Below are positions 1 through 64,000 of a stretch of DNA of 64,000 nt, in pieces. The stretch's first letter is position 1. Each line of letters opens with the position of its first letter. Made by a program: the position numbers and the translations under genes. The DNA comes from Robiginitalea sediminis (GTDB taxonomy: Bacteria; Bacteroidota; Bacteroidia; Flavobacteriales; Flavobacteriaceae). Under the pieces are notes generated by a model. That model worked only from the letters and a program-made list of their open reading frames with translations, did not search any database and had not been told where the DNA came from. Location of the stretch: positions 998,296 to 1,062,295 of the forward strand of contig NZ_NGNR01000001.1 in NCBI RefSeq assembly GCF_002198115.1, written 5' to 3'.

Positions 1-832
1 TGGGGAAGGCGCTCACGTTTCCGAAGAGTTCGGAATCGATCCCGGTATCGATCATAAAGGCGTCGGTCACGCCATTCATACCTTTGATCTCCTCCTGGTT
101 AAAACCGGTAGGCGTCATCCCGAAGGCGGGCGGCTGCACGATCATGGCGAGTTTCATGCCTTCCCGCTGGTAATCCAGCCCGAAAAGCGGCTTCCCGGTA
201 ACGATATCCTTGCCCACCACGTTTTTCTGGGTGGTACCAATAAGGGTAAATGTTGTCGGGTCCTTCAACTCCACCTCCTCGGGGATTTCTATACCCACGG
301 CCTTGGAGGCGATTTCCCCGTAACCGATGCTGCGCTCCCCGTTAACTTCTTTGATGATACCCTGGCTGGCGGAAAGGTCCGAAACGGCAACTCCCCATTC
401 TTTGGCAGCAGCCTCCAGGAGCATCCTCCTGCCGGCGGCCCCGGCCATGCGGAGTGGTTCCCACCCGAGCATGATGGAAAGACTTCCCCCTGCAAATTGC
501 GGGTTTTTGAAGGCATCGGAATCCAGCATGCCCTGTTCCACTACCACGTGGTCCCACGGGACATCCAGTTCCTCGGCCACGATCATGGGCATGGAGGTCA
601 TTACGTTCTGGCCGATTTCCGGGTTCGGGTTGTAAATGGTTACCATTCCGGTATCCCCGATTTTGATATACCCGTTAATCTCAAACCATTCGTTGGGGAT
701 GGCGATGGCTGGTTTTTCTTCTGCCCGGGTGCAACTCATCATCCAGTTGAACCCAATCAGCATCCCGCCCCCCGCGGCTGCGGAGACCTTCAGGAAGGAA
801 CGGCGGTTATATTGTGTCTTAATACGTGTCAT
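1..832 (-). CDS. Xanthine dehydrogenase-family molybdopterin-binding large subunit, N-terminal part (runs off window)
   Basis: This open frame reads leftward from an ATG at 832 and is still open at base 1, so only about 277 N-terminal residues are present. It starts with a twin-arginine signal: NRRSFLK at residues 9-15, a small-residue hydrophobic stretch, then MMSC near residue 34, which could also be a lipobox. The following sequence, with phrases such as NPNPEIGQN and AEELDVPWDHV, matches the large subunits of IorB/CoxL-type molybdenum hydroxylases. It would sit in the periplasm and oxidise an aldehyde or N-heterocycle. The small iron-sulfur subunit ends 17 bp upstream on the same strand, the usual order for these two-subunit enzymes. 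The substrate cannot be read from this fragment. Family assignment is firm; Tat export is inferred from the signal. Confidence 0.85.
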   Translation of the reverse strand, partial: MTRIKTQYNRRSFLKVSAAAGGGMLIGFNWMMSCTRAEEKPAIAIPNEWFEINGYIKIGDTGMVTIYNPNPEIGQNVMTSMPMIVAEELDVPWDHVVVEQGMLDSDAFKNPQFAGGSLSIMLGWEPLRMAGAAGRRMLLEAAAKEWGVAVSDLSASQGIIKEVNGERSIGYGEIASKAVGIEIPEEVELKDPTTFTLIGTTQKNVVGKDIVTGKPLFGLDYQREGMKLAMIVQPPAFGMTPTGFNQEEIKGMNGVTDAFMIDTGIDSELFGNVSAFP

Positions 833-849
833 GTCTCAGCGTTTTGGGT

Positions 850-1308
850 TCAGGAATTGGCGGCTGCTTTCTTGATGGCTTCTTTGATGCGCACATAGGT
901 GCCACACCGGCAGAGGTTGCCGTTCATGGCCATTTCGATCTCGGCATCGCTCGGGTTGGGGTTTTGCTTGAGCAGGGCGGCCGCAGCCATGATCTGCCCT
1001 GACTGGCAGTACCCGCACTGGGGCACGTCCACCTCCAGCCAGGCTTGCTGTACCGGGTGGTCGCCGTTTTCAGAAAGCCCCTCGATGGTGGTCACCTTCT
1101 GGTTACCAACAGAGGAAACCGGGAGCATACAGGAATAGGTTGCGGTATCCCCCAGGTGCACCATACAGGAGCCGCATTGCGCAATGCCGCAGCCATATTT
1201 GGCGCCGACGAGGTTCAGGTGGTCCCTCAGGACCCAGAGCAGCGGGGTGGAGGGGTCTACGTCCACTTCCCGCTGGGTGCCGTTGATGTTTAAGTTGAAT
1301 TTTGCCAT
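850..1308 (-). CDS. (2Fe-2S)-binding small subunit of a molybdenum hydroxylase
   Basis: A 152-residue protein of normal length for the IorA/CoxS family. Residues 1-75 form a plant-type ferredoxin domain with Cys40, Cys45, Cys48 and Cys60 (C-x4-C-x2-C-x11-C). The C-terminal helical domain carries the second cluster ligands Cys98, Cys101, Cys133 and Cys135 (CGYC and CRC). These two clusters pass electrons from the molybdenum site of the large subunit to an external acceptor. It has no signal peptide, so it probably crosses the membrane together with the Tat-tagged large subunit encoded 17 bp downstream. A cytochrome or FAD subunit is not present within the window; it may lie to the left. Confidence 0.93.
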
Positions 1309-1404
1309 GGTCGTTTTATATTCCCTGGAAGATACGGATTTTCATTCAAAGAATCGGTTTAAATTATCGGGAGCCCCGGGGGCGGTGGGGAGGAATTTAA
1401 ACCC

Positions 1405-1521
1405 GGAATCGGGATCCGGGAAATAGCCTACGAACTGGGCTTTAAATACCCCCAGCACTTTACCCGCCTGTTTAAAAAGAAGACCGGGCATTCCCCAAAT
1501 GCGTTCCGGATGCTGAAGTAG
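1405..1521 (+). pseudogene. Remnant of an AraC-family regulator (C-terminal helix-turn-helix only)
   Basis: In the plus frame ending at the TAG at 1519-1521, the sequence reads EIAYELGFKYPQHFTRLFKK and then ends SPNAFRMLK. This is the second helix-turn-helix and closing helix of an AraC-type DNA-binding domain. The frame is closed by a TAA at 1360-1362, and no recognisable AraC sequence precedes the fragment in any frame. About 35 of the roughly 100 residues of the domain remain, so this is a decayed or truncated gene, not a functional one. It lies between the molybdenum hydroxylase operon and the serine hydrolase gene, both of which run the other way. The rest of 1309-1629 shows nothing I recognise. 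Confidence 0.7.
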
Positions 1522-1629
1522 GGGGGTGGTCAACTCCTGCAATCAGTCGGAATAAGGGAATTCTACCCATGCTTTCTAATGGGTTGACCGGTTTTCAGCC
1601 GAGTCCCTTTTGGTCCTTACATGCGCCTG

Positions 1630-3906
1630 CTAGTTGTTTCTCAACCCCTCCAGCACCCCGGCATCCACCCAATGAATATTGGCAAATCGGATGGGCCGGG
1701 TGGTATCGATGGTCTGGTAGATCAAATAGTTCCCGTCCGGGGTCACGCTGCCGAAAATGTCCTCGTGCTCGGTATTGATTTCCGGGCCCAGGTTCAGTGC
1801 CGGCCCCCACGACCCATCCGCCTGCCGGAAACTCACATATAAGTCCGAGTCCCCGAAGCCGCCTTCGCGCTCGGCATCCCAAATGAGATAGCTTTCGTCC
1901 GGGGCAATAAAGGGGTGGGCAATCCATTTCCCGGAGTTGATGGTTTCGGGGAGGACCTCCGGGGGTTGGCGCGTGCCGGCAACCAGGCGGGAAACCCGGA
2001 TGGCACCGACCTCCTCCCGTACATCGAAGAAAAAGGTGCCCGCCTCCGATGCGGTCAGGCGCATGATGGGGTAGGGCTCAAAGTGCGTCCCCAGGGATTG
2101 GGGCCCAGACCAACCGGAAGGCAGACGCTCCCTGTAGGTGTTGCCGTGGTACATGGTTCGGTTGTCTGGTGCAATAAAGACCTCGCCCCCCTGGGAGGTC
2201 TCGATTTCCTCCGGGCCTGACCAGGTCCCATCCTGGTAGTGCATTACATAGTTCTTCGGGGCCTCGCCTTCCCGTTGGCGCATAAAATAGAACTCCCTGC
2301 CATCCGGGGAAAAGGCCGCCTCGGCCTCCAAATGTTCCGTGGAGACTATCCCGGGGGCGAATACTTCCGGGTTCTGTCCAGGCGGGTCCTGCCCCATGTA
2401 AGGCCCTTTGGCTGCTGCTTTGGCATCTTCCAGGGTCTGCAGGCGCTGTATGGCATTCCCGCACCAATGGCAAGGGACCCCATCCCCCAGTTCCAGGGCG
2501 TGGGTGAAGGCCGCGGCAGCTTCCGACTTCCTGCCCAGGAGGTAGTATGCTTCTCCAAGGGAATCCCACAGGTTCCCGTCTCCCGGGAACACCTCCGTGT
2601 TCAGGCGGAGCAGGGCAAGACCCCATTTGGCATCCCGCCCATGGGTAATCTGACGCAGGCCGATGCGGTTCAGCAGCCCTTTGTCCGGGATACCCGAACC
2701 GGTACGCTCTGTTAGGAACTCGTTTAACCCGGAAGCCTGGGCAGGGGAATGGCTGCGGATATATTCAAAGACGAGTTCATGGGTGTTTTTCGGGATGGAT
2801 GCCGGCTGATAGGCAGTGTCGGAGATCATCCGGGATACCTCCCAGGCCACTCCTTCCGAGGCATTGTTAAGCCGGATGTTCGAAAGGGATATCACCACCC
2901 ACCCGCTGTCTACAAACCTCAGCAAATCGGCAAAGTAGATCCCGTTGCTCCCGTTGTGGGTGACGACTTTCCCCAGGGCTGGGTCTTCCATGATGGCCCA
3001 GCCATACCCGTAAAAGGAGGTACCCCCTTCGGATTCCGGTACGTGTGGGGTTTGTAAGAGCGCTGTGGAAGCCTCTCCCAGCACGCGCCTCTCCTGCAAG
3101 GCCTGGTGCCAGGTCAGCAGGTCGCCTGCCGTGGAATACAAGTCCCCTTTCCCAATGCTGAACCAGTGGTATTCCGGGGCGGGCAAGTGGTCCTGGGTGG
3201 TCCCCCAGTCCTGCCAGGCCCCGCGGACATCATCGAAATAGTACCCGTGGGCCAGCCGGGCAGTGTCCCGGACGCCTTGCCGGTACCCTGTATCCGCCAT
3301 TCCAAGCGGTTCGAAAAAGGTTTGCCGCAGGTAGGTTTCATAGGCCATTTCGGCGGCGGCCTCTACGGCGGCGGCAAGCAGGATATAGTTGGCATTGGCA
3401 TAGGTGTGCCGGGTTCCGGGTGCGTATAACAGTTCGGATGCTGCCACTACCCCGATAAAGTCCTCCAGGCTGGCCGCATCGTACCGGAACCCGCCGGTTG
3501 CGGGAGAAATCCCGGAGATCTGCACAATGAGCTGGTGCAGGGTTATGTTCGCTTTACCTTCGGGCAGCCCCGGGACGTAGCGCCCTATAGGGTCGGAGGG
3601 GTGCAGTTTTCCTGCTTCCGCGAGTTTCAGGACGGCAGCGGCGGTAAACTGCTTGGTGACGGAGCCGATATTGAAAACGGTCTCCGGGGTATTGCGGATC
3701 CCGGCTTCCCGGTAGGCCATTCCGTAGCCTTTGGTAAATATGATGTCTTTGTTATGGGCGACCAGAATTGTGCCGGAATACCCGTTGGCCTCCGCCTGAG
3801 TCAGGTAGGAATCGATCCGGCTGGCTAACGCTATTTTGTGTTGACTGCCCTGGCCTGAAACCCAACAGGCACCCAGGAGCCAAAAGAATATAATGAGATA
3901 TTTCAT
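1630..3906 (-). CDS. Secreted serine hydrolase (beta-lactamase family) with TPR and C-terminal propeller repeats
   Basis: A multidomain protein of about 758 residues. The ATG at 3906 is preferred over the one at 3930 because MKYLIIFFWLLGAC then starts a clean Sec signal peptide. Residues about 20-350 are a class C beta-lactamase/D-alanyl-D-alanine-peptidase fold with the SVTK catalytic motif near residue 82, YANAN as the second motif and THNGS as the third. A short TPR-like stretch follows (DGNLWDSLGEAYYLLGRKSE). The last 250 residues have PD40/WD40-like propeller repeats (FSPDGREFYF, IAPDNRTMY, IAPDESYLIWD, VTPDGNYLIY). Beta-lactamase-like esterase/peptidase domains joined to propellers are common in Bacteroidota. 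Substrate unknown; it acts outside the cytoplasmic membrane. Confidence 0.85.
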   Translation of the reverse strand: MKYLIIFFWLLGACWVSGQGSQHKIALASRIDSYLTQAEANGYSGTILVAHNKDIIFTKGYGMAYREAGIRNTPETVFNIGSVTKQFTAAAVLKLAEAGKLHPSDPIGRYVPGLPEGKANITLHQLIVQISGISPATGGFRYDAASLEDFIGVVAASELLYAPGTRHTYANANYILLAAAVEAAAEMAYETYLRQTFFEPLGMADTGYRQGVRDTARLAHGYYFDDVRGAWQDWGTTQDHLPAPEYHWFSIGKGDLYSTAGDLLTWHQALQERRVLGEASTALLQTPHVPESEGGTSFYGYGWAIMEDPALGKVVTHNGSNGIYFADLLRFVDSGWVVISLSNIRLNNASEGVAWEVSRMISDTAYQPASIPKNTHELVFEYIRSHSPAQASGLNEFLTERTGSGIPDKGLLNRIGLRQITHGRDAKWGLALLRLNTEVFPGDGNLWDSLGEAYYLLGRKSEAAAAFTHALELGDGVPCHWCGNAIQRLQTLEDAKAAAKGPYMGQDPPGQNPEVFAPGIVSTEHLEAEAAFSPDGREFYFMRQREGEAPKNYVMHYQDGTWSGPEEIETSQGGEVFIAPDNRTMYHGNTYRERLPSGWSGPQSLGTHFEPYPIMRLTASEAGTFFFDVREEVGAIRVSRLVAGTRQPPEVLPETINSGKWIAHPFIAPDESYLIWDAEREGGFGDSDLYVSFRQADGSWGPALNLGPEINTEHEDIFGSVTPDGNYLIYQTIDTTRPIRFANIHWVDAGVLEGLRNN

Positions 3907-3960
3907 GACGGTTGTTTTTTGATTATCCATCCCTTTCAGGCAGATGTGATGAAGAAAAGG

Positions 3961-3985
3961 AAGGGGGCAGGCTTCCTGCCCCCTT
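3961..3985 (-). terminator. Intrinsic terminator of the 5809-4033 operon
   Basis: An 11-bp perfect stem (AAGGGGGCAGG at 3961-3971, CCTGCCCCCTT at 3975-3985) closes a 3-base loop. On the minus strand it is followed by CCTTTTCTTC. It lies 48 bp after the stop codon of the NmrA-family gene. Confidence 0.75.
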
Positions 3986-4032
3986 TAGTAGGTGTGGTAA
4001 TTGCCTCTGGTGTTACAGGAGGCACCCCGGGT

Positions 4033-4869
4033 TTATTCCGCGGCAACGGCATCCCAGATACCACTGGCGGCCGTTTCCCGGGCAAAATCGGCAAAGTCTT
4101 TGGGCTTGCGGCCCAGGATCTTTTCGATATCCCCGGTAACCACCTGGTTTTTCGGATTGGCCAGCACCTCGGTAAAGAGGTATTCCATGAGCCAGATGAG
4201 GTCCTCCGGGAGGCCCTGCTGGCGCATGCCTTCCACGTATTCCGGAAGGGTAATGGGGATAAAGGTGAGCTCCCTTCCCGTGGCTTGGGCTATCTCGGCT
4301 GTAACCTCCCGGAAGGAGAGCAGGCGGGGCCCGGTAAGCTCATAGATTTTACCTCCATGTCCTTCTCCGGTCAAAACGGCCACGGCAGCGTCTGCCAGGT
4401 CGTTGGCATCTACGTAAGGGGCCTTGCTATCTGCCTTGGGCAGGGCCACAACCCCTTGCAGGATGGGCTCCAGGAAAAAGCTCTCGCTGAAATTCTGGTT
4501 GAACCAGCTGGCCCGGATAATGGTGCTTTCTATTCCGGAGCCCAGGACGATCTGCTCGCACTGCTCGGCTTCCGTTTCGCCTTTTCCGGAGAGCAAGACC
4601 AGTTGCTGTACCCCTTTTTCACGTGCAACCCTGGTCAGGGCGGCAATGGCCTCCTTGGCTCCGGGTACAGCCAGATCCGGCTGGTAGGTAATGTAGACCT
4701 TTTCCATCCCCTCAAGGACAGCAGGCCAGCCGGCAGGGTGGTGCCAGTCGAAGGACGGGGTGGCACCCCGGGACCCGATGCGTACGTGGTGGCCCTGGGC
4801 GGTTAATTTTTCTGCGATGCGGCGCCCGGTTTTACCGGTGCCTCCTAAAACTAAAATGTTGCGTTTCAT
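4033..4869 (-). CDS. NmrA/SDR-type NAD(P)-binding reductase
   Basis: A 278-residue protein with an N-terminal Rossmann fold: beta strand, then GGTGKTG at residues 9-15, the dinucleotide-binding loop of atypical short-chain dehydrogenases. The middle carries LVLLSGKGE and later ELTGPRLLSFREVTAEIAQ, which are typical of NmrA-like and NAD(P)H:quinone-reductase-like (YtfG/QorB) proteins. These enzymes are cytoplasmic, and some reduce quinones while others only sense the redox state of NAD(P). It is the last gene of an apparent operon with the two membrane proteins at 4897 and 5411 (gaps of 27 and 22 bp) and is followed by an intrinsic terminator. Reductase versus redox-sensor function is undecided. 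Confidence 0.85.
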   Translation of the reverse strand: MKRNILVLGGTGKTGRRIAEKLTAQGHHVRIGSRGATPSFDWHHPAGWPAVLEGMEKVYITYQPDLAVPGAKEAIAALTRVAREKGVQQLVLLSGKGETEAEQCEQIVLGSGIESTIIRASWFNQNFSESFFLEPILQGVVALPKADSKAPYVDANDLADAAVAVLTGEGHGGKIYELTGPRLLSFREVTAEIAQATGRELTFIPITLPEYVEGMRQQGLPEDLIWLMEYLFTEVLANPKNQVVTGDIEKILGRKPKDFADFARETAASGIWDAVAAE

Positions 4870-4896
4870 AGTATGATGGTTTTAATGATGAGATAC

Positions 4897-5388
4897 TTAT
4901 TTCATGAGGCCTGCCAGCGCCAGCAGCGCAAAAGACAGGATACTGCTTACCACCCGGATGCTGTGAAAGCGGTTCCAGGGGGTTTCAAATTTTTTGCGAA
5001 GGGCTGCCAGCTCCTCCAGGGTACTGCCGGCCAGCTCCGTCTTGTCCAGAATCTGGTTGAGCGGGACATTCCCGAAAACCGTCACCAGGACCACCCCGAT
5101 GCCGTAGAGGATGACCGCGACCAGTACCAGGCGGAAGTGCAGGGGCGACTCTCCCCGGGCAGCCAGGACTGCTGCAATTCCCACGGGCAGGGCTCCCAGG
5201 AAAACCAAAAAGAAAGGCGGGTTAAGGATGCTCCGGTTCATTTGCTGGAAGGCCTGCAGAAACCCCGTGTCGTCCAGGTTTCCGATGCCGGGGGTTACGG
5301 CATTGCCCCAGGTGAAGCACAGTCCGGCCGAGAGCCCGACCAGAATTATGGTGGCCAGGAGAGAAATGTTGCTGATAGAAAATTCCAT
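4897..5388 (-). CDS. DUF1772-like integral membrane protein
   Basis: A 163-residue protein with four predicted membrane helices, beginning at ISLLATIILVGLSAGLCFTW, then PFFLVFLGALPVGIAAVLAA, then LVLVAVILYGIGVVLVTVF, and a C-terminal LSFALLALAGL. The early helix, the tract QAFQQMNRSILNPPFF and the sequence NVPLNQILD match the DUF1772/anthrone-oxygenase-like family, whose bacterial members have no proven role. It is the middle gene of the three-gene operon 5809-4033. An AraC-type regulator is encoded just upstream on the same strand, which suggests, without proving it, that the operon is its target. Confidence 0.75.
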   Translation of the reverse strand: MEFSISNISLLATIILVGLSAGLCFTWGNAVTPGIGNLDDTGFLQAFQQMNRSILNPPFFLVFLGALPVGIAAVLAARGESPLHFRLVLVAVILYGIGVVLVTVFGNVPLNQILDKTELAGSTLEELAALRKKFETPWNRFHSIRVVSSILSFALLALAGLMK

Positions 5389-5410
5389 GATATTGGTTTT
5401 TAGCTGTGGA

Positions 5411-5809
5411 TTAAAGTGTCTTAAGGGTTCTGGGATAGACCTTGATGTAGTAATAGGCCGTGGCTACCGCCAGGAATTCCAGGGCAATGATCCAGAACCC
5501 GGGGTCGGTGAAGAATTCGTAATGGCTGCCGCCGCTGGGAATGATCAGCAAGGGCACTGTAATGAGGGCGTCCAGGAAGGCAGCGGTCAAGAGGAAGGTC
5601 TGGCCCACGAGGTAACCGTGGGTTTTGGATCCGCTCTTATAGTAGATTCGCGACCCGAACCAAACCAGGGGGCCAACCAGGAGGAACAGCACGAGGTTCC
5701 CCTGCCGTGCGGCATCTTCCATAACAGGGATGGAATAGGAAAGGAGGAAGGCGCCCACGCCGAGGAACCAGATCCCCGCTCCGATTGAAATTGCTCTTTG
5801 TGTTTTCAT
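5411..5809 (-). CDS. Small four-helix membrane protein (possibly DUF5367)
   Basis: A 132-residue hydrophobic protein with about four membrane helices (residues about 8-25, 38-52, 67-92 and 103-122). The third helix contains LDALITVPLLIIP and is preceded by THGYLVGQTF. I associate this pattern with a Bacteroidota family of unknown function, probably DUF5367, but I cannot verify the number. It is the first gene of the operon that continues with the DUF1772-like and NmrA-like genes. An exact -7 box (TAGTTTTG) lies 25 bp before its ATG. No catalytic motif is visible. Confidence 0.65.
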   Translation of the reverse strand: MKTQRAISIGAGIWFLGVGAFLLSYSIPVMEDAARQGNLVLFLLVGPLVWFGSRIYYKSGSKTHGYLVGQTFLLTAAFLDALITVPLLIIPSGGSHYEFFTDPGFWIIALEFLAVATAYYYIKVYPRTLKTL

Positions 5810-5833
5810 GTCCGTAGGTTTTTAAGTACGGAA

Positions 5834-5841
5834 CAAAACTA
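5834..5841 (-). promoter_or_regulatory. -7 box of the three-gene membrane protein/NmrA operon
   Basis: On the minus strand this reads TAGTTTTG, an exact match to the Bacteroidota -7 consensus TAnnTTTG, and predicts a start of transcription near 5827 and a leader of about 18 nt before the ATG at 5809. No clear TTTG -33 element is seen, which would fit activator dependence. Confidence 0.55.
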
Positions 5842-5897
5842 GAGCACCCCCGGGCGGGGCATTTGTCCGGGAAGGAGTAAGATTTGTTCGAAAAGGA

Positions 5898-6755
5898 TCA
5901 GGCCTTTATTTCGCTGGGTCGGAAGCCGAATTTCTTCTGGAAGGCATTGGAAAAGGAACTCAGGCTGTCGTAGCCCACGTGCCAGGCGGCTTCCTGGACT
6001 GTGGCCTTCTGGGTGCGGATCAGGTCGTGGGCGGTAGTCATGCGCTCGTTCTGCAGGTACTTGAAGACGGGGACGCCGAAGTACTCCTTGAATTCCTTTT
6101 TCAGTTTAAAGGTGTTCAGCCCGATTTGCCGGGCCAGCTCGGCCAGGGAAGGGGGGGCGTCCAGGTTCTGGGCCAGGATCTCCTTGGCCTGGTAGAGCTT
6201 TTCGCGTTCCGGGGTTTTGATCGCTTCGGATTCCCGGGTGGAGAGCTGCCAGAAGAAGTGGGAGAGCAGGGCAGTGATCTGTGACCGGAAGAACATCATT
6301 TTTGCCTTCCCCTCATACTGGTTGTTGAAGATATTGTCTACGATCTGTTCCATTTCCGGGGTCATATAGAAGCGGGGGCCCTCCACGTAGGCGTCTTTGG
6401 GTTTTACCAGCTGCTGGAGCAGGTCGGTGAAGAGTTCGCCTTCCCCGTTGGGCAGGTTCTGCAGGTTCCTGGGGGCCGTGGCGATCAGGACACATTGCAA
6501 GGGTTTGCCTGCAGACACCGTATGAATGGACTCTACGGTGGTATCGGCATAGAAAGAGATGGCCAGCCCCTTGGTATTGGTGTAATCGGCCTGGGTATCC
6601 CCGTATTTCATGCTGAGCTGTACATTGCCCGACCCGTAAAAGGCCACGGCAATAAGGGGCTCGTCAAAATAGCAGGAATCCACCACCACCTTGTCGGAAT
6701 GGGCTTCTTCCACCAGGACGATAAAGTCGTTGATGTTGATGATGTCGCGGACCAT
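5898..6755 (-). CDS. AraC-family transcriptional regulator
   Basis: A 285-residue regulator. The N-terminal 170 residues form a beta-rich sensor part without a clear named domain. The C-terminal 100 residues are a standard AraC domain with two helix-turn-helix units: PPSLAELARQIGLNTFKLKK and QEAAWHVGYDSLSSFSNAFQ, ending KKFGFRPSEIKA. It lies directly upstream of the operon 5809-4033 on the same strand and divergent from the sugar isomerase-like gene at 6858. A 12-bp inverted repeat (6764-6775 and 6802-6813) sits in that divergent gap and is a candidate binding site. The inducer is unknown. Confidence 0.9.
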   Translation of the reverse strand: MVRDIININDFIVLVEEAHSDKVVVDSCYFDEPLIAVAFYGSGNVQLSMKYGDTQADYTNTKGLAISFYADTTVESIHTVSAGKPLQCVLIATAPRNLQNLPNGEGELFTDLLQQLVKPKDAYVEGPRFYMTPEMEQIVDNIFNNQYEGKAKMMFFRSQITALLSHFFWQLSTRESEAIKTPEREKLYQAKEILAQNLDAPPSLAELARQIGLNTFKLKKEFKEYFGVPVFKYLQNERMTTAHDLIRTQKATVQEAAWHVGYDSLSSFSNAFQKKFGFRPSEIKA

Positions 6756-6763
6756 GGCACGTG

Positions 6764-6813
6764 AAGGTACTAAAAAATGCAGGGAGTCCGGGTCCTGGAA
6801 ATTTTAGTACTTT
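6764..6813. promoter_or_regulatory. Inverted repeat between divergent AraC and isomerase genes
   Basis: The arms AAGGTACTAAAA (6764-6775) and TTTTAGTACTTT (6802-6813) are reverse complements at 11 of 12 positions, with a 26-bp spacer. They lie 9 bp from the AraC start codon and 45 bp from the isomerase start. They could bind a dimeric regulator, possibly the AraC protein itself. This is inference from position and symmetry only. Confidence 0.45.
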
Positions 6814-6857
6814 GGAACGATGGGGCTATTACTATGCTCCCTATAACCCACAAGCGT

Positions 6858-7838
6858 ATGTCAACTTCTTCCTTCTCCCGCAGAAACGCACTGAAAACCG
6901 GCCTTGCCGCCTCCCTGGGCCTATCTTCCGGGCTGGCCTTTTCCATGGACACCAAAGTGTCCCGGAAGGAGTCCGACACCAAGGGACACAACCTACCGTT
7001 CCGGGTAAGCCTGAATACCTCTACGCTCATGGCCTACGAGTTGCCGGTAGACCAGCAAATTGACCTGATTGCCGGGGCGGGCTTTGACGGAACCGAACTC
7101 TGGATGCGGGACATACAGGCGTACCTGGAAAAAGGGGGTTCCAGGGCCGGACTTAGGGAAAAACTGGAGGCCGGAAACCTGGTCCTGGAGAATATCATTG
7201 GCTTTTCCAACTGGTGCCACGATGATCCGGAGGAGCGCAAAAAGGCCCTTGAAGTATTGCGCCAGGAGATGGAAATTATCGCCGACCTGGGCGGGGGCTA
7301 CATCGCCACCCCGGTAATGGGAATGACCCAACTGGACCCCGCCAACTTCGACGCCTATGCCGAACGCTACCGGGCCATCCTGGAACTGGGAGACCAGACG
7401 GGGGTATACCCCCTGCTGGAACTCTGGGGGATGGGCGCCCTGCACAAAGTGTCCGACTGTGCGCAGATAACCATTGCCTCCGGCCACCCGAAAGCGGCCA
7501 TGTTACTGGACATCTACCACGTGCACCGGGGCGGGAATACCTGGGATACGGTGGATGTGCTCAACGGCGGCCGCATGCCCGTGATCCACATGAACGATTA
7601 CCCTGCCACCCCGGCCTGGAACGAACTCACAGATGGGGATCGGGTGCTTCCCGGGGAAGGGTCCTGCCCGTTCGGGACCGTGATCCCCAAACTCTACCAC
7701 GCCGGCTTCCGCGGCGGGTTTTCCGTGGAACTCTTCAACCAGGGATACTGGGCCAAATGGGATGCAGCGGAAATGCTGGCGCAGAGTTATGCCTGTACGG
7801 TTGAGGTGCTGAGGAAGGCGATGGAGGGGGTGGGCTAG
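6858..7838 (+). CDS. Tat-exported sugar phosphate isomerase/epimerase-like TIM-barrel protein
   Basis: About 326 residues from the ATG at 6858. This start is chosen because it opens directly on a twin-arginine signal (MSTSSFSRRNALKTG, then a hydrophobic small-residue stretch). The mature part is an AP-endonuclease-2-like TIM barrel of the xylose isomerase/IolE/hydroxypyruvate isomerase superfamily. Metal-ligand-type positions are visible: LLELWG, then LLDIYHVHRGGN, then VIHMNDYPA, and a closing FSVELFNQGYW. The Tat signal means it folds in the cytoplasm and works in the periplasm, so the substrate is unlikely to be a phosphorylated sugar in the cell. The palindromic repeat array begins 10 bp after the stop. 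Family assignment is firm; substrate is unknown. Confidence 0.85.
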   Translation: MSTSSFSRRNALKTGLAASLGLSSGLAFSMDTKVSRKESDTKGHNLPFRVSLNTSTLMAYELPVDQQIDLIAGAGFDGTELWMRDIQAYLEKGGSRAGLREKLEAGNLVLENIIGFSNWCHDDPEERKKALEVLRQEMEIIADLGGGYIATPVMGMTQLDPANFDAYAERYRAILELGDQTGVYPLLELWGMGALHKVSDCAQITIASGHPKAAMLLDIYHVHRGGNTWDTVDVLNGGRMPVIHMNDYPATPAWNELTDGDRVLPGEGSCPFGTVIPKLYHAGFRGGFSVELFNQGYWAKWDAAEMLAQSYACTVEVLRKAMEGVG

Positions 7839-7847
7839 AATAGTGAC

Positions 7848-8280
7848 GGGATTCTTTTCTCGCCTGTGGCTCGAAAGCGGCCTGGGGGGTGGGCCTGCAG
7901 AGAAGCCGAGCCCTCTCTTGGAATTTGGTGTTTGGGATTTGGAATTTGGCCGCAGTGGCCGGGATTGTTTTTCCGCCTTCAGCGGAAAAACGGCCCATGG
8001 GGGTGGGCCTGCTGAGAAGTGTGGCCGAGCCCTCTCTTGGAATTTAGCCCCGATAGCTATCGGGGTGGGATTAGGAATTTGGCCGCAGTGGCCGGGATTG
8101 TTTTTCCGCCTTCAGCGGAAAAACGGCCCATGGGGGTGGGCCTGCAGAGAAGCCGAGCCCTCTCTTGGAATTTGGCCCCGATAGCTATCGGGGTGGGATT
8201 TGGAATTTGGCCGCAGTGGCCGGGATTGCTTTCTCGCCTGTGGCTCGAAAGCGGCCTGGGGGTGGCCCTGCTGTGAATCA
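7848..8280. repeat. Array of about 130-bp palindrome-rich intergenic repeats (3 full units plus a partial)
   Basis: Units start with GGGATT at 7848, 7961, 8094 and 8222, with lengths of 113, 133 and 128 bp, the last being cut off near 8280. Each full unit ends with GGCCGCAGTGGCC. The two central units carry a perfect 9-bp stem hairpin TTTTTCCGC-CTTCA-GCGGAAAAA and an 18-bp perfect palindrome CCCCGATAGCTATCGGGG. The outer two units instead share TCGCCTGTGGCTCGAAAGCGG, so the array is nested: outer pair alike, inner pair alike. GGAATTTGG motifs recur within it. No plausible gene is present; the open frames in it only translate the repeat. It separates the isomerase gene from tRNA-Asp. Confidence 0.9.
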
Positions 8281-8287
8281 AAACCCT

Positions 8288-8322
8288 TCCGCCAACTACG
8301 TTGGCGACGGATTTTTTCTTTT
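8288..8322 (+). terminator. Intrinsic terminator after the repeat array
   Basis: A 7-bp perfect stem CGCCAAC (8290-8296), loop TAC, GTTGGCG (8300-8306), followed by ACGGA and then TTTTTTCTTTT at 8312-8322. It would stop plus-strand transcripts coming from the isomerase gene through the repeat array. A second hairpin (8328-8350, GCGCTTTTGAGC/GCTCAAGCGC) follows without a T tract. Confidence 0.6.
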
Positions 8323-8354
8323 ATCCGCGCTTTTGAGCAAGCTCAAGCGCTCCT

Positions 8355-8389
8355 AAAAGAAAAAACCCTCCACGCTTTCGCGTGAAGGG
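8355..8389 (-). terminator. Intrinsic terminator of tRNA-Asp
   Basis: On the minus strand the stem CCCTTCACGC / GCGTGGAGGG (8380-8389 and 8366-8375, one G-T pair) closes a GAAA tetraloop and is followed by TTTTTTCTTTT (8355-8365). It lies 13 bp past the 3' end of the tRNA. Confidence 0.85.
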
Positions 8390-8402
8390 CTCTGCTTTAC
8401 AG

Positions 8403-8476
8403 CGGTCTGGACGGGACTCGAACCCGCGACCCCCTGCGTGACAGGCAGGTATTCTAACCAACTGAACTACCAGACC
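8403..8476 (-). tRNA. tRNA-Asp (anticodon GTC)
   Basis: Read on the minus strand, the 7-bp acceptor stem GGTCTGG/CCAGACC, D arm, anticodon stem-loop with loop CTGTCAC (anticodon GTC), T arm with GGTTCGAGTCC and discriminator G give a complete cloverleaf. The 3' CCA is not encoded (the next bases are CT), so it must be added after transcription. A near-perfect promoter (8552-8582) and a terminator (8355-8389) make it a single-tRNA transcript. Confidence 0.97.
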
Positions 8477-8551
8477 AATATTCCAACCCGAGGGTACTAA
8501 CAACAGTTAGTTTTGTGGAAATTGTCAGCGCTTTTTCTTCAAAAGCGTGGG

Positions 8552-8582
8552 CAAATATACGGTACTATTTCAATCCCGCAAA
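8552..8582 (-). promoter_or_regulatory. Promoter of tRNA-Asp
   Basis: On the minus strand TTTG (8579-8582), a 19-bp spacer, and TATATTTG (8552-8559) match the Bacteroidota -33/-7 consensus exactly. Predicted transcription start is near 8545, about 68 nt before the mature tRNA. Confidence 0.8.
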
Positions 8583-8610
8583 CAAAAAACCCATTTTTAG
8601 GGGAGGGATT

Positions 8611-9540
8611 TCAGGCGAAGCGCTGGCGCTGTACCATAAAGCTGTTGAAGACCCGGGCAAAGGGCTCTGCAATGTCCACGCCCACGTAGGTAATACCATA
8701 GCGGGCACAGACCAGTTTGATCTCCCGCAGGTACCCCGTTACGGCCTCCCGGTAGGCCTCCCGCACTGCGTCCGGGTAAAGGTCCACGGTTTGCCCGCTT
8801 TCAACGTCTACGAATTTGCGCGGGGTATTCTCAAAGTCGAATTCCAGTTCCGAGGCCCCGTCGGTCACGTGGAAAATCACCACCTCGTGTTTGTTGTATT
8901 TCAGGTGGCGGAGGGCCTCAAAGAGCTGCTCGTCTTCTACCCGGTCCTGGAAGAGGTCCGAGAAGAGGACGACCAGGCTGCGGCGCTTGAGTTTCTCCGC
9001 AATTAAGTGCAGGTGGGTGTGCAGGTCCGTCCCGGCGGGTTTGCCCGGGTCCGAACCGATGCGGCCCAGGGCGGCCAGGAGCATCTGGTAGTGCCGTTCA
9101 CTGCCCTTTTCCGGGGCATAGTAGGGGTAATGGTCGGAAAAGACGCTCAGCCCTACCGCGTCCCGTTGTTTTTTGAGCAGTTCCATCAGGGCGGCGCAGG
9201 CCAGGACGGAAAACCCCATCTTGTTGAGGCGGTCCAGGCCCTGGCTGGCAAGAGCAGGGTAGTACATGGAGGCGGAACTGTCCAGGATGAGGTGGCAGCG
9301 CAGGTTGGTCTCCTCCTCGTAGCGCTTGGTGTAAAGTTTGTCCGTGCGGGCGTAGAGCTTCCAGTCGATGTGCTTGGTGCTCTCCCCCGGGTTATAGATC
9401 TTGTGTTCGGCGAACTCGGCCGAATAGCCGTGGAAGGGGCTTTTGTGGATCCCGCTGATGTAGCCTTCCACCACCTGCCGGGCCAGCAGCTGCAGGTTCT
9501 CAAAAAGGGGGGCCTTATGGAGTTCGCCTTTCAGATCCAT
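8611..9540 (-). CDS. DUF58 domain-containing protein
   Basis: A 309-residue cytoplasmic protein. The family signature is complete: an N-terminal region around GYISGIHKSPFHGYSAEFAE, then YNPGESTKHIDWKLYARTDK, then a von Willebrand A-like MIDAS motif HLILDSSASMYYP and a later VVLFSDLF. DUF58 proteins usually sit in an operon with a MoxR AAA ATPase and VWA-domain Bat proteins, where they are thought to act in assembling or maintaining complexes. None of those partners is adjacent here: tRNA-Asp lies on one side and the S41-like gene, 20 bp upstream on the same strand, on the other. The molecular role is unknown. Confidence 0.9.
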   Translation of the reverse strand: MDLKGELHKAPLFENLQLLARQVVEGYISGIHKSPFHGYSAEFAEHKIYNPGESTKHIDWKLYARTDKLYTKRYEEETNLRCHLILDSSASMYYPALASQGLDRLNKMGFSVLACAALMELLKKQRDAVGLSVFSDHYPYYAPEKGSERHYQMLLAALGRIGSDPGKPAGTDLHTHLHLIAEKLKRRSLVVLFSDLFQDRVEDEQLFEALRHLKYNKHEVVIFHVTDGASELEFDFENTPRKFVDVESGQTVDLYPDAVREAYREAVTGYLREIKLVCARYGITYVGVDIAEPFARVFNSFMVQRQRFA

Positions 9541-9560
9541 GTCCTAAAGATACGAAAGCA

Positions 9561-11312
9561 TCATGGTACGAGTTCCATCGCATATTTCAGAACGGTGTCG
9601 ATACCATTCAGGTAGTCATCAATATCTTGATTTATGGCGAAATCCGGAAGTATCCCACGATCGTCCGGAAGGGATTTGACCAGTACACTTGAGGCTGTGT
9701 TAGCCACATAAAATTCCAGTCGGGTGTTTTTAAGTCTCAGCAAGGTTTGGCCCGCGGTACAAAAGTGATTGGATCCCAATTCCTCTCCTACGATTATCCC
9801 TAATTTATGTTCTTTAACAAGAGCCATTACATGCCCGGTGGTAGATTTGCCGTCACCATCGATTAGGAAAAGTACCTTACCGCCAAACCGGTTTTCAATG
9901 GGTTGCACGGTTTGTGTGTCATTATCTGCCTGTGGGAAGTAAACAAAGGGCTTTTCTGTCAAATGGCGGAGCAGATAGACGCCAGCCTGGGGAGAACCGC
10001 CTCCATTACCCCTAAGATCAATAATCAGCTTTTCGGTTGTGTTCTCACGGATCTGGGCAAAGCTGGAATCCAGGAATTCTTCGAATAAATCCAGGTTATT
10101 CCAGGGATAAAAATTGAAAGAAGGAAGTGTAAGGACAGCAGTTTTCTTGGCATCCAACCAGTCAAGACAAAAGTCTTTCATACAAGTTGTATAGGGAGCG
10201 TCCATAGTGGGTGCCCCGGCGGAAGCACTTGCGGAAATAGCGATCGGTTTGGGATGGGAAGCTATCTGAATTTCGAAGTGCTCTGGAAAGTCCAGGGCGT
10301 AGGGGATTAGCACACTGGACCACCGGTTGAAACTATGCACTTTGGAAGTGGAAACATTCCCCTGGGATTGCATGTGCCTGAAAACGTCTTGTACAAGATC
10401 CGGGACAGATTCGCCGTTTATGGCAACTATTCGGTCTTTGGTTATTATACCTGCTTCAGGGGCGTCTTTCGTCAGGTACAGCTCATTTTCAATAAGACGA
10501 ACTCTCAGGGGGAAGCGCCTGTCTGGCGGTAGCATTTCCGATTCCAGGAAAAAACTCCCCATCCCGGTATGGGAGCACTTGATCAGGGCGATCAATTCGC
10601 TGCAATGCCATGCAAATTCGGCAAAGGTCGTTGTCTCATCTATCAAACGTTGCTTTGCATTTAGGGTGCGTTGGAATTCTTCCAGGGTTGTAAACTTAAG
10701 CGCATGTGGATGATACTTAAGTAGTTTTTCACCGAGTTCCACAAGGTCTTCCCGATAGGCTGCGGCGCCGTATTGCATGCGGAATTTTTCACTGAGGCTT
10801 GGAAACTTGATGCCCGGGTTTTGGATTCTTGCTATCTGGTCTTCGGCATTAAAATTCTCCGGGTTTATCTTAAGGGATATGTTATAATTTTTGAGGGCGC
10901 GAAGAGAATCCCCTAGAACCAAATAAGCCTCTCCCAGGCTGTCATAGGGGTTCGAAGATTCCGGGAATACCTCCACGATCAGCTTAAAAATTTGAAGGGC
11001 TTTATCCGGCTCATCGTTCCATAGAAGGCGATAACCGTACATGGTCATTTCGTCCTCATTGTCAAAATTATATCCCATGGGATCTTCTTTTCGCAACCTC
11101 CGATATAGGGCAATCTGTTCATCGATAGAAAGGTCAGGCCTGCCCTGCAAGGTTTGGGCTATGGATTTTTTTATTGTAGGCGGTGCAAAACCAGGATCAT
11201 CAGACGCATAGCCGGTAGGGATACGGTTTGTTTCTTTATCCTGCGTCAGGCAATTGAAGCATAACAGTGTGCAAAGGAGCGGCAGTAACGGGAAGCGTGG
11301 AACGTACTTCAT
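9561..11312 (-). CDS. Exported TPR / S41-like protease-domain protein
   Basis: A 583-residue protein with an N-terminal Sec signal (MKYVPRFPLLPLLCTLLCFN). Residues about 85-165 hold TPR-like helices (SSNPYDSLGEAYLVLGDSLR, ALKNYNISLKINPEN). The C-terminal half resembles the tail-specific protease fold of family S41: a degenerate PDZ-like region (ITKDRIVAINGESVPDLV), then LIIDLRGNGGGSPQAG, then DGDGKSTTGHVMALV with a candidate nucleophilic serine, and IIVGEELGSNHF. The usual SAS motif is altered to STT, so activity is uncertain. It is divergent from the membrane-anchored winged-helix gene at 11478, and the two share a 165-bp control region with a direct-repeat operator candidate. Confidence 0.75.
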   Translation of the reverse strand: MKYVPRFPLLPLLCTLLCFNCLTQDKETNRIPTGYASDDPGFAPPTIKKSIAQTLQGRPDLSIDEQIALYRRLRKEDPMGYNFDNEDEMTMYGYRLLWNDEPDKALQIFKLIVEVFPESSNPYDSLGEAYLVLGDSLRALKNYNISLKINPENFNAEDQIARIQNPGIKFPSLSEKFRMQYGAAAYREDLVELGEKLLKYHPHALKFTTLEEFQRTLNAKQRLIDETTTFAEFAWHCSELIALIKCSHTGMGSFFLESEMLPPDRRFPLRVRLIENELYLTKDAPEAGIITKDRIVAINGESVPDLVQDVFRHMQSQGNVSTSKVHSFNRWSSVLIPYALDFPEHFEIQIASHPKPIAISASASAGAPTMDAPYTTCMKDFCLDWLDAKKTAVLTLPSFNFYPWNNLDLFEEFLDSSFAQIRENTTEKLIIDLRGNGGGSPQAGVYLLRHLTEKPFVYFPQADNDTQTVQPIENRFGGKVLFLIDGDGKSTTGHVMALVKEHKLGIIVGEELGSNHFCTAGQTLLRLKNTRLEFYVANTASSVLVKSLPDDRGILPDFAINQDIDDYLNGIDTVLKYAMELVP

Positions 11313-11379
11313 GCGGGGAGTGTTCTGGTAGATTAAATCCTTGTGTTATTCTACAAAGGCATGTGAAATGTATTGAGAC

Positions 11380-11414
11380 CAAAACTAGAGGAAGTAGGGA
11401 TTCAAGATGTCAAA
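11380..11414 (-). promoter_or_regulatory. Promoter of the S41-like gene
   Basis: On the minus strand TTTG (11411-11414), a 23-bp spacer and TAGTTTTG (11380-11387) match the Bacteroidota promoter pattern at the long end of the spacer range. The -33 element falls inside the first copy of the TGTCAAAA direct repeat, so a protein bound there would touch this promoter. Confidence 0.55.
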
Positions 11415-11426
11415 AAAGTGTCAAAA
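11408..11426. promoter_or_regulatory. Direct-repeat operator candidate, TGTCAAAA x2
   Basis: TGTCAAAA occurs at 11408-11415 and again at 11419-11426, an 11-bp period that places both copies on one face of the helix. Tandem direct repeats about one turn apart are the usual target form of OmpR/PhoB-type winged-helix proteins, and the adjacent gene encodes exactly that DNA-binding domain. Binding is inferred, not shown. Confidence 0.5.
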
Positions 11427-11477
11427 GGAAGTAAAATAAGAGTCATTTCTGGGGAAATTTCGCTTCTTTGAACCACT

Positions 11478-12356
11478 ATGGAAATTAAGAGGACGTTCTT
11501 ATTTGCTTTTCTGGCCGTTCTTACGGGCTTACTTTGGTTTATGGCTATTAAATATAGTCCCAACCGAACCGATCCAAAGATGGTAAAGGTGGCACTTAGG
11601 GAGGTCGGGCACCACATCCTGTTAGCCAACAAGGATACCACATCGAGAGTTTTGCCAGTAAGGGCAAACCCTGCCCAAACGTTTGAGTTATCATTCGAGC
11701 GCGACGTTCCTATCCACCCGGATACCTTGGTGTTTCATGTTAAATCCAGTATTGCCCGGGCCGGTTTGAGTGAGAATTATTTGGTAGAGGTGCGGGACTG
11801 CGATTCAGAGGAAGTTGTGTATAGTTATCGCATTCAGGAAGAAAAGAATCAAATTGTTGTCCCATGCGGTAGTCGGGTGCTACCTGAGTCTTGCTATCTG
11901 ATAAATCTGAGCTTTATCCCCCTGCCAAGGCTGTTGTCCTGGGTAACCATATTTCCGATAGCCTTACTAGTATTTCTTGCGCTATTGATTTGGGAATTGG
12001 TATCTACAGTCCGATTTAGGAACTTGGATGTGACGGCTGGCGAGCCGAATTGTCTTACCCTCGGGAAATTCCGGTTTTACCCGGAGCAACATACCTTGGT
12101 TTATCAGGAAAGTCAGGTAAATCTGTCTCGTAAGGAGGGGGAGGTCCTGGCTATTCTGGCCGATCAGGTAAATCAGGTCGTACGCCGGGAGGAATTATCA
12201 AAAAGAGTATGGGAAGATCAAGGTGTTGTGGTAGGCCGCAGTTTGGACACTTATATTTCTAAACTTCGCAAGCACCTGAAAAAGGATCAGACCATTCAAC
12301 TTACCAATGTCCATGGGGTAGGATATAAACTTGTAGATCAGAACAAGGCCAAATAA
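11478..12356 (+). CDS. Membrane-anchored OmpR/PhoB-type winged-helix regulator
   Basis: A 292-residue protein with an unusual order. A membrane helix at residues about 7-24 is followed by a 120-residue extracytoplasmic sensor region, a second membrane helix at about 152-172, and a cytoplasmic winged-helix domain at about 190-288 with LSRKEGEVLAILADQVNQVV, then DTYISKLRKHLKKD and VHGVGYKLV. There is no receiver domain, so the signal probably passes across the membrane directly, as in ToxR/CadC proteins, though here the DNA-binding domain is C-terminal. The gene is divergent from the S41-like protein gene, and the direct repeat between them is a likely binding site. A bidirectional terminator follows directly. 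Confidence 0.85.
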   Translation: MEIKRTFLFAFLAVLTGLLWFMAIKYSPNRTDPKMVKVALREVGHHILLANKDTTSRVLPVRANPAQTFELSFERDVPIHPDTLVFHVKSSIARAGLSENYLVEVRDCDSEEVVYSYRIQEEKNQIVVPCGSRVLPESCYLINLSFIPLPRLLSWVTIFPIALLVFLALLIWELVSTVRFRNLDVTAGEPNCLTLGKFRFYPEQHTLVYQESQVNLSRKEGEVLAILADQVNQVVRREELSKRVWEDQGVVVGRSLDTYISKLRKHLKKDQTIQLTNVHGVGYKLVDQNKAK

Positions 12357-12385
12357 AAATCCCGGCTTTCTGCGCCGGGATTTTT
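12355..12385. terminator. Bidirectional terminator between the winged-helix gene and trxA
   Basis: A 12-bp perfect stem AAAAATCCCGGC (12355-12366) and GCCGGGATTTTT (12374-12385) with a 7-base loop. The A and T ends make it work in both directions for these convergent genes. It begins within the TAA stop of the regulator gene. Confidence 0.85.
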
Positions 12386-12408
12386 AATGTATTCAGGGTA
12401 GGGAAGGC

Positions 12409-12726
12409 CTACATGGCCGCGTCGATGGCATCGGCGTACACCTGCTTGGGGCTCACCCCAACCTGGCGGTTTACGATTTCACCATTTTTAAACACCAGTA
12501 CAGTGGGGATGTTGCGCACGCCGTACTTGGCGGCGAACTCCATATTGGCATCCACGTCTACTTTGCCTACCACGGCCTTGCCGTTGTATTCCTGGCTCAG
12601 CTCCTCGATGATCGGGCCCACCATACGGCAGGGGCCGCACCAGGCTGCCCAGAAATCGACCAGAACCGGTTTATCGCTTTTCAGTACTACCTCGTCGAAG
12701 GTAGCATCGGTTATTTCTAAAGCCAT
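12409..12726 (-). CDS. trxA: Thioredoxin
   Basis: A 105-residue cytoplasmic thioredoxin of standard length. It has the WCGPC active site (Cys30 and Cys33) after FWAAW, the buried Asp region at VDFW, the cis-proline loop RNIPTVLVF, and a C-terminal GVSPKQ helix. It reduces protein disulfides with electrons from thioredoxin reductase, which is not encoded in the window. It follows dnaE on the same strand after 115 bp but has its own exact -7 box (TAACTTTG, 12751-12758) with a leader of about 18 nt, so it is probably transcribed independently. A bidirectional terminator follows at 12355-12385. Confidence 0.97.
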   Translation of the reverse strand: MALEITDATFDEVVLKSDKPVLVDFWAAWCGPCRMVGPIIEELSQEYNGKAVVGKVDVDANMEFAAKYGVRNIPTVLVFKNGEIVNRQVGVSPKQVYADAIDAAM

Positions 12727-12750
12727 TGTAAATCAGATTTTGTTATTGTG

Positions 12751-12758
12751 CAAAGTTA
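12751..12758 (-). promoter_or_regulatory. -7 box of trxA
   Basis: The minus strand reads TAACTTTG, an exact TAnnTTTG match, placing the transcript start near 12744, 18 nt before the trxA ATG. No convincing -33 element is visible. Confidence 0.6.
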
Positions 12759-12841
12759 GTCAATAAATCTGCCCGAACATTACAGCCGGGGCATTCGTTT
12801 TGGCTATCAGCCCATTGACCCAGGCTATTTGCGCCACCTGG

Positions 12842-15800
12842 CTAGTTGAGTTTGTAATGCACCTCCTGGGCCTTGAGGTGATCCAATAGCTCCGAGGTAA
12901 TATGCACTTTCTGCTTCCTGCTGGCCAGATTTACCTTAAGGGCCTCCTCGGGCTGGTACACCACAAAACTAAGGGGGTGCTTCCCCTTGTGGGAGCGCAG
13001 CGTGTCCTTGAGGGTCTGGATCCGGCTTTCCTGCAACTGGTGGATGTCCAACTGGATGGTAAGCTTCTTGGCGTAGGTTTCCATTACATCCTGCAGCAGC
13101 ATGATGTGGTTGTACTGGATGCGCGGGTCGGACTTGGCCCCGGTGTCGTGGTTGGTCCACCCTTCCCGTACAAAGACCTTCATATAGGCAAAGGCATTGA
13201 TGGTGAGGAAGTGGCGGAATTTCAGGTAGTCCTCCCCGAAAATCCGGAATTCCTTGCTGTCGGTATAGTCCTCCAGGGTAAAGAGGCCCCAACCCTTGCC
13301 GTTCTTGGAAACCCGGTGTTGCACATCGGTGATGACACCTGCCAGGGAAACCTCCCGGTTGATGAGGGGCTGGAGGTCCTGCAGGTCCTGGAGGGTGGCA
13401 TTGCAGAAGCACTGCATTTCGGTCTTGAAGTCGTCCAGGGGGTGCCCAGAGATATAGATGCCCACCACTTCCTTTTCCCGTTTGAGCGTTTCCAGGGTCC
13501 CCCAGGTCTCGCAGGGCGGGATTTCCGGTTCGGCGATCTGCACTTCGCTGCTGGCCCCGAAGAGGCTCACCTGGGAAGAGTTCTCGCTTTCCTGGAACCG
13601 CGCCCCAAAGCGGATGACCTTTTCCAGGAAACTCACCCCGTCATTCTCGGCGTGGAAGAACTGGGCCCGGTGGGCGTCGCCCAGGGAGTCGAAGCCCCCG
13701 GCCAGGGCCAGGTTCTCAAAAGCCTTTTTGTTGGCGGCCCTGAGGTCGATGCGTTTGGCCAGGTCGAAAATACTGCTGTACGGGCCGTCCTTTTTGCGGT
13801 TCTCCACGATGGTTTCCACGGCGGAGCGCCCCACCCCCTTGATGGCCCCCATCCCAAAGCGGATCTGGTTTTCCTTGTTTACGGCAAACTTGTAATAGGA
13901 TTCGTTGACATCCGGACCAAGCACGTCCAGGCCCATGCGCCGGCATTCCTCCATAAAGAAGGTCACCTGCTTGATGTCGTTCATGTTGTTGGAAAGCACC
14001 GCCGCCATGTATTCGGCCGGGTAGTGGGCCTTCAGGTAGGCTGTCTGGTAGGCGATGTAGGCGTAGCAGGTGGAGTGGCTCTTGTTGAAGGCGTAGGAGG
14101 CAAAGGCTTCCCAGTCCTTCCAGATTTTCTCCAGTACCTCCCTGGGATGGCCGTTGCCCTCTCCCCCGTCCAGGAACTTCGGTTTGAGTTTCTGCAGCAG
14201 GGCAAAGATCTTTTTCCCCATGGCCTTCCGCAGCACGTCGGCCTCGCCCTTGGTAAAACCGGCGAGTTTCTGTGAAAGCAGCATCACCTGCTCCTGGTAT
14301 ACGGTAATCCCGTAAGTCTCCTTGAGGTACTCTGCCATCTCCGGCAGGTCGTAGGTGATCTCCTCCCTCCCGTGCTTGCGGGCCACGAAACTGGGGATGT
14401 ATTCCATGGGCCCTGGCCGGTAGAGGGCGTTCATGGCAATAAGGTCGTCGAAGACGGTGGGCTTGAGTTCCTTGAGGTATTTCTGCATTCCCGGGGATTC
14501 GTACTGGAAAATCCCCACGGTGTCGCCCCGCTGGAAGAGTTCGTAGGTGGCCACATCGTCCAGGGGGAATTCGTCCGGGACCAGTTCGATGCCCTGGCGT
14601 GCCTTGACGATTTTCACCGTATCCTTGATCAGGGTAAGGGTCTTCAGCCCCAGGAAGTCCATTTTCAGCAGGCCGGCGCTCTCCACCACGGAGTTGTCGA
14701 ACTGGGTTACGTAAAGTTCGGAATCCTTGGCCGTGGCCACGGGCACGAAGTTGGTGATGTCGTCCGGGGTAATGATCACCCCGCAGGCGTGGATGCCGGT
14801 GTTGCGCAGGGAGCCCTCCAGCACCCGGGCCATGTTGACAGTCTGGGCCTCCAGGTCATCCCCTTCCGAGATATTCAGCAGCTGGTTGACCTTGTCCAGC
14901 TCGTCCGAGCGGAACTTCTTGCGCAGGGCATCCTCCGGCTGGCCGAAGATCTTGCCCAGTTTGGACATGTTCGGGATGAGTTTGGCAATCCGGTCGGCAT
15001 CGCCCAGGGGCAGGTCCAGCACCCTGGCTGTATCGCGGATGGAGGACTTGGCCGCCATGGTGCCGTAGGTGATGATCTGGGCCACCTGGTTGGCCCCGTA
15101 TTTCCCGATCACGTAATCCATGACCTTGGAGCGGCCCTCGTCGTCGAAGTCGATATCGATATCGGGCATGGATACCCGGTCCGGGTTGAGGAAACGCTCA
15201 AAAAGCAGGTCGTACTTCAGGGGGTCAATGTTGGTAATCCCCAGGCAGTAGGCCACCACCGACCCGGCGGCAGAACCCCGCCCCGGGCCCACGGAGACCC
15301 CCATATTACGGGCCTCCCGGATAAAGTCCTCCACAATGAGGAAATACCCCGGGTACCCGGAGTTCCGGATCGTATCCAGCTCAAACTCGATGCGCTCGCG
15401 GATTTCTTCGGTAATTTCCCCGTAGCGTTTTTCCGCTCCCTGGTAGGTGATGTGTTTCAGGTAGGCATTTTCCCCCCTTTTGCCCCCGTCCTGTTCGTCT
15501 TCGGCCACCCGGAAGTCTTCCGGGATTTCGAATTTGGGGAGGAGTACGTCCCGCGCCAGATCATAGGGTTCTATTTTTTCGATAATCCCTTCAATGGATT
15601 GGATGCTCTCCGGGAGGTCGCTGAAGAGTTCCTTCATCTCCTCGGGGGACTTGAAGTAGTATTCCTGGTTGGGCAGCCCGAACCGGTAGCCCCGCCCCCG
15701 CCCGATAGGGGTGGCCTGTTTTTCCCCTTCCTTCACACAGAGGAGGATGTCGTGGGCCTCGGCTTCCTGCTTTTCGCAGTAGTAGGTGTTGTTGGTGGCC

Positions 15801-17203
15801 ACCAGGGGTACCCCGTGTTTCCGGGCCAGGGCCACCAGGGTCTGGTTGGCCCGGTCCTCGTCTTCCTGCCCGTGCCGCATGAGCTCCACATAGAGGTCGT
15901 CCCCGAAGCGCTCCTTCCACCAGAGCAGGGCTTCCTCGGCCTGTTTTTCCCCTTGGTTGAGCACCTTGGAGGGCACTTCCCCATAGAGGTTTCCGGTAAG
16001 TACAATGACATCCTTGCCATATTGTTCCACTACTTCCCGGTCTATGCGGGGGACATAATAGAAACCTTCGGTATAGGCAATAGAGGACATCTTGGCCAGG
16101 TTGTGGTAGCCCTGTTTGTTCTTTGCCAGCATTACAATCTGGTACCCGTAGTCCTTAACGGATTTGTTGTGCCGGTCCTCGCAGACAAAGAATTCGCAAC
16201 CCAGAATGGGGATGAGGTCTTCCTTGCCCGCCGCCCGGTCTTCTTCGGTGAGGGAGGCATTATGCGTCCGCACCTCCCGGACAAAGTGGAAGGCGCCCAT
16301 CATGTTGGCGTGGTCGGTAAGGGCAACGGCCGGCATATTGTGCCGGGCTGCCGCAGCTACCAGGTCTTTGATCCGGATGGTCGATTGCAGTACCGAGAAC
16401 TGGCTGTGGTTGTGCAGGTGGGCAAAGGGCACCTCCGCCAGGGCCTTCTCGTTTTCCCTGAGTTCCTCCCGGCTCAGGTCCGGGGTGTCTTCCGCAGCCC
16501 GTGCCACGAGTTTCTGGGAGGCCTTCTTCAGGTTGAGGTGCTTGAGGCCTATAGGAGCGATGGGCCCCGGATTGGCGGCCTCGAATTCCTTGAAATATTC
16601 CGGATCTACCCCGAGTTGTGCAGCCGAATAATTGCGGGTGCGGAGCAGTTCCAGGAAACACCGGGTGGTGGCCTCCACGTCTGCCGTGGCATTGTGGGCC
16701 TCTTCAAACGGTTCCCCGAAAAGGTGCTGGTGGAGTTCGGTGAGGGTGGGGAGCTTGAATTTGCCGCCCCGTCCGCCCGGGATCTGGCAGAGCTCGGCCG
16801 TGTCTTCCGTACAGGTGTCCAGCACCGGCAGGTGTTCAACCGGGTTGGCCTTCCCGGCCCGGAGGAATTCCGCCCCCATGATATTGATGTCGAAGCCCAC
16901 ATTCTGGCCCACGAGGAAGCGGGTCTTGCCCATGGCGGCTTCGAAGGCCTCCAGGACTTCCCCCAGAGGTAGGCCGCGCTCCCGGGCCAATTCGGTGGAA
17001 ATCCCGTGAATCTGTTCGGCGTCGTAAGGGATGTTGAACCCCTCGGGTTGCACCAGGGCGTCGTACTGCTCCAGCAGGGAGCCGTCGGCCGCGTGGAGTT
17101 GCCAGGCGATCTGCACACAGCGGGGCCAGTTGTCGGTATCGCTAACGGGCGCATCCCAGCGTTTGGGCAGTCCGGTGGTTTCCGTGTCGAAGATCAGGTA
17201 CAT
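12842..17203 (-). CDS. dnaE: DNA polymerase III alpha subunit with N-terminal DEDDh exonuclease
   Basis: A replicative polymerase of about 1453 residues. The start at 17203 (MYLIFDTETTGL) is preferred to the ATG at 17218, because a -7-like box TATTTTTA at 17229-17236 would leave the upstream ATG only about 4 nt of leader. Residues 1-200 are a DEDDh 3'-5' exonuclease (DTETTGL, then HNATADVEAT), normally a separate epsilon subunit. A PHP domain follows (HLHNHSQFSVLQ, ALTDHANMMG), then the C-family polymerase core with GPGRGSAAGS and the acidic MPDIDIDFDDEGR motif, the helix-hairpin-helix region and an OB fold (VSLAGVITDVQHRV). The exonuclease-DnaE fusion is typical of this phylum, so proofreading is probably built in. 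No frameshift is seen. Confidence 0.95.
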   Translation of the reverse strand: MYLIFDTETTGLPKRWDAPVSDTDNWPRCVQIAWQLHAADGSLLEQYDALVQPEGFNIPYDAEQIHGISTELARERGLPLGEVLEAFEAAMGKTRFLVGQNVGFDINIMGAEFLRAGKANPVEHLPVLDTCTEDTAELCQIPGGRGGKFKLPTLTELHQHLFGEPFEEAHNATADVEATTRCFLELLRTRNYSAAQLGVDPEYFKEFEAANPGPIAPIGLKHLNLKKASQKLVARAAEDTPDLSREELRENEKALAEVPFAHLHNHSQFSVLQSTIRIKDLVAAAARHNMPAVALTDHANMMGAFHFVREVRTHNASLTEEDRAAGKEDLIPILGCEFFVCEDRHNKSVKDYGYQIVMLAKNKQGYHNLAKMSSIAYTEGFYYVPRIDREVVEQYGKDVIVLTGNLYGEVPSKVLNQGEKQAEEALLWWKERFGDDLYVELMRHGQEDEDRANQTLVALARKHGVPLVATNNTYYCEKQEAEAHDILLCVKEGEKQATPIGRGRGYRFGLPNQEYYFKSPEEMKELFSDLPESIQSIEGIIEKIEPYDLARDVLLPKFEIPEDFRVAEDEQDGGKRGENAYLKHITYQGAEKRYGEITEEIRERIEFELDTIRNSGYPGYFLIVEDFIREARNMGVSVGPGRGSAAGSVVAYCLGITNIDPLKYDLLFERFLNPDRVSMPDIDIDFDDEGRSKVMDYVIGKYGANQVAQIITYGTMAAKSSIRDTARVLDLPLGDADRIAKLIPNMSKLGKIFGQPEDALRKKFRSDELDKVNQLLNISEGDDLEAQTVNMARVLEGSLRNTGIHACGVIITPDDITNFVPVATAKDSELYVTQFDNSVVESAGLLKMDFLGLKTLTLIKDTVKIVKARQGIELVPDEFPLDDVATYELFQRGDTVGIFQYESPGMQKYLKELKPTVFDDLIAMNALYRPGPMEYIPSFVARKHGREEITYDLPEMAEYLKETYGITVYQEQVMLLSQKLAGFTKGEADVLRKAMGKKIFALLQKLKPKFLDGGEGNGHPREVLEKIWKDWEAFASYAFNKSHSTCYAYIAYQTAYLKAHYPAEYMAAVLSNNMNDIKQVTFFMEECRRMGLDVLGPDVNESYYKFAVNKENQIRFGMGAIKGVGRSAVETIVENRKKDGPYSSIFDLAKRIDLRAANKKAFENLALAGGFDSLGDAHRAQFFHAENDGVSFLEKVIRFGARFQESENSSQVSLFGASSEVQIAEPEIPPCETWGTLETLKREKEVVGIYISGHPLDDFKTEMQCFCNATLQDLQDLQPLINREVSLAGVITDVQHRVSKNGKGWGLFTLEDYTDSKEFRIFGEDYLKFRHFLTINAFAYMKVFVREGWTNHDTGAKSDPRIQYNHIMLLQDVMETYAKKLTIQLDIHQLQESRIQTLKDTLRSHKGKHPLSFVVYQPEEALKVNLASRKQKVHITSELLDHLKAQEVHYKLN

Positions 17204-17348
17204 GGGCTGAGGCGGCATTTGAAGGGATTAAAAATATGCAAATGCCCCCACGGATAAAAGCCGATTTTTTAGGAGTTATCAACGGGAGAAAAAAGGGCAC
17301 TCTGGATTACCATACAAAGCAGGAAATCAGGTAGCCTGCACTTAGTTT

Positions 17349-18041
17349 CTAATCTGCAGGGCGGTTACTAAGCACTACTTCAGCAGCCAAGTGCTTGTAT
17401 CTGTGCTTAAAACGTTTAATCTCCCCTTGAAATGGGTTTATCTGGGACCAAGCCTTGTTTTTAAGTACCCAGCTGTGATTGGCACTGTCCAGTACCATAA
17501 ATCCTATTTCAGGTTCGAATGTATTAAAGATCAGCGTCTCATTTGCTTTGCTTAAGGACCATTCTATGCCAACAAAAAAACCTTTTTCAGGGAAACGGAT
17601 ATGCCTCTTGCCCAAAGATACTTCGGTCCATCTGTGACCTTTCCTGGCAATTCCTGTAAGCTCCTCATCGAGCATGGCCTTACCCGGTTTGCCCTGCCTA
17701 TTGGCTTCGTAGAGCTGCACCCGGAAGTAAGCCGTTTCTTGTCGGGTTCTGGTAATAAACCGTATGGAGGCTATAAAGGGCGTTGTAGCATAAGTGTCCT
17801 TATGCGGAAAAAACCGGGCGAATTGCAGGGTGTAAGGTTGGGCGAATCCCGGAAGGAAATGGTCTACTTTACCACGCAGGACCCTTCCTGCTACTCGGTT
17901 TTTGTTTTTCCCTTTAATCTGGGATACAACTACCTCGCTTAAAAATATCGTATCTCGGTGAGGAAACGGTTTTTCTGCTATTTGGCTCCTGATCAATGCC
18001 GGATTCAGGACCAAGAATACAATTGCCCATTTAAAAATCAT
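17349..18041 (-). CDS. Hypothetical exported protein
   Basis: A 230-residue protein that I do not assign to a named family. It begins with a Sec signal (MIFKWAIVFLVLNPALIRSQ). The mature part is rich in beta-strand patterns and basic residues: FIASIRFITRTRQETAYFRVQL, then KAMLDEELTGIARKGHRWTEVSL, then KGFFVGIEWSLS. This layout resembles the jelly-roll or carbohydrate-binding-like domains common in exported proteins of the Flavobacteriaceae, but no binding motif can be named. Its neighbours are dnaE (downstream, same strand) and the DUF2383-type gene (upstream, separated by a terminator), so it appears to be a single-gene unit. Function unknown. Confidence 0.7.
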   Translation of the reverse strand: MIFKWAIVFLVLNPALIRSQIAEKPFPHRDTIFLSEVVVSQIKGKNKNRVAGRVLRGKVDHFLPGFAQPYTLQFARFFPHKDTYATTPFIASIRFITRTRQETAYFRVQLYEANRQGKPGKAMLDEELTGIARKGHRWTEVSLGKRHIRFPEKGFFVGIEWSLSKANETLIFNTFEPEIGFMVLDSANHSWVLKNKAWSQINPFQGEIKRFKHRYKHLAAEVVLSNRPAD

Positions 18042-18140
18042 AACGGTATCTTTTGGAAAGATGGGTCCAACTGGATCTGTCGAGCGATTTCACCCTTTCA
18101 AGATTACTGCAAAAAGTACCATGTACAACAATTCAGCGTA

Positions 18141-18167
18141 AAAAACCCGGCTCAGGGCCGGGTTTTT
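18141..18167 (-). terminator. Terminator of the DUF2383-type gene
   Basis: An 11-bp perfect stem AAAAACCCGGC (18141-18151) and GCCGGGTTTTT (18157-18167) with a 5-base loop, 27 bp past the stop codon at 18194. The symmetric A/T flanks would allow it to act in both directions. Confidence 0.85.
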
Positions 18168-18193
18168 CCAATGGTTTGTGTTTATGCGGGGCC

Positions 18194-18649
18194 TTATGAG
18201 GCCAGGGTTTCATACATCCGGGCCGTGTTCAGGGAAGCCTGGATACTGTCCCGCTGGCGCTCGAGCATTTTCTTCGTGCTCGGGGGCAGGGTCATGTCGG
18301 TATTTGTGAGGATCTCATTATAGTTTTCCAGGCTGGCTTTTTCGCCACGCTCCACTTCTTCCAGGATGCGTTCGGTTTGGTTGGTACTCAGGGCACCGCT
18401 GAGCTTCATCCAGCTGCGGTGCAGGTCGCCTTTCAGGCTCCCGTCCTTTTCGGGCAACTTCCCGAATTCCCGGATTTCGCTTTTGAGTTCGTGGCCAAAG
18501 GCATTGCGCTGTTTTACTTTATCCCTTAAAAAGGCTTTCACTTCCGGAGCATCCACTTTTTCGGATGCCACAGAAAAGCCTTTTTCGGCATCGATGGTTT
18601 TGGTTAAGAGGTCGTTGAGTTGGTTTGAAATTTTTTCAGAATACGTCAT
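18194..18649 (-). CDS. PA2169-family (DUF2383) four-helix-bundle protein
   Basis: A 151-residue all-helical protein. The sequence KISNQLNDLLTKTIDAEKGF, then RDKVKQRNAFGHELKSEI, then GSLKGDLHRSWMKL, and EVERGEKASLENYNEIL has the ferritin-like repeat pattern with conserved Glu/His positions seen in PA2169/DUF2383 proteins. The family is often linked to stationary-phase or general stress, but no biochemical role is established. It is probably cytoplasmic, as no signal peptide is present. It is a single-gene unit ending at the strong hairpin at 18141-18167 and divergent from rpsP, which lies 298 bp away. That gap holds the rpsP promoter and nothing else that I recognise. Confidence 0.85.
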   Translation of the reverse strand: MTYSEKISNQLNDLLTKTIDAEKGFSVASEKVDAPEVKAFLRDKVKQRNAFGHELKSEIREFGKLPEKDGSLKGDLHRSWMKLSGALSTNQTERILEEVERGEKASLENYNEILTNTDMTLPPSTKKMLERQRDSIQASLNTARMYETLAS

Positions 18650-18843
18650 TTATCTTACGTCATTTTTTAGCGGTTATGCGGTTGCCGGCTTTCGACAACG
18701 CATCTATAGTATAAGAAATAAAATATTGAAAATCAAGTAATTAAGTCATTTTAGTATTGCTTTAACAGGTTGGGCGGCCAAATGGGAGGCCCACTTGGCT
18801 CATTTTTAAGCCCTTCAGGTGTGGCAGATCTTGAAAAGAACTG

Positions 18844-18851
18844 TATATTTG
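18844..18851 (+). promoter_or_regulatory. -7 box of rpsP-rimM
   Basis: TATATTTG is an exact match to the -7 consensus and predicts a transcript start near 18858 with a leader of about 90 nt. The leader has a small hairpin GGGGT-CGGGC-ACCCC just before the A/T-rich ribosome-binding region, so control of S16 at translation is possible. Confidence 0.6.
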
Positions 18852-18947
18852 CACCCGCTTTCATCGTAAAGCCACGGCTGAACAACGGGCCTGACGTTGT
18901 ACAAGAATTAATAACCGGGGTCGGGCACCCCAAAAATTTAATGTGAT

Positions 18948-19556
18948 ATGCCAGTTAGAATCAGACTTCAAAGACACGGTAAAAAAGGAAAACCCTTTTA
19001 CTGGATTGTAGCCGCAGACGGTCGTGCCAAGCGCGATGGCCGCTTCCTCGAGAAACTCGGGATCTACAACCCCAATACCAACCCTGCCACTATCGAGCTC
19101 AACCTCGACCAGTCCGTAAAGTGGCTGGAAAACGGGGCGCAGCCTTCTGAGACCGCACGCCGCATCCTCTCCTACAAAGGAGCCCTGATGAAGCACCACC
19201 TCAACGGCGGTGTTCGCAAAGGCGCCTTCAGCGAGGAGGAAGCCGAGAAGAAATTCCAGGCCTGGCTGGAAGAGAAAGGCCAGAAAATCTCCGCTAAAGA
19301 GGAAGATATCGCCAAGGCTAAGGAAGAAGCCAAAGCCAAAGCCCTGGAGGCCGAGAAGGAGGTCAACGAGAGCCGTGTGAAAGCCGCTGCTGCCGAAGCG
19401 GAAGAAGCCGCTGCAGAAGCTGCTGCCGAGGAGGCCGAAGTACCTGCCGAAGCCGAAGCACCTGCCGAAGCCGAAGCCGCTGCCGAGCAACCGGAAGCTG
19501 CTGCCGAAGAGGCCGCCGAAGCTACCGAAGAAGCTGCCAGCAGCGAAGAAGAGTAA
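18948..19556 (+). CDS. rpsP: 30S ribosomal protein S16 with long acidic Ala/Glu tail
   Basis: The first 80 or so residues are a standard S16 (MPVRIRLQRHGKKGKPFYWI, ADGRAKRDGRFLEKLGIYNP), which binds 16S rRNA and helps assemble the small subunit. The protein is 202 residues, more than twice the usual 80-90. Residues about 85-135 form a charged helix (EEEAEKKFQAWLEEKGQKIS) and the last 65 residues are almost only Ala, Glu, Pro and Ser in PAEAEA-type repeats. Bacteroidota S16 proteins often have an extension, but this one is long and strongly acidic. It is followed after 11 bp by rimM, the usual pair. Confidence 0.97.
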   Translation: MPVRIRLQRHGKKGKPFYWIVAADGRAKRDGRFLEKLGIYNPNTNPATIELNLDQSVKWLENGAQPSETARRILSYKGALMKHHLNGGVRKGAFSEEEAEKKFQAWLEEKGQKISAKEEDIAKAKEEAKAKALEAEKEVNESRVKAAAAEAEEAAAEAAAEEAEVPAEAEAPAEAEAAAEQPEAAAEEAAEATEEAASSEEE

Positions 19557-19567
19557 ACCCAACGTAC

Positions 19568-20101
19568 ATGCGCAAGGAAGACTGTTTTTACCTCGGTAAG
19601 ATTGTCTCCCGCCACGGATATAAAGGAGACCTGCTCGCCAAGTTAGATACAGACGAGCCGGAATCATACGAAAATCTGGAATCAGTGATGCTTGCCCTGG
19701 GCAACCACCTGGTTCCTTTTTTTGTGCGCCAGAGCCGCCTGCATAAATCGGCCCTGCTGCGCCTTTCCTTTGAGGATGTGGAGGGAGAAGCCGCCGCCAC
19801 GGAGCTCATTGGGGCGGAACTCTACCTGCCACTGGACCAGCTGCCCCCCCTGGAAGGCAACCGGTTTTACTACCACGAGGTCATCGGCTTCCGCCTGCAG
19901 GACGAAACCCATGGCGACGCCGGGGAAATCCGTTCCATAAACGACCATGCCGCCCAGGCCCTGTTTGTGGCGGAAAAGGACGGGAAGGAAGTCCTGGTGC
20001 CCATAAGCGACGAACTCATCCTGAAGGTAGACCGAGAGGCCCGGGAGATCCACGTCCGCACCCCGGAAGGCCTTTTAGACCTCTATCTGGGGGAGGGTTA
20101 A
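19568..20101 (+). CDS. rimM: Ribosome maturation factor RimM
   Basis: A 177-residue protein of normal size. The N-terminal beta-barrel begins DCFYLGKIVSRHGYKGDLLA, matching the RimM signature (G-x-h-G-x-x-G), and the C-terminal PRC-barrel contains RFYYHEVIGFRLQDE and VPISDELILKVDREAREI, the usual end region. RimM helps mature the 3' domain of 16S rRNA, near the binding site of S19. It is co-transcribed with rpsP (11-bp gap). trmD, which follows rimM in many bacteria, is absent; the next gene is an unrelated PVC-type cytochrome protein. Confidence 0.95.
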   Translation: MRKEDCFYLGKIVSRHGYKGDLLAKLDTDEPESYENLESVMLALGNHLVPFFVRQSRLHKSALLRLSFEDVEGEAAATELIGAELYLPLDQLPPLEGNRFYYHEVIGFRLQDETHGDAGEIRSINDHAAQALFVAEKDGKEVLVPISDELILKVDREAREIHVRTPEGLLDLYLGEG

Positions 20102-20186
20102 CAAGGCGTCCTCCTGAGACTTAGGGATTTGCATCTGTTTTGTATCTTTTGCGGGTTGGCTGTAAGGCCTTAAACCCTGAAAAGTT

Positions 20187-23153
20187 ATGCGTCATTCATG
20201 TTTCATCGGGCTGCTGGCGATAGTCCTATTTCTTGGTTCCTGTTCGCAAACGAAGGATTATGTTCCTCCGGGTTTTGAATTGCACCCGGATTTCCAGATG
20301 GCACTCGCGGCCTCTGAACCTTTAGTGTTCGATCCCGTGGAGATGCATTTCGACCGGTATGGCGTGGCCTATGTCCTGGAGATGCCGGGGTACCCGCTTC
20401 GGGATGAGGAGAGCCGATTGGTGCGCCTCACGGATTCGGATGGCGATGGGGTTTTCGACCAAAGGGCGGTCTTTAGTGAAGGCCTGGGGGTGGCGTCCTC
20501 CTTTATGCCTTACCGCGATGGGTTCCTGGTGGCCAGCCCCCCGGAGCTCCTGTGGATTGCAGACCGCGATGCCGATGGGGTTTCCGACTACAGGGAAGTG
20601 ATCCTGGAAGGCTTTAGCAACGAAAACCTCCAGCATAATTTCAATGGTCTCACCTACGGCCTGGACAACTGGATTTACATGGCCAACGGGGGGAATTCCG
20701 GCACCCCTTTCTTCCCCGGGCGACCGGAAACCCAGGTGCCCCTCAGGGGGGGCGACGTGCGTCTGCACGCCAGCCTGGATAGCCTGCAACGAGTTGGGGA
20801 ATCCTCCGGGGGGTATAAATTGACCTTCGACCCGTGGGGTCACCTGTTTCAGACGCATAACCTCGAGCACAACCTGCACCTGGTATTTGAAGACCGTTAC
20901 CTGGAGCGCGTCCCCGGAAAACCGGACCATGCCCTGGTGAATATTTCGGACCACGACCGGGACGGGCTCTCGCGTATTTACCCCATAGGTGAACAACAGA
21001 CTAGGGTGAACCACCCGGAGCAATCCGGCTATTTTTCGGGTTCCTGTGGGATTACCTATTACGGTGGCGGCCGTTTCCCCGGCGAATTTAACCACGGCCT
21101 TTTTGTGGCCGATGTTGTCCTGAACCTGGTTCATTTCGACGCCCTTCGCGATTCGGCTTCCGCATTTGCTACCAGCCGCTATGGCCAGGGGACCGAGTTC
21201 CTGGCCAGTGCAGACCGTGCCTTCCGCCCCGTCAATTTCACCGTGGGCCCCGACGGGTCCCTGTATGTGCTGGATATGCACCGGGAAGTCATAGAGCACC
21301 CGGAGTGGATCCCGGATGAAATAGAAAAGGATCTGGATCTGAAAGCCGGGAGGGACCAGGGCCGAATTTATCGCATATGGCCCAGGGAATGGAATCCCGA
21401 TCCTTCCTGGGAATTGCAATCTCCTGAGGGATTACTCGCTGCCCTAGCGCATCCGAACCAATGGGTGCGTACTACAGCCCAAAGGCTCCTGGTGACAGAA
21501 ACAAATCCCCTGCCAACGGCTCAGCTGGAAGCCCTTTTGCTTAAATCGGAGAATCCCTTGGCCCGGTTGCATGCTATGTGGGTGTTGGAAGGAGTCGGGA
21601 AACTAACCGATGCCAGGCTTCTGGCCGCTCTAACGGATCCTGTGGCGGCGATCCGGGAGAATGCCCTGAAGGTTGCTGAGCCCCGTTTGGATTCCCGGGA
21701 TGGACTCCTGCAAGCCGTACTGGTATGTATTTCGGATCAGAACCCCCGTGTCCGGTTGCAGGCGCTTTTGACCCTTCAGGGATTGGAATCCGGAATCGGC
21801 GAATCCCGTACAGAAGGCTTGCTCGATACCATTGGCGCGGTCCTGGACCGACCCGATACCGACCTCTGGATCCGCCGGGCTGCCACCGCGGCTTTGATGC
21901 CCGAAGCGGGAACCTTCCTAGGTAGCAACCTGGAAAAATGGGGGGGCTCGGACCCTTGGAAGCTAACCCTAAGGGACCTTGCCGAAGCATTTGGCAGGAC
22001 GGCCCGCGAAGCTGAAGTTGCCCACCTGGTTGCGGTCCTGAAAGAGGAAGGGCATACCGGGGCTGCAGGGGAGATCCTCGATGCCGTTTCCCGCGGCTGG
22101 GCTTCCGCAGGCCGGCCGGATCCTGCCCTGGCAAGCCCGGAGCGCGGGCAGATGGCCCGGGACCTCAAAAGCCTTGAGCCTGGCATGTCGCGCCGTGATA
22201 TGATGGCAACAGCACACTTCAGGGAGGTTATGGGGCTACCTCCTTCCGAGACGTTCCGGGAAATGCTGGCCCTTTCGCTCCAAAAGGCACAGGACGCCAG
22301 CTTATCCGCTGAGGAGCGCGTTGGCTGGCTGGAACTTGGCGCCCGGACACCCTTAGAGGTTCGGTTGCCGCTTCTGGGGGGCTTCCTGGATAGCAGGGTC
22401 CCCGTGGGCTTGCAGCGGGGCGCCTTGCAACAACTCTGGGATTCGCAGGACCCTCGCGTTCCCGAGTTGCTGCTGGCCACCTGGGAAAACCTGGGCCCGG
22501 AGGCCCGTAAACACGCTACGGATATCCTGCTCTACCGCCCGGCCTACCACCCGGACTTGCTTACGGCAATGGAATCCGGGAGGGTGCGTCTCGGGGAATT
22601 CAACCTGGACCTGGAGCGACGGCGTGTGTTGTTGTTTTCGGACGATGAGGAAATTAAAAATCGGGCAGAAAGCCTCTTTTCCGATGCCGGGGTGGTACAG
22701 CGTGCCCAGGTGGTAAAGGCCTACCGCCCGGCCCTGGAACTGCCCGGGGACGCGAAGGCTGGCAGCGGCCTGTACCAGGCCCGTTGTGCGTCCTGCCATA
22801 AGATAGGTGCCGTAGGCGTTTCGGTGGGCCCTGCCCTGACCGAAATAGGGCGGAAAAGCCGGGAAACCCTGCTTCACGATATCCTGGACCCGAACGCGGC
22901 TGCAGATGTGGCCTATTTAGCTCACACGGTCGTCGATGCCTCCGGGGCCCTGCACACAGGGGTAGTACTACGGGAAACCGACGCCTCGATCACCCTTCAG
23001 CTCATGGGAGGGGAGGAACGGGAATTTCCCAAAAACAGCATCCAAAAGTTCAGCAGTTCCGGGCTTTCCCTCATGCCGGAAGGGCTGGAACAGGGGCTTA
23101 ACCCCCAGGACATGGCCCATTTGCTGGCCTACCTGCAAGCCCCTAAGGAATAA
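20187..23153 (+). CDS. PVC-type cytochrome c / membrane-bound dehydrogenase lipoprotein
   Basis: A 988-residue lipoprotein (MRHSCFIGLLAIVLFLGSCS, lipobox ending at Cys19). Residues about 30-400 are a propeller of the L-sorbosone/glucose dehydrogenase type, with calcium-loop-like DxDxDG motifs (DSDGDGVFD, DRDADGVSD) and the phrase GPDGSLYVLDMHREVIEHP. The middle is HEAT-like helical repeats. The C-terminal 130 residues are a PVC-type heme domain with one c-heme motif CASCH near residue 867, then GPALTEIGRK and DILDPNA. Such proteins oxidise a sugar or alcohol in the periplasm and hand electrons to the respiratory chain. It converges on the epimerase gene, with 1 bp between the stop codons. Confidence 0.9.
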   Translation: MRHSCFIGLLAIVLFLGSCSQTKDYVPPGFELHPDFQMALAASEPLVFDPVEMHFDRYGVAYVLEMPGYPLRDEESRLVRLTDSDGDGVFDQRAVFSEGLGVASSFMPYRDGFLVASPPELLWIADRDADGVSDYREVILEGFSNENLQHNFNGLTYGLDNWIYMANGGNSGTPFFPGRPETQVPLRGGDVRLHASLDSLQRVGESSGGYKLTFDPWGHLFQTHNLEHNLHLVFEDRYLERVPGKPDHALVNISDHDRDGLSRIYPIGEQQTRVNHPEQSGYFSGSCGITYYGGGRFPGEFNHGLFVADVVLNLVHFDALRDSASAFATSRYGQGTEFLASADRAFRPVNFTVGPDGSLYVLDMHREVIEHPEWIPDEIEKDLDLKAGRDQGRIYRIWPREWNPDPSWELQSPEGLLAALAHPNQWVRTTAQRLLVTETNPLPTAQLEALLLKSENPLARLHAMWVLEGVGKLTDARLLAALTDPVAAIRENALKVAEPRLDSRDGLLQAVLVCISDQNPRVRLQALLTLQGLESGIGESRTEGLLDTIGAVLDRPDTDLWIRRAATAALMPEAGTFLGSNLEKWGGSDPWKLTLRDLAEAFGRTAREAEVAHLVAVLKEEGHTGAAGEILDAVSRGWASAGRPDPALASPERGQMARDLKSLEPGMSRRDMMATAHFREVMGLPPSETFREMLALSLQKAQDASLSAEERVGWLELGARTPLEVRLPLLGGFLDSRVPVGLQRGALQQLWDSQDPRVPELLLATWENLGPEARKHATDILLYRPAYHPDLLTAMESGRVRLGEFNLDLERRRVLLFSDDEEIKNRAESLFSDAGVVQRAQVVKAYRPALELPGDAKAGSGLYQARCASCHKIGAVGVSVGPALTEIGRKSRETLLHDILDPNAAADVAYLAHTVVDASGALHTGVVLRETDASITLQLMGGEEREFPKNSIQKFSSSGLSLMPEGLEQGLNPQDMAHLLAYLQAPKE

Positions 23154-23154
23154 A

Positions 23155-24198
23155 TCAACCCAGGGCCTCCCTGCAAAAATCCAGACATTTCCGCACCTCG
23201 GCCACCGCATTGGAGCCCTCGGGGATCTGGTATTCCAGCTCTATTGTGGCCGGGAATTCATAGCGGTTGTCACGCATGAGTCTCAGGGCATCCCCCATGG
23301 GGGTATCCCCTGTGCCCCAGGCCACATTCCCCTTGCCGTTGGCCGGGGTCTGCCGGTCCTTCATGTGCATACTTTTAATCCGGTAATATTTGTCCCGGAT
23401 GATGTCCAAGGGTTTGCTGTTCCCCGCCGCTACGTAATGGCCGAGGTCCAGGTTGAGGGCATTGAAAGTAGACTGTTTCAAAGCGGTGTCCCAGAAGGTG
23501 GGGGTTTGCTGTTCGTGCCCGTGGTATCCGATAAAAATACCGTGGTTGGCACCCATCCAGCCCAGTTTTTCCGTGTGGGCGTCATCGTCCGGGTGCTCCA
23601 GGGTCACATGGGTGGCCCCTAAAGCCTTGGCTGCCCGGATGCCCCAGTCGATTTCCACATTGGAGTTGTCCTGGCCAAAGGCCCTGGGTTTAAAAGCGTA
23701 GATGGAAACCCCGGCATCGGCATACATCCTGCGGAGTTTCTCAAAGGGCTCCATAGAGGTTTTGCCCCTCCAGGCGGCCACCTGTTTGTTGTAGTCCTCG
23801 GCCTGGGCCCGCAAATCCGCCAGCTCTTTGGCCTGGTCTGCGGTAAGGGCCCCGTCCCGCTTGGCACGCATCAGCCCGAAGAGGGTGCGGCGGTCTACCG
23901 GGTTTGCCGGCTTGCCCGCAAAGGATTCCGCGGGGTCGCCCATCAGTTCGATGGCATTGATGCCGCAGTCCTTCACGTATTGCAGGGTGGCCTCCGCACT
24001 TTGGTCTTCCATGCTGCGGAAGGAATAGGTGATGACCCCAATTTGTACCCCGTTTATAAGGGAATAGGCCCTGCGTGGGTATTTCAGGATGGCAGGGCCG
24101 GCAAAGAGGCCGGAGGGTTTCAGGGCCAGGCCTGTGGCCGCCAGGGCAGCCGTCCCGAGGAATTTCCGCCTCCCGGGGCGTTGGTGTTTGGTACTCAT
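23155..24198 (-). CDS. Tat-exported sugar phosphate isomerase/epimerase
   Basis: A 347-residue TIM-barrel protein of the xylose isomerase-like family with a twin-arginine signal (GRRKFLGTAALAATG, residues 9-23). Metal-binding positions of the family are visible: VTLEHPDDD, then GYHGHEQQ, then LNLDLGHYVAAG, then KSMHMKDRQ and ATIELEYQ. It is expected to act in the periplasm on a sugar, ketose or oxidised glycoside. Its ATG overlaps the stop codon of the 24195-26972 cytochrome gene by 4 bp, so the two are translationally coupled. This fits a shared pathway in which the dehydrogenase oxidises the substrate and this enzyme rearranges or cleaves the product. Confidence 0.88.
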   Translation of the reverse strand: MSTKHQRPGRRKFLGTAALAATGLALKPSGLFAGPAILKYPRRAYSLINGVQIGVITYSFRSMEDQSAEATLQYVKDCGINAIELMGDPAESFAGKPANPVDRRTLFGLMRAKRDGALTADQAKELADLRAQAEDYNKQVAAWRGKTSMEPFEKLRRMYADAGVSIYAFKPRAFGQDNSNVEIDWGIRAAKALGATHVTLEHPDDDAHTEKLGWMGANHGIFIGYHGHEQQTPTFWDTALKQSTFNALNLDLGHYVAAGNSKPLDIIRDKYYRIKSMHMKDRQTPANGKGNVAWGTGDTPMGDALRLMRDNRYEFPATIELEYQIPEGSNAVAEVRKCLDFCREALG

Positions 24199-26972
24199 GG
24201 GTTCTTGGTATTAGGGTTGTTCGATAAGGGTGTTTCCCCGGGTTGCCCGTAAAGCTTCAGTTGACGGATAGACCAGGGGATACCGGCCATATCGGCCGGT
24301 ATTTCTTCCAGGGTCAGGCGCAGGAACCGGACCGTTTCAGGGGAGAATTTAAAGCCCACCTGCTGAGTTTGCGGGTAGGTTTCAAGCAGGGGTTCCCATC
24401 GGGTTCCGTCTGCGGAACCGGAAACCACAAGGCCTCTGGGATAGGCCGGGGGTTTCTCGGAAGCCTGCCAGGGCAGGCCATTGGCAGGGGCGTTGAAGTG
24501 GACCTCGGAAATGGAAACCGGCTGGCCGAAACCTACCTGGAACCACATCCCGTTTTCCTGATCCTTGCCGGTAGTCCAGCCTTCGTGCGAAAAGGCAGCC
24601 CTGGGGTTGGCGGAGCCACCGATGATAACCGGACCGGAGTGACTGGCCGTAACCTCCCAGGAGTCCTGGGGTTCCAGGATGCGGGGAACGGATGTGGTCA
24701 GGCCTTCGAACGAATACGGTCCGGACTGTCCGCTGGTTTCGGCACGGATTTCGGCCACATCGGCTTCGGGTACCATGCTGGCACCATTGCCCAGGCCCAT
24801 GCGGATGTAAGAGGCGATATCGGCAATCCATTGGTCGGTCTGCCCGGCATTGCCCACCATGATGCCCCCGGCGTAATTCTGGCCCTGCAGCGGGCCTTCC
24901 ATGCCGTGTAAAATGGTTTTGACCGTGTAGTCCGGGTGCCCCTGGATCCGTAGGGAAGCGGCCAGTACCGGCGCCATATAGGTCCCGTTCCCCGCCGGCT
25001 GGCCATTGCCCCCGGGGCCGTGACACTGCACGCAAAGCTCGTTGTAGATCGCCTTTCCACGCATCAGGGATTCCTTTTCGGCATCGGTAAGGGGGAACGG
25101 ATAGGAGTCCTCCCTTTGGTTTTTGACCCCTTCCAGCATCTGGGACCCTACCAATTGTATCCCCCGTTCGCTGCGTTGCCCCAGGGTTTCGGCCACCGCC
25201 TCCTGCCAGCCCGGGGCTTCCATCCAGCCCAGGCTCAGAAGGGCCTGCATGGCCACCTCGCCGTTGGGGTCTTCCAGGGCCTTGAGGTAGGGTTCCATAA
25301 GCGGGTTCTGGCCTTTTGGATACAGTCGCTCTCCTGCCCTGAGGGCCTGGATACGCATGCGGGGGCTCGGGTCTGATGCCAGGGTCCGCACGGCCTCGGG
25401 GGTCAAACGACCCAATCCTTCCAGGCACCACAAGGCGTGGATGCGCGCCTGCAGGGTAGCTCCCCCAAAGGCGATTTTTTCCAGGTCAGGCGCCAGGGAG
25501 GCCTCCCCGGAGAGGACAATAAGCTGCTGGGCCTTGTCGCGCCACCAGCCGTTCGGGTGCCCCAGGTAGGCCAGAAGCTCAGCCGGGGATTGGTCCAGCA
25601 TTCTGGGTTTGGTCTGGTCCCGTGGGAAATCCTGGTGGGACAGGCGCCAGATCCGGCCCAGCCCAATGACCTTATCCAGTTGGTACTGTTCTATTTTGGT
25701 GCGGAGGTAGGTCCCCTTCTGGGCCCATTCCCCTTCCTGTATAATCCCGTGGTACATATCCGTTACGTACAGGGTGCCATCCGGGGCCGTGGTCAGGTCT
25801 ACCGGCCGGAAAAGCGGGTCTGCAGACCGCAGGAATTCCGATTGGGCTTCCTGGTAGGGGTTGTGCAGGCGGGTGAGGCCTTCGCTCATCTCCGGGTTGG
25901 CCTGCCGGACAATGCGTGCCACGGGTTCGCCGTAGAAGAGTTTCCCGTAGAGTTCCTTCGGGAGGCGGTCTCCCCTGAAAATATCATTGCCGGCCGAGCC
26001 GGTTACCCGGTTGAGTGCCCCCCCGGGCTGACGGACCTCGTCCATCCCCCCTTGAACATCGGCAATACCTATGGGTGCCCCCCAGGGGACTTCAAAACCA
26101 TCTGCAAACTGGTCTTCCACCTCAAAATTCCCATAGTGTATGGGGAATTGGAAATAGGAGGGGAGCCCGCTGGCCCCGCCCAGGAACCACAGCTTACCGT
26201 CGTCGTCGTGGGTAATCCCCCACTGGGCCCGGTTGTAGCCGGTGGGTTCGCGGATAACCCCTGCGGGGGTTTCCCGTACCCGGAAGGCATTGACCGTGCT
26301 GTAGAGCCAGTTGTCCATCCCGTAATAGAGGAAAGCCTGCTGGTGTTCCACATTCCCGAAGCGCCCGAAGCGCGTGGTAAACAGTTCTTTTTTATCGGCC
26401 CGCCCATCACCATCTGTATCCGTATACCGGTATACATTGTCTTGGTTGGTTTCCATAGCCAAAATGCAGTCCTTGCCATAGGGGAGTACAAACCTGGGGA
26501 AGACCAGGCTGTCCAGGAAGACGCCCCCGGTTTCATAGGTGCCGTCCCCGTCGGTATCTTCCCAGCGGGAAATCCGGCTGACCGGGTCCAGGGTACCGTC
26601 GGAATCGGCTGTGAGCATATAGGTGCGCAGCTCCAGGACATACATGCGCCCGTTGCCGTCGAAGGCAATGGCTCCCGGCTGCTCTATTTGGGGTTCCGTC
26701 AGGACGGGTTCTATCCGGTAACCTTCCTGCAACAAGAACTTGCTGGCCGAGGCCTCCGGGTATAGAGGGGCAACCGGGGCTTTGGGCTCCAGGTCTATGC
26801 CCGCCCAGTTCTCGTGTTCCGGGTCTGCACCTTCGGGCAGTGCCGGGATCGGCAGGGAATCCGAAAAACTGCCGATTACGCGGTCTACCGGGTGGGGCTG
26901 GGGGTCCCGGCAGGCTGCTGCCAGCAGGAAAACGGCCAGGATCCGGCCTGTTACCTTCAAAGTTGGGAACAT
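24195..26972 (-). CDS. Cytochrome c / dehydrogenase lipoprotein with C-terminal discoidin-like domain
   Basis: A 925-residue lipoprotein (lipobox LLAAAC, Cys21). Residues about 60-430 form the same sorbosone-dehydrogenase-type propeller as the gene at 20187 (DTDGDGTYETGG, DTDGDGRADKKELF, APDGTLYVTDMYHGIIQ). A HEAT-like segment follows, then a cytochrome c domain with CVQCH near residue 646 and a distal methionine candidate in NGTYMAPVLA. The last 150 residues resemble an F5/8 type C (discoidin) domain (FSHEGWTTGKDQENGMWFQV, then FSPETVRFLRLTL), which would bind a glycan. It is the first gene of a two-gene operon with the Tat epimerase. Domain order suggests a surface or periplasmic glycan oxidase. 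Confidence 0.88.
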   Translation of the reverse strand: MFPTLKVTGRILAVFLLAAACRDPQPHPVDRVIGSFSDSLPIPALPEGADPEHENWAGIDLEPKAPVAPLYPEASASKFLLQEGYRIEPVLTEPQIEQPGAIAFDGNGRMYVLELRTYMLTADSDGTLDPVSRISRWEDTDGDGTYETGGVFLDSLVFPRFVLPYGKDCILAMETNQDNVYRYTDTDGDGRADKKELFTTRFGRFGNVEHQQAFLYYGMDNWLYSTVNAFRVRETPAGVIREPTGYNRAQWGITHDDDGKLWFLGGASGLPSYFQFPIHYGNFEVEDQFADGFEVPWGAPIGIADVQGGMDEVRQPGGALNRVTGSAGNDIFRGDRLPKELYGKLFYGEPVARIVRQANPEMSEGLTRLHNPYQEAQSEFLRSADPLFRPVDLTTAPDGTLYVTDMYHGIIQEGEWAQKGTYLRTKIEQYQLDKVIGLGRIWRLSHQDFPRDQTKPRMLDQSPAELLAYLGHPNGWWRDKAQQLIVLSGEASLAPDLEKIAFGGATLQARIHALWCLEGLGRLTPEAVRTLASDPSPRMRIQALRAGERLYPKGQNPLMEPYLKALEDPNGEVAMQALLSLGWMEAPGWQEAVAETLGQRSERGIQLVGSQMLEGVKNQREDSYPFPLTDAEKESLMRGKAIYNELCVQCHGPGGNGQPAGNGTYMAPVLAASLRIQGHPDYTVKTILHGMEGPLQGQNYAGGIMVGNAGQTDQWIADIASYIRMGLGNGASMVPEADVAEIRAETSGQSGPYSFEGLTTSVPRILEPQDSWEVTASHSGPVIIGGSANPRAAFSHEGWTTGKDQENGMWFQVGFGQPVSISEVHFNAPANGLPWQASEKPPAYPRGLVVSGSADGTRWEPLLETYPQTQQVGFKFSPETVRFLRLTLEEIPADMAGIPWSIRQLKLYGQPGETPLSNNPNTKNP

Positions 26973-27077
26973 AGGGTGGTCTTTTGCAGGTTATTTCCCG
27001 GAAGGGGAGGAATACCCTGAAGACAGAAATTTAATTACTTTACACACATCTATCAAGCTTTTAACAGTATTTGCCTT

Positions 27078-28523
27078 ATGCACAGGAGTATGGTCTGGCT
27101 CTTTCTGCCCCTTGTTTTGTCTTTGAAGGCGTGCCATTCCGTAGTGGAAGCGCCCCCGCAGGACCCGCAGCGCCCCAATATCGTACTCATCTTTACCGAT
27201 GACCAGGGCTACGGGGACGTTGGGGTTTTCGGCGCCGCGGATATCCCCACCCCAAACCTCGATGGGTTGGCGGCAGAAGGGTTGCTCCTGACCCAGTTTT
27301 ACGCGTCCCAGCCCGTTTGTTCCGCATCCCGGGCCTCCCTGCTTACCGGGTGTTATGCCAACCGGATTGGGATTCACAATGCCCTGATGCCCGATAGCCC
27401 GGTGGGGTTAAACCCCCGGGAGGAAACCCTGGCCGAGGTCCTGAAGGCCCGTGGTTACCGCACCGGGATATTCGGGAAGTGGCACCTGGGTGACCACCCG
27501 GCATTCATGCCCACCCAACAGGGCTTCGACACCTTTTTCGGGATACCCTACTCCAACGATATGTGGCCGCTCCACCCGCAGCAGGGGCCGGTATTCGATT
27601 TTGACCCCCTCCCGTTATACGAGCAGCAGACCGTAATCGACACCCTGGAGGACCAAACGTTCCTGACCCGGGAAATTACCCGCCGCAGCGTGGCGTTTAT
27701 TGAGGAAAACAAAGAAACCCCCTTCTTCCTCTATGTCCCCCACCCGCAGCCTCATGTCCCTCTTTTTGTCTCCGACAGGTTCCGGGGGAAATCCGGGCGC
27801 GGCCTCTATGGTGATGTCATCATGGAACTGGACTGGTCCGTGGGGGAAATCCTCGGGGCCCTGAAAAAGCACGGGTTGGAAGACAATACCTGGGTCATCT
27901 TTACGTCAGATAACGGCCCGTGGCTTTCCTACGGGAACCATGCAGGTAGTGCCGGCCCCCTGCGGGAGGGTAAGGGCACAGCCTGGGAGGGCGGGGTACG
28001 GGAACCCACTATTATGCGCTACCCGGGGAAACTCCCGGCGGGGGAGGTGCGGGATACCCCCTTTATGGCCATTGACCTGCTCCCTACCATAGCAGGGCAG
28101 GCGGGCGCCCCCCTACCGGAGCAGCCCATAGACGGGAAGGATATCTGGCCGGTGCTTACCGGAAGGGAGCAGGCCTCCCCACATGAAGCCTATTTCTACT
28201 ATTACCGGGTCAATGAACTCCACGCCGTCCGCAGCGGCCCCTGGAAATTGTACTTTCCACACCGCTATCGGTCCATGGAAGGACAGCCCCCAGGGAGTGA
28301 TGGCCTCCCCGGGGAGTATGTTTATTTCGAACTACAAGCCCCGGAGCTGTACAATTTGCAGGAAGACCCCTCCGAAACCCGGGAGGTCTCCGGTTTACAT
28401 CCGGATGTGATGGACCGGCTCACGCGGCTTGCAGACAGCGCAAGGCTCAGGTTTGGGGATGCTCTTACCGGGGTGGAAGGAACGCAGACCCGACCCCCGG
28501 GCCGGGTAGAGGAAAGCCAGTGA
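27078..28523 (+). CDS. Arylsulfatase-type sulfatase, lipoprotein
   Basis: A 481-residue sulfatase with a signal ending in a lipobox-like LKAC (Cys19). The metal site begins NIVLIFTDDQGYGDVG. The formylglycine signature is CSASR with Cys81 as the residue to be converted, followed by ASLLTGCYANRIG; it is the C-x-A-x-R variant of C-x-P-x-R. GKWHLGDHPAFMP, HPQPHVPLF and FTSDNGPWLSYG supply the other active-site residues. It removes sulfate from a glycan or aryl ester in the periplasm or at the surface. No formylglycine-generating enzyme is encoded in this window. It is divergent from the cytochrome/epimerase operon and is followed, 1 bp after its stop, by trmN6. Confidence 0.93.
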   Translation: MHRSMVWLFLPLVLSLKACHSVVEAPPQDPQRPNIVLIFTDDQGYGDVGVFGAADIPTPNLDGLAAEGLLLTQFYASQPVCSASRASLLTGCYANRIGIHNALMPDSPVGLNPREETLAEVLKARGYRTGIFGKWHLGDHPAFMPTQQGFDTFFGIPYSNDMWPLHPQQGPVFDFDPLPLYEQQTVIDTLEDQTFLTREITRRSVAFIEENKETPFFLYVPHPQPHVPLFVSDRFRGKSGRGLYGDVIMELDWSVGEILGALKKHGLEDNTWVIFTSDNGPWLSYGNHAGSAGPLREGKGTAWEGGVREPTIMRYPGKLPAGEVRDTPFMAIDLLPTIAGQAGAPLPEQPIDGKDIWPVLTGREQASPHEAYFYYYRVNELHAVRSGPWKLYFPHRYRSMEGQPPGSDGLPGEYVYFELQAPELYNLQEDPSETREVSGLHPDVMDRLTRLADSARLRFGDALTGVEGTQTRPPGRVEESQ

Positions 28524-28524
28524 T

Positions 28525-29229
28525 ATGTCCGTTTTTCGGTTTAAAACGTTTGCCGTTGCCCAGGATGGGGCAGCCATGAAGGTGGGGACCGACGGGGTCC
28601 TTCTGGGGGCGTGGGCGCCCCTTGACGGGAACCCTCAGGCCATCCTGGACGTGGGTGCCGGGACGGGACTCCTCGCCCTTATGCTGGCCCAACGGTCTGC
28701 AGCCGATACCATCGATGCTGTGGAAATCGATGCCGAAGCCCATGCCACCTGCGTGCAGAATTTTGAGGCCTCTCCCTGGGCAGACCGCCTGTTTTGTTAC
28801 CATGCCAGCCTGGCGGAGTTCGCTGCCGAATTCGGCCCGGAGTACGACCTGGTCATTTCCAACCCCCCATTTCATGCCGAGACGGTAAGCAGCGGGAAAC
28901 CGGCCCGGGACCAGGCCCGCCAGCAACACGCCCTCCCGTTTCCCGAGCTTCTGGAAAGTGTCGCTGCCCTGCTGCGTCCCTCCGGACAGTTTTCCCTTAT
29001 CCTGCCCTACAAGGAGGAAGGGCCCTTTTTGTCGCTTGCTGCCAGGTATGGGTTTTACCCGCAAGACGTTTTACGGGTGTGCGGGAGGTCCGGTGCCCCT
29101 CCTAAACGCAGCCTGCTGCACCTGTTGCGCCACCCCGTGGAAACCCGTGTCCGGAACCTGTGCATCCACGACGCCGGCGGGGCGTATTCCGAAGCCTACC
29201 GGCATCTTACCCGGGATTTTTATCTGTAG
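28525..29229 (+). CDS. tRNA1(Val) (adenine(37)-N6)-methyltransferase
   Basis: A 234-residue SAM-dependent methyltransferase of the YfiC/TrmN6 type. It has FAVAQDGAAMKVGTDGVLLG at the N terminus, motif I ILDVGAGTGLLALMLA, an acidic motif II AVEIDAEA and the N6-adenine catalytic motif NPPF near residue 113. It methylates A37 of tRNA-Val in the cytoplasm. The start codon is 1 bp after the sulfatase stop, so it may be read from the same mRNA even though the functions are unrelated. Its 3' end overlaps the convergent permease gene by 23 bp. In flavobacteria I expect this gene close to rpsP-rimM, so the 20187-28523 block may be an insertion between them. Confidence 0.9.
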   Translation: MSVFRFKTFAVAQDGAAMKVGTDGVLLGAWAPLDGNPQAILDVGAGTGLLALMLAQRSAADTIDAVEIDAEAHATCVQNFEASPWADRLFCYHASLAEFAAEFGPEYDLVISNPPFHAETVSSGKPARDQARQQHALPFPELLESVAALLRPSGQFSLILPYKEEGPFLSLAARYGFYPQDVLRVCGRSGAPPKRSLLHLLRHPVETRVRNLCIHDAGGAYSEAYRHLTRDFYL

Positions 29230-30538
29230 GTGGGGGTTCCTTTTTCCGGGTGGCCATATAGGCATAGACCGGGACCCCCGAAAGCAAAAGGACCATGCCC
29301 CAAAGGACGGCGTTTTGCCCTGCCCCGTAAACCGCCCAGGCCGAGAATGCCAGGGCAAGCCACCCCAGGACCCATACCCCTGCTTTCTGACGGGATTTCC
29401 CCGACTGGCCCGAGAGGCGAAGATAGGCTGCAGCGCTGAAGAGATAGGGGACCAGGGTGCAGAGGGTAGAGAGCAGGATCATAAAGCTGAACTGTTCCAC
29501 CAGGCTTTCCGAGAGGTGCATCAGCACCAGGAGGGAACTCAGGACACTGCCTGCAACAAGCCCGAAAACCGGGACTTCGTGTTTGTTTTCCCTGCTGAAA
29601 ACAGCCGGGAAAAGCCCGTCCCGGGCTGTAGCGCGGCCGACCTGGCTTTGGATCAGGATCCAGCCGTTGAGCGCCCCGAAGGCGGCAACAGCCATCCCGC
29701 CGGCAACCAGGCCCCCGCCCCAGGGCCCTGCCAGGAGCCGCATGGCATCGGCAAAGGGGGCGGGGGATGTGGCGAGTTCGGCCAGGGGGATCATCCCCAT
29801 AACCGCCAGGGTACTCAGGACATAGACCACGGTGGCAACCAGGGTCCCCAGCAGGGTGGCTCTCGGGATGGTTTTATTCGGGTTCCGGACCTTGTCTGCA
29901 GGAACCGTGGCGCTTTCCAGCCCCAGGAAGGCATATAGAGTAAGGGCTCCGGAGGCGGCAATAGCCCCGAGGCCGGTACGGCCGCTGGTATTAAAGGGCA
30001 GCAAGTGCTGGGGGTCGAACATCAGGAGCCCGCCGAAGATTACCGCTGCCATCGGGAGGAGTTTCAACAGGGTGGTGACCACCTGCATACGGCCGGAACG
30101 GGTAATGCCCAGGGCATTGACCCAGGTGAGCAGCCATAAAGCCGCAAGGCCGGTGCCCACACCTGCCAGGGGGTGGGTTTCCAATGCGGGGAACAGGACT
30201 CCCATGGCGCCGATGAAGGCCACCGTTATGGCGCCGTTGGCAATCCAGATTGAATTCCAGTAGCCCCATGCCACCAGGAACCCGGCAAACGGCCCGAACC
30301 CGGCACGCGCATAGGCATAGGGCCCGCCGATACTTCCCCGGACAATGGTGCTGAGCCTGCCCAGCACGCGTGCCAGGATCAGGGCCCCAACGGCAGATAC
30401 CCCCCAGCCCACAAGGCCAATCCCTCCCAGGCCGGCCAGGGCGGCGGGGAGCAGAAAAACCCCGGCCCCGATCATGTTGCCCACCACCAGGGAGGTGGTC
30501 ATCCATATGCCAAGCTTGTTTTCTTTACCGGTATCCAT
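29207..30538 (-). CDS. APC-superfamily amino acid permease
   Basis: A 443-residue transporter with 12 predicted membrane helices. Helix 1 has GNMIGAGVFLLPAALAGLGG, the unwound substrate-binding GxG segment of the APC fold, and helix 6 begins TLYAFLGLESATVPADKVRN, a standard substrate-gate region. The overall pattern is closest to the basic amino acid/polyamine antiporter group (AdiC/PotE/CadB-like). It probably exchanges or imports amino acids or amines across the inner membrane; the substrate cannot be read from sequence. It is divergent from the Rieske oxygenase gene at 30591, with 52 bp between the start codons, so the two may be controlled together. Confidence 0.9.
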   Translation of the reverse strand: MDTGKENKLGIWMTTSLVVGNMIGAGVFLLPAALAGLGGIGLVGWGVSAVGALILARVLGRLSTIVRGSIGGPYAYARAGFGPFAGFLVAWGYWNSIWIANGAITVAFIGAMGVLFPALETHPLAGVGTGLAALWLLTWVNALGITRSGRMQVVTTLLKLLPMAAVIFGGLLMFDPQHLLPFNTSGRTGLGAIAASGALTLYAFLGLESATVPADKVRNPNKTIPRATLLGTLVATVVYVLSTLAVMGMIPLAELATSPAPFADAMRLLAGPWGGGLVAGGMAVAAFGALNGWILIQSQVGRATARDGLFPAVFSRENKHEVPVFGLVAGSVLSSLLVLMHLSESLVEQFSFMILLSTLCTLVPYLFSAAAYLRLSGQSGKSRQKAGVWVLGWLALAFSAWAVYGAGQNAVLWGMVLLLSGVPVYAYMATRKKEPPPTDKNPG

Positions 30539-30590
30539 GGCCTGGGGTTAGGGGGAAATCCATACATTTAGGGGTATTGAACTGGCGCAG

Positions 30591-31679
30591 ATGGCAACAT
30601 CATTTTTTATAGACCCGGACATCCGGAAGGCTTCTACCCTGCCTGCTTCCTTTTACAGGGACCCTGAGGTATTCGAGGCCCTTAAAGAAAAGGTTTTTTA
30701 CAAATCCTGGCAATGTATTGGCGATACCGGGCTCCTGGGGGATGAGGATACCGCCTGCCCGCTGGTCCTGTTGGAAGGGTTCCTGGAAGAACCCCTGCTG
30801 CTGACGCGGGCCGCTTCGGGAGAAATGCATTGCCTCAGTAATGTATGCACCCACCGGGGCAACCTGGTGGTGGGGCAGAAGGGCCGGTACCGGAAACTGG
30901 TATGCGGGTATCACGGGAGGCGGTTTGCCCTGGATGGGCGCTTTGAATTCATGCCCGAATTTGCAGAGACGGAAGGCTTCCCGTCTGAGTGCGACCATCT
31001 GCCTGTGCTGCCCTTGAAGCAGTGGGGGCCCTTTTTGTTCGCCGGGTTGGAGCCGGGCTATGACCTCGACCCGGTGCTTGCCGCCATGGAGGAGCGAGTG
31101 GGCTTTATGCCGCTTTCCGCGTTGGTGGAGGATCCGTCCCGGAAGAAGGAATTTAAAGTGAAGGCCCACTGGGCGCTGTACTGCGATAATTTCCTGGAGG
31201 GGTTCCACATCCCCTTTGTCCACGAGGCCCTCAATGAGGTGCTGGATTACGGGGATTACCAGACCCTGCTTTTCGAACATTGCAACCTGCAGATCGGATA
31301 TGCAGACGGGGAGCAGGAGGTTTTTGACCTTCCGCCTGGGCACCCGGATTACGGCCGGGATGTGGCGGCGTATTACTACTGGGTCTTTCCAAACGCCATG
31401 TTTAACTTCTACCCCTGGGGCGTTTCCGTCAATTGGGTGGAGCCTGTGGATAAGGGGCTTACCCGGGTGGTTTTCAGAAGCTATGTCTGGGATGCCGACA
31501 AGCTGGATAAAGGTGCCGGCTCCGGGCTGGAACAGGTCGAACTGGAGGATGAAGAGGTGGTGGAAGGGGTGCACAAGGGGATTCGTTCCCGGTATTATAA
31601 GGCCGGTCGGTTTTCGCCCACCCGGGAGATGGGTGTCCACCATTTCCACCGCCTGCTTGCCGATTTCCTGGGCCGGTAA
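30591..31679 (+). CDS. Rieske non-heme iron ring-hydroxylating oxygenase, alpha subunit
   Basis: A 362-residue oxygenase subunit. The N-terminal Rieske domain ligates its 2Fe-2S cluster with CTHRGNLV near residue 86 and CGYHGRRF about 18 residues later. The C-terminal catalytic domain has NFLEGFHIPFVHEAL, which holds the bridging acidic residue and the two histidines of the mononuclear iron site. The size and motifs fit the choline/carnitine monooxygenase and aromatic ring hydroxylase group; the substrate is not evident. It needs a reductase partner, which is not in the window. A permease gene is divergent 52 bp away, and a glutaryl-CoA-dehydrogenase-like gene follows 102 bp downstream. Confidence 0.9.
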   Translation: MATSFFIDPDIRKASTLPASFYRDPEVFEALKEKVFYKSWQCIGDTGLLGDEDTACPLVLLEGFLEEPLLLTRAASGEMHCLSNVCTHRGNLVVGQKGRYRKLVCGYHGRRFALDGRFEFMPEFAETEGFPSECDHLPVLPLKQWGPFLFAGLEPGYDLDPVLAAMEERVGFMPLSALVEDPSRKKEFKVKAHWALYCDNFLEGFHIPFVHEALNEVLDYGDYQTLLFEHCNLQIGYADGEQEVFDLPPGHPDYGRDVAAYYYWVFPNAMFNFYPWGVSVNWVEPVDKGLTRVVFRSYVWDADKLDKGAGSGLEQVELEDEEVVEGVHKGIRSRYYKAGRFSPTREMGVHHFHRLLADFLGR

Positions 31680-31687
31680 AAGGGGTG

Positions 31688-31760
31688 TATTTTTGTACTG
31701 TCAGACACGCGTTAAATTTGTAACAATACATAGGCCGTTTGTTGGTTTTATCTACCTTTG
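31688..31760 (+). promoter_or_regulatory. Two -7 boxes before the acyl-CoA dehydrogenase gene
   Basis: TATTTTTG (31688-31695) and TACCTTTG (31753-31760) both match TAnnTTTG exactly. They predict starts near 31702 and 31767, giving leaders of about 80 and 15 nt before the ATG at 31782. No TTTG at the expected -33 distance is seen for either. Confidence 0.45.
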
Positions 31761-31781
31761 GGCCTGTTAAATGTCCTTTGC

Positions 31782-32960
31782 ATGAAACCCGATCTTTTTG
31801 AAGCCCCCGACTATTACCTTCTGGATGATTTGTTTACAGAGGAGCACAAGTTGGTCCGCGACGCAGCCCGCAGCTGGGTCAAGCGTTCGGTATCCCCCAT
31901 CATTGAAGACTACGCCCAGAGAGCGGAGTTCCCGACCGAAATCATCGCCGGGTTAGCCGAAATCGGAGCCTTTGGGCCGTATATCCCTATGGAATACGGG
32001 GGGGCTGGCCTGGACCAGATTTCCTATGGGCTGATCATGCAGGAAATAGAACGCGGAGACAGTGGGGTCCGCTCCACGGCTTCCGTGCAATCTTCCCTGG
32101 TGATGTATCCCATCTTTGCCTATGGCACGGAGGAGCAGAAGCAGAAGTACCTCCCCAAGCTGGCCACAGGGGAACTCATGGGTTGTTTCGGGCTTACCGA
32201 ACCGGACCACGGTTCCAACCCCGGGGGGATGGTCACCAACTTTAAGGATAAGGGCGACCACTTCCTGCTCAATGGGGCCAAGCTGTGGATCTCCAACGCC
32301 CCCTTTGCGGATATCGCCGTAGTGTGGGCCAAGAATGAAGAAGGGCGCATCCACGGGCTCATCGTGGAGCGTGGAATGGAAGGGTTTACCACCCCGGAAA
32401 CCCACAATAAATGGTCGTTGCGGGCTTCTGCCACCGGCGAGCTGATCTTCGATAACGTCCGGGTGCCGAAAGAGAACCTGCTTCCCGGTAAGAGCGGGTT
32501 GGGCGCCCCCCTGGGCTGCCTGGATTCGGCCCGGTACGGGATTGCCTGGGGAGCCATTGGGGCTGCCATGGACTGCTACGATACCGCCCTGCGCTATGCC
32601 AAGGAGCGGGTGCAGTTCGACAAACCAATTGCCGCCACCCAGCTGCAGCAGAAGAAGCTTGCCGAGATGGTTACCGAAATTACCAAGGCTCAGTTACTGG
32701 CCTACCGCCTGGGCCAGCTCAAGAACGAGGGGCGCGCCACCACGGCCCAGATTTCCATGGCCAAGCGCAACAATGTGGAGATGGCCCTGAAAATTGCCCG
32801 GGAGGCCCGGCAGGTACTCGGCGGGATGGGCATCACGGGCGAATACCCCATCATGCGGCATATGATGAACCTCGAGTCGGTGGTAACCTACGAGGGTACT
32901 CACGACATCCATTTGCTTATTACGGGAATGGATATTACCGGAATAAGCGCCTTTAAGTAG
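31782..32960 (+). CDS. Acyl-CoA dehydrogenase, glutaryl-CoA dehydrogenase-like
   Basis: A 392-residue flavoenzyme. The ATG at 31782 gives the usual N-terminal MKPDLFEAPDYYLLDDLF; an upstream in-frame codon at 31758 lies in the promoter. Glutaryl-CoA dehydrogenase features are clear: RSTASVQSSLVMYPI, with the arginine near the acyl carboxylate, GCFGLTEPDHGSNPGGM at the flavin site, and NLESVVTYEGTHDIHLLI with the catalytic Glu. The predicted reaction is oxidation and decarboxylation of glutaryl-CoA to crotonyl-CoA in lysine or tryptophan breakdown, passing electrons to ETF. General acyl-CoA dehydrogenase activity cannot be excluded. It converges on the kinase gene 3 bp away. Confidence 0.88.
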   Translation: MKPDLFEAPDYYLLDDLFTEEHKLVRDAARSWVKRSVSPIIEDYAQRAEFPTEIIAGLAEIGAFGPYIPMEYGGAGLDQISYGLIMQEIERGDSGVRSTASVQSSLVMYPIFAYGTEEQKQKYLPKLATGELMGCFGLTEPDHGSNPGGMVTNFKDKGDHFLLNGAKLWISNAPFADIAVVWAKNEEGRIHGLIVERGMEGFTTPETHNKWSLRASATGELIFDNVRVPKENLLPGKSGLGAPLGCLDSARYGIAWGAIGAAMDCYDTALRYAKERVQFDKPIAATQLQQKKLAEMVTEITKAQLLAYRLGQLKNEGRATTAQISMAKRNNVEMALKIAREARQVLGGMGITGEYPIMRHMMNLESVVTYEGTHDIHLLITGMDITGISAFK

Positions 32961-32963
32961 GCC

Positions 32964-34004
32964 TTACCGGACTTGGGTCAGGTTTCGGAGTTCCTTTATC
33001 CGGGCCTTGCTGGCTTCGGCCAGTGACAGGAGGTTCCTGGCCCTGACCAGGTTTTGTTCCCGGTAGGTGATCTGGTAGTAAACGTCTCCGGCGAGAAAAT
33101 CCGCAAGGGCACGAATCCCGTGCAGGAGCGGCATCAGGACCAACCCCCAGTGCAGCCAAAGCTGTTCCGACGGGGTAATTTCCACCCCACTTTCCATAAA
33201 GCCCCGTGTAAAAGCCGCATAGGCCTCGAGGTCGGGCACAATAGGATCCTCGCCCCTGTAATCTTCAGGGTATACCGTTACCACGCTCCTCACCGCATCG
33301 CCGAAATCCCAGAGCAATACCCCGGGCATGAGGGTGTCCAGGTCTATCAGGCACAGGGCTTCCGGGCGGTCTTCCCGGAAGAGGATGTTCTTCATGACCG
33401 GGTCGTTGTGGCAAATGCGCAGGGGAAAGTCCTTCAGCGGGATGTCCCGGCATGCCTGGGTCAGGGAGGTGGCCAGCTCCAGCCAGGCGCTGGCCTCCCG
33501 CTTCCGGTCCGGAGCAGCCTGTCCTTCAGCTTCAACCAATTCCCGGAACCTTTTCTCAAGGTCGTGGAAGCCCGGCAGGGGCGTACTCAGGTGCTCCACC
33601 GGTACATCGCGAAGCAACAGGTGGAATTGCCCCAGGATGCGCCCGGCTTCCCGGGCAATGGCCGGATCGGAGCTGTTGGGGTATGTCCGGGTCCCGGGGA
33701 TATAACTAAACACCCTCCAGAATCCCAATTCAGGATCGGACACCCAGGAGTTGCCACCGGAGGTTTGCATCAGTTCCACCGTCGCATAACCCGGCCCTTT
33801 AAGGTGGGGCAGTACCACCTTCATATTGTCCATCATGGCTTCCGGTTGCGGAAATACCTCAGAATTCAGCCGTTGCAGGATGTAGGCCGGCTGCCCGTCT
33901 TCCCATACCTTGAAGGTCTGGTTGATGAGCCCACCCTCGAGGGGTTCCACCTGCCCGGGGCGGATCCCGTAGCGGTGCAGGACGGAGGTGAGGGCGGTAT
34001 CCAT
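32964..34004 (-). CDS. Aminoglycoside-phosphotransferase-fold sugar kinase (N-acetylhexosamine 1-kinase-like)
   Basis: A 346-residue kinase of the APH/choline kinase fold. It has a substrate-proximal GGLINQTFKV loop, the catalytic CHNDPVMKNIL (Brenner motif HNDxxxxN) near residue 198 and the magnesium motif LIDLDTLMPG. The family contains the N-acetylhexosamine 1-kinase NahK and the amino-sugar kinase AmgK, both of which phosphorylate the anomeric carbon. Its partner just upstream (12-bp gap, same strand) is a nucleotidyltransferase, and the GH109-type gene is divergent from that. This context supports anomeric phosphorylation of an N-acetylhexosamine, but choline or fructosamine-type substrates are not excluded. 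Confidence 0.8.
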   Translation of the reverse strand: MDTALTSVLHRYGIRPGQVEPLEGGLINQTFKVWEDGQPAYILQRLNSEVFPQPEAMMDNMKVVLPHLKGPGYATVELMQTSGGNSWVSDPELGFWRVFSYIPGTRTYPNSSDPAIAREAGRILGQFHLLLRDVPVEHLSTPLPGFHDLEKRFRELVEAEGQAAPDRKREASAWLELATSLTQACRDIPLKDFPLRICHNDPVMKNILFREDRPEALCLIDLDTLMPGVLLWDFGDAVRSVVTVYPEDYRGEDPIVPDLEAYAAFTRGFMESGVEITPSEQLWLHWGLVLMPLLHGIRALADFLAGDVYYQITYREQNLVRARNLLSLAEASKARIKELRNLTQVR

Positions 34005-34016
34005 TCGGATCGCTGT

Positions 34017-34898
34017 TTACCAGAGGGGAGAGGGGTACTTGCCGCCCTGGGTGAGGGACTTCAGGGTAGAGACCGCAAGGTCCTTGTCTGCCGCATAGGT
34101 GACCCCGAACCAGTCGCTTCCGGAAGGGATGACTTCTACTTCTGCCATCCCCTGCCGCAGCATATCCTGGATTACGAATGGGAGGTAGATTTCCCCTTTG
34201 GTGGGGTCAGCTGCATGTTGCAGGAAGGCCCTGAAATCGGATTCGATTTTAGGGAAGATACTGGGCTGGCAAACCCAGAAATTCATGCTCACCAGTTCCT
34301 TGCCGGTAAATTCCAGGCCGCTGTCTGCGTCGTGCACCCGGTTGCCTTCCCGGATGATTTCGGTGCGCTCATCCACAGACTGCAATCGGTTGCCATCCTG
34401 GCTGCAAACCCCGCGCGAAACCGAACCGTGGGGAGACAGGGTGTCTTCCAGGGTATAGGCCACCAGTCCAAAGGAGGCGCCGGAAGACGCGCCCGAAATA
34501 AAGGAAGCGGCACGGGCATAGGCCGGTTGTCCGTAATAATCGTCTGCATTGATCACGGCAAAAGGGTTGGTAATGACGTTGCGGGCCGTCCAGACGGCAT
34601 GGGCGGTGCCCCAGGGCTTGGGGCGTTCCCCTGCAAACTGGGTACCCGCAGGCAGGTCGGTGAGTTCCTGGGCCAGGACATCGAGGCTCACATGGCCCGG
34701 TAGGCGGGAACCGAGGTATTCCTGGAGGAATCCTACGTTATCTTTTTGGGTGATGACTACAATATGGTTGAACCCGTTGGCGATGGCGTCGTAAATGCTG
34801 AATTCCATGAGGAACTCGCCATTGGGGCCCAGGTCGTCGAATTGTTTGAGTTTTCCGTAACGGCTGCCGCGTCCGGCGGCCATAAGCAGTAGGGTCAT
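34017..34898 (-). CDS. Sugar-1-phosphate nucleotidyltransferase
   Basis: A 293-residue NTP-transferase-fold protein. The ATG at 34898 is chosen: the longer frame opens at a TTG at 34922 that lies inside the -7 box. The start gives MTLLLMAAGRGSRYGKLKQ, the nucleotide-binding G-x-G-x-R...K loop. KPWGTAHAVWTARN and FAVINADDYYG, with the metal-binding Asp pair, follow. It would join a sugar 1-phosphate to a nucleoside monophosphate to make an NDP-sugar. It is the first gene of an operon with the APH-fold sugar kinase, whose product would be its substrate. The sugar and nucleotide are not determined by sequence alone. Confidence 0.85.
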   Translation of the reverse strand: MTLLLMAAGRGSRYGKLKQFDDLGPNGEFLMEFSIYDAIANGFNHIVVITQKDNVGFLQEYLGSRLPGHVSLDVLAQELTDLPAGTQFAGERPKPWGTAHAVWTARNVITNPFAVINADDYYGQPAYARAASFISGASSGASFGLVAYTLEDTLSPHGSVSRGVCSQDGNRLQSVDERTEIIREGNRVHDADSGLEFTGKELVSMNFWVCQPSIFPKIESDFRAFLQHAADPTKGEIYLPFVIQDMLRQGMAEVEVIPSGSDWFGVTYAADKDLAVSTLKSLTQGGKYPSPLW

Positions 34899-34919
34899 AC
34901 CAGGTATCCTTTTGGTGCC

Positions 34920-34927
34920 CAAAAATA
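34920..34927 (-). promoter_or_regulatory. -7 box of the nucleotidyltransferase-kinase operon
   Basis: The minus strand reads TATTTTTG, an exact TAnnTTTG match. The predicted start near 34913 rules out the TTG at 34922 as start codon, and AAAAGGAT then lies 8 nt before the ATG at 34898 as a ribosome-binding site. Confidence 0.6.
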
Positions 34928-35003
34928 AGGTTTTGAATGGGAACTCCCCCCCGGATGCCCATTATTTCATACCTTCCAGTACACAAAACCAAACCCAGTT
35001 TTT

Positions 35004-36359
35004 ATGGAAACCCGCCGATCCTTCCTGCGTAAATCTGCCCTTGCGGCAACCGCTGTTGGCGTCTACCCGCTTTCCGAATCTGCACTGGCCGGGGCACCTT
35101 CCGGGGAACTCCGTGTTGGGCTTATAGGGGTAGGCCTTCGTGGGACCAACCACCTGCGCAACCTTTTGCTGCGAGACGATGTCCGCGTCACGGCTCTCTG
35201 CGATACGGACCCCGCCCGCCTGGAGCTGGCAGCCCAGGCCATCTTGGAGGCCGGGAAACCCAAGGCGGCGGTCTTTGGGGAGCACGAGCATTCTTACCGG
35301 GATCTCCTGGCGCTTGAATCTGTAGATGCGGTCATTATTTCCACCCCCTGGCTCTGGCATACGCCTATGGCCGTAGACGCCATGAAGGCGGGGAAGTACA
35401 CGGGCCTGGAAGTGTCTGCCGCCACCACCCTGGCCGAGTGCTGGGATCTGGTGGATACCCACGAGGCCACCGGAACCCACCTGATGCTGCTGGAAAACGT
35501 GAATTACCGCCGCGACATCATGGCCGTATTGCGGATGGTCCGGGAAGGGGTGTTCGGGGAATTGGTCCATTTTCGCTGCGGGTACCAGCACGACCTGAGG
35601 GAAGTGAAGTTCAACAACGGGAAACAGCCTTATGGGGGTGGGGTGGAATTTGGAGAAAAGGCGATTTCCGAAGCCCGCTGGCGTACCTTCCATTCCCTGA
35701 AACGCAATGCCGATGTTTACCCCACCCACGGCCTGGGTCCTGTGGCGGCCATGGCCAACATCAACCGGGGCAACCGCATGGTAAGCCTGACTTCCTCGGC
35801 CACCAAAGGAATAGGACTGCATAACCATATTGTGGCCCAGGGAGGCGAAGACCACCCCAACGCATCCCTGAAATTCATGCAGGGGGACGTCATCACCACC
35901 ACAATAGGGACCGCCCAGGGGGAAACCATCATTGTGACCCATGACTGTAACCTGCCCAGGCCGTATTCCCTGGGGTTCCGGGTACAGGGGGCCCGGGGGC
36001 TCTGGGAAGTAGACGGCAGCCGGATATATATTGAAGGCCGCTCCGAGCCGCACCGGTGGGACGAGGCAGCCCCCTGGCTGGAGCAGTACGACCACCCCCT
36101 GTGGCAGAAATACGGGGAGTACGCCACCGGCGCCGGCCACGGGGGGATGGACTTTTTTGTCCTCCACGCCTTTGTGGAGTCTGCCAAGGCCGGGATCACC
36201 CCGCCCATAGACGCCTACGACGCGGCGGCCTGGAGCGCGATCACCCCCCTCTCTGAACGCTCCATAGCCGAGGGAGGGGCACCCCAGTATGTCCCCGATT
36301 TCACAAGGGGCCGCTGGATTCGCCGCTCGCCCTATAACTGGATCAAAGACACCTTTTAG
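35004..36359 (+). CDS. Gfo/Idh/MocA-fold protein, probable GH109 (alpha-N-acetylgalactosaminidase type)
   Basis: A 451-residue protein with a Tat signal (ETRRSFLRKSALAATAVG). The Rossmann domain has RVGLIGVGLRGTNHLRNLL and binds NAD. The C-terminal half matches the glycoside hydrolase 109 family: WRTFHSLKRNADVYPTHGLG with the Tyr/His pair YPTH near residues 239-242, then MANINRGNRMVSLTS, then HDCNLPRPYS. GH109 enzymes, known from Elizabethkingia, cleave terminal alpha-GalNAc by NAD-dependent oxidation and elimination. Tat export fits, since the cofactor must be bound before export. The divergent kinase and nucleotidyltransferase genes could use the released sugar. Another Gfo/Idh/MocA activity is possible. 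Confidence 0.85.
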   Translation: METRRSFLRKSALAATAVGVYPLSESALAGAPSGELRVGLIGVGLRGTNHLRNLLLRDDVRVTALCDTDPARLELAAQAILEAGKPKAAVFGEHEHSYRDLLALESVDAVIISTPWLWHTPMAVDAMKAGKYTGLEVSAATTLAECWDLVDTHEATGTHLMLLENVNYRRDIMAVLRMVREGVFGELVHFRCGYQHDLREVKFNNGKQPYGGGVEFGEKAISEARWRTFHSLKRNADVYPTHGLGPVAAMANINRGNRMVSLTSSATKGIGLHNHIVAQGGEDHPNASLKFMQGDVITTTIGTAQGETIIVTHDCNLPRPYSLGFRVQGARGLWEVDGSRIYIEGRSEPHRWDEAAPWLEQYDHPLWQKYGEYATGAGHGGMDFFVLHAFVESAKAGITPPIDAYDAAAWSAITPLSERSIAEGGAPQYVPDFTRGRWIRRSPYNWIKDTF

Positions 36360-36367
36360 CGCCCGGC

Positions 36368-36410
36368 TGATTTTTATCATATTTTCCACACAGTGGCCTT
36401 GGTAGATTTG
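36368..36410 (+). promoter_or_regulatory. hemN promoter with Crp/Fnr-type palindrome
   Basis: TGATTTTTATCA (36368-36379), a perfect palindrome TGAT-N4-ATCA, lies upstream of an exact -7 box TAGATTTG (36403-36410). The palindrome centre is 29.5 bp before the box, about -43 from the predicted start near 36417, the position of a class II Crp/Fnr activator site. The same geometry recurs before ccoS, ccoI and the 52707 gene. Confidence 0.75.
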
Positions 36411-36427
36411 TATCAAACAGCAACATC

Positions 36428-37786
36428 ATGTGTGGATTGGTACAAAAATACAATGTCCCGGGGCCGCGGTATACCAGCTACCCTACCGTGCCGTATTGGG
36501 ACCCCGAGGGCTTCTCGGGCCGGAAATGGAAGGAGTCCGTTACGCGTACCTTTAACGAGACCAACGACTCCCAGGGGATATCCCTTTACATCCATTTACC
36601 TTTTTGCGAAAGCATGTGCACCTTTTGCGGGTGCCATAAGCGCATCACCCGCCAGCACAGCGTGGAAGTCCCCTACATCCAGGCCCTTCTGAAGGAATGG
36701 AAACTCTACCGCGAACTTTTTGGCAAACGCCCCGTTATTCGGGAATTGCATTTGGGCGGCGGTACCCCTACCTTCTTCTCCCCGGAAAACCTGCAAATGC
36801 TCATCCGGGGGCTCTTCCGTGAAGCCGACAGGGCTGCCGATTGGGAATTCAGTTTTGAGGGCCACCCGGGCAATACCACCCGGGAACACCTGCAGGCCCT
36901 GTACGACGAGGGCTTCCGCCGGGTATCCTTCGGGGTGCAGGACTACAACCCGTCGGTGCAGCGCGCGATCAACCGCATCCAGACCTACGACCAGGTAGCC
37001 GATATTACCCGGATCTCCAGAGAGATTGGCTATACCTCAGTGGGGCACGATATCATCTACGGCTTGCCGTTGCAAACCACGGCCCACATGGCCGAGACCA
37101 TCCGCAAAACAGCGGAGATCCGGCCAGACCGCATCGCCCTCTACAGCTATGCGCATGTGCCCTGGCTCAAAGGCAATGGCCAGCGCGGGTTCCGCAAGTC
37201 GGACCTCCCGGCGCCCAAAGAGAAGTTGCGGCAATACCAGCTGGGCAAAAAGGCCTTGCAGGATGCCGGGTACTCCGAGATCGGGATGGACCATTTCGCC
37301 CTCCCGTCAGACGGTCTGTACCGGTCTATGAAAGCCGGGCAGCTGCACCGGAACTTTATGGGCTATACCGTCAGCAATACCCGCCTGATGATTGGCCTTG
37401 GCGTATCGAGCATTGGCGACAGCTGGTATGGTTTTGCCCAGAATGTAAAAAGTATTGAAGAATACGAGCATTTGGTCTCCAACGGCATTTTACCGCTCAT
37501 GCGGGGCCATGCCCTAACCGCAGAGGACGAGCAGGTGCGCCGGCACGTGCTGGACCTGATGTGTCGCTTCGAAACCAAGTGGGATAAAGGACTCCCCGAG
37601 GAGACACGCCGGGAAATTGAAGACCGGCTGCGGGAACCCGAAGCGGACGGCCTGGTGGTCCTGGGCCCGGATCGGTTGTCCGTAACAGAAGACGGCCGGA
37701 TGTTTATCCGGAATATCTGTATGGCCTTTGACTTGCGTTTACACACGAAAGCTCCGGAAACGAGGTTATTCTCTATGACGGTTTAA
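36428..37786 (+). CDS. hemN: Oxygen-independent coproporphyrinogen III oxidase
   Basis: A 452-residue radical SAM enzyme of full HemN length. After the N-terminal YNVPGPRYTSYPTVPYW, the cluster motif is HLPFCESMCTFCGCH with Cys60, Cys64 and Cys67 binding the 4Fe-4S cluster, and Cys69 in the usual fourth position. GGGTPTFFSPENL and the C-terminal HemN domain (NGILPLMRGHALTAEDEQVR) are present. It converts coproporphyrinogen III to protoporphyrinogen IX without oxygen in heme synthesis. A Crp/Fnr-type palindrome precedes it, which fits induction at low oxygen and supplies heme for the cbb3 oxidase. A universal stress gene follows 17 bp downstream, probably in the same operon. Confidence 0.96.
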   Translation: MCGLVQKYNVPGPRYTSYPTVPYWDPEGFSGRKWKESVTRTFNETNDSQGISLYIHLPFCESMCTFCGCHKRITRQHSVEVPYIQALLKEWKLYRELFGKRPVIRELHLGGGTPTFFSPENLQMLIRGLFREADRAADWEFSFEGHPGNTTREHLQALYDEGFRRVSFGVQDYNPSVQRAINRIQTYDQVADITRISREIGYTSVGHDIIYGLPLQTTAHMAETIRKTAEIRPDRIALYSYAHVPWLKGNGQRGFRKSDLPAPKEKLRQYQLGKKALQDAGYSEIGMDHFALPSDGLYRSMKAGQLHRNFMGYTVSNTRLMIGLGVSSIGDSWYGFAQNVKSIEEYEHLVSNGILPLMRGHALTAEDEQVRRHVLDLMCRFETKWDKGLPEETRREIEDRLREPEADGLVVLGPDRLSVTEDGRMFIRNICMAFDLRLHTKAPETRLFSMTV

Positions 37787-37803
37787 CCCCAAAAATGAAA
37801 GCC

Positions 37804-38625
37804 ATGAAAACGATTATCGTACCTGTTGATTTTTCCCACCAATCCGAATATGCGCTGAAGACTGCAGCGTCCCTGGCCCGCAAGCACAAGGCAGAGATCA
37901 TTGTCTTGCACATGCTGGAACTGAATTATGCCATGATCACCTCTTCGGAGGCCTACCATCCGGAACAAACGGTTTTCCTGCTGAAAGCCGCGGAAAAACG
38001 TCTGTCCGAATTCCTGGACCAGTCCTATCTGAAGGGTATTAAAATCACACCGGTAATTAAACATTACAAGGTGTTTTCCGAAGTGAACGACGTTGCCGAG
38101 AACCACAATGCGGATCTTATTGTAATGGGGTCCCACGGCACCGACGGCCTGCAGGAGATCTTCTTCGGCTCCAATGCCGAGAAGGTGGTGCGCCATTCGG
38201 ATATCCCGGTACTGGTGGTCAAGAAGGACCGGCCGGACTTTAAGATCGAGACCTTTGCCTTCGCCTGCGATTTCCGGGAAGACTGCCAGGAGGCCTTCCG
38301 CAAGGCCAAGTCCTTTGCCGATAAACTCGGCGCGGAATTCCGGGCGGTGTATATCAATACCCCGGGCGACCACTTTTTGAGCACTTCCGACATCAACCAG
38401 CAAATTGCCGACTTTTTAAAAGGCGCCAAGGTGGGTATGGAGGTAGACCATTACAGCGATTACAGCGTGGAACGCGGCGTACTGAACTATTCCGAAAGCA
38501 TAGGGGCCGACCTGATCGGCATCCCCACCCATGGCCGAAAGGGGATCTCCCATTTCTTTATGGGAAGCATCGGGGAGGATATCGCCAACCATTCCGGGAT
38601 CCCGGTGATAACCTTCAAGATTTAA
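37804..38625 (+). CDS. Universal stress protein, two tandem UspA domains
   Basis: About 273 residues (start at 37804 gives MKTIIVPVDFSHQSEYALKT; an ATG at 37795 is also possible). The first UspA domain ends with the ATP-binding pattern G-x2-G-x9-G-S at MGSHGTDGLQEIFFGSN, followed by HSDIPVLVV. The second domain has a weaker version, PTHGRKGISHFFMGSIGE, followed by HSGIPVITF. Such tandem proteins are cytoplasmic and often rise in low oxygen or starvation. It follows hemN by 17 bp, so it probably shares the Crp/Fnr-type promoter at 36368-36410. A rho-independent terminator follows at 38647. Confidence 0.93.
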   Translation: MKTIIVPVDFSHQSEYALKTAASLARKHKAEIIVLHMLELNYAMITSSEAYHPEQTVFLLKAAEKRLSEFLDQSYLKGIKITPVIKHYKVFSEVNDVAENHNADLIVMGSHGTDGLQEIFFGSNAEKVVRHSDIPVLVVKKDRPDFKIETFAFACDFREDCQEAFRKAKSFADKLGAEFRAVYINTPGDHFLSTSDINQQIADFLKGAKVGMEVDHYSDYSVERGVLNYSESIGADLIGIPTHGRKGISHFFMGSIGEDIANHSGIPVITFKI

Positions 38626-38646
38626 GATTTTAGTTGCTGTTATGAG

Positions 38647-38683
38647 AAGGGAGGTACGTCCGAAAGGATGTCCTCCCTTTTCT
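38647..38683 (+). terminator. Terminator of the hemN-usp operon
   Basis: AAGGGAGG (38647-38654) pairs with CCTCCCTT (38672-38679); the inner ACGTCC/GGATGT extends the stem past one bulged T to a GAAA loop, and TTCT follows. It lies 21 bp past the stop codon. Confidence 0.75.
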
Positions 38684-38698
38684 ATTGCGGGTCTTTTC

Positions 38699-40087
38699 TC
38701 AGGTGAGCTTCATTGCAGAAGGGTCCCACCCCACGGCTTCGCCCCGGTAATAGCTCTCGTTGGCCAGCAGGGCAGCCCCGGCAGCCCTCAGGCCGAAGGT
38801 AGCGTCCTGTACCACCTTCCGGTTCCCTCTTATGGCGTCGAAGAAATTGAAGAAGTGGTCGTGGTGTGCCCCTTTGTATTCACGGGGCGCCTCCCATACG
38901 GTTTCCCCCAGGTCCAGTAACGCCTCCCGGCCTGGTGCGAGGGTTTTGGCGTATTCGGCGTTGAGGGCTTCCTGGTTGGCTTCCGTCTGGGCCACCATGG
39001 AATATCCTCCGGGCGCCATACCTAGGGCGGTCCGGCTTAGCTTGACCGAGCGCTGCCCCACTTCCATAGACCCCTCGGTGCCCACCATGCGGAACCCTCC
39101 GCCACCCCCGCCCCCGGCGATGAAGTTTACGCGGAAAGCTGCGTTAAAAGCGGCATGGGTAGCCGTCTTGGGGTAATCGTAAAAGGTAAGGGTTACATCC
39201 GGCACGTCCCGGCCATCGTTCCAATAGCGCAGGCCTCCTGTGGAGATAGCACGGACCGGGCCCTGGCTGTCCAGGATATGGTGCAGGGTGGAAAAGGCAT
39301 GGACAAAAAGGTCGCCTGCTACCCCGGTGCCGTAATCCCGGTAGTTGCGCCAGCGGAAAAATCGGGTGTTGTCATACGGGCGTTTGGGAGCATGGCCCAG
39401 GAAGGTATCGAAGTCTACTGTATCAGGGTTGGCATCCGGGGGGATGGGGTATTGCCAGGCCCCTTCGGCCGAATACCGGTCGTTGTACATGTCCAGCATG
39501 ACGATTTCCCCAATGGCTCCCGCCTTGTAAAGCTCCCGTGCCTTCTCGTTGCCGAGGGAGGACATCCCCTGGCTGCCGACCTGGAGGATGCCGCCAGTCT
39601 CCCGTTCTGCAGCGATAATTTCGTGCCCCTCGGCAGGCTTTTGTACCATGGGCTTTTCGCAGTATACCGCCTTGCCCGCCTTGAGCGCGTCGATTACGAT
39701 CCGTTTGTGCCAGTGGTCCGGGGTGGCCACAATGACTGCGTCTATATCCTTTCGGTCCAGGAGCTCCCGGTAGTCGCGGGTCAGGAACAACCCGTCCCCC
39801 CAGAGTTCCCGGGCGCGCTGCAGCCGTCCGGTATAAAGGTCGCAAACAGCCGTGAGGCGTACCCCATCTACCGAAAGGGCAGACCGGGTATCGTAGATAC
39901 CCTGTATCCCACACCCGATGAGCCCGAGCTGGATGGTGTCATTTGCAGCAGTCTGAATAGGGTAGTTTCTAACCAGGGGTTGGGTGCCCCGGGGGGCTGC
40001 GCTGAGGTACGGTCCTGCCGCGAGTCCCGCGGTTGCCAGCCCTGCTTTTTTGAGGAAGGCCCTGCGGTTGGGGGTAGTGTGCTTCAT
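38699..40087 (-). CDS. Tat-exported Gfo/Idh/MocA-family oxidoreductase
   Basis: A 462-residue protein. The ATG at 40087 is chosen because it opens on a twin-arginine signal (MKHTTPNRRAFLKKAGLATAG); the frame stays open further upstream but without coding character. The Rossmann domain reads IQLGLIGCGIQGIYDTRSAL, followed by VIVATPDHWHKRIVIDALKAGKAVYCEKPM with the family EKP motif. The C-terminal domain contains FRWRNYRDYGTGVAGDLFVHAF. Such periplasmic oxidoreductases carry tightly bound NAD and in Bacteroidota act on sugars or 3-keto-glycosides. It faces the hemN-usp terminator on one side, and the CoA-transferase gene lies upstream on the same strand. Substrate unknown. Confidence 0.9.
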   Translation of the reverse strand: MKHTTPNRRAFLKKAGLATAGLAAGPYLSAAPRGTQPLVRNYPIQTAANDTIQLGLIGCGIQGIYDTRSALSVDGVRLTAVCDLYTGRLQRARELWGDGLFLTRDYRELLDRKDIDAVIVATPDHWHKRIVIDALKAGKAVYCEKPMVQKPAEGHEIIAAERETGGILQVGSQGMSSLGNEKARELYKAGAIGEIVMLDMYNDRYSAEGAWQYPIPPDANPDTVDFDTFLGHAPKRPYDNTRFFRWRNYRDYGTGVAGDLFVHAFSTLHHILDSQGPVRAISTGGLRYWNDGRDVPDVTLTFYDYPKTATHAAFNAAFRVNFIAGGGGGGGFRMVGTEGSMEVGQRSVKLSRTALGMAPGGYSMVAQTEANQEALNAEYAKTLAPGREALLDLGETVWEAPREYKGAHHDHFFNFFDAIRGNRKVVQDATFGLRAAGAALLANESYYRGEAVGWDPSAMKLT

Positions 40088-40158
40088 GGTATCTAATGGA
40101 TTTTGGTCACCAAAAGATACATCAAAGCCTTGTGTGTCACAAACACTTATTTTATTCC

Positions 40159-41424
40159 CTACCCGAAACGCTCGTGTGCGGCTGCTTCCAGGGTTTCCCG
40201 GTGGTCCGGGTGGGCAATGGAAATCAGGGCTTTGGCGCGCTGCTGGAGGTTCTTCCCAAAAAGGTCCACGCACCCGTATTCGGTAACCACGTAGTGCACG
40301 TGGGCCCGGGTAGTGGTGACCCCGGCCCCGTGTTTCAGGAAGGGGGTTATTTTGGAGACCCCTTTGGCGGTGGAGGAGGACAGGGCGAAAATGGGTTTCC
40401 CCCCTTCGGAAAGGGATGCTCCACGGATAAAGTCCATTTGGCCTCCCACGCCGGAATACTGGTAGCTCCCGATGGTATCGGCGCAAACCTGGCCGGTGAG
40501 GTCAATTTCAATGGCGCTATTGATGGCCGTAACCCGGGGGTTGGTCCGGATATTGGCGGTGTCGTTGGTATAAGCCGCCTCCCGGAAGTGGACCAGGGGG
40601 TTGTCGTCTATAAAGTCGTAGAGTTTTTGGGAGCCTGCAGCAAAACTCGTTACAATCATGTTGGTGTCGATTTTCTTGCAGGCCCCGTTGATGACCCCGG
40701 AGTGGACCAGGGGGAGGATCCCGTCTGAGAACATTTCGGTATGGATGCCCAGGTTTTTATGTCCCCCCAGGTTCTGCAACACAGCGTTCGGGATGTTGCC
40801 GATCCCCATCTGCAGGGTGGCCCCGTCCTCTACCAGGGAAGCGACGTTGCGGCCTATCTGGGCCTCGGTCTCCGAAATGGGGAGTACGGGGTAGGCGTGG
40901 ATGGGTTCCGAAACTTCCACCAGGGCGTCAATCTGCTTGATATGGATGATCCCATCCCCATGGGTCCGGGGAACCATGGGGTTGAGCTGCGCAATAACTT
41001 TCTTGGCTTTCTGAACCGCAGGCAGGGTCACGTCCACCGACGCCCCAAGGGAGCAGAAGCCGTGCTTGTCCGGAGGGGAAACCTGTACCACGGCCACATC
41101 TACGGGCAGGATGTCGCGCCGGAACAACAGGTGGATTTCACTCAGGAAAATGGGGATGTAATCCCCCTGGTTGGTATTGACCGCCTTGCGGACATTCCCC
41201 CCTACAAAACAGGTGTTGATGCGAAAGGCTTTCCGGTAGGGTTCCTGGGCAAAGAGGACTTCCCCGTCGGTATGGATGGAGATGATTTCCACATCCCGGA
41301 GCTCCTCATGCCGCCGGCAGATCGCATTGATAAGGGTGTTCGGGGTCATGGCTGCGCCTTGTACAAAAATGCGGGTGCCGGATTGTACATAGGCTGCAGC
41401 CTGTTCTAATGAGACTACGTTCAT
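40159..41424 (-). CDS. Acetyl-CoA hydrolase/transferase family (4-hydroxybutyrate-type CoA transferase)
   Basis: A 421-residue family I CoA transferase of the Cat1/AbfT group. The N-terminal domain has SGTRIFVQGAAMTPNTLINA and VQVSPPDKHGFCSLGASVDV. The C-terminal domain carries AINSAIEIDLTGQVCADTIG with the catalytic glutamate, then SGVGGQMDFIRGA. The enzyme moves CoA between acetate, succinate, butyrate or 4-hydroxybutyrate; the substrate pair cannot be read from sequence. It is cytoplasmic. It starts 32 bp after the haloperoxidase gene on the same strand and may share its transcript. Confidence 0.9.
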   Translation of the reverse strand: MNVVSLEQAAAYVQSGTRIFVQGAAMTPNTLINAICRRHEELRDVEIISIHTDGEVLFAQEPYRKAFRINTCFVGGNVRKAVNTNQGDYIPIFLSEIHLLFRRDILPVDVAVVQVSPPDKHGFCSLGASVDVTLPAVQKAKKVIAQLNPMVPRTHGDGIIHIKQIDALVEVSEPIHAYPVLPISETEAQIGRNVASLVEDGATLQMGIGNIPNAVLQNLGGHKNLGIHTEMFSDGILPLVHSGVINGACKKIDTNMIVTSFAAGSQKLYDFIDDNPLVHFREAAYTNDTANIRTNPRVTAINSAIEIDLTGQVCADTIGSYQYSGVGGQMDFIRGASLSEGGKPIFALSSSTAKGVSKITPFLKHGAGVTTTRAHVHYVVTEYGCVDLFGKNLQQRAKALISIAHPDHRETLEAAAHERFG

Positions 41425-41456
41425 GGTTGTTTTTTATGGGTGGTGTTCCGGGCAGC

Positions 41457-42926
41457 TTATGGCTTCTCTGCCCCGATATGCTCCTGGTAAAATGCCCAGG
41501 CCCTTCGGGCTACGTCTCGGCCCAATTCCAGCCCGGCGATATTATCGGCCTGGATGTGGTATCCGCCCATAACCCGGGAGATACCCGCCATTTCGGCGGC
41601 CTCGGTAAAGGTGGGGAACTCCAGTACCACCGTATCGCCGTAATGGGCAGGGTCTGTTTCCGTAAGAGAGCCCGGGACCAGGGAAACCTTCTCCCCGAAA
41701 TAATCGTCGCCCGTAAACAGGCGGAGGGCTTCCCCGCAGGCGCCGCTAACGGTACTGTGGCCGGAGGTATAGCTCGGGAAGGGCGGGCAGAGGAAGGTCT
41801 CAGGGGAGTAGGGCCTCCATTGCTCTCCGGGCATGTCCATCATCCCCTTTCCGGGGCCGCCCCAGGCTTTGATGACCTGCCCCTGGTAATAATCATGCAC
41901 CAGGGCGTATGGCCTGGCAAAGTCATAGAACATCTTGGAATCCCAGGAGGCGATAAAGGCATCCATGGCCGTAACCTGGTTCAGGAAGTACATTTTTACA
42001 TCCTGGTCGAGGGTGTGCTGGTCGCGGCGGCTTACATCCTGTGCGAACTTGAGCCAGTGCCCGGCCTGCTGTACGGATTTGGGCCCGTCCCGCATGAATT
42101 CCACCAGGGCCTTGTCTGCATCGGTCAGGTTGGCCTGCATCTCGATCACTTCCTGCACTTCGCGCTCCAGTTGTTCGGAACCCACCATGGGTGGGGGTCC
42201 CGGGCGGAACTGGCTGGCGGAATCCAGGGCAATAGGCGCTACTTCCTGCCAGTAGGGGGTAAGGCATTCGGGGGCGTACCGCCCGCCCTTGCCATCCGCG
42301 AAATACTTCGGCTGCCAGCGGTTGATATCCGTGTTGTTATCCGGGCTGTTTACCGGTTGGTACCCCGAGTAGTCAAAATAGGGGGTGCCCTCAGATCCGG
42401 GTTCCTCCCCATACTGGTTGGCGCCATCGCCCTTTCGGGCTGCGATGACGGCCTGGGCAGCCAGGTTGCCGATCCCGGCTGGGGTAGTGGGGTCTGTACT
42501 GTGGTTGTCCGGGTCCAGTCCCAACTCCTTCATAAAGTCCCGGAAAAGGGTGCTGTCGGAATAGTAATATTCATTCATGGCCCGCAGCGCGGCATAGCTG
42601 ATGGCGACCTCCTTGTTTTCCAGGGTGCGTTCTGCTTCGGGGACTCGTGCTACCCCTTGCAGGTAAACCGGGGTGGCATTGGCGTCGTAGCGGCTCCAGG
42701 CGTCGAAGACCGCAGTAAAAATCAACCCGAGGTAGCGGGAGGTAATGGTGGGTCTTGGGTTGAAGCGTTCCGTATCCAGGGCAGTGGCCTCCAGTGCCAT
42801 CTCCCCCCATTGGTAGGCGATATTTTCGGCTCCCGTGGGTTCCGGTTCCTGGGCCTGTTTTTGGGTTGCCGGCCCGCAGGCGGCAATAGCGAATAACAAA
42901 AGCGGGAAAATCAGTAACCTTTTCAT
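41457..42926 (-). CDS. Vanadium-dependent haloperoxidase / PAP2-family lipoprotein
   Basis: A 489-residue lipoprotein. The ATG at 42926 is supported by a -7 box at 42957-42964 that excludes the upstream in-frame ATG, and it opens MKRLLIFPLLLFAIAAC with a lipobox. The vanadate site of the family is complete: K-x6-RP in KMFYDFARPY, PSYTSGHS, and SR-x5-H-x3-D in SRVMGGYHIQAD. Vanadium haloperoxidases oxidise halides with peroxide, but many bacterial members of this fold are phosphatases, so activity is open. It acts in the periplasm. The CoA-transferase gene follows 32 bp downstream, and the safE-like gene of the cco cluster lies upstream. Confidence 0.88.
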   Translation of the reverse strand: MKRLLIFPLLLFAIAACGPATQKQAQEPEPTGAENIAYQWGEMALEATALDTERFNPRPTITSRYLGLIFTAVFDAWSRYDANATPVYLQGVARVPEAERTLENKEVAISYAALRAMNEYYYSDSTLFRDFMKELGLDPDNHSTDPTTPAGIGNLAAQAVIAARKGDGANQYGEEPGSEGTPYFDYSGYQPVNSPDNNTDINRWQPKYFADGKGGRYAPECLTPYWQEVAPIALDSASQFRPGPPPMVGSEQLEREVQEVIEMQANLTDADKALVEFMRDGPKSVQQAGHWLKFAQDVSRRDQHTLDQDVKMYFLNQVTAMDAFIASWDSKMFYDFARPYALVHDYYQGQVIKAWGGPGKGMMDMPGEQWRPYSPETFLCPPFPSYTSGHSTVSGACGEALRLFTGDDYFGEKVSLVPGSLTETDPAHYGDTVVLEFPTFTEAAEMAGISRVMGGYHIQADNIAGLELGRDVARRAWAFYQEHIGAEKP

Positions 42927-42956
42927 CGGATCTGGTAGTTGTTTTAGTAGACGCGG

Positions 42957-42964
42957 CAAAAATA
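42957..42964 (-). promoter_or_regulatory. -7 box of the haloperoxidase gene
   Basis: The minus strand reads TATTTTTG, an exact consensus match, with a predicted start near 42950. It separates this gene from the cco cluster and makes the ATG at 42926 the first usable start. Confidence 0.6.
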
Positions 42965-42969
42965 CAATT

Positions 42970-43674
42970 TTAACTGTGGCAGGCCTGAGCCGCGGTAACC
43001 TGCGTCCCCTGGGGAGGTGGTGAGATGTAAGGGATGCCCAGCCCCATGCCCCTGAGGATAAACAACATCCCTATGATCACCACAAACACGGGAATGGCCT
43101 TCCTTAAAACAGGCGCCCATTTTCCCTTAAAAAATTTACCCAGGAGTGCTGCTGCACTCATCAGCGGGATGGTGCCCGCCCCAAAGAGCATCATATACAA
43201 TGCGCCCTCCGGGGCCGAAGCCAGGGCCAGGGCGCCCACAAGGGCCATATAAACCAACCCACAGGGGAGAAAGCCATTGAGGAAGCCGATACTCAGGAAG
43301 GTGTCTGCACTGCCCTCCCGTAATTGCTTACCCAGGGCAGCCTGTAATTTGCCCACCCAGCGGTAGAGGGGGCGGGTAAGCCCCCAGTTCCGGAACCAAT
43401 GCCCCGGAAGCAGGACCGTCAGGATCATAATGACCCCAACGGCAATGGACAGTTTTTGCTGAAAGCCAAACAGGTAGAGCCCTTTCCCTACGAGCCCGAA
43501 AACCAACCCGATAACCCCGTAGGCCAGGATACGCCCCAGGTGGTACAACCCCAGCTGGGCGTACTTCAGGGCCGGCCGCTCCCGGTGCAGGGGCAGCATA
43601 AAGGCAATGGGGCCGCACATGCCGATACAGTGCAGGCTTCCCATAAGGCCGAGGATTAGTGCGGTTGCGAGCAT
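42970..43674 (-). CDS. Sulfite exporter TauE/SafE-family membrane protein of the cco cluster
   Basis: A 234-residue membrane protein with about six helices. The first helix ends in LMGSLHCIGMCGPIAFMLPL; the HCxGMCG motif marks the SafE-like group found with cbb3 oxidase genes and suggests a role with copper. GFLNGFLPCGLVYMAL in the middle repeats a metal-type Cys. It is the last gene of the cco cluster on the minus strand but is separated from fixH by 154 bp containing octamer repeats, so it may have lower or separate expression. Transport of copper for the oxidase is inferred from context only. Confidence 0.82.
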   Translation of the reverse strand: MLATALILGLMGSLHCIGMCGPIAFMLPLHRERPALKYAQLGLYHLGRILAYGVIGLVFGLVGKGLYLFGFQQKLSIAVGVIMILTVLLPGHWFRNWGLTRPLYRWVGKLQAALGKQLREGSADTFLSIGFLNGFLPCGLVYMALVGALALASAPEGALYMMLFGAGTIPLMSAAALLGKFFKGKWAPVLRKAIPVFVVIIGMLFILRGMGLGIPYISPPPQGTQVTAAQACHS

Positions 43675-43680
43675 GCTTTA

Positions 43681-43809
43681 TGTGCTAATGTGTTAATGTG
43701 CTAATGTGCAAATGTGCTAATGTGTTAATGTGCAAATGCTATGATTCCTATTCTTATAAAGGTTAATTTGATTATCCTATCAGTTTACCATCCAATTAGC
43801 ACATTAGCA
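43681..43809. repeat. Octamer tandem repeat TGTGYWAA with inverted copy
   Basis: Seven consecutive 8-bp units run from 43681 to 43736: TGTGCTAA, TGTGTTAA, TGTGCTAA, TGTGCAAA, TGTGCTAA, TGTGTTAA and TGTGCAAA. About 60 bp later ATTAGCACATTAGCA (43795-43809) is the reverse complement of two such units, with one mismatch to the nearest array match. The DNA can fold into a long A/T-rich hairpin. It fills the gap between safE and fixH, starting 6 bp before the safE ATG on the minus strand. Confidence 0.9.
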
Positions 43810-43828
43810 ATTTTTCAAATCAGCATAT

Positions 43829-44275
43829 TCAATAGGTAAACCTGCCCCGGTACAGGTAGGGCTTCCCCTGGTATTCCCATTCCAGACGAATGTCCCAGCG
43901 GCCATCCACCAAGCGGCTTTCGGGTATGAGCAACAAAGTATCGGAAATTGTAATGGAGGTAACAAAATCCAATTGCTTGTTGGATGGCCTATAAAGGGAC
44001 ATGGTTCCGGTTATATCTGAGGGGTTCATTCCTTCGGGGAATTGGATGCCAAGGCCGCCATCTACATGCGCAATGCGCACTTCGCCCCCAAAGGCTTTCA
44101 GGTTGGCGGAAGCATCGAGGTCTCCCTGGTATTTCAACTCTTTCCGGTAATATTCGTCGGTAACCATATCGTGGTCTGCCTTCGGGTCGCTGCTGGCGAT
44201 GTACACGAAGTACAGGATAAAGCTGATAAAGGCTACAAAGGCGAGTACGATGCCGGTTCCCCAGTTGATTTTCAT
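43829..44275 (-). CDS. FixH-family (CcoH) cbb3 oxidase assembly protein
   Basis: A 148-residue protein with one N-terminal membrane helix (GIVLAFVAFISFILYFVYI) and a periplasmic beta-rich domain. DHDMVTDEYYRKELKYQGDLD is the family signature. FixH/CcoH binds the oxidase during assembly and works with the copper ATPase CcoI. It starts 5 bp after ccoG on the same strand, so the two are co-transcribed. The C-terminal part ends GRWDIRLEWEYQGKPYLYRG, as in other Bacteroidota FixH proteins. Length is normal. Confidence 0.9.
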   Translation of the reverse strand: MKINWGTGIVLAFVAFISFILYFVYIASSDPKADHDMVTDEYYRKELKYQGDLDASANLKAFGGEVRIAHVDGGLGIQFPEGMNPSDITGTMSLYRPSNKQLDFVTSITISDTLLLIPESRLVDGRWDIRLEWEYQGKPYLYRGRFTY

Positions 44276-44280
44276 ATTTA

Positions 44281-45699
44281 CTATTTATAAGCCCTTGGTG
44301 CCAGGAACCGGGTCTTGGCTGTCTCGATGAGCCGGTCCCCGCTGTACACCCCTATTTCCAGCTGGTCTTTGTCCCCGCTGAGGGCCGCGTTATTGATTTC
44401 TATAAACAGGGTGCCCTCGCTCAGGTCCTGGGCGGGCACCTCAAACCCATCGCCCTTCACCATCCTGAGGGTTCCCTTGTGGGAAAGCAGCTCAAAGCGG
44501 ATATCGGGGATGGGATCGCTGGTTTTGTTTACCAGTTTGTAGGTATATACATTGCTGATGATGTTGTCTGCCTTCCGCTCATAGAGCTGCCCCGGCAGGC
44601 GGAGGATGGTCGCTTCCAGGTCGTTGCGCAAAAAGAGCATGCCAATCAGGGTGCCGGTCAGGATAAACAGCACGGCCGCGTACCCCTTCATCCGGGGGGT
44701 AAAGCGAAATTTTTCTTTTTTGACAATCTCGTCCTCGCTGGCATAGCGGATAAGGCCTTTGGGCAGGCCAACCCGTTCCATGATGGTGTCGCATTCGTCT
44801 ATACAAGCCGTACAGTTCACACACTCCAGCTGGGTGCCATTGCGGATATCGATCCCGGTAGGACATACGTGCACGCATTGCTTACAATCGATACAATCTC
44901 CGTATCCCTGGGCCTGGCGGTCTTCGCCTTTCCGGAATTTCTTCCGGCCGTTTTTGCCTTCGCCCCGTTTGTGGTCGTAGGCGACCACCACGGTTTTATT
45001 GTCGAGCAGGACGCCCTGCATCCGGCCGTAGGGGCAGGCGATGATACAAACCTGTTCGCGGAACCAGGCAAAGACAAAATAGAAGACTCCCGTAAAAATG
45101 AGGAGCGCTACCAGGGTTCCGGTATGGGCAGCCGGCCCCTCGGTAATGTAGCGGATAAGGGTATCGCTGCTAATCAGGTAAGCCAGGAAAATGTTGGCAA
45201 TAAGGAAGGAGATCGCAAAGAAGACCACCAGCTTCAGGCCGCGCTTGCGGATTTTCTCCGCATTCCAGGGCTGTTTGGCCAGTCGCATCTGGGCCCCGCG
45301 GTCCCCTTCGATCCAGTACTCGATCCTACGGAAGACCATCTCCATAAAAATCGTCTGGGGGCACATCCACCCGCAGAAGATCCGCCCGAAGGCCACTGTA
45401 AACAGGGCCACAAAAATCACCCCGATGATCATGGAGATCACAAACAGGTGGAAATCCTGGGGCCAGAACGGAAACCCGAAGATGTTAAAACGCCGCTCCA
45501 GGACGTTGAACATCAGGAACTGGTTTCCGCCTACTTTAATAAACGGGGAGGCAAACAGGAAGGCGAGCAGGAAATAGCTCACCCATTTCCGGTAGGTGTA
45601 AAACCGTCCGCTGGGTTTTTTAGGAAAGACCCAGGCGCGTTTGCCTTCTTCATTGATCGTCGCGATCGAATCTCTGAATCGATCTTTGTCTTCAGCCAT
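44281..45699 (-). CDS. ccoG: Cytochrome c oxidase accessory protein CcoG (FixG/RdxA)
   Basis: A 472-residue inner-membrane protein with about five helices. After helix 2 there is the motif CGWMCPQTIFMEMVFRRIEYW. A ferredoxin-like domain in the cytoplasm holds two 4Fe-4S clusters: CIDCKQCVHVCPTGIDI and CVNCTACIDECDTIM. The C-terminal domain from about residue 350 is the FixG immunoglobulin-like domain in the periplasm. CcoG is thought to reduce Cu(II) or supply electrons for cbb3 assembly. It lies between ccoP (50-bp gap) and fixH (5-bp gap). Confidence 0.95.
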   Translation of the reverse strand: MAEDKDRFRDSIATINEEGKRAWVFPKKPSGRFYTYRKWVSYFLLAFLFASPFIKVGGNQFLMFNVLERRFNIFGFPFWPQDFHLFVISMIIGVIFVALFTVAFGRIFCGWMCPQTIFMEMVFRRIEYWIEGDRGAQMRLAKQPWNAEKIRKRGLKLVVFFAISFLIANIFLAYLISSDTLIRYITEGPAAHTGTLVALLIFTGVFYFVFAWFREQVCIIACPYGRMQGVLLDNKTVVVAYDHKRGEGKNGRKKFRKGEDRQAQGYGDCIDCKQCVHVCPTGIDIRNGTQLECVNCTACIDECDTIMERVGLPKGLIRYASEDEIVKKEKFRFTPRMKGYAAVLFILTGTLIGMLFLRNDLEATILRLPGQLYERKADNIISNVYTYKLVNKTSDPIPDIRFELLSHKGTLRMVKGDGFEVPAQDLSEGTLFIEINNAALSGDKDQLEIGVYSGDRLIETAKTRFLAPRAYK

Positions 45700-45749
45700 A
45701 ATTTCGGTTGCTTCAGGGGTTCCCGGAACCTGCCCGGCCTGTCAGGAGC

Positions 45750-46724
45750 TTACTGCTCGGCTCCTTCCCCGACAGGGGCAACAGCATCGGCTTCCGATGG
45801 CGCTTCTGCTGCGGTGGAATCCACTTCCATCTCGCCCATAGCAGGGGCATCAGGGTCCTCATAGAGGTCCCCTTCCGCAGCCTTGGCGTCCGGCGGGTTG
45901 GTTCCGTGTAAACTAACTACATAACTGGCGACCTGGGCAATTTCTCCCGGCTTGAGGGTGGTCTTCCATGCGACCATCCCCTTGCCGTCCCGGCCACCTT
46001 CCGAAATGGTGTTGAAGATGTTTTTAATGCCTCCCCCGAGGATCCAGTAGTCGTCTGTGAGGTTGGGGCCAATGCTCCCACCCCCGTCAGCTTTATGGCA
46101 AACGGCACAGTTACCGGTAAAAATGGCTTCCCCTGCACTCAGGTCTGAGGCTTCGGTAAGCAATTCCACCGAACTGGCATCTACCAGGTCCTTGGCGGTT
46201 TTCTTGTATTCCTCCACGGCCAGCCGGGCCTCGGCCATTTCCTGCTCGAATTCCTCCTTCTGGGTGTAATCGCCCATAATGTGGAAACGGACCAGGTAAA
46301 TGGCACCGAAGATGATGGTGGCGTAGAAGAGGTAAATCCACCACGGCGGGAGCCGGTTGTCTAGCTCCTTGATGCCGTCGTAGTTGTGGTCGAGGACAAT
46401 CTCGCCCTCCTGTTCAATCGGTTTACTTGCGGTAAGCTTATCGTAGATGCGCTTGCCCCAGGCCCACTGACGCGGCTTGCTCTGGGCCGCGAGGTAGCGC
46501 TCCTTGGCCTCCTCCGAGAGGGTCTGGAACATGATGTTCTCGATGGACTTCAGAATGAGTTCTATAGCGATCAGCAACAGGAGCACCATCAGCAGGAAGA
46601 ACTGCGTGATGGGATAGGTGATAAATGCGGGTTTTTCTCCCGAGTCGATAAAGTATTCCATCAACGCGAATACGAGGAAGAATAGCACGGTAACCCGGAT
46701 CCATGACGGTACTGAATTTCTCAT
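45750..46724 (-). CDS. ccoP: cbb3 oxidase subunit III, one-heme CcoP
   Basis: A 324-residue membrane-anchored cytochrome. Two or three N-terminal membrane helices (VTVLFFLVFALMEYF; FFLLMVLLLLIAIELIL; IYLFYATIIFGAIYLVRF) are followed by one cytochrome c domain with a single CAVCH heme motif, then GPNLTDDYWILGGG and GMVAWKTTLKPGEI with the axial methionine. Proteobacterial CcoP has two hemes; this protein has one, like other Bacteroidota. Its first 120 residues are an extra membrane region, and its last 40 residues are acidic and Ala-rich. Its ATG overlaps the stop of ccoQ by 4 bp. Confidence 0.92.
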   Translation of the reverse strand: MRNSVPSWIRVTVLFFLVFALMEYFIDSGEKPAFITYPITQFFLLMVLLLLIAIELILKSIENIMFQTLSEEAKERYLAAQSKPRQWAWGKRIYDKLTASKPIEQEGEIVLDHNYDGIKELDNRLPPWWIYLFYATIIFGAIYLVRFHIMGDYTQKEEFEQEMAEARLAVEEYKKTAKDLVDASSVELLTEASDLSAGEAIFTGNCAVCHKADGGGSIGPNLTDDYWILGGGIKNIFNTISEGGRDGKGMVAWKTTLKPGEIAQVASYVVSLHGTNPPDAKAAEGDLYEDPDAPAMGEMEVDSTAAEAPSEADAVAPVGEGAEQ

Positions 46725-46912
46725 TGGTCTGAAGCTTTAGTTGGTTGATCGTCTAAGGGCAGTTCGCTCATTTTCTTAACGTGCTGCTTGGAGGTAGTGG
46801 CCACCCACCAGAACAACACCACGAAGAAGACGAAGAATATAATCAGGGAGATCATGGGGTAGGTCGCTACCCCGTCGATGGTCTCCATATGTTCTTTGAC
46901 AAACTTTAGCAT
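46721..46912 (-). CDS. ccoQ: cbb3 oxidase subunit CcoQ
   Basis: A 63-residue protein with one membrane helix (ISLIIFFVFFVVLFWWVATT) and a short charged tail. It has the size and position of CcoQ, which stabilises the cbb3 complex. The sequence family is short and variable, so assignment rests on its place between ccoNO (3-bp gap) and ccoP (4-bp overlap). Both junctions indicate translational coupling in one operon. Phe/Val-rich spans of this kind fit a single-pass subunit. Confidence 0.88.
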   Translation of the reverse strand: MLKFVKEHMETIDGVATYPMISLIIFFVFFVVLFWWVATTSKQHVKKMSELPLDDQPTKASDQ

Positions 46913-46915
46913 GGC

Positions 46916-49117
46916 TTAGCGTTTTTCGGATGCGATCTCCGTGTTCTGTTCTACTTTGATGTCGGTACCCAGGCGTTGCAGGTAGGCGATCATCGCTACG
47001 ATTTCCCGGTTACGCATCTCGATAAACTCCTCACCGTTGTCCCGGGCATATTGCTTCTGCTCTTCATAGCTGCGGGCAAATTCCGGGTCGGTATAGAGGT
47101 TTTGCTCAATTTGTGCGGCCTGGGCATCCATGGACTCAAAAGCCCCGGCAATATCCTCATCCGTATAGGGCACCCCAAGTGTGACCATGGCCCGCATTTT
47201 ATCCTGTACCGCGCTGCGGTCGTGCTCGTTGCGCACCAGCCACTGGTAGGCCGGCATGATGGAGCCGGAGGAGGTACTCTGCGGGTCGTACATGTGGTTC
47301 AGGTGCCAGCTGTCTGAATACTTGCCTCCCACGCGCAGCAGGTCGGGCCCGGTGCGCTTGCTTCCCCAAAGGAAGGGGTGGTCGTATACAAATTCCCCGG
47401 CTTTGGCGTATTCCCCGTAGCGTTCCACCTCACTGCGGAACGGTCTGATCATCTGGGAGTGGCAGCCCACGCAGCCCTCGCGGATATACAGGTCACGTCC
47501 CTCCAGTTCCAGGGGCGTATAGGGCTTCACGCTGGTAATGGTCGGGATATTGGACTCCACCAGCAGGGTGGGGATGATCTGGACGATCCCCCCAATGAGG
47601 ATGGCAATAGTGGTTAACACTGCAAAGCGCACGGGCAGGCGCTCCAGCCAGGTATGGTATTTTTCCCCGGCCTGGCGGCGGGAATTCACCCGCGCCAGGG
47701 CTGGGGCCTCGGCCAGTTCGTCTTCCACCCCACTACCGGAGCGAACTGTGGCAATAATGTTGTAGAGCATCACGAACATCCCGATCAGGTACATAGTACC
47801 ACCAATGGCACGCATCCAGTACATCGGGAGGATTTCGTTGACAGTTTCCAGGAAGTTACCGTACACCAGGGTGCCATCCGGGTTGAAATCTTTCCACATA
47901 AGGGCCTGGGTAAATCCGGACACGTACATGGGCAGGGCGTAGAGCACGATACCCAGGGTGCCGATCCAGAAGTGGAAATTGGCCAGGGGAACAGAGTGCA
48001 GGCGGGTCTTGAACATTTTGGGGATGAGCCAGTATACCATCCCGAAAGTCAGGAACCCATTCCAGGCCAGTGCCCCAACGTGTACGTGGGCAATAATCCA
48101 GTCGCTGAAGTGCGCAATGGCGTTCACGTTCTTCAGGGAAAGCATGGGCCCTTCGAAAGTGGCCATACCGTAACCGGTAATGGCGACTACCATAAACTTC
48201 AGGACGGGGTTGGTCCGAACCTTATCCCAGGCACCCCTGAGGGTAAGCAATCCGTTGATCATACCTCCCCAGGAAGGGGCGATCAGCATGACGGAGAAAA
48301 CAACACCCAGGTTCTGTGCCCAGTCCGGAAGGGCGGAATACAGCAAGTGGTGCGGCCCGGCCCAGATATAGATAAAGATCAAAGACCAGAAGTGGACAAT
48401 GGAAAGGCGGTAGGAGTAAACCGGCCGGTTAGCCGCCTTGGGTACAAAGTAATACATGAGCCCCAGAAAGGGAGTGGTCAGGAAGAAGGCCACCGCATTG
48501 TGGCCATACCACCATTGCACCAGGGCATCCTGTACCCCTGCGTAAACCGAATAGCTCTTCAGGGCGCTGACCGGCAATTCCAGGCTGTTAAAAATATGGA
48601 GGACCGCCACGGTAATAATGGTGGCCAGGTAGAACCAGATGGCCACGTAGAAGTGGCGTTGGCGCCGCTTCAGCAGGGTCCCTATGAAGTTCCAGGCGAA
48701 AACCACCCATACCACGGCTATTGCGATGTCTATGGGCCACTCCAGTTCTGCATATTCCTTGGAGGTGGTGTACCCCAGGGGAAGGGTCAGGGCAGCCGAT
48801 ACAATAATGAGCTGCCAGCCCCAGAAGTTGATGTTGCTCAACACGTCGTTGAACATACGGGCCTTAAGCAGGCGCTGGGTGGAATAGTACACCCCGGCAA
48901 ACATGGCGTTGCCCACGAATGCAAAAATCACCGCGTTGGTGTGCAGCGGTCGGAGGCGGCCAAAACTCAACCACGAAATCCCGTCGGTTAGGTTCGGGAA
49001 CAGGAACATAAAGGCGAGAAGCAAACCTACCAGCATACCCACCACGCCCCAGAGTAGGGTGGCGTACAGGAACTTCTGCACAATTTTGTTGTCGTAATGA
49101 AACTGTTGGACTTCCAT
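46916..49117 (-). CDS. ccoNO: cbb3 cytochrome oxidase, fused CcoN-CcoO subunits
   Basis: A 733-residue fusion. Residues 1-480 are the heme-copper oxidase subunit I CcoN with 12 helices. Heme and copper ligands are visible in LHTNAVIFAFVGNAM, YGHNAVAFFLTTPFLGLMYY, GPHHLLYSALPDW and IIAHVHVGALAWNGFL. From about 500 on is CcoO, a membrane-anchored cytochrome with one heme site CVGCHSQM, then SDSWHLNHMYDPQSTSSGSIMPAY with the axial methionine. It reduces oxygen to water at low oxygen tension and pumps protons. The fusion is typical of Bacteroidota. It starts 10 bp after ccoS, so both are driven from the Crp/Fnr-type promoter at 49343-49385. Confidence 0.96.
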   Translation of the reverse strand: MEVQQFHYDNKIVQKFLYATLLWGVVGMLVGLLLAFMFLFPNLTDGISWLSFGRLRPLHTNAVIFAFVGNAMFAGVYYSTQRLLKARMFNDVLSNINFWGWQLIIVSAALTLPLGYTTSKEYAELEWPIDIAIAVVWVVFAWNFIGTLLKRRQRHFYVAIWFYLATIITVAVLHIFNSLELPVSALKSYSVYAGVQDALVQWWYGHNAVAFFLTTPFLGLMYYFVPKAANRPVYSYRLSIVHFWSLIFIYIWAGPHHLLYSALPDWAQNLGVVFSVMLIAPSWGGMINGLLTLRGAWDKVRTNPVLKFMVVAITGYGMATFEGPMLSLKNVNAIAHFSDWIIAHVHVGALAWNGFLTFGMVYWLIPKMFKTRLHSVPLANFHFWIGTLGIVLYALPMYVSGFTQALMWKDFNPDGTLVYGNFLETVNEILPMYWMRAIGGTMYLIGMFVMLYNIIATVRSGSGVEDELAEAPALARVNSRRQAGEKYHTWLERLPVRFAVLTTIAILIGGIVQIIPTLLVESNIPTITSVKPYTPLELEGRDLYIREGCVGCHSQMIRPFRSEVERYGEYAKAGEFVYDHPFLWGSKRTGPDLLRVGGKYSDSWHLNHMYDPQSTSSGSIMPAYQWLVRNEHDRSAVQDKMRAMVTLGVPYTDEDIAGAFESMDAQAAQIEQNLYTDPEFARSYEEQKQYARDNGEEFIEMRNREIVAMIAYLQRLGTDIKVEQNTEIASEKR

Positions 49118-49127
49118 AAAAGCGAAT

Positions 49128-49322
49128 TTAGTTGGATTGTTCTGAGGGTTCGGCAGACGGGACTTCCCCTTTGTCCTTCACCACTTCGTCTTCGAATAAC
49201 ATGCGTACCGAAGGGGTATACGCGTCGTCGAACTGGCCATTGCGCACCGAGAAGACAAAGGCGGCAAAGAAAACCAGGGCTACCAATAGGCTGATAGCCA
49301 ACAACATATAAATTACGCTCAT
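49128..49322 (-). CDS. ccoS: cbb3 oxidase assembly protein CcoS
   Basis: A 64-residue single-pass membrane protein. MSVIYMLLAISLLVALVFFAAF is the usual CcoS helix, followed by GQFDDAYTPSVRMLFEDE, where the 'GQFDD...PSVRMLFED' stretch is the family signature. CcoS is needed to insert heme into the CcoN subunit. It is the first gene of the ccoSNOQPGH operon and lies 85 bp after ccoI; that gap contains a Crp/Fnr-type palindrome and a -7 box. Leader length from the predicted start is about 14 nt. Confidence 0.93.
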   Translation of the reverse strand: MSVIYMLLAISLLVALVFFAAFVFSVRNGQFDDAYTPSVRMLFEDEVVKDKGEVPSAEPSEQSN

Positions 49323-49342
49323 ACCCTTACGAAATTTAGGTG

Positions 49343-49385
49343 TAAAACTATACGGAAGCCTTCCGTCAAAATATGATATATATCA
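49343..49385 (-). promoter_or_regulatory. ccoS-ccoNOQP promoter with Crp/Fnr-type palindrome
   Basis: TGATATATATCA (49374-49385), a perfect palindrome, is centred 29.5 bp upstream of the minus-strand box TAGTTTTA (49343-49350), one base from consensus. Between them is a second perfect 7+1+7 palindrome, ACGGAAG-C-CTTCCGT (49352-49366). The geometry matches the hemN promoter exactly. Confidence 0.75.
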
Positions 49386-49407
49386 GTCTTTCTGTGATTC
49401 ATTTCTA

Positions 49408-51780
49408 TTACTCCAGTTTACGGCTAACCCAATTGCTGGCGGCGGTTGTAAAGGCCACGATGCTAATGGAGCTCAGCGGCATCAGGATGGCGGCTATAAC
49501 GGGTTCCAACTGGCCGGTTACGGCAAAATACAGCCCTGCCAGGTTGTAGAGCAGGGACAGCGCAAAACTCACGCGGATAACCTGCATCCCTTTGCGCGAA
49601 ACCTGCAGAAAACGGTCCAGCTGCGGGAACTGCCGGTGGTCCAGGATGGCGTCGCAGGCCGGGGTGAACAAATGGGCATCTTCGGAGATTGCAATCCCTA
49701 CATGGCTCTGGGCCAGCGCCCCGGCATCGTTCAGCCCGTCGCCAACCATGGCCACCTGCTTTCCTTCCTGTTGCAATTCCCTGACAAAATGCAGTTTTTC
49801 CCGGGGGGATTGGTTGAAGTACATGGGGGTCAGCGGTGGCAAAAGGCTTTCGAGCGCCTCCTGCTCTGCGTTGTTGTCTCCGGAAAGGACTGCCAGGCTG
49901 TAGCGTTCCCTAAGCCTTTCGAACAAGGGGCCGGCGCCGTCGCGGTATTTGTTGCGGATCACGAAGCACCCTTTGTAGTCGTCATTCGCGCTGACATGTA
50001 CTTCCGTACCTTCGCCTTCCGAGTTGCTGCCCCCTTTTACAAACCGGCGTGAGCCTACCCGGAGGGATTGCCCCATGGCGCTGCCTTCCAGCCCCATCCC
50101 CAGGTGTTCTTCGAAATGGTCCAGGGGGACGATGCGGAAGGGTTCCAGTTCCCGGTACAAGGCCTGGCTCAGGGGGTGGCCCGAGGCGCGCAGCAGGTTT
50201 TTGAGGGCCCCGGCTTCCTCCTCGCTTAATTCTATCCCGTTATAGGTAATGCTGTTTTGCTGGGCGGTACTGATGGTACCGGTCTTGTCGAAGATCAGGG
50301 TGTCTGCCTGGGCCATCCGCTCCAGGGCGTCTGTATCCTTGACATAAAACCCCTTGCGGCCGAAAATGCGCAGGAGGTTCCCCAGGGTAAAGGGCGCGGC
50401 CAGGGCAATGGCACAGGGGCAGGCGATGATCAGGACCGCGGTAAGAACATCCAGGGAGCGGGAAGGGTCTATCCAAAGCCAGGTGGCGGCGGCCACGGCG
50501 GCAATGGTGATCACGGCCAGGGTAAAGCGCTTGCCAATACGGTCTGTCAGGTTGCGGAAGGCTGAGCGGTGCCCTTTTGAAAAGGCGCTGTCGCTCCAGA
50601 GTTCGGTCAGGTAACTCTGAGAAACGGGTTTGAGTACCTCCACCTCAATAGGCCCCCCGAGTTGTTTGCCGCCGGCATAGATTTTCTCGCCGGAGGCCTT
50701 GACCACCGGGCGTGCCTCCCCGGTAACGAAGCTGTAGTCGATCTCTGCACTCCCGCGGATCAGGATGGCATCGGCCGGGATGAGGGATTGGCTGCGGATC
50801 AGCAGGCGGTCTCCGGTCTCCACCTCGTAAACGGGAACGTTCTCTTCCCTTCCGGAGATCAGCCGGGTGACGGCTATGGGAAAATAGGAGCGGTAATCCC
50901 GCTCGAAGGACAGATAGGAATAGGTGCGCTGCTGGAAATATTTGCCGAGGAGCAAAAAGAACACCAGCCCTGTGAGGCTGTCAAAAAAGCCACTTCCCCA
51001 GTCGAAGGCGATTTCCACCGTACTGCGGATAAAGAGCACGGCAATACCCAGGGCAATGGGCACATCGATGTTCAGTATCCGGCTGCGCAGCCCTTTATAG
51101 GCGGCCTTCATGTAGCCTGAGGCAGAGTAGATAACCACGGGGAGGGAGAGGGCAAACATGAGCCACCTGAAAAACCCCTTGTACTGCTCAATCCAGTATT
51201 CCCCGGTTTCGAAATATTCCGGGAAGGACAGGAACATGATATTGCCAAAGGCAAAGCCCGCAATGCCGAGTTGGTAGATGAGTCGGCGGTCCTTTTTCTG
51301 GTCTCTTCCGCTGTAGTGTTCCAGGGTGATGGAGGGCTCGTACCCGATGGCGGCCAGGAGCTGCACCAAATGCTTTAACCCGATCTTCTCCGGGTTAAAA
51401 TGTACCCGTGCTTCTTTCCTGGGGAAATCGACCTGGCTGGAGAGTACCCCGGGGTTAAGCTTGTGCAGGTTTTCCAGGATCCAGATGCAGGAGCTGCAGT
51501 GGATGTGCGGGATATTCAGGGTGATTACCTGGTGGCTGGTGTCCTGAAAATCGAGCAGGCGGCCGGCGATGTCCGGGTCGTCCAGGAAATCGAATTTCCC
51601 TTCGATGGCCCGGGGGGAACTCCCTGCCGCACCCTCCAGCTCGTAGTAATAATCCAGTTGGTGGTCGTGCAGGATTTGGTAGACCGTTTTGCAGCCGGCA
51701 CAGCAAAAATCCTTTTCATCGTACTGCACGGCCTGATTGCCACAGGGGTCGCCGCAGTGAAAGCAAGAGCTTCCTTCCAT
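49408..51780 (-). CDS. ccoI: Copper-translocating P-type ATPase CcoI (FixI)
   Basis: A 790-residue P1B ATPase. The N-terminal CFHCGDPCGNQAV...CCAGC segment is a Cys-rich metal-binding region found in FixI proteins, followed by a heavy-metal domain with HCSSCIWIL. The membrane CPC motif reads IACPCAIALAAPF. The phosphorylation loop is IFDKTGTIS, the actuator has TGEARP, and the hinge has MVGDGLNDAGAL. CcoI exports copper to the periplasm for the CcoN active site. The gene is divergent from the Crp/Fnr gene; the palindrome at 51859-51870 serves both. AGGAGG lies 15 nt before its ATG, an unusually plain Shine-Dalgarno for this phylum. Confidence 0.95.
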   Translation of the reverse strand: MEGSSCFHCGDPCGNQAVQYDEKDFCCAGCKTVYQILHDHQLDYYYELEGAAGSSPRAIEGKFDFLDDPDIAGRLLDFQDTSHQVITLNIPHIHCSSCIWILENLHKLNPGVLSSQVDFPRKEARVHFNPEKIGLKHLVQLLAAIGYEPSITLEHYSGRDQKKDRRLIYQLGIAGFAFGNIMFLSFPEYFETGEYWIEQYKGFFRWLMFALSLPVVIYSASGYMKAAYKGLRSRILNIDVPIALGIAVLFIRSTVEIAFDWGSGFFDSLTGLVFFLLLGKYFQQRTYSYLSFERDYRSYFPIAVTRLISGREENVPVYEVETGDRLLIRSQSLIPADAILIRGSAEIDYSFVTGEARPVVKASGEKIYAGGKQLGGPIEVEVLKPVSQSYLTELWSDSAFSKGHRSAFRNLTDRIGKRFTLAVITIAAVAAATWLWIDPSRSLDVLTAVLIIACPCAIALAAPFTLGNLLRIFGRKGFYVKDTDALERMAQADTLIFDKTGTISTAQQNSITYNGIELSEEEAGALKNLLRASGHPLSQALYRELEPFRIVPLDHFEEHLGMGLEGSAMGQSLRVGSRRFVKGGSNSEGEGTEVHVSANDDYKGCFVIRNKYRDGAGPLFERLRERYSLAVLSGDNNAEQEALESLLPPLTPMYFNQSPREKLHFVRELQQEGKQVAMVGDGLNDAGALAQSHVGIAISEDAHLFTPACDAILDHRQFPQLDRFLQVSRKGMQVIRVSFALSLLYNLAGLYFAVTGQLEPVIAAILMPLSSISIVAFTTAASNWVSRKLE

Positions 51781-51827
51781 TCTGGTTAGTTGTTACCTCC
51801 TAAGTTAAGGGTTTGTCAATACCCCTG

Positions 51828-51903
51828 CAAAAATCGAATTTGTCAAAAAGGCAAAAGATGACATCTGTCAACTTTCAGAAATGTTCAAATTTGGCTACAT
51901 TTA
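51828..51903. promoter_or_regulatory. Bidirectional ccoI / Crp-Fnr gene promoter region
   Basis: TGACATCTGTCA (51859-51870) is a perfect palindrome TGAC-N4-GTCA. Leftward, GATTTTTG (51828-51835, minus strand, 7 of 8 matching TAnnTTTG) begins exactly 29.5 bp from the centre and would serve ccoI. Rightward, TACATTTA (51896-51903) begins 31.5 bp from the centre and would serve the Crp/Fnr gene, with a start near 51910. Autoregulation is therefore likely. Confidence 0.7.
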
Positions 51904-51922
51904 CATAGGTTTTTTTTCGGGT

Positions 51923-52615
51923 ATGGAAGAACATCGTTGCGAAAATTGCATTGTCAGGAAGTTCAACGCCCTGAGAGCTATGAGTAAGGAGGAACTCAAG
52001 GCTGTTTCCGATGCAAAGATCACCAAGTCCTTAAAAAAGGGCGACCCGCTTTTTGAGGAAGGCGAGAAGCTGAACGGCGTCTTTTGCGTAAGGGCAGGGG
52101 TCTCCAAACTGTCCAAGCTCAGTTCCAACGGCAAAGACCAGATTGTAAAGCTCGCTACCAAGGGCGAGGTTATCGGCCAGCGCTCGGTAGTGGCAGAGGA
52201 GACTTCAAACCTCAGTGCCAAGGCTGTAAGCGATATGGAAGTCTGCTTTATTCCCAAGGAAGCCATTGTCAGCACCCTCCACAAAAACCCGGACTTCACC
52301 TTTGAGGTCCTCAGGCATATGGCGCACGACCTTCGCGAGGCGGACGACGTTATTGTAAACATGTCCCAGAAGACCGTCAAACAACGTATTGCAGAAGCCT
52401 TGTTGTATCTCAAGACCAACTTCGGGGAAGACAGCGAGGGATTCCTGGCCCTGGTGCTTTCCCGGGAGGATATCGCCAATGTGGTGGGTACGGCCACCGA
52501 GTCCTGCATCCGCATCCTCTCCGAATTCCGCTCCAAAGGGTATATTGAAACCTCTGGAAAACGGATGGCCATTACCGATGAGCGGAAGCTCAGGGACCTG
52601 GCTGAAGGTTTTTAG
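51923..52615 (+). CDS. Crp/Fnr-family transcriptional regulator
   Basis: A 230-residue regulator. The ATG at 51923 (MEEHRCENCIVRKFNALRAM) is chosen because the upstream in-frame ATG at 51881 lies before the -7 box. Residues 25-140 are a cyclic-nucleotide-binding fold; 150-225 are a Crp-type winged helix with LSREDIANVVGTATESCIRIL. Its recognition helix keeps the Glu and Arg that in Crp and Fnr read the TGA core. Cysteines are at 6, 9 and 55 near the N terminus; the four-cysteine Fnr cluster pattern is not clearly present, so the sensed signal is open. It is divergent from ccoI and close to hemN-like targets carrying TGA-N6-TCA sites. Confidence 0.92.
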   Translation: MEEHRCENCIVRKFNALRAMSKEELKAVSDAKITKSLKKGDPLFEEGEKLNGVFCVRAGVSKLSKLSSNGKDQIVKLATKGEVIGQRSVVAEETSNLSAKAVSDMEVCFIPKEAIVSTLHKNPDFTFEVLRHMAHDLREADDVIVNMSQKTVKQRIAEALLYLKTNFGEDSEGFLALVLSREDIANVVGTATESCIRILSEFRSKGYIETSGKRMAITDERKLRDLAEGF

Positions 52616-52640
52616 GCCGGTTTAAAAAAAATACCAAACC

Positions 52641-52683
52641 TGACCATTATCATTATTTACGGCGCCTGCCACGGCTATATTTA
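52641..52683 (+). promoter_or_regulatory. Universal stress gene promoter with Crp/Fnr-type palindrome
   Basis: TGACCATTATCA (52641-52652; core TGA-N6-TCA) is centred 29.5 bp before TATATTTA (52676-52683), one base from the -7 consensus. The predicted start is near 52690, 17 nt before the ATG at 52707. Confidence 0.65.
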
Positions 52684-52706
52684 CCCCATGTTAGCCGGCA
52701 TACGCC

Positions 52707-53564
52707 ATGGAAATCGAACATCTTCTCATCCCGACCGACTTTTCGGATACCGCCCGAAACGCCACTGAGTATGCCCTTGGGTTTTTCCGCGAGGCTCCAT
52801 GCACCGTCCACTTCCTTAATACCTATACCCCGGACTTTGTGCACAGCCGCGTGATGGCGGTGGCCCAGAACTCACCCTTTGAGGAAGACCAGATGGAACG
52901 GTTTTCCCGGGACGGCCTCGAACACCTGGTAGATGAATTGAACCAGGACGATGCCGCAGCCCGGTTTACGTTTACCACCACTGCATCCTTTAACCTGCTA
53001 ACAGAGGAAATCCGCCAACAGGTGGAACTTCGGAATATAGACTTGATTGTTTCCGGCACTTCCGGTGCCAGCGGGCTTAGGGAAGTCTTCCTGGGTAGCA
53101 ATACCGTCAGGATGCTTCGGGCCGCTTCCGACACCCCGGTACTGGCCGTACCCCGGGAGGCAGAATTTCGCATCCCCAGGAAGATAGGTTTTGTAACGGA
53201 TTTTAACCGACCCTATTCGGTACGCCAGCTGGAACTCCTCTTTTATTTCGCCGAGCGGTTCGGGTCCGAGCTGGAAGTGATGCATATCGGCAAACCGGAA
53301 TACCAGTCCGACCTCCAGGATTTTCACCGGGATCGGTTGTTCCAGGAACTAGACACCCTGCAACCCACCTTGTGTTGGATGGCTCCCGAAGCAGCAAAAT
53401 CCCAGGTTATTGAAAACTATATCACGGATTCCGGGGTAGACCTCCTGGTTATGGTGCGCAATGAGCATAGCCCCCTGGAAGAACTCCTGCGCGAGCCCGT
53501 AGTCAAACGCGTGGCCTTCCATACCCGGGTTCCCCTGTTAGTACTACCCCCGGCCTGTATTTAA
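52707..53564 (+). CDS. Universal stress protein, two tandem UspA domains
   Basis: A 285-residue tandem UspA protein starting MEIEHLLIPTDFSDTARNAT. The first domain ends with the ATP-binding pattern VSGTSGASGLREVFLGSNT and SDTPVLAVP; the second lacks a clear glycine loop and ends RVPLLVLPPACI, so only the first is likely to bind nucleotide. It lies 91 bp after the Crp/Fnr gene with its own Crp/Fnr-type promoter (52641-52683). In Bacteroidota and proteobacteria such genes are often induced with cbb3 oxidase at low oxygen. It converges on the small membrane gene at 53561 with a 4-bp overlap. Confidence 0.93.
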   Translation: MEIEHLLIPTDFSDTARNATEYALGFFREAPCTVHFLNTYTPDFVHSRVMAVAQNSPFEEDQMERFSRDGLEHLVDELNQDDAAARFTFTTTASFNLLTEEIRQQVELRNIDLIVSGTSGASGLREVFLGSNTVRMLRAASDTPVLAVPREAEFRIPRKIGFVTDFNRPYSVRQLELLFYFAERFGSELEVMHIGKPEYQSDLQDFHRDRLFQELDTLQPTLCWMAPEAAKSQVIENYITDSGVDLLVMVRNEHSPLEELLREPVVKRVAFHTRVPLLVLPPACI

Positions 53565-53797
53565 CGCAGCAATTCCTCCTGTTTCCCAATCGGGTAGTCC
53601 TCATAGAAGTCCTCGAAGGTTTTATCGGTATGGTAGTGGTCCGTCAGGACCCTGTAAACCATAAAGACAACCATGGCCTGCCCGAGCACAGTGGCCCAGA
53701 ATATCCAGTGGAAGGCGTAGCCCATGGTAGCTGCAATGGTAAGGAGTACCAGGAAGAGGGTGGTGAGCCCCACCCAGGTCATAGCGGAAATTTTCAT
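53561..53797 (-). CDS. Small two-helix membrane protein, hypothetical
   Basis: A 78-residue protein from the ATG at 53797; the longer frame would use a TTG at 53818. Two membrane helices (MTWVGLTTLFLVLLTIAATMGY; HWIFWATVLGQAMVVFMVY) are followed by a charged, acidic tail DHYHTDKTFEDFYEDYPIGK. I do not recognise the family. Neighbour genes are the universal stress gene (convergent, 4-bp overlap) and an exported lipoprotein gene upstream on the same strand. Its place beside the oxidase and stress cluster suggests an envelope role, but nothing in the sequence proves one. Confidence 0.65.
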   Translation of the reverse strand: MKISAMTWVGLTTLFLVLLTIAATMGYAFHWIFWATVLGQAMVVFMVYRVLTDHYHTDKTFEDFYEDYPIGKQEELLR

Positions 53798-53858
53798 TTT
53801 TGTTTTAAAAATACGCAATGCCTGCCCGGCCGGGTGTTAAAGGAACGATAATCCTGGC

Positions 53859-55013
53859 CTAGAGCATGGGGGAGCCAGAAGGCTTGCTGGGGTCTTTGGG
53901 CTGGATGGGATTAATCCCCAGGCGGGCAAAGAGGTACCACGCAGTGGCGGAAAGGCAGGGTTTGGTGTGGGCATGGTCCCAAAGGGCCACTGCCCCGTAG
54001 GAACTTCCGGGGTTGGTACTGTAGGGCAACCCCAGGGTATTGGAGTCCTCAAGACCCTGTATCATGGAGGCATCCAGGCTCCGAAGGGTGGTGCGGTAGG
54101 TAGTGCCCATCTCCATCTCGTTCTGGGCAACGGCGATTTGAGCTGTTCCCTCCAACCAGACCACATCGAGGTCCAGGTCAAAGCAATAGCCGGAAATCAT
54201 GGCGTTGTTCATATAATGCCATTGTTCGGTCTGGAATTGCTGGGCACGGGAAAGGAATCCCGTAGCGTTTTCCGGCCAGATTAAGGCGGCGAGGGAATAC
54301 AAATCGAGGGCCTGGGCGTACCGGGAAGACGGGGCTTCGGCCAGGAAGCCCTCTGCCTCGGCATCCCAGCGATGGGTGCGCAGGTAGTTTGCCAGGGACT
54401 CGTGGAAGGTATCATAGCCCGCAACAGCCTGGTAGGCGGTAATCATGCCCTCGGTTACCCTGACTATAGGGGTGCCATCCGCATTAAAGCCACTGCGCAA
54501 CCCCCCATCGGGTTCCTGAAGGCTGCGGATCCAGGTATCCAGGGCCAGGATAACGGTGTCGTACCGCGAGTCCGTAAAGGTCTCTCTGTATTGCCTCAGG
54601 GCCAGTAGCAGCCAGGCATTATCCCCGAGCCAAATGCGGGAGGGCTCGGCCCCGGCCAGGTTCCGGAACTGGTAGAACCCCCCGCCGGTAGCGGCGAATT
54701 CGGACTCCAGGGTGTTTTTGTAATAATCGAAGATCCCCCGTGCCAGGTCAGGTTGTCCGGTTTTGGTGTAAAGGATGGCCGCCAGGGCATTGTCGTACAG
54801 GGAAACAAAGGAGGTTTGTTCGGCGCTTTCCAGCAGGCCGGCAGGGCCCTGCAGGGATGCTACCCAGCTCAGGGCTGCTTTAAGGGTGTCTACCGGTTGC
54901 CCTTTCTGGGCGGCAAAGGAGTCTGAGGTTCCTTCCGGAGTGGCCGCTTCTGGTTTCTGGCAACCCGTTAGGGTTATCATAAGCAGAAATATAAGGACAA
55001 CGTTATTTTTCAT
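53859..55013 (-). CDS. Exported lipoprotein with alpha/alpha-barrel-like sequence, function unknown
   Basis: A 384-residue lipoprotein (MKNNVVLIFLLMITLTGC, lipobox Cys18). The mature part is helical with repeated features of six-hairpin glycosidase-like folds: SFVSLYDNALAAILYTKTG, then RIWLGDNAWLLLALRQY, then WIRSLQEPDGGLRSGF, then VTEGMITAYQAVAGY, and a closing GAVALWDHAHTKPCLSATAW. Similar proteins include glycoside hydrolases and uncharacterised 'glucosidase-like' lipoproteins. I cannot name catalytic residues. It is a single-gene unit before a 598-bp region that contains the candidate sRNA. It is probably anchored in the outer membrane or periplasm. Confidence 0.75.
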   Translation of the reverse strand: MKNNVVLIFLLMITLTGCQKPEAATPEGTSDSFAAQKGQPVDTLKAALSWVASLQGPAGLLESAEQTSFVSLYDNALAAILYTKTGQPDLARGIFDYYKNTLESEFAATGGGFYQFRNLAGAEPSRIWLGDNAWLLLALRQYRETFTDSRYDTVILALDTWIRSLQEPDGGLRSGFNADGTPIVRVTEGMITAYQAVAGYDTFHESLANYLRTHRWDAEAEGFLAEAPSSRYAQALDLYSLAALIWPENATGFLSRAQQFQTEQWHYMNNAMISGYCFDLDLDVVWLEGTAQIAVAQNEMEMGTTYRTTLRSLDASMIQGLEDSNTLGLPYSTNPGSSYGAVALWDHAHTKPCLSATAWYLFARLGINPIQPKDPSKPSGSPML

Positions 55014-55264
55014 GCGTTTGGGGTGTCTATCAAAAATAACTGCACCTTTCCGGAAATACCCCTACCGTGGGATGAAGGACCTTGGAGTATCGACCAATGC
55101 CGGGGTAAGTATCGATAATCCCAAAAACAGGGTATTCATCGGATAGGGGGGATGGGCGTCATAACGGAGGGACCGGGCCGTTGACCGAATCACAACAACG
55201 GTTGGCGGACCGGAGTTGTAGTGCAATTCTGCCCCTGGGATGAGGAACTTTTGAAAAGCTTTTT
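55014..55264. other. Intergenic stretch with no recognised gene
   Basis: This 251-bp stretch between the lipoprotein gene and the promoter of the candidate sRNA shows no gene with coding character in either direction and no tRNA. It should hold the lipoprotein promoter on the minus strand, but I found no exact TAnnTTTG box there. Confidence 0.5.
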
Positions 55265-55272
55265 TATCTTTG
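55265..55272 (+). promoter_or_regulatory. -7 box of the candidate sRNA
   Basis: TATCTTTG is an exact TAnnTTTG match and predicts a start near 55279. A TTTG lies at 55250-55253, closer than the usual 17-23 bp spacing, so the -33 element is uncertain. Confidence 0.5.
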
Positions 55273-55278
55273 CCGTGT

Positions 55279-55367
55279 TGTGTTGTGTTCCCATAACAGG
55301 GAACCAAGGTCAGCGGCCGAAAGGTCGCTTCCAATGAAAGGCTTTCCGTTTCGGGAGGCTTTTTTTG
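55279..55367 (+). ncRNA. Candidate structured small RNA (three hairpins with terminator)
   Basis: Three hairpins stand in a row downstream of the -7 box. First, GTTCCC (55287-55292) pairs with GGGAAC (55299-55304). Second, AGCGGCC (55312-55318) closes a GAAA tetraloop with GGTCGCT (55323-55329), including one G-T pair. Third, AAAGGCTTTCCG (55337-55348) pairs with CGGGAGGCTTTT (55352-55363) over 12 bp with three G-T pairs and runs into seven Ts (55360-55366), a plus-strand terminator only. No open frame of note lies inside. The transcript would be about 89 nt. I do not recognise it as tmRNA, SRP RNA, 6S RNA or a known riboswitch. The nearest downstream gene is hmgA, 245 bp away. Confidence 0.55.
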
Positions 55368-55611
55368 TTTCGGACATGTTGTAAAGGCCTGAGTCAATCC
55401 CATTTTTCCTGGGCCTTCAGTTCTTTCGGAGTGGGCTGTTTGGTAAAAAGGGCCGTGTTTGGAGGAGCGATTCATGCTTCGGAGTTGGCTGGCCCACGCC
55501 CCCGGGGCATCCTGCCCTGCCCCCGCCAACAACCTAACCCCTTTCCCTGCAATCTCCCTTCGGGGAACCCTGAAATTTGTCGTATTTTTAAGGTGGAAAA
55601 AATCCGAACAA
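55368..55611. other. Intergenic stretch upstream of hmgA
   Basis: I recognise no gene in this 244-bp stretch. A frame on the plus strand runs into hmgA from 55459 but lacks coding character. TATTTTTA near 55583-55590 could serve as a -7 box for hmgA, one base off consensus. Confidence 0.45.
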
Positions 55612-56769
55612 ATGCCATTGTACCACAAGCTGGGGAAGATCCCCCATAAACGCCACACCACTTTCCGAAAGGCCGACGGGAGCCTGCATTACGAACAGCT
55701 CTTCGGGACCATCGGTTTTGACGGGATGTCTTCCCTGCTCTACCACCTGCACCGGCCTACCCAGGTAAAGGAAGTACTGGATGCCCTGGATGTAAGCCCC
55801 AGGGCTGCCGTGTCACACAATATGCATTCCCGCCTGTTGAAGGGTCTGGAGCTGACCCCAACAGACGATTATCTGGACAGCCGCAAAGTAGTCCTCTTCA
55901 ATTCGGATGTCCATGTAGGGCTGGCAGCTCCCCGGAAATCCCAGACCGAATACTTTTACAAGAACGCAGATGCGGATGAGTTGCTCTTCGTCCACCAGGG
56001 TTCCGGCGTACTCAAGACTTTTATGGGGCAGATCCCCTTCGAATATGGGGATTACCTGCTTATCCCAAGGGGTATGATTTACCAGATCCACTTCGACGGG
56101 CCGGAGAACCGCCTGCTGGTGGTAGAATCCTACCACCCCATTTATACGCCCAAGCGCTACCGGAACTGGTTTGGGCAGCACTTGGAACACAGCCCGTTTT
56201 GTGAGCGGGATTTCAAACTCCCCCGAGATCTGGAAGCCTGGGATGAAAAGGGCGATTTCCTAATCAAGGTCAAAAAACAGGGGAAACTCCACCACCTGGT
56301 CTACGCTACCCACCCCTTCGATGTTGTAGGGTGGGACGGGTACAACTACCCTTACGGGTTTTCCATCCACGATTTTGAGCCCATTACGGGGCGCGTGCAC
56401 CAGCCGCCTCCCGTGCATCAGACCTTTGAGACCTCCGCTTTTGTGGTTTGTTCCTTTGTGCCCAGGCTATACGATTACCACCCTGAAGCTATCCCGGCGC
56501 CCTATAACCACTCCAATATCGACTCGGATGAGGTCCTGTATTACGTGGATGGTGATTTTATGAGCCGTAAAGGTATCGACAAGGGGTATATTTCCCTTCA
56601 CCCTGCGGGGATCCCCCATGGCCCGCACCCAGGTACTTACGAAGGCAGTATCGGCAAAAAAGGGACTGCGGAACTCGCCGTGATGGTAGATACCTTTAAA
56701 CCCCTGATGCTCACCCAGGCCGCCCTGGACCTGGACGATGGGAAATACTACAAGTCCTGGCTAGAATAA
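55612..56769 (+). CDS. hmgA: Homogentisate 1,2-dioxygenase
   Basis: A 385-residue enzyme, shorter than the 440 of animal and proteobacterial forms but typical of Bacteroidota. The ATG at 55612 gives MPLYHKLGKIPHKRHTTFRK; an upstream frame extension to 55459 has no coding character. Conserved motifs include GFDGMSSLLYHLHRPTQV, GDYLLIPRGMIYQIHFDG, DVVGWDGYNYPYGFSIHDFEP and HPAGIPHGPHPGTYEGSIG, which carries the iron-binding His and Glu. It opens the ring of homogentisate in tyrosine and phenylalanine breakdown, giving maleylacetoacetate. It is convergent with hutG (9-bp overlap), so two amino acid breakdown units meet here. Confidence 0.95.
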   Translation: MPLYHKLGKIPHKRHTTFRKADGSLHYEQLFGTIGFDGMSSLLYHLHRPTQVKEVLDALDVSPRAAVSHNMHSRLLKGLELTPTDDYLDSRKVVLFNSDVHVGLAAPRKSQTEYFYKNADADELLFVHQGSGVLKTFMGQIPFEYGDYLLIPRGMIYQIHFDGPENRLLVVESYHPIYTPKRYRNWFGQHLEHSPFCERDFKLPRDLEAWDEKGDFLIKVKKQGKLHHLVYATHPFDVVGWDGYNYPYGFSIHDFEPITGRVHQPPPVHQTFETSAFVVCSFVPRLYDYHPEAIPAPYNHSNIDSDEVLYYVDGDFMSRKGIDKGYISLHPAGIPHGPHPGTYEGSIGKKGTAELAVMVDTFKPLMLTQAALDLDDGKYYKSWLE

Positions 56770-57723
56770 CCCTGGCCGGTGAGCCGAAAAATGGATCAGG
56801 CTGGCAGCGAGCCTCGCAGTCTGGCCATCCCGGTCCAACCCAGGGTTGCATTCGGCCAGATCCATGCTGATCACCTTCCCGGAATCCAGAAGCCAGCCCA
56901 GAAGGGGCAAGAGGTCTTCCGGGGCATACCCCATGGGCGAAGCTGCACTTACCCCGGGGGCAAAGGCAGACGAGAACCCATCCAGGTCAATGCTGATGTA
57001 GAGGGCGTCCAGACCTTCGCAAAATGCGCGGAGTTTGCGGATGACGTCCTTCTGATAGGTCCCTCCCATCTGCGCGCGTTCCACGACCAGAACCTCCCAT
57101 TCCCGGGCACGGTCCCAGAGCTCCTGGGTATTGGCGTCCGGGCGGGCTCCTATGCAGGCATAGCGGAAGGACATGGCGTGCTCCTTGCAGGCCTCTGCCA
57201 TCTGGAAATACGGGCTGCCGGAATGGGGCAGGGGAAGGGGGCGTCTCAGGTCAAAATGCGCATCGAAGTTAACCATGCCTAACCGGGTGCCCGCGGGCAG
57301 GAAGTCCACCAGGCCCTGGAAGTGGGCAAAGGCCATATCGTGACCACCCCCCAGGCCAATGGGGAAATACCCCAAACGAAGCAATTGGGAGACAGATTTT
57401 GCAAATCCGCGCTGGGCCGATTCCATGTCCGGGGCTGGGAGGAGGTTGCCGGCGTCGGTCCAAAGGGCCGGGCCACCGGAAAGGGCAGGTAACTTACCGA
57501 GGGCTGCACGGATGGCATTCGGGCCCCCGGCCGCGCCAACCCGGCCCTGGTTCCGGTGTACGCCAATATCGCAGCTGTACCCCAGCAGGGCAGGCGACCG
57601 CTGGTCCTGGACTCCGGTCTTCTGGTCCTGTAGGTCCAGCAGGCGGATGTGCTGATAGAGGTAGTCCCGTTGCTCTGTAGTCCGTCCGGTCCACCATCCG
57701 GCAATGGGTTTTTCGTATTTCAT
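56761..57723 (-). CDS. hutG: Formimidoylglutamase
   Basis: A 320-residue enzyme of the arginase/ureohydrolase fold. Binuclear metal ligands are in GLGGGHDMAFAHF, VNFDAHFDLR and SIDLDGFSSAFAPGVSA. It hydrolyses N-formimino-L-glutamate to glutamate and formamide, the last step of this histidine pathway. The assignment as HutG rather than arginase or agmatinase follows from its place as the final gene of the hutHIUG operon, 6 bp after hutU. It is cytoplasmic. It ends in an overlap with convergent hmgA, and no terminator is visible between them. Confidence 0.93.
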   Translation of the reverse strand: MKYEKPIAGWWTGRTTEQRDYLYQHIRLLDLQDQKTGVQDQRSPALLGYSCDIGVHRNQGRVGAAGGPNAIRAALGKLPALSGGPALWTDAGNLLPAPDMESAQRGFAKSVSQLLRLGYFPIGLGGGHDMAFAHFQGLVDFLPAGTRLGMVNFDAHFDLRRPLPLPHSGSPYFQMAEACKEHAMSFRYACIGARPDANTQELWDRAREWEVLVVERAQMGGTYQKDVIRKLRAFCEGLDALYISIDLDGFSSAFAPGVSAASPMGYAPEDLLPLLGWLLDSGKVISMDLAECNPGLDRDGQTARLAASLIHFSAHRPGLF

Positions 57724-57729
57724 GAGTAT

Positions 57730-59763
57730 TCAGGGTTTTGCCGGGTAGGCTTCGTTGAGGATTTGGTCTTCTACGCAGGCGGGGAGTTTTACGTCCAGTC
57801 CGGGGCTGCGTCCCAGCTCCCTTTCCATGGCGCGCATGGCCTCCGGGTTCCGGGCCCAGCTGCGACGGGCAATCCCGTTATTGACATCAAAAAAGAGCAT
57901 GGATTCCAGCCGCCTCAGGGCAGTATCGGAACCATCCAGTACCAACCCGAACCCGCCGTTGATTACCTCGCCCCAACCCACACCTCCACCGTTGTGGATG
58001 GAAACCCAGGTGGCTCCGCGAAAACTGTCGCCCAGCACATTGTGGATGGCCATATCTGCGGTAAACTGGCTCCCGTCCCGGATGTTGCTGGTTTCCCTGT
58101 AAGGGCTGTCCGTTCCGCTTACGTCGTGGTGGTCCCTCCCCAGGATGACCGGGGCGGATATCACACCTTCCGAAATGGCCCGGTTAAACGCCCGCGCAAT
58201 GGCTATGCGACCTTCGGCATCTGCGTAGAGGATCCGCGCCTGGGAACCCACTACCAATCGGTTTTCTTCGGCCTGTTCAATCCATCGGATATTGTCGTTG
58301 AGCTGGCCGCGAATTTCCAGGGGTGCTGCGCCCTGCTGCTCGCGCATCACTTCCAGTGCAATGCGGTCGGTGAGGCGGAGGTCCTCCGGTTTGCCTGAGG
58401 CGCATACCCAACGGAAAGGCCCAAACCCATAATCGAAACAAAGCGGTCCGAGAATGTCCTGTACGTAGGAAGGATACCGGAAATCGGTACCGTTGGCCGC
58501 CATGACCTCGGCCCCTGCGCGGGAGGCTTCCAGCAGGAAGGCATTCCCGTAGTCAAAGAAATACGTCCCCTTGGCCGTGTGGAGGTTTATGGCAGCCGCG
58601 TGCCGCCGCAAAGAGGCCTGTACCGCCTCCCGGAAGCGCTCCGGGTCTTCGGCCATCATCCGGTTGGCCTCGTCAAAGCTAAGGCCGGCAGGGTAATAGC
58701 CCCCGGCCCAGGGGTTGTGCAGGGAGGTCTGGTCGCTGCCGAGGGTCACCGGGATTTCCGCCTGGGCGAAGGCTTCCCAGACGTCCACCACATTGCCCAG
58801 GAAGGCGAGGGAAACCACTTCCTTCCCGTCAATGGCCTTGCGGGTCCGTTGTACCAGGTCTTCCAGGTCTTCCAGGAGTTCATCTACCCAGCCCTGCTCG
58901 TGTCGTTTTCGCGCAGCAGCCGGGTTGATTTCGGCACATACGGTTACGCAGCCGGCAATGTTGCCCGCCTTGGGCTGTGCCCCGCTCATACCCCCCAGGC
59001 CGGCCGTTAAGAAAACGCGTCCCCCAAAATCCGATTCCCCGGGCAGTACCCTTCGAAACGCATTAAGGACCGTAATGGTAGTGCCGTGAACAATGCCCTG
59101 GGGCCCGATATACATATATGAGCCAGCGGTCATCTGCCCGTACTGGGTAACCCCAAGGGCATTGAAGCGCTCCCAGTGGTCCTGGGAGGAATAGTTGGGG
59201 ATCATCATCCCATTGGTGACCACCACCCGTGGGGCCCAGGGGCTGGACGGGAAAAGCCCCATCGGGTGGCCGGAATACATATGCAGGGTTTGGTCCTCCT
59301 CCATCTTGCTGAGGTATTGAATGGTAAGCAGGTACTGCACCCAGTTCTGGAAAACCGCCCCGTTGCCGCCGTATGTGATCAGCTCGTCGGGATGCTGGGC
59401 CACGGCCGGGTCCAGGTTGTTCTGGATCATCAGCATTATGGCAGCTGCCTCCCTGGTTTTGGCCGGGTAATGGGATATGGGCCGGGCATAGAGGGGGTAG
59501 TCGGGTTTAAACCGGTACATATAAATCCGGCCATAAGCCTCCAGTTCTTCTTTAAACTCCCGTGCTAACTCCGCATGCCAGCTGCCTGGGAAATACCGGA
59601 GTGCGTTGCGCAGGGCCAGTTTTTTCTCTTCCAGGCTGAGGATATCCTTTCGTCTTGGGGCATGGGAAACATGGGGGTCCCTCGGTTTTGCAGGGGGCAG
59701 TTCGGCAGGGATGCCTTGCCTAATGGCGTCCTGGAAATGTGACAGGGTTGCGGTATCAGTCAT
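57730..59763 (-). CDS. hutU: Urocanate hydratase
   Basis: A protein of about 677 residues from the ATG at 59763 (MTDTATLSHFQDAIRQG). An upstream extension to 59901 reads through the end of hutI and is rejected. The NAD-binding region has VFLTAGLGGMSGAQPKAGN, with earlier YMYIGPQGIVHGT and later GWGEVINGGFGLVLDG. It adds water to urocanate to give imidazolonepropionate, using bound NAD+. At about 120 residues longer than the 550-residue proteobacterial enzyme, it belongs to the long form usual in this phylum. It overlaps hutI by 8 bp and lies 6 bp before hutG. Confidence 0.95.
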   Translation of the reverse strand: MTDTATLSHFQDAIRQGIPAELPPAKPRDPHVSHAPRRKDILSLEEKKLALRNALRYFPGSWHAELAREFKEELEAYGRIYMYRFKPDYPLYARPISHYPAKTREAAAIMLMIQNNLDPAVAQHPDELITYGGNGAVFQNWVQYLLTIQYLSKMEEDQTLHMYSGHPMGLFPSSPWAPRVVVTNGMMIPNYSSQDHWERFNALGVTQYGQMTAGSYMYIGPQGIVHGTTITVLNAFRRVLPGESDFGGRVFLTAGLGGMSGAQPKAGNIAGCVTVCAEINPAAARKRHEQGWVDELLEDLEDLVQRTRKAIDGKEVVSLAFLGNVVDVWEAFAQAEIPVTLGSDQTSLHNPWAGGYYPAGLSFDEANRMMAEDPERFREAVQASLRRHAAAINLHTAKGTYFFDYGNAFLLEASRAGAEVMAANGTDFRYPSYVQDILGPLCFDYGFGPFRWVCASGKPEDLRLTDRIALEVMREQQGAAPLEIRGQLNDNIRWIEQAEENRLVVGSQARILYADAEGRIAIARAFNRAISEGVISAPVILGRDHHDVSGTDSPYRETSNIRDGSQFTADMAIHNVLGDSFRGATWVSIHNGGGVGWGEVINGGFGLVLDGSDTALRRLESMLFFDVNNGIARRSWARNPEAMRAMERELGRSPGLDVKLPACVEDQILNEAYPAKP

Positions 59764-61024
59764 GACCTTCGGCTTTAGCCTCCAGGATAGAGCGCCCGTC
59801 TTTCCAGACCGAATGGGGCTTGAGCTGTCCCTGGTGGTAGGTGATTTCGTTATAGTGTTCGGTGTGATAGATGTTAAAATCGGCCCGGCTGCCGGGGGCA
59901 AGGGTTCCCCGGTCTGTCAGGCCCAGGGCTGCCGCGGCGCGGAAGGTTACCCCGGCCAGGACTTCCGCATTGCTGAGTTTTTCGGATGCCCCGAGGATGG
60001 AGGCCTGGGCGATGAGGTCTCCCATAGGGGCGGAGCCCGGGTTGTAGTCGCTGGCTATTGCCAGGGCAGCCCCGGCATCGAGCAGGGCCCGGGCAGGGGT
60101 GTAGCCGCAACCCAGTCCGAGGCTGGCGCCGGGCAGGGCCACGGCGATGACCCCGCTTTCGGCCAATGCCTGTACTTCTTTCGGGCCGCTGGCTTCCAGA
60201 TGGTCGGCACTGCGCGCCCCGCTTTGGATGGCCACCCGGCTCCCACCGGTGGTGAACTGGTCTGCGTGTACGGTAAGGTCAAACCCCATGGCAGCGGCTT
60301 TTTTCAGGTAGGCCAGGGCCTGGTCCGGGGTAAAGGCGCTTTCTTCCACGAAGATATCCACCCGGGGTGCCAACCCTTCCGATTTCACAACCGGTAGCAG
60401 GTCGTTTACCAGGGAGTCCAGATAGGCCTCCGGGGTGCCGCTGAAATCGCGCGGAACCATATGGGCGGCCAGGCAGGTGGCCACCAGGTCCTGCCCCGTC
60501 CTGCGACCCGCCTTCTCAATAGCGCGAAGCATTTTGAGCTCCCCTTCCGAATGTAGGCCATAGCCGCTTTTGATCTCCAGGGTGGTGACCCCGTCTGCCG
60601 CGAATTTCCGGCAGCGTTCCACGATGCGGTCTTCCAGGGAGGACTCCGGGGCTTTTCGGGTTTGCCGGACCGTGTCCCAGATGCCCCCTCCGGTCGCTGC
60701 AATTTCGAGGTAAGTACTGCCGCTGTTGCGCAAGGCGTAATCCCTGGCGCGGCTACCCGCAAAGCAGGTATGGGTATGGGCATCGACCCAACCGGGGGCG
60801 ACCACGGCTTTTTCCGTGATCTGTATGACTTCCAGCCCTTCCCTTAGGGCTTGCTTTTCCATAGGGGTAAAGGGCCCCACGGCTTCGATCACCCCGGCGC
60901 GAACCCGGATGCCGGCATGTGCCAGGCATTCCAGTTGGTCGTCCTTCAGGGCCCCTTTTAAGGGAAGGCCGGCCAGGGTCAGGATTTGGGTAAAGGGTCC
61001 TATCAGGAAGGGTTTATGGGTCAT
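59756..61024 (-). CDS. hutI: Imidazolonepropionase
   Basis: A 422-residue amidohydrolase. The metal site begins APGWVDAHTHTCFAGSR (HxH), followed by DLTVHADQFT with a further His, and the catalytic Asp lies in ALAIASDYNPGSAPMGD. It opens the imidazolone ring to N-formimino-L-glutamate. It is the second gene of the hut operon, 9 bp after hutH, and its stop region overlaps the hutU start by 8 bp, so all four genes are tightly packed. It is cytoplasmic and of standard length. Confidence 0.95.
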   Translation of the reverse strand: MTHKPFLIGPFTQILTLAGLPLKGALKDDQLECLAHAGIRVRAGVIEAVGPFTPMEKQALREGLEVIQITEKAVVAPGWVDAHTHTCFAGSRARDYALRNSGSTYLEIAATGGGIWDTVRQTRKAPESSLEDRIVERCRKFAADGVTTLEIKSGYGLHSEGELKMLRAIEKAGRRTGQDLVATCLAAHMVPRDFSGTPEAYLDSLVNDLLPVVKSEGLAPRVDIFVEESAFTPDQALAYLKKAAAMGFDLTVHADQFTTGGSRVAIQSGARSADHLEASGPKEVQALAESGVIAVALPGASLGLGCGYTPARALLDAGAALAIASDYNPGSAPMGDLIAQASILGASEKLSNAEVLAGVTFRAAAALGLTDRGTLAPGSRADFNIYHTEHYNEITYHQGQLKPHSVWKDGRSILEAKAEGHD

Positions 61025-61033
61025 GGCAACAGG

Positions 61034-62614
61034 TTAATAGGTTTCAAACAAGGGGTCGAAGGCCGTGGCCAGGGATTGGTCTCCCCGTGCGGCCGTCTTG
61101 TCTATAAGCCGGATGAGTGCCCCGGAGCGGATCAGCTCCAACCCTACTTCGATATCTTCTGCAAAAATCCGGTCCTCTTTCGCGAAAGTGACCCGGGAAC
61201 GCACCAGGGCGTGGGCCTGTTCCAGTAACCACCCCGATTTAAGGGGTTTGCGGAACTCGAAGGCCTGGGCTGCGGTCAGCAATTCGATGGCCAGGATCTT
61301 CTCCACATTGCCCAGGACCTGCAGGGCCTTACGCCCGCTAATGGACCCCATGCTCACGTGGTCTTCCTGGCCCAGGGAAGTGGGGATGCTGTCGGCGCTG
61401 GCCGGGAAGCACAGGCCCTTGTTTTCGCTGGCCAGGGCAGCGGAGGTGTATTGCAGGATCATATATCCCGAGTTTAGCCCGGTATCCTTCATAAGCAGGG
61501 TAGGCAACCCGGTATTGTTGCCTTCCAGGGCCAGGTAAATGCGGCGGTCTGAGATATTCCCGATTTCCGATGTGGCCAGGCAGGCGTAGTCCAGGGCCAT
61601 GGCCAGGGGTTGCCCGTGGAAGTTTCCGCCACTGATGGAGAGCTCCTGGTCTATGATCACGGGGTTGTCCGTAACGGCATTCAGCTCCACTTCCAGGAGT
61701 TCTTTCAGGTGGAGCCAGGCATTGCGGGAAGCCCCGTGTACCTGGGGGATGCACCTCAGGGAATAGGGGTCCTGAACCCGGTCGCAGTCTATGTGGTCTT
61801 CCAGGATTTCACTGCCCTGGAGCAAGTTTCGGATCCGCTCGGCAACATGGAGGGTGCCTTTATAAGGCCGGAGTTGGTGCAGGGCCTGGTGGAAGGGTTT
61901 TACGGAACCTTGAAGGCCTTCGATCATCATGGCCCCTATGATGTCTGCCTGGGAAAGGCAGGCGCACATTTTCTCAATGACCGCCACGGCATGGGCGGCG
62001 ATAAACTGGGTCCCGTTGATCAGGGCCAGACCTTCTTTGGGCCCGAGTTCCAGGGGGTTTAAGTGGTGTGCTTCCAGGACCTCCGCCGCAGGTTTCACGC
62101 CTCCATGGTACCGGACACGTCCCAGCCCGATAAGCGGCAGGAACAGGTGGGCCAGGGGGGCCAGGTCTCCGGAGGCACCCACGGACCCCTGGGAAGGGAC
62201 TTCCGGCAGGACATCCTCTTCCAGGTGCCACAGGATGCGGTCCAGGGTCTTTTCCCGGATCCCGGAGTAGCCCTGGGCCAGGGATTGGATTTTGAGGACC
62301 AGCATCAGACGCACCAGTTCGGGTTCCAGCAGGGGACCTACCCCTACGCTGTGGCTTTTCAGGATGTTGACCTGTAACTGGCTGGTGGCCCCGGGGGATA
62401 TCCGGGTGGTGCAAAGCGGGCCAAACCCGGTATTGATCCCATAAACGGGGTGGCTGCCGTCTGCGATGTTCCGTACGATGGTTTCGCCCATTCTAAGGCG
62501 GCTCCGGGTGTCCGGGGCCAAAACGCCTTTAAGGGTTCCCCTGGCCAGGGCCAGGGCCTGTCCGGCTGTGAGGGTGTCTTTTCCGAAATGGAATACAGGA
62601 AGGTTTTTGCCCAT
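61034..62614 (-). CDS. hutH: Histidine ammonia-lyase
   Basis: About 526 residues. The ATG at 62614 (MGKNLPVFHFGKDTLTAGQA) is chosen over one at 62647 because an exact -7 box (62635-62642) predicts a start near 62628, downstream of the latter. The self-forming MIO group arises from Ala-Ser-Gly in SVGASGDLAPLAHLFLPLIG near residue 150. NTGFGPLCTTRI and later QEDHVSMGSISGRKALQV are typical of the family. It removes ammonia from histidine to give urocanate and starts the operon hutHIUG. A LysR gene is divergent from it and is the likely regulator. Confidence 0.96.
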   Translation of the reverse strand: MGKNLPVFHFGKDTLTAGQALALARGTLKGVLAPDTRSRLRMGETIVRNIADGSHPVYGINTGFGPLCTTRISPGATSQLQVNILKSHSVGVGPLLEPELVRLMLVLKIQSLAQGYSGIREKTLDRILWHLEEDVLPEVPSQGSVGASGDLAPLAHLFLPLIGLGRVRYHGGVKPAAEVLEAHHLNPLELGPKEGLALINGTQFIAAHAVAVIEKMCACLSQADIIGAMMIEGLQGSVKPFHQALHQLRPYKGTLHVAERIRNLLQGSEILEDHIDCDRVQDPYSLRCIPQVHGASRNAWLHLKELLEVELNAVTDNPVIIDQELSISGGNFHGQPLAMALDYACLATSEIGNISDRRIYLALEGNNTGLPTLLMKDTGLNSGYMILQYTSAALASENKGLCFPASADSIPTSLGQEDHVSMGSISGRKALQVLGNVEKILAIELLTAAQAFEFRKPLKSGWLLEQAHALVRSRVTFAKEDRIFAEDIEVGLELIRSGALIRLIDKTAARGDQSLATAFDPLFETY

Positions 62615-62634
62615 GAGATTGCTAGGTTGTCCCT

Positions 62635-62685
62635 CAAAATTAGGCATCCTATTGATACTTATTGATTCATAATATGATATATTTG
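62635..62685. promoter_or_regulatory. Divergent hutH / lysR control region
   Basis: Minus strand: exact -7 box TAATTTTG (62635-62642) for hut, without a -33 element. Plus strand: TATATTTG (62678-62685) lies only 6 bp before the lysR ATG, so that mRNA would be nearly leaderless if it is used. Between them TCATA-A-TATGA (62667-62677) is an 11-bp palindrome of the T-N9/11-A kind bound by LysR proteins, 30 bp before the hut box. Confidence 0.6.
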
Positions 62686-62691
62686 ATAACT

Positions 62692-63585
62692 ATGAGTAAT
62701 CAGATAGAGGTTCGCCATTTACGGTACTTCATGGCGGTTTCGGAGCACCTGAACTTTCGCCGGGCCGCGGAAGCCCTGCACATTTCGCAGCCCGGGCTCA
62801 GCAGGCAGATCGGCCGCCTGGAATACCACCTGGGTACCCCGTTGCTGCGTCGCAACCGACGCGAGGTAGTCCTGACCCCGGCCGGGCAGTACCTGAGGGA
62901 ACAGTTGCAGCCGCAGCTAAACCGCCTGGAGCATATCTACCGCCAAACCCTGCAGATCGGAGAAGGCCGCTCCGGGGAGATCCGGATCGGGTTCCTGGGC
63001 TCTGCCATGCAGGAGGTGATTCCCCGCATGCTCCTGGACCTGAAAAAAACCTTTCCGGAATGGCACAGCAGCCTGGAAGAGCGCTCCAACCTGGCCCAGG
63101 TGAAGGGCCTGATGGAGGAAGAACTCGACCTGGGCTTTGTCCGCCTCTCCCAGCTGCCGGCGGAGCTCGATTCCTGCCCGGTGGTGCGGGAGACCTTTTC
63201 GGTGGTACTGCCCCAAAGCCATCCCCTTTCCCGGAAAGGAACTCCCGCCATTGACCAACTCCGGGAGGAGTCCTTTATCCTGTTCAGCCCGGAGTACAGC
63301 CCGGATTACTATAGAACCGTACTGAGTATTTGTGAGGATGCAGGCTTCCATCCGCGGGTGGCCCACAAGTCGGTCCACGCCCATACCATTTTCAAACTGG
63401 TGGAAAGCGGGCTGGGGGTCGCTATTATCCCTTCTTCCCTCCAGCAGGGGTTCGACCTGTCTGTGCGCTGCCTGGAACTTTCCGCCATCCGGCAGCGGGC
63501 CGTCCTGTCTGCGGTTTGGAAAAAGGGCCAGCACCCGCGTGCCCTGGAGTACTGTATTGGCTGGCTGAAAGGCCTCAAGGCCTGA
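62692..63585 (+). CDS. LysR-family transcriptional regulator, probable hut regulator
   Basis: A 297-residue LysR protein. The ATG at 62692 (MSNQIEVRHLRYFMAVSEHL) opens on the winged helix, with NFRRAAEALHISQPGLSRQIG as recognition helix region and LTPAGQYL after it. The C-terminal two-lobed effector domain contains GEIRIGFLGSAMQEVIPRML and ESGLGVAIIPSS. It is divergent from hutH with 77 bp between the start codons, so it probably controls the histidine operon in response to urocanate or histidine. This link is positional. A nitroreductase gene follows 33 bp downstream, with its own -7 box. Confidence 0.92.
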   Translation: MSNQIEVRHLRYFMAVSEHLNFRRAAEALHISQPGLSRQIGRLEYHLGTPLLRRNRREVVLTPAGQYLREQLQPQLNRLEHIYRQTLQIGEGRSGEIRIGFLGSAMQEVIPRMLLDLKKTFPEWHSSLEERSNLAQVKGLMEEELDLGFVRLSQLPAELDSCPVVRETFSVVLPQSHPLSRKGTPAIDQLREESFILFSPEYSPDYYRTVLSICEDAGFHPRVAHKSVHAHTIFKLVESGLGVAIIPSSLQQGFDLSVRCLELSAIRQRAVLSAVWKKGQHPRALEYCIGWLKGLKA

Positions 63586-63596
63586 ATGGGAAACCC

Positions 63597-63604
63597 TATC
63601 TTTG
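63597..63604 (+). promoter_or_regulatory. -7 box of the nitroreductase gene
   Basis: TATCTTTG, an exact TAnnTTTG match, predicts a start near 63611 and a leader of about 8 nt before the ATG at 63619. No -33 element is seen. Confidence 0.5.
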
Positions 63605-63618
63605 GAAAAAATGGTGCT

Positions 63619-64000
63619 ATGATAGAAAACTTGATAAGGAACAGGCGGTCGGTCTTCCCGCCCCAATACAATGAAAAACCCATCGAAAGGGAAATCCTGG
63701 AACGCATCCTGGAGGCGGCCAATTGGGCGCCCACCCATAAGCGGACGGAGCCCTGGCGGTTTTATGTATTGCAGGGCACGAGGAAGGAAGCCCTCGGGCG
63801 GTTCCTTCAGGAGAAATACAGGGAAACCGAGCCCCAGCCCAAGGAATTTAAGGCCAGGAAACTCCTGAACAACCCGTTGCAATCCGGCGCGGTCATCGCC
63901 ATTTGTATGCAACGCGACCCTCAGGAGCGGTTACCGGAGTGGGAGGAGGTGGCTGCTACGGCTATGGCCGTCCAGAATATGTGGTTGGTCTGCACAGCAT
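63619..64000 (+). CDS. Nitroreductase-family flavoprotein, N-terminal part (runs off window)
   Basis: The frame from the ATG at 63619 is open to the end of the window, giving 127 residues. It begins MIENLIRNRRSVFPPQYNEK, the FMN-binding R-R-S motif of the nitroreductase family, followed by EAANWAPTHKRTEPWRFYVL and later ATAMAVQNMWLVCTA, which lies on the dimer interface and flavin site. The family reduces nitro compounds, flavins or quinones with NAD(P)H in the cytoplasm. The catalytic C-terminal part is outside the window, so a narrower call is not possible. An ATG at 63611 is in a different frame. Confidence 0.88.
   Translation, partial: MIENLIRNRRSVFPPQYNEKPIEREILERILEAANWAPTHKRTEPWRFYVLQGTRKEALGRFLQEKYRETEPQPKEFKARKLLNNPLQSGAVIAICMQRDPQERLPEWEEVAATAMAVQNMWLVCTA

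Follow-up and report, generated by a model that had tools for sequence, protein, structure and literature searches.

Four palindromes lie upstream of five promoters in the window, that is, the whole 64-kb stretch of DNA analysed here. The promoters are those of hemN, ccoS-ccoNO, ccoI, a crp/fnr gene and a universal stress protein gene (usp). Judging from sequence comparison, they very probably act as class II activator sites in a low-oxygen regulon of FNR type, with two candidate readers. In the proposed mechanism, the site TGAY-N4-RTCA, with its centre at -41.5 in a flavobacterial sigma-A promoter whose TAnnTTTR box spans -12 to -5, would be bound by a Crp/Fnr-family dimer that recruits RNA polymerase. 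One reader would be the product of the crp/fnr gene at 51923 (the 51923 protein; its gene is called fnr below). It would bind at low oxygen by means of an oxygen-labile Fe-S cluster, and would raise expression of ccoSNO (cbb3 oxidase), ccoI (copper pump), hemN (haem synthesis), the stress proteins and its own gene. The second reader would be a REC-Fnr response regulator that binds the same sites and may replace the first over evolution.

Palindromes and promoter boxes in the window

The genes concerned are the following.

36428..37786, + strand: hemN, oxygen-independent coproporphyrinogen III oxidase (TIGR00538, 415.3 bits, cut-off 325)
37795..38625, + strand: usp, universal stress protein (PF00582), separated from hemN by 8 bp
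46916..49117, - strand: ccoNO, putative fused cbb3 oxidase CcoN-CcoO, 733 aa (translation)
49128..49322, - strand: ccoS-like ORF, 64 aa, first ORF past the site (name from the earlier note)
49408..51780, - strand: ccoI, heavy-metal P-type ATPase, 790 aa (PF00122, PF00403, PF12156)
51923..52615, + strand: fnr, Crp/Fnr regulator, 230 aa (PF00027, 64.2 bits; PF13545, 61.4 bits)
52707..53564, + strand: usp, universal stress protein, 285 aa (PF00582)

We take the 733-residue protein to be CcoNO from its sequence features and the earlier note, which also supplied the name ccoI for the 790-residue P-type ATPase. hemN and the usp gene downstream of it presumably form an operon. Palindromes and -7 boxes are listed below, the spacer being counted from the end of the palindrome to the first base of the box.

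36368..36379, + strand: palindrome TGATTTTTATCA, hemN promoter
36403..36410, + strand: hemN -7 box TAGATTTG, spacer 23 bp
49374..49385, - strand: palindrome TGATATATATCA, ccoS-ccoNO promoter, same position occupied in relatives
49343..49350, - strand: ccoS -7 box TAGTTTTA, spacer 23 bp
51859..51870, no strand: palindrome TGACATCTGTCA, common to the divergent ccoI and fnr promoters
51828..51835, - strand: ccoI -7 box GATTTTTG, spacer 23 bp, first base off consensus
51896..51903, + strand: fnr -7 box TACATTTA, spacer 25 bp
52641..52652, + strand: palindrome TGACCATTATCA, usp promoter, same position occupied in relatives
52676..52683, + strand: usp -7 box TATATTTA, spacer 23 bp

All four palindromes are found where the earlier note had placed them (36368, 49374, 51859 and 52641). 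The measured spacers of 23 bp, and 25 bp for fnr, are the same distances as its centre-to-box values of 29.5 and 31.5 bp. According to the main text of a start-site study in Flavobacterium psychrophilum, TAnnTTTG occupies -12 to -5 (PMC9723704). With the box at these positions, a palindrome centre 29.5 bp further up falls at -41.5. The class II site that had been claimed near -41 would thus be obtained, by geometry alone and with the start map of another flavobacterium.

TGA-N6-TCA on its own is not clearly enriched: the window contains 14 matches versus 9.06 expected, and 9 of 100 shuffles reach 14. About 16 chance matches per 64 kb had been announced. TGAY-N4-RTCA is present in 4 of the 14, and these four are the promoter sites. 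When TAnnTTTR is required 22-26 bp downstream of the palindrome, four matches are observed in the window; in 150 order-2 Markov simulations the average is 0.013 and no run exceeds 1. The near-expected number of bare palindromes might suggest that they arise by chance near AT-rich promoters. However, the combined pattern and the conservation of positions described below rule this out for the group of sites and leave the idea a negligible probability. The claim that the fixed distance is not fortuitous is therefore upheld.

Conservation of the sites and extent of the regulon

A scan of related genomes, which the earlier note had suggested, detected the pattern in 80/80 related loci, with 217 matches and 0 in controls. 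Peaks of matches coincide with the ccoS, fnr and usp positions. Over the family (199 genomes), 3919 motif matches were counted versus 844 in the control. At 211 sites of relatives, mostly from three promoters, the base before TGA is C in 138, A in 66, G in 7 and never T. The core TGAY-N4-RTCA is kept, and the outer A is found in 0/211. In the genome containing the window, the frequency of the outer T is 0.11 among 18 sites.

The palindrome shared by ccoI and fnr was followed in 110 loci, one of which is the 51923 gene itself. TGA-N6-TCA is present upstream of fnr in 97 of them, in line with the proposal that the regulator may control its own gene. TGAY-N4-RTCA located 35-90 bp before the fnr start defined 79 distinct promoter regions (83 rows). 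On the fnr side, the box spacer is 23 bp in 54/79 and 25 bp in 4/79. The ccoI promoter was first doubted, because strict TAnnTTTR occurs on the ccoI side in only 1/110 loci. The view that it is an artefact was dropped, as the logo shows nAnnTTTG at exactly 23 bp. Of the 79 regions, 72 have this box at that distance and 2 have it at another spacer within 10-45 bp. These counts support the ccoI promoter claimed in the earlier note. The first base of the box is T in 0 of the 72 regions having it, and ccoI may thus be served by a weak box conserved as such in the regions examined.

In the genome containing the window, 27 matches were obtained when any spacer of 8-38 bp was allowed, versus 1 in the backwards control. 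Twenty-two sites have a spacer of 21-27 bp (control, 1): exactly 23 bp in 18 cases, 24 in two and 25 in two. A purely local regulon, as first described, is ruled out by these 22 sites; the term was too narrow, since sites are found genome-wide and family-wide. They precede genes for PFOR, a KorA-type 2-oxoacid oxidoreductase, [NiFe]-hydrogenase, PEP carboxykinase, PPDK and Usp proteins. One site precedes a cytochrome c-NosZ cluster and also a divergent gene that looks Rrf2-like by eye. Cytochromes c, an HPF-type protein, a CBS protein and a thioredoxin complete the set of putative targets. Judged from their sequences, many predicted targets besides the cbb3 oxidase are anaerobic energy genes, and the presence of PFOR, hydrogenase, NosZ, PEP carboxykinase and PPDK fits low oxygen. 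The main text of the F. psychrophilum study reports that oxygen limitation strongly induces the cbb3 oxidase and raises haem enzymes (PMC9723704). Hence a palindrome at the exact promoter distance probably marks genes turned on at low oxygen.

Two individual sites, before an rnpA-like ORF (L004) and a lipoprotein-like ORF (L012), look like chance occurrences.

Two candidate readers

The 51923 protein carries Glu193 and Arg197 in its HTH, the conserved pair of the recognition helix that had been pointed out earlier. Its cysteines are Cys6, Cys9, Cys55 and Cys108. We read these positions in 168 rows (155 distinct homologues) from three overlapping sources: the best 80 of 572 loci, 70 of 119 family orthologues and 19 further matches. 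The four cysteines are all-or-none, 153 homologues having all and 2 having none, and Cys55, in the beta-roll, is invariant in the 153. The position of the 2 cysteine-less proteins in a tree was considered unreliable and is not used. The position of E. coli Cys29 corresponds to Asn15; in the 155 homologues this column contains Asn (137), Ser (15), Gly (1) or a gap (2), and never Cys. In five of the 153 homologues with all four, a further cysteine follows Cys9 at a distance of 4-11 residues, so that some branches may retain a third ligand in the N-terminal part. Most likely, the four cysteines hold an oxygen-labile Fe-S cluster.

The same genome also encodes the REC-Fnr fusion, with a receiver domain (PF00072, 109.5 bits). 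The phospho-acceptor motif CDIMMP or CDVMMP is present in 21/21 fusion rows, one of which repeats this genome's own gene. A histidine kinase gene (PAS-HisKA-HATPase; GAF match below cut-off) adjoins the fusion gene and itself has a site. Thus, a receiver with its Asp and a neighbouring kinase are both found.

Genomes were sorted by hand into reader classes, and co-occurrence is given as raw counts uncorrected for phylogeny. Three thresholds were chosen after seeing the scores: E 1e-44 for Fnr orthologues, E 1e-40 for fusion orthologues and a motif excess of 8. Among genomes at least 90% complete (33/199 fall below), the excess is at least 8 in 47/48 genomes with both readers, 39/58 with Fnr only, 32/35 with the fusion only and 0/25 with neither. 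Over all 199 genomes, the figures are, in the same order, 48/49, 47/70, 33/37 and 2/43. In the 58 Fnr-only genomes the excess is below 8 in 19 and below 4 in 7. Small size is frequent in the "neither" class, but in its ten genomes of 2.9-5.0 Mb the excess still spans only -6 to 7. The "fusion only" class is defined by the absence of an Fnr match with an E value of 1e-44 or lower, and includes some genomes with weaker Fnr-like hits (for example G075, 1.4e-36, and G036, 4.3e-36).

The cbb3 promoter was sampled in the first 15 Fnr-only and the first 15 fusion-only genomes by number, each at least 90% complete. ccoNO was found in 27/30 (the misses being G078, G024 and G026). Among these, the site is present in all 13 Fnr-only genomes and in 13 of the 14 with the fusion only; in fusion-only genome G040 no site was found at ccoNO. 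ccoNO occurs in 1/25 "neither" genomes. Genomes without a close 51923 orthologue thus keep sites, which the REC-Fnr fusion would account for. The low-oxygen-type targets and the conserved site at the 51923 gene support the earlier reading, but the 51923 protein is not the sole candidate reader.

Could the fusion, alone or with the 51923 protein, drive these promoters and leave the latter auxiliary? We consider this possible, though unlikely. Fusion-only genomes do retain sites and the cbb3 site, and the excess is at least 8 in 10 of 11 such genomes (at least 90% complete) with a single 51923 match at E <=1e-10, counted by eye; this match is presumably the fusion itself. Moreover, the kinase gene with a site adjoins the fusion gene in a genome having both proteins. 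However, Fnr-only genomes also retain sites and the cbb3 site, which suggests that the 51923 type is enough in these genomes, and the conserved site at its own promoter points in the same direction. Another Crp/Fnr paralogue (L026, L027 or L028 type) is a very improbable reader. Six cNMP-domain proteins are encoded in the genome, and L026, whose helix reads ExxSR by eye and whose gene is next to one site, could bind some of the sites. Yet 18/25 "neither" genomes contain cNMP-domain proteins, up to 12 each, counted by domain with L026- and L027-like types taken together, and their excess never reaches 8.

The signal may also differ. Four cysteines need not mean oxygen; they could form a cluster that reacts with NO or to redox state, or act as a thiol switch, and the site before the NosZ cluster and the Rrf2-like gene would suit nitric oxide or general redox sensing. 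The gene followed across genomes is nevertheless that of the cbb3 oxidase, which a relative induces when oxygen is limiting, according to the main text cited above (PMC9723704), and many other targets belong to anaerobic energy metabolism. We therefore regard such a signal as rather improbable, and retain a low-oxygen regulon with two candidate readers.

Comparison with known systems

E. coli FNR uses Cys20, Cys23, Cys29 and Cys122 as ligands (PMC4214427), and its box is given as TTGATNNNNATCAA (PMC4505428). Like FNR, the 51923 protein shows the Crp/Fnr fold (cNMP-binding-like domain and Crp HTH), the recognition-helix Glu and Arg, and cysteines at three of the four ligand positions (20, 23 and 122 in E. 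coli numbering). A class II site centred at -41.5, here by geometry, and anaerobic targets, here predicted, are also common to both. In contrast, the 51923 protein has no cysteine at the Cys29 position and has Cys55 in the beta-roll instead. The outer T of TTGAT occurs in 0/211 relative sites, the promoters have the Bacteroidota -7 box, and the score with the NCBIfam E. coli FNR-type model PRK11161 is 99.6 bits, below the cut-off of 228. F. psychrophilum resembles the present case in its TAnnTTTG promoters and in low-oxygen-linked cbb3 and haem genes, and "crp" and "fnr" are absent from the main text of that study (PMC9723704). We did not find a named low-oxygen regulator for Flavobacteriaceae in the openly licensed literature. 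Among solved structures, the best match to the 51923 protein is the Crp/Fnr protein of PDB 2gau (1e-26), presumably from Porphyromonas gingivalis. It has no cysteine at the Cys55 and Cys108 positions, and Cys6 and Cys9 are outside the aligned stretch.

Taken jointly, a distinct FNR class, a cis code that outlives its reader and a conserved weak ccoI box form a picture that we favour slightly. This class, in Flavobacteriaceae and some phylum relatives (beyond the family, the sample was read by eye), would hold its cluster through Cys6-Cys9, beta-roll Cys55 and Cys108, with the third ligand shifted away from the N-terminal loop. Lineages would have swapped the Fe-S FNR for a phosphorylation-controlled REC-Fnr, or kept both, while the -41.5 cbb3 site and others stayed. 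Fusion-only genomes would then be a natural case of sensor replacement at unchanged promoters, and the all-or-none pattern of the cysteines opens a new arrangement of Fe-S ligands to direct testing. The sea and coastal sediments harbour flavobacteria in large numbers, and the promoter code bears on their low-oxygen switch. Being readable, it should make the low-oxygen gene set, with its genes for N2O reductase and uptake hydrogenase, predictable from sequence in many genomes.

The box of CRP, the cAMP receptor, is TGTGA-N6-TCACA. The present sites differ from it, as G precedes TGA in only 7/211, so that TGTGA is not the rule. In rhizobia, the FixL-FixJ-FixK system uses a kinase and a response regulator to feed a Crp/Fnr protein that controls the cbb3 oxidase and its copper pump. 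A similar kinase and response regulator route to Crp/Fnr-type control of cbb3 and copper pump genes may exist here. Unlike in the rhizobial system, receiver and Fnr are joined in one chain, REC-Fnr, and the kinase is of PAS-HisKA-HATPase composition.

A conserved promoter geometry

All four TGA-N6-TCA palindromes reported by the earlier note in the window were found at the positions it named. The features are:

36368, palindrome at hemN
49374, palindrome at ccoS-ccoNO
51859, palindrome between the divergent ccoI and fnr (crp/fnr) genes
52641, palindrome at a usp gene
51923..52615 (+), fnr, encoding a 230-aa Crp/Fnr regulator (the 51923 protein)
46916-49117, ccoNO, an apparent natural fusion of CcoN and a CcoO-like cytochrome c (CVGCH motif) in one 733-aa frame (by eye)

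Between the end of the palindrome and the start of the -7-like box, a spacing that the note had called fixed, lie 23 bp at hemN, ccoS, ccoI and usp; at crp/fnr the figure is 25 bp. In the window, the palindrome by itself is unremarkable (14 seen vs 9.06 expected); followed by TAnnTTTR at 22-26 bp, it is seen 4 times vs 0.013 expected in order-2 simulations. The window contains four TGAY-N4-RTCA words, all of them the promoter palindromes. TAnnTTTG corresponds to -12 to -5 of the starts mapped in Flavobacterium psychrophilum (Guerin et al. 2021, PMC9723704). Since the palindrome centre lies 29.5 bp above the first T of the box, it would be placed at -41.5.

The arrangement is conserved in relatives. 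TGA-N6-TCA is found within 250 bp upstream of the regulator at 97 of 110 orthologue loci (one being the gene studied here) vs 8.5 expected in shuffles, and at 1 of 110 in a comparison stretch inside the regulator gene. The strict pattern (TGAY-N4-RTCA with TAnnTTTR, spacer 22-25) gave 217 matches, none with the pattern reversed, and occurs in 80 of 80 long loci. By position, its peaks correspond to the places of ccoS, fnr and the downstream usp gene in the window.

ccoI and fnr share one palindrome. Among 79 distinct promoter regions, the ccoI side has nAnnTTTG with a spacer of exactly 23 bp in 72, the fnr side has TAnnTTTR with a spacer of 22-25 bp in 58, and both boxes are present in 58. The 25-bp fnr spacer is seen at 4 of 110 loci, including this one. 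The first base of the ccoI-side box is C in 49 cases, G in 12, A in 11 and T in none. This absence of T suggests that the ccoI box may be kept weak so that activation would depend on the bound protein.

The proposed regulon across the genome

The notion of a local regulon was right in kind and too narrow in scope, as sites occur genome-wide. A search of the 3.30-Mb genome (15 contigs) for TGAY-N4-RTCA followed after 8-38 bp by TAnnTTTR gave 27 matches vs 1 in the backwards control; 22 have spacers of 21-27 bp, 18 of these exactly 23.

Genes downstream of own-genome sites, named from family searches where run, otherwise by eye
KorA-type 2-oxoacid oxidoreductase / ferredoxin, divergent pair
Pyruvate:ferredoxin oxidoreductase
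[NiFe]-hydrogenase small subunit, large subunit behind
hemN
ccoS-ccoNO
51923 regulator gene
PEP carboxykinase
Pyruvate phosphate dikinase (partial sequence, score under model cut-off)
S30AE (ribosome hibernation type) protein
Thioredoxin / Usp, divergent pair
Further Usp genes
Cytochrome c, then Sec-type NosZ
Second cytochrome-type lipoprotein
PAS sensor kinase

Sites upstream of an rnpA-like ORF (locus L004) and a lipoprotein-like ORF (locus L012) may be chance matches. With the first base of the box left free at a 23-bp spacer, ccoI and the gene of a CBS-domain protein join the set, as do two genes named by eye, one for a TonB-type receptor and one Rrf2-like gene that diverges from the cytochrome c-NosZ cluster; controls are 0. 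At locus L224 (G000:C9:409735-409777, own genome), which has a TonB-dependent-receptor-like gene (by eye), 23 bp separate the palindrome from a box that starts with a base other than T: AAACTTTG. Other promoters that depend on an activator may be recognisable by such a weak first base.

Two candidate readers

Family searches found Crp/Fnr domains in the 51923 protein, which scores below the cut-off of the NCBIfam Fnr model (99.6 vs 228 bits). The Glu and Arg claimed for its recognition helix are present, and invariant in 22 aligned orthologues. Without exception, 111 close rows (among which the own gene appears twice) and 40 distant rows have Cys6, Cys9, Cys55 and Cys108. In a set of 155 distinct sequences that also covers other families of the phylum, the four occur together in 153 and are all missing from 2, which belong to one genus. 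The cysteine-less homologues (loci L218 and L219, genomes G210 and G290), whose genus lies outside the family, have retained a similar recognition helix; motif excess persists in their genomes, with 22 matches against a control of 2 and 26 against a control of 1. They may represent a third mode of control at the same sites.

The genome also encodes a REC-Fnr fusion of 356 aa, a receiver domain joined to a Crp/Fnr protein, downstream of a PAS histidine kinase gene that itself has a site (a GAF match in the kinase is below cut-off). The fusion has none of the four cysteines. Its recognition helix is GTATETAIR vs GTATESCIR in the 51923 protein, and varies among other fusions (GIATESLIR and others). 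When 21 fusion rows (own gene repeated once) and 56 Fnr-type sequences were placed in one tree, the fusions grouped as a single clade (support 0.956) lying outside the Fnr clade (support 0.731). In ten of 49 genomes having both, the fusion and the fnr orthologue are no more than about 4 kb apart (by eye).

At the own-genome locus L191 (G000:C9:44500-60500), the kinase and fusion genes have pta/ackA-like genes (by eye) and usp genes in their vicinity, and the gene that follows them downstream matches Sigma70 region 4 barely above cut-off (26.1 bits, cut-off 25.7). In three relatives (L201, L202, L204) the pair has usp and thioredoxin genes nearby (by eye), several of them bearing the same sites.

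Among 199 family genomes, 119 have an Fnr orthologue (E up to 1e-44) and 86 a fusion (E up to 1e-40). Completeness is at least 90% in 166 of the 199; within this set, sites outnumber the control by 8 or more in 47/48 genomes with both, 39/58 with Fnr only, 32/35 with the fusion only, a class in which some genomes contain weaker Fnr-like matches, and 0/25 with neither (either vs neither, p = 8e-14, uncorrected for phylogeny). Where only one match in a fusion-only genome reaches E 1e-10, the excess is still seen in 10 of 11 cases (by eye). cNMP-domain proteins are present in 18 of the 25 "neither" genomes, so some Crp/Fnr-type protein is insufficient for an excess. Of 30 sampled genomes with a reader, 27 have ccoNO, vs 1 of 25 without a reader, that one at 34% identity; a strict site lies at ccoNO in 13/13 Fnr-only and 13/14 fusion-only genomes. 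From this reader-site co-occurrence and the ccoNO sites, it appears that one promoter code serves two proteins under different control, either of which can disappear. The note's reading of a regulon was right in kind, but its single regulator was too narrow, since fusion-only genomes keep the sites.

In a phylum sample of 148 genomes, 19 have homologues at E up to 1e-44. Other genomes of the order, and some others of the class, show an excess; many genomes, including the numerous ones of family f15, show none (by eye).

Relation to known FNR systems

In the proposed mechanism, which goes beyond the geometry, conservation and co-occurrence that the sequences show, a Crp/Fnr-type reader would bind the palindrome at -41.5 and activate the promoter, with oxygen as signal via an Fe-S cluster in the 51923 type. 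The differently controlled fusion would read the same code, either reader being dispensable across lineages. In Flavobacterium psychrophilum, oxygen limitation strongly raises cbb3 oxidase and raises haem enzymes (PMC9723704); "crp" and "fnr" are absent from the main text of that paper.

Position -41.5 is the class II position of E. coli FNR test promoters (PMC4214427, PMC4505428), which the sites here match by predicted geometry. Cys6, Cys9 and Cys108 align with ligands 20, 23 and 122 of E. coli-type FNR. In contrast, at the position of ligand 29 the 155 distinct homologues have Asn in 137 cases, Ser in 15, Gly in 1 and a gap in 2, and Cys55, in the beta-roll domain, has no counterpart among FNR ligands. 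The simplest reading of the alignment is that 51923-type proteins would hold a predicted cluster with a moved ligand. This picture is complicated by an extra cysteine 4-11 residues after Cys9 in 5 of the 153 homologues that have all four (loci L166, L217, L220, L152, L151). These branches may have kept or regained an N-terminal third cysteine beside Cys55, and are possible intermediates between the E. coli-type and flavobacterial ligand sets. The kind of system, an FNR-type class II regulon, is already known; new are the predicted ligand arrangement, the apparently interchangeable readers and the weak ccoI box.
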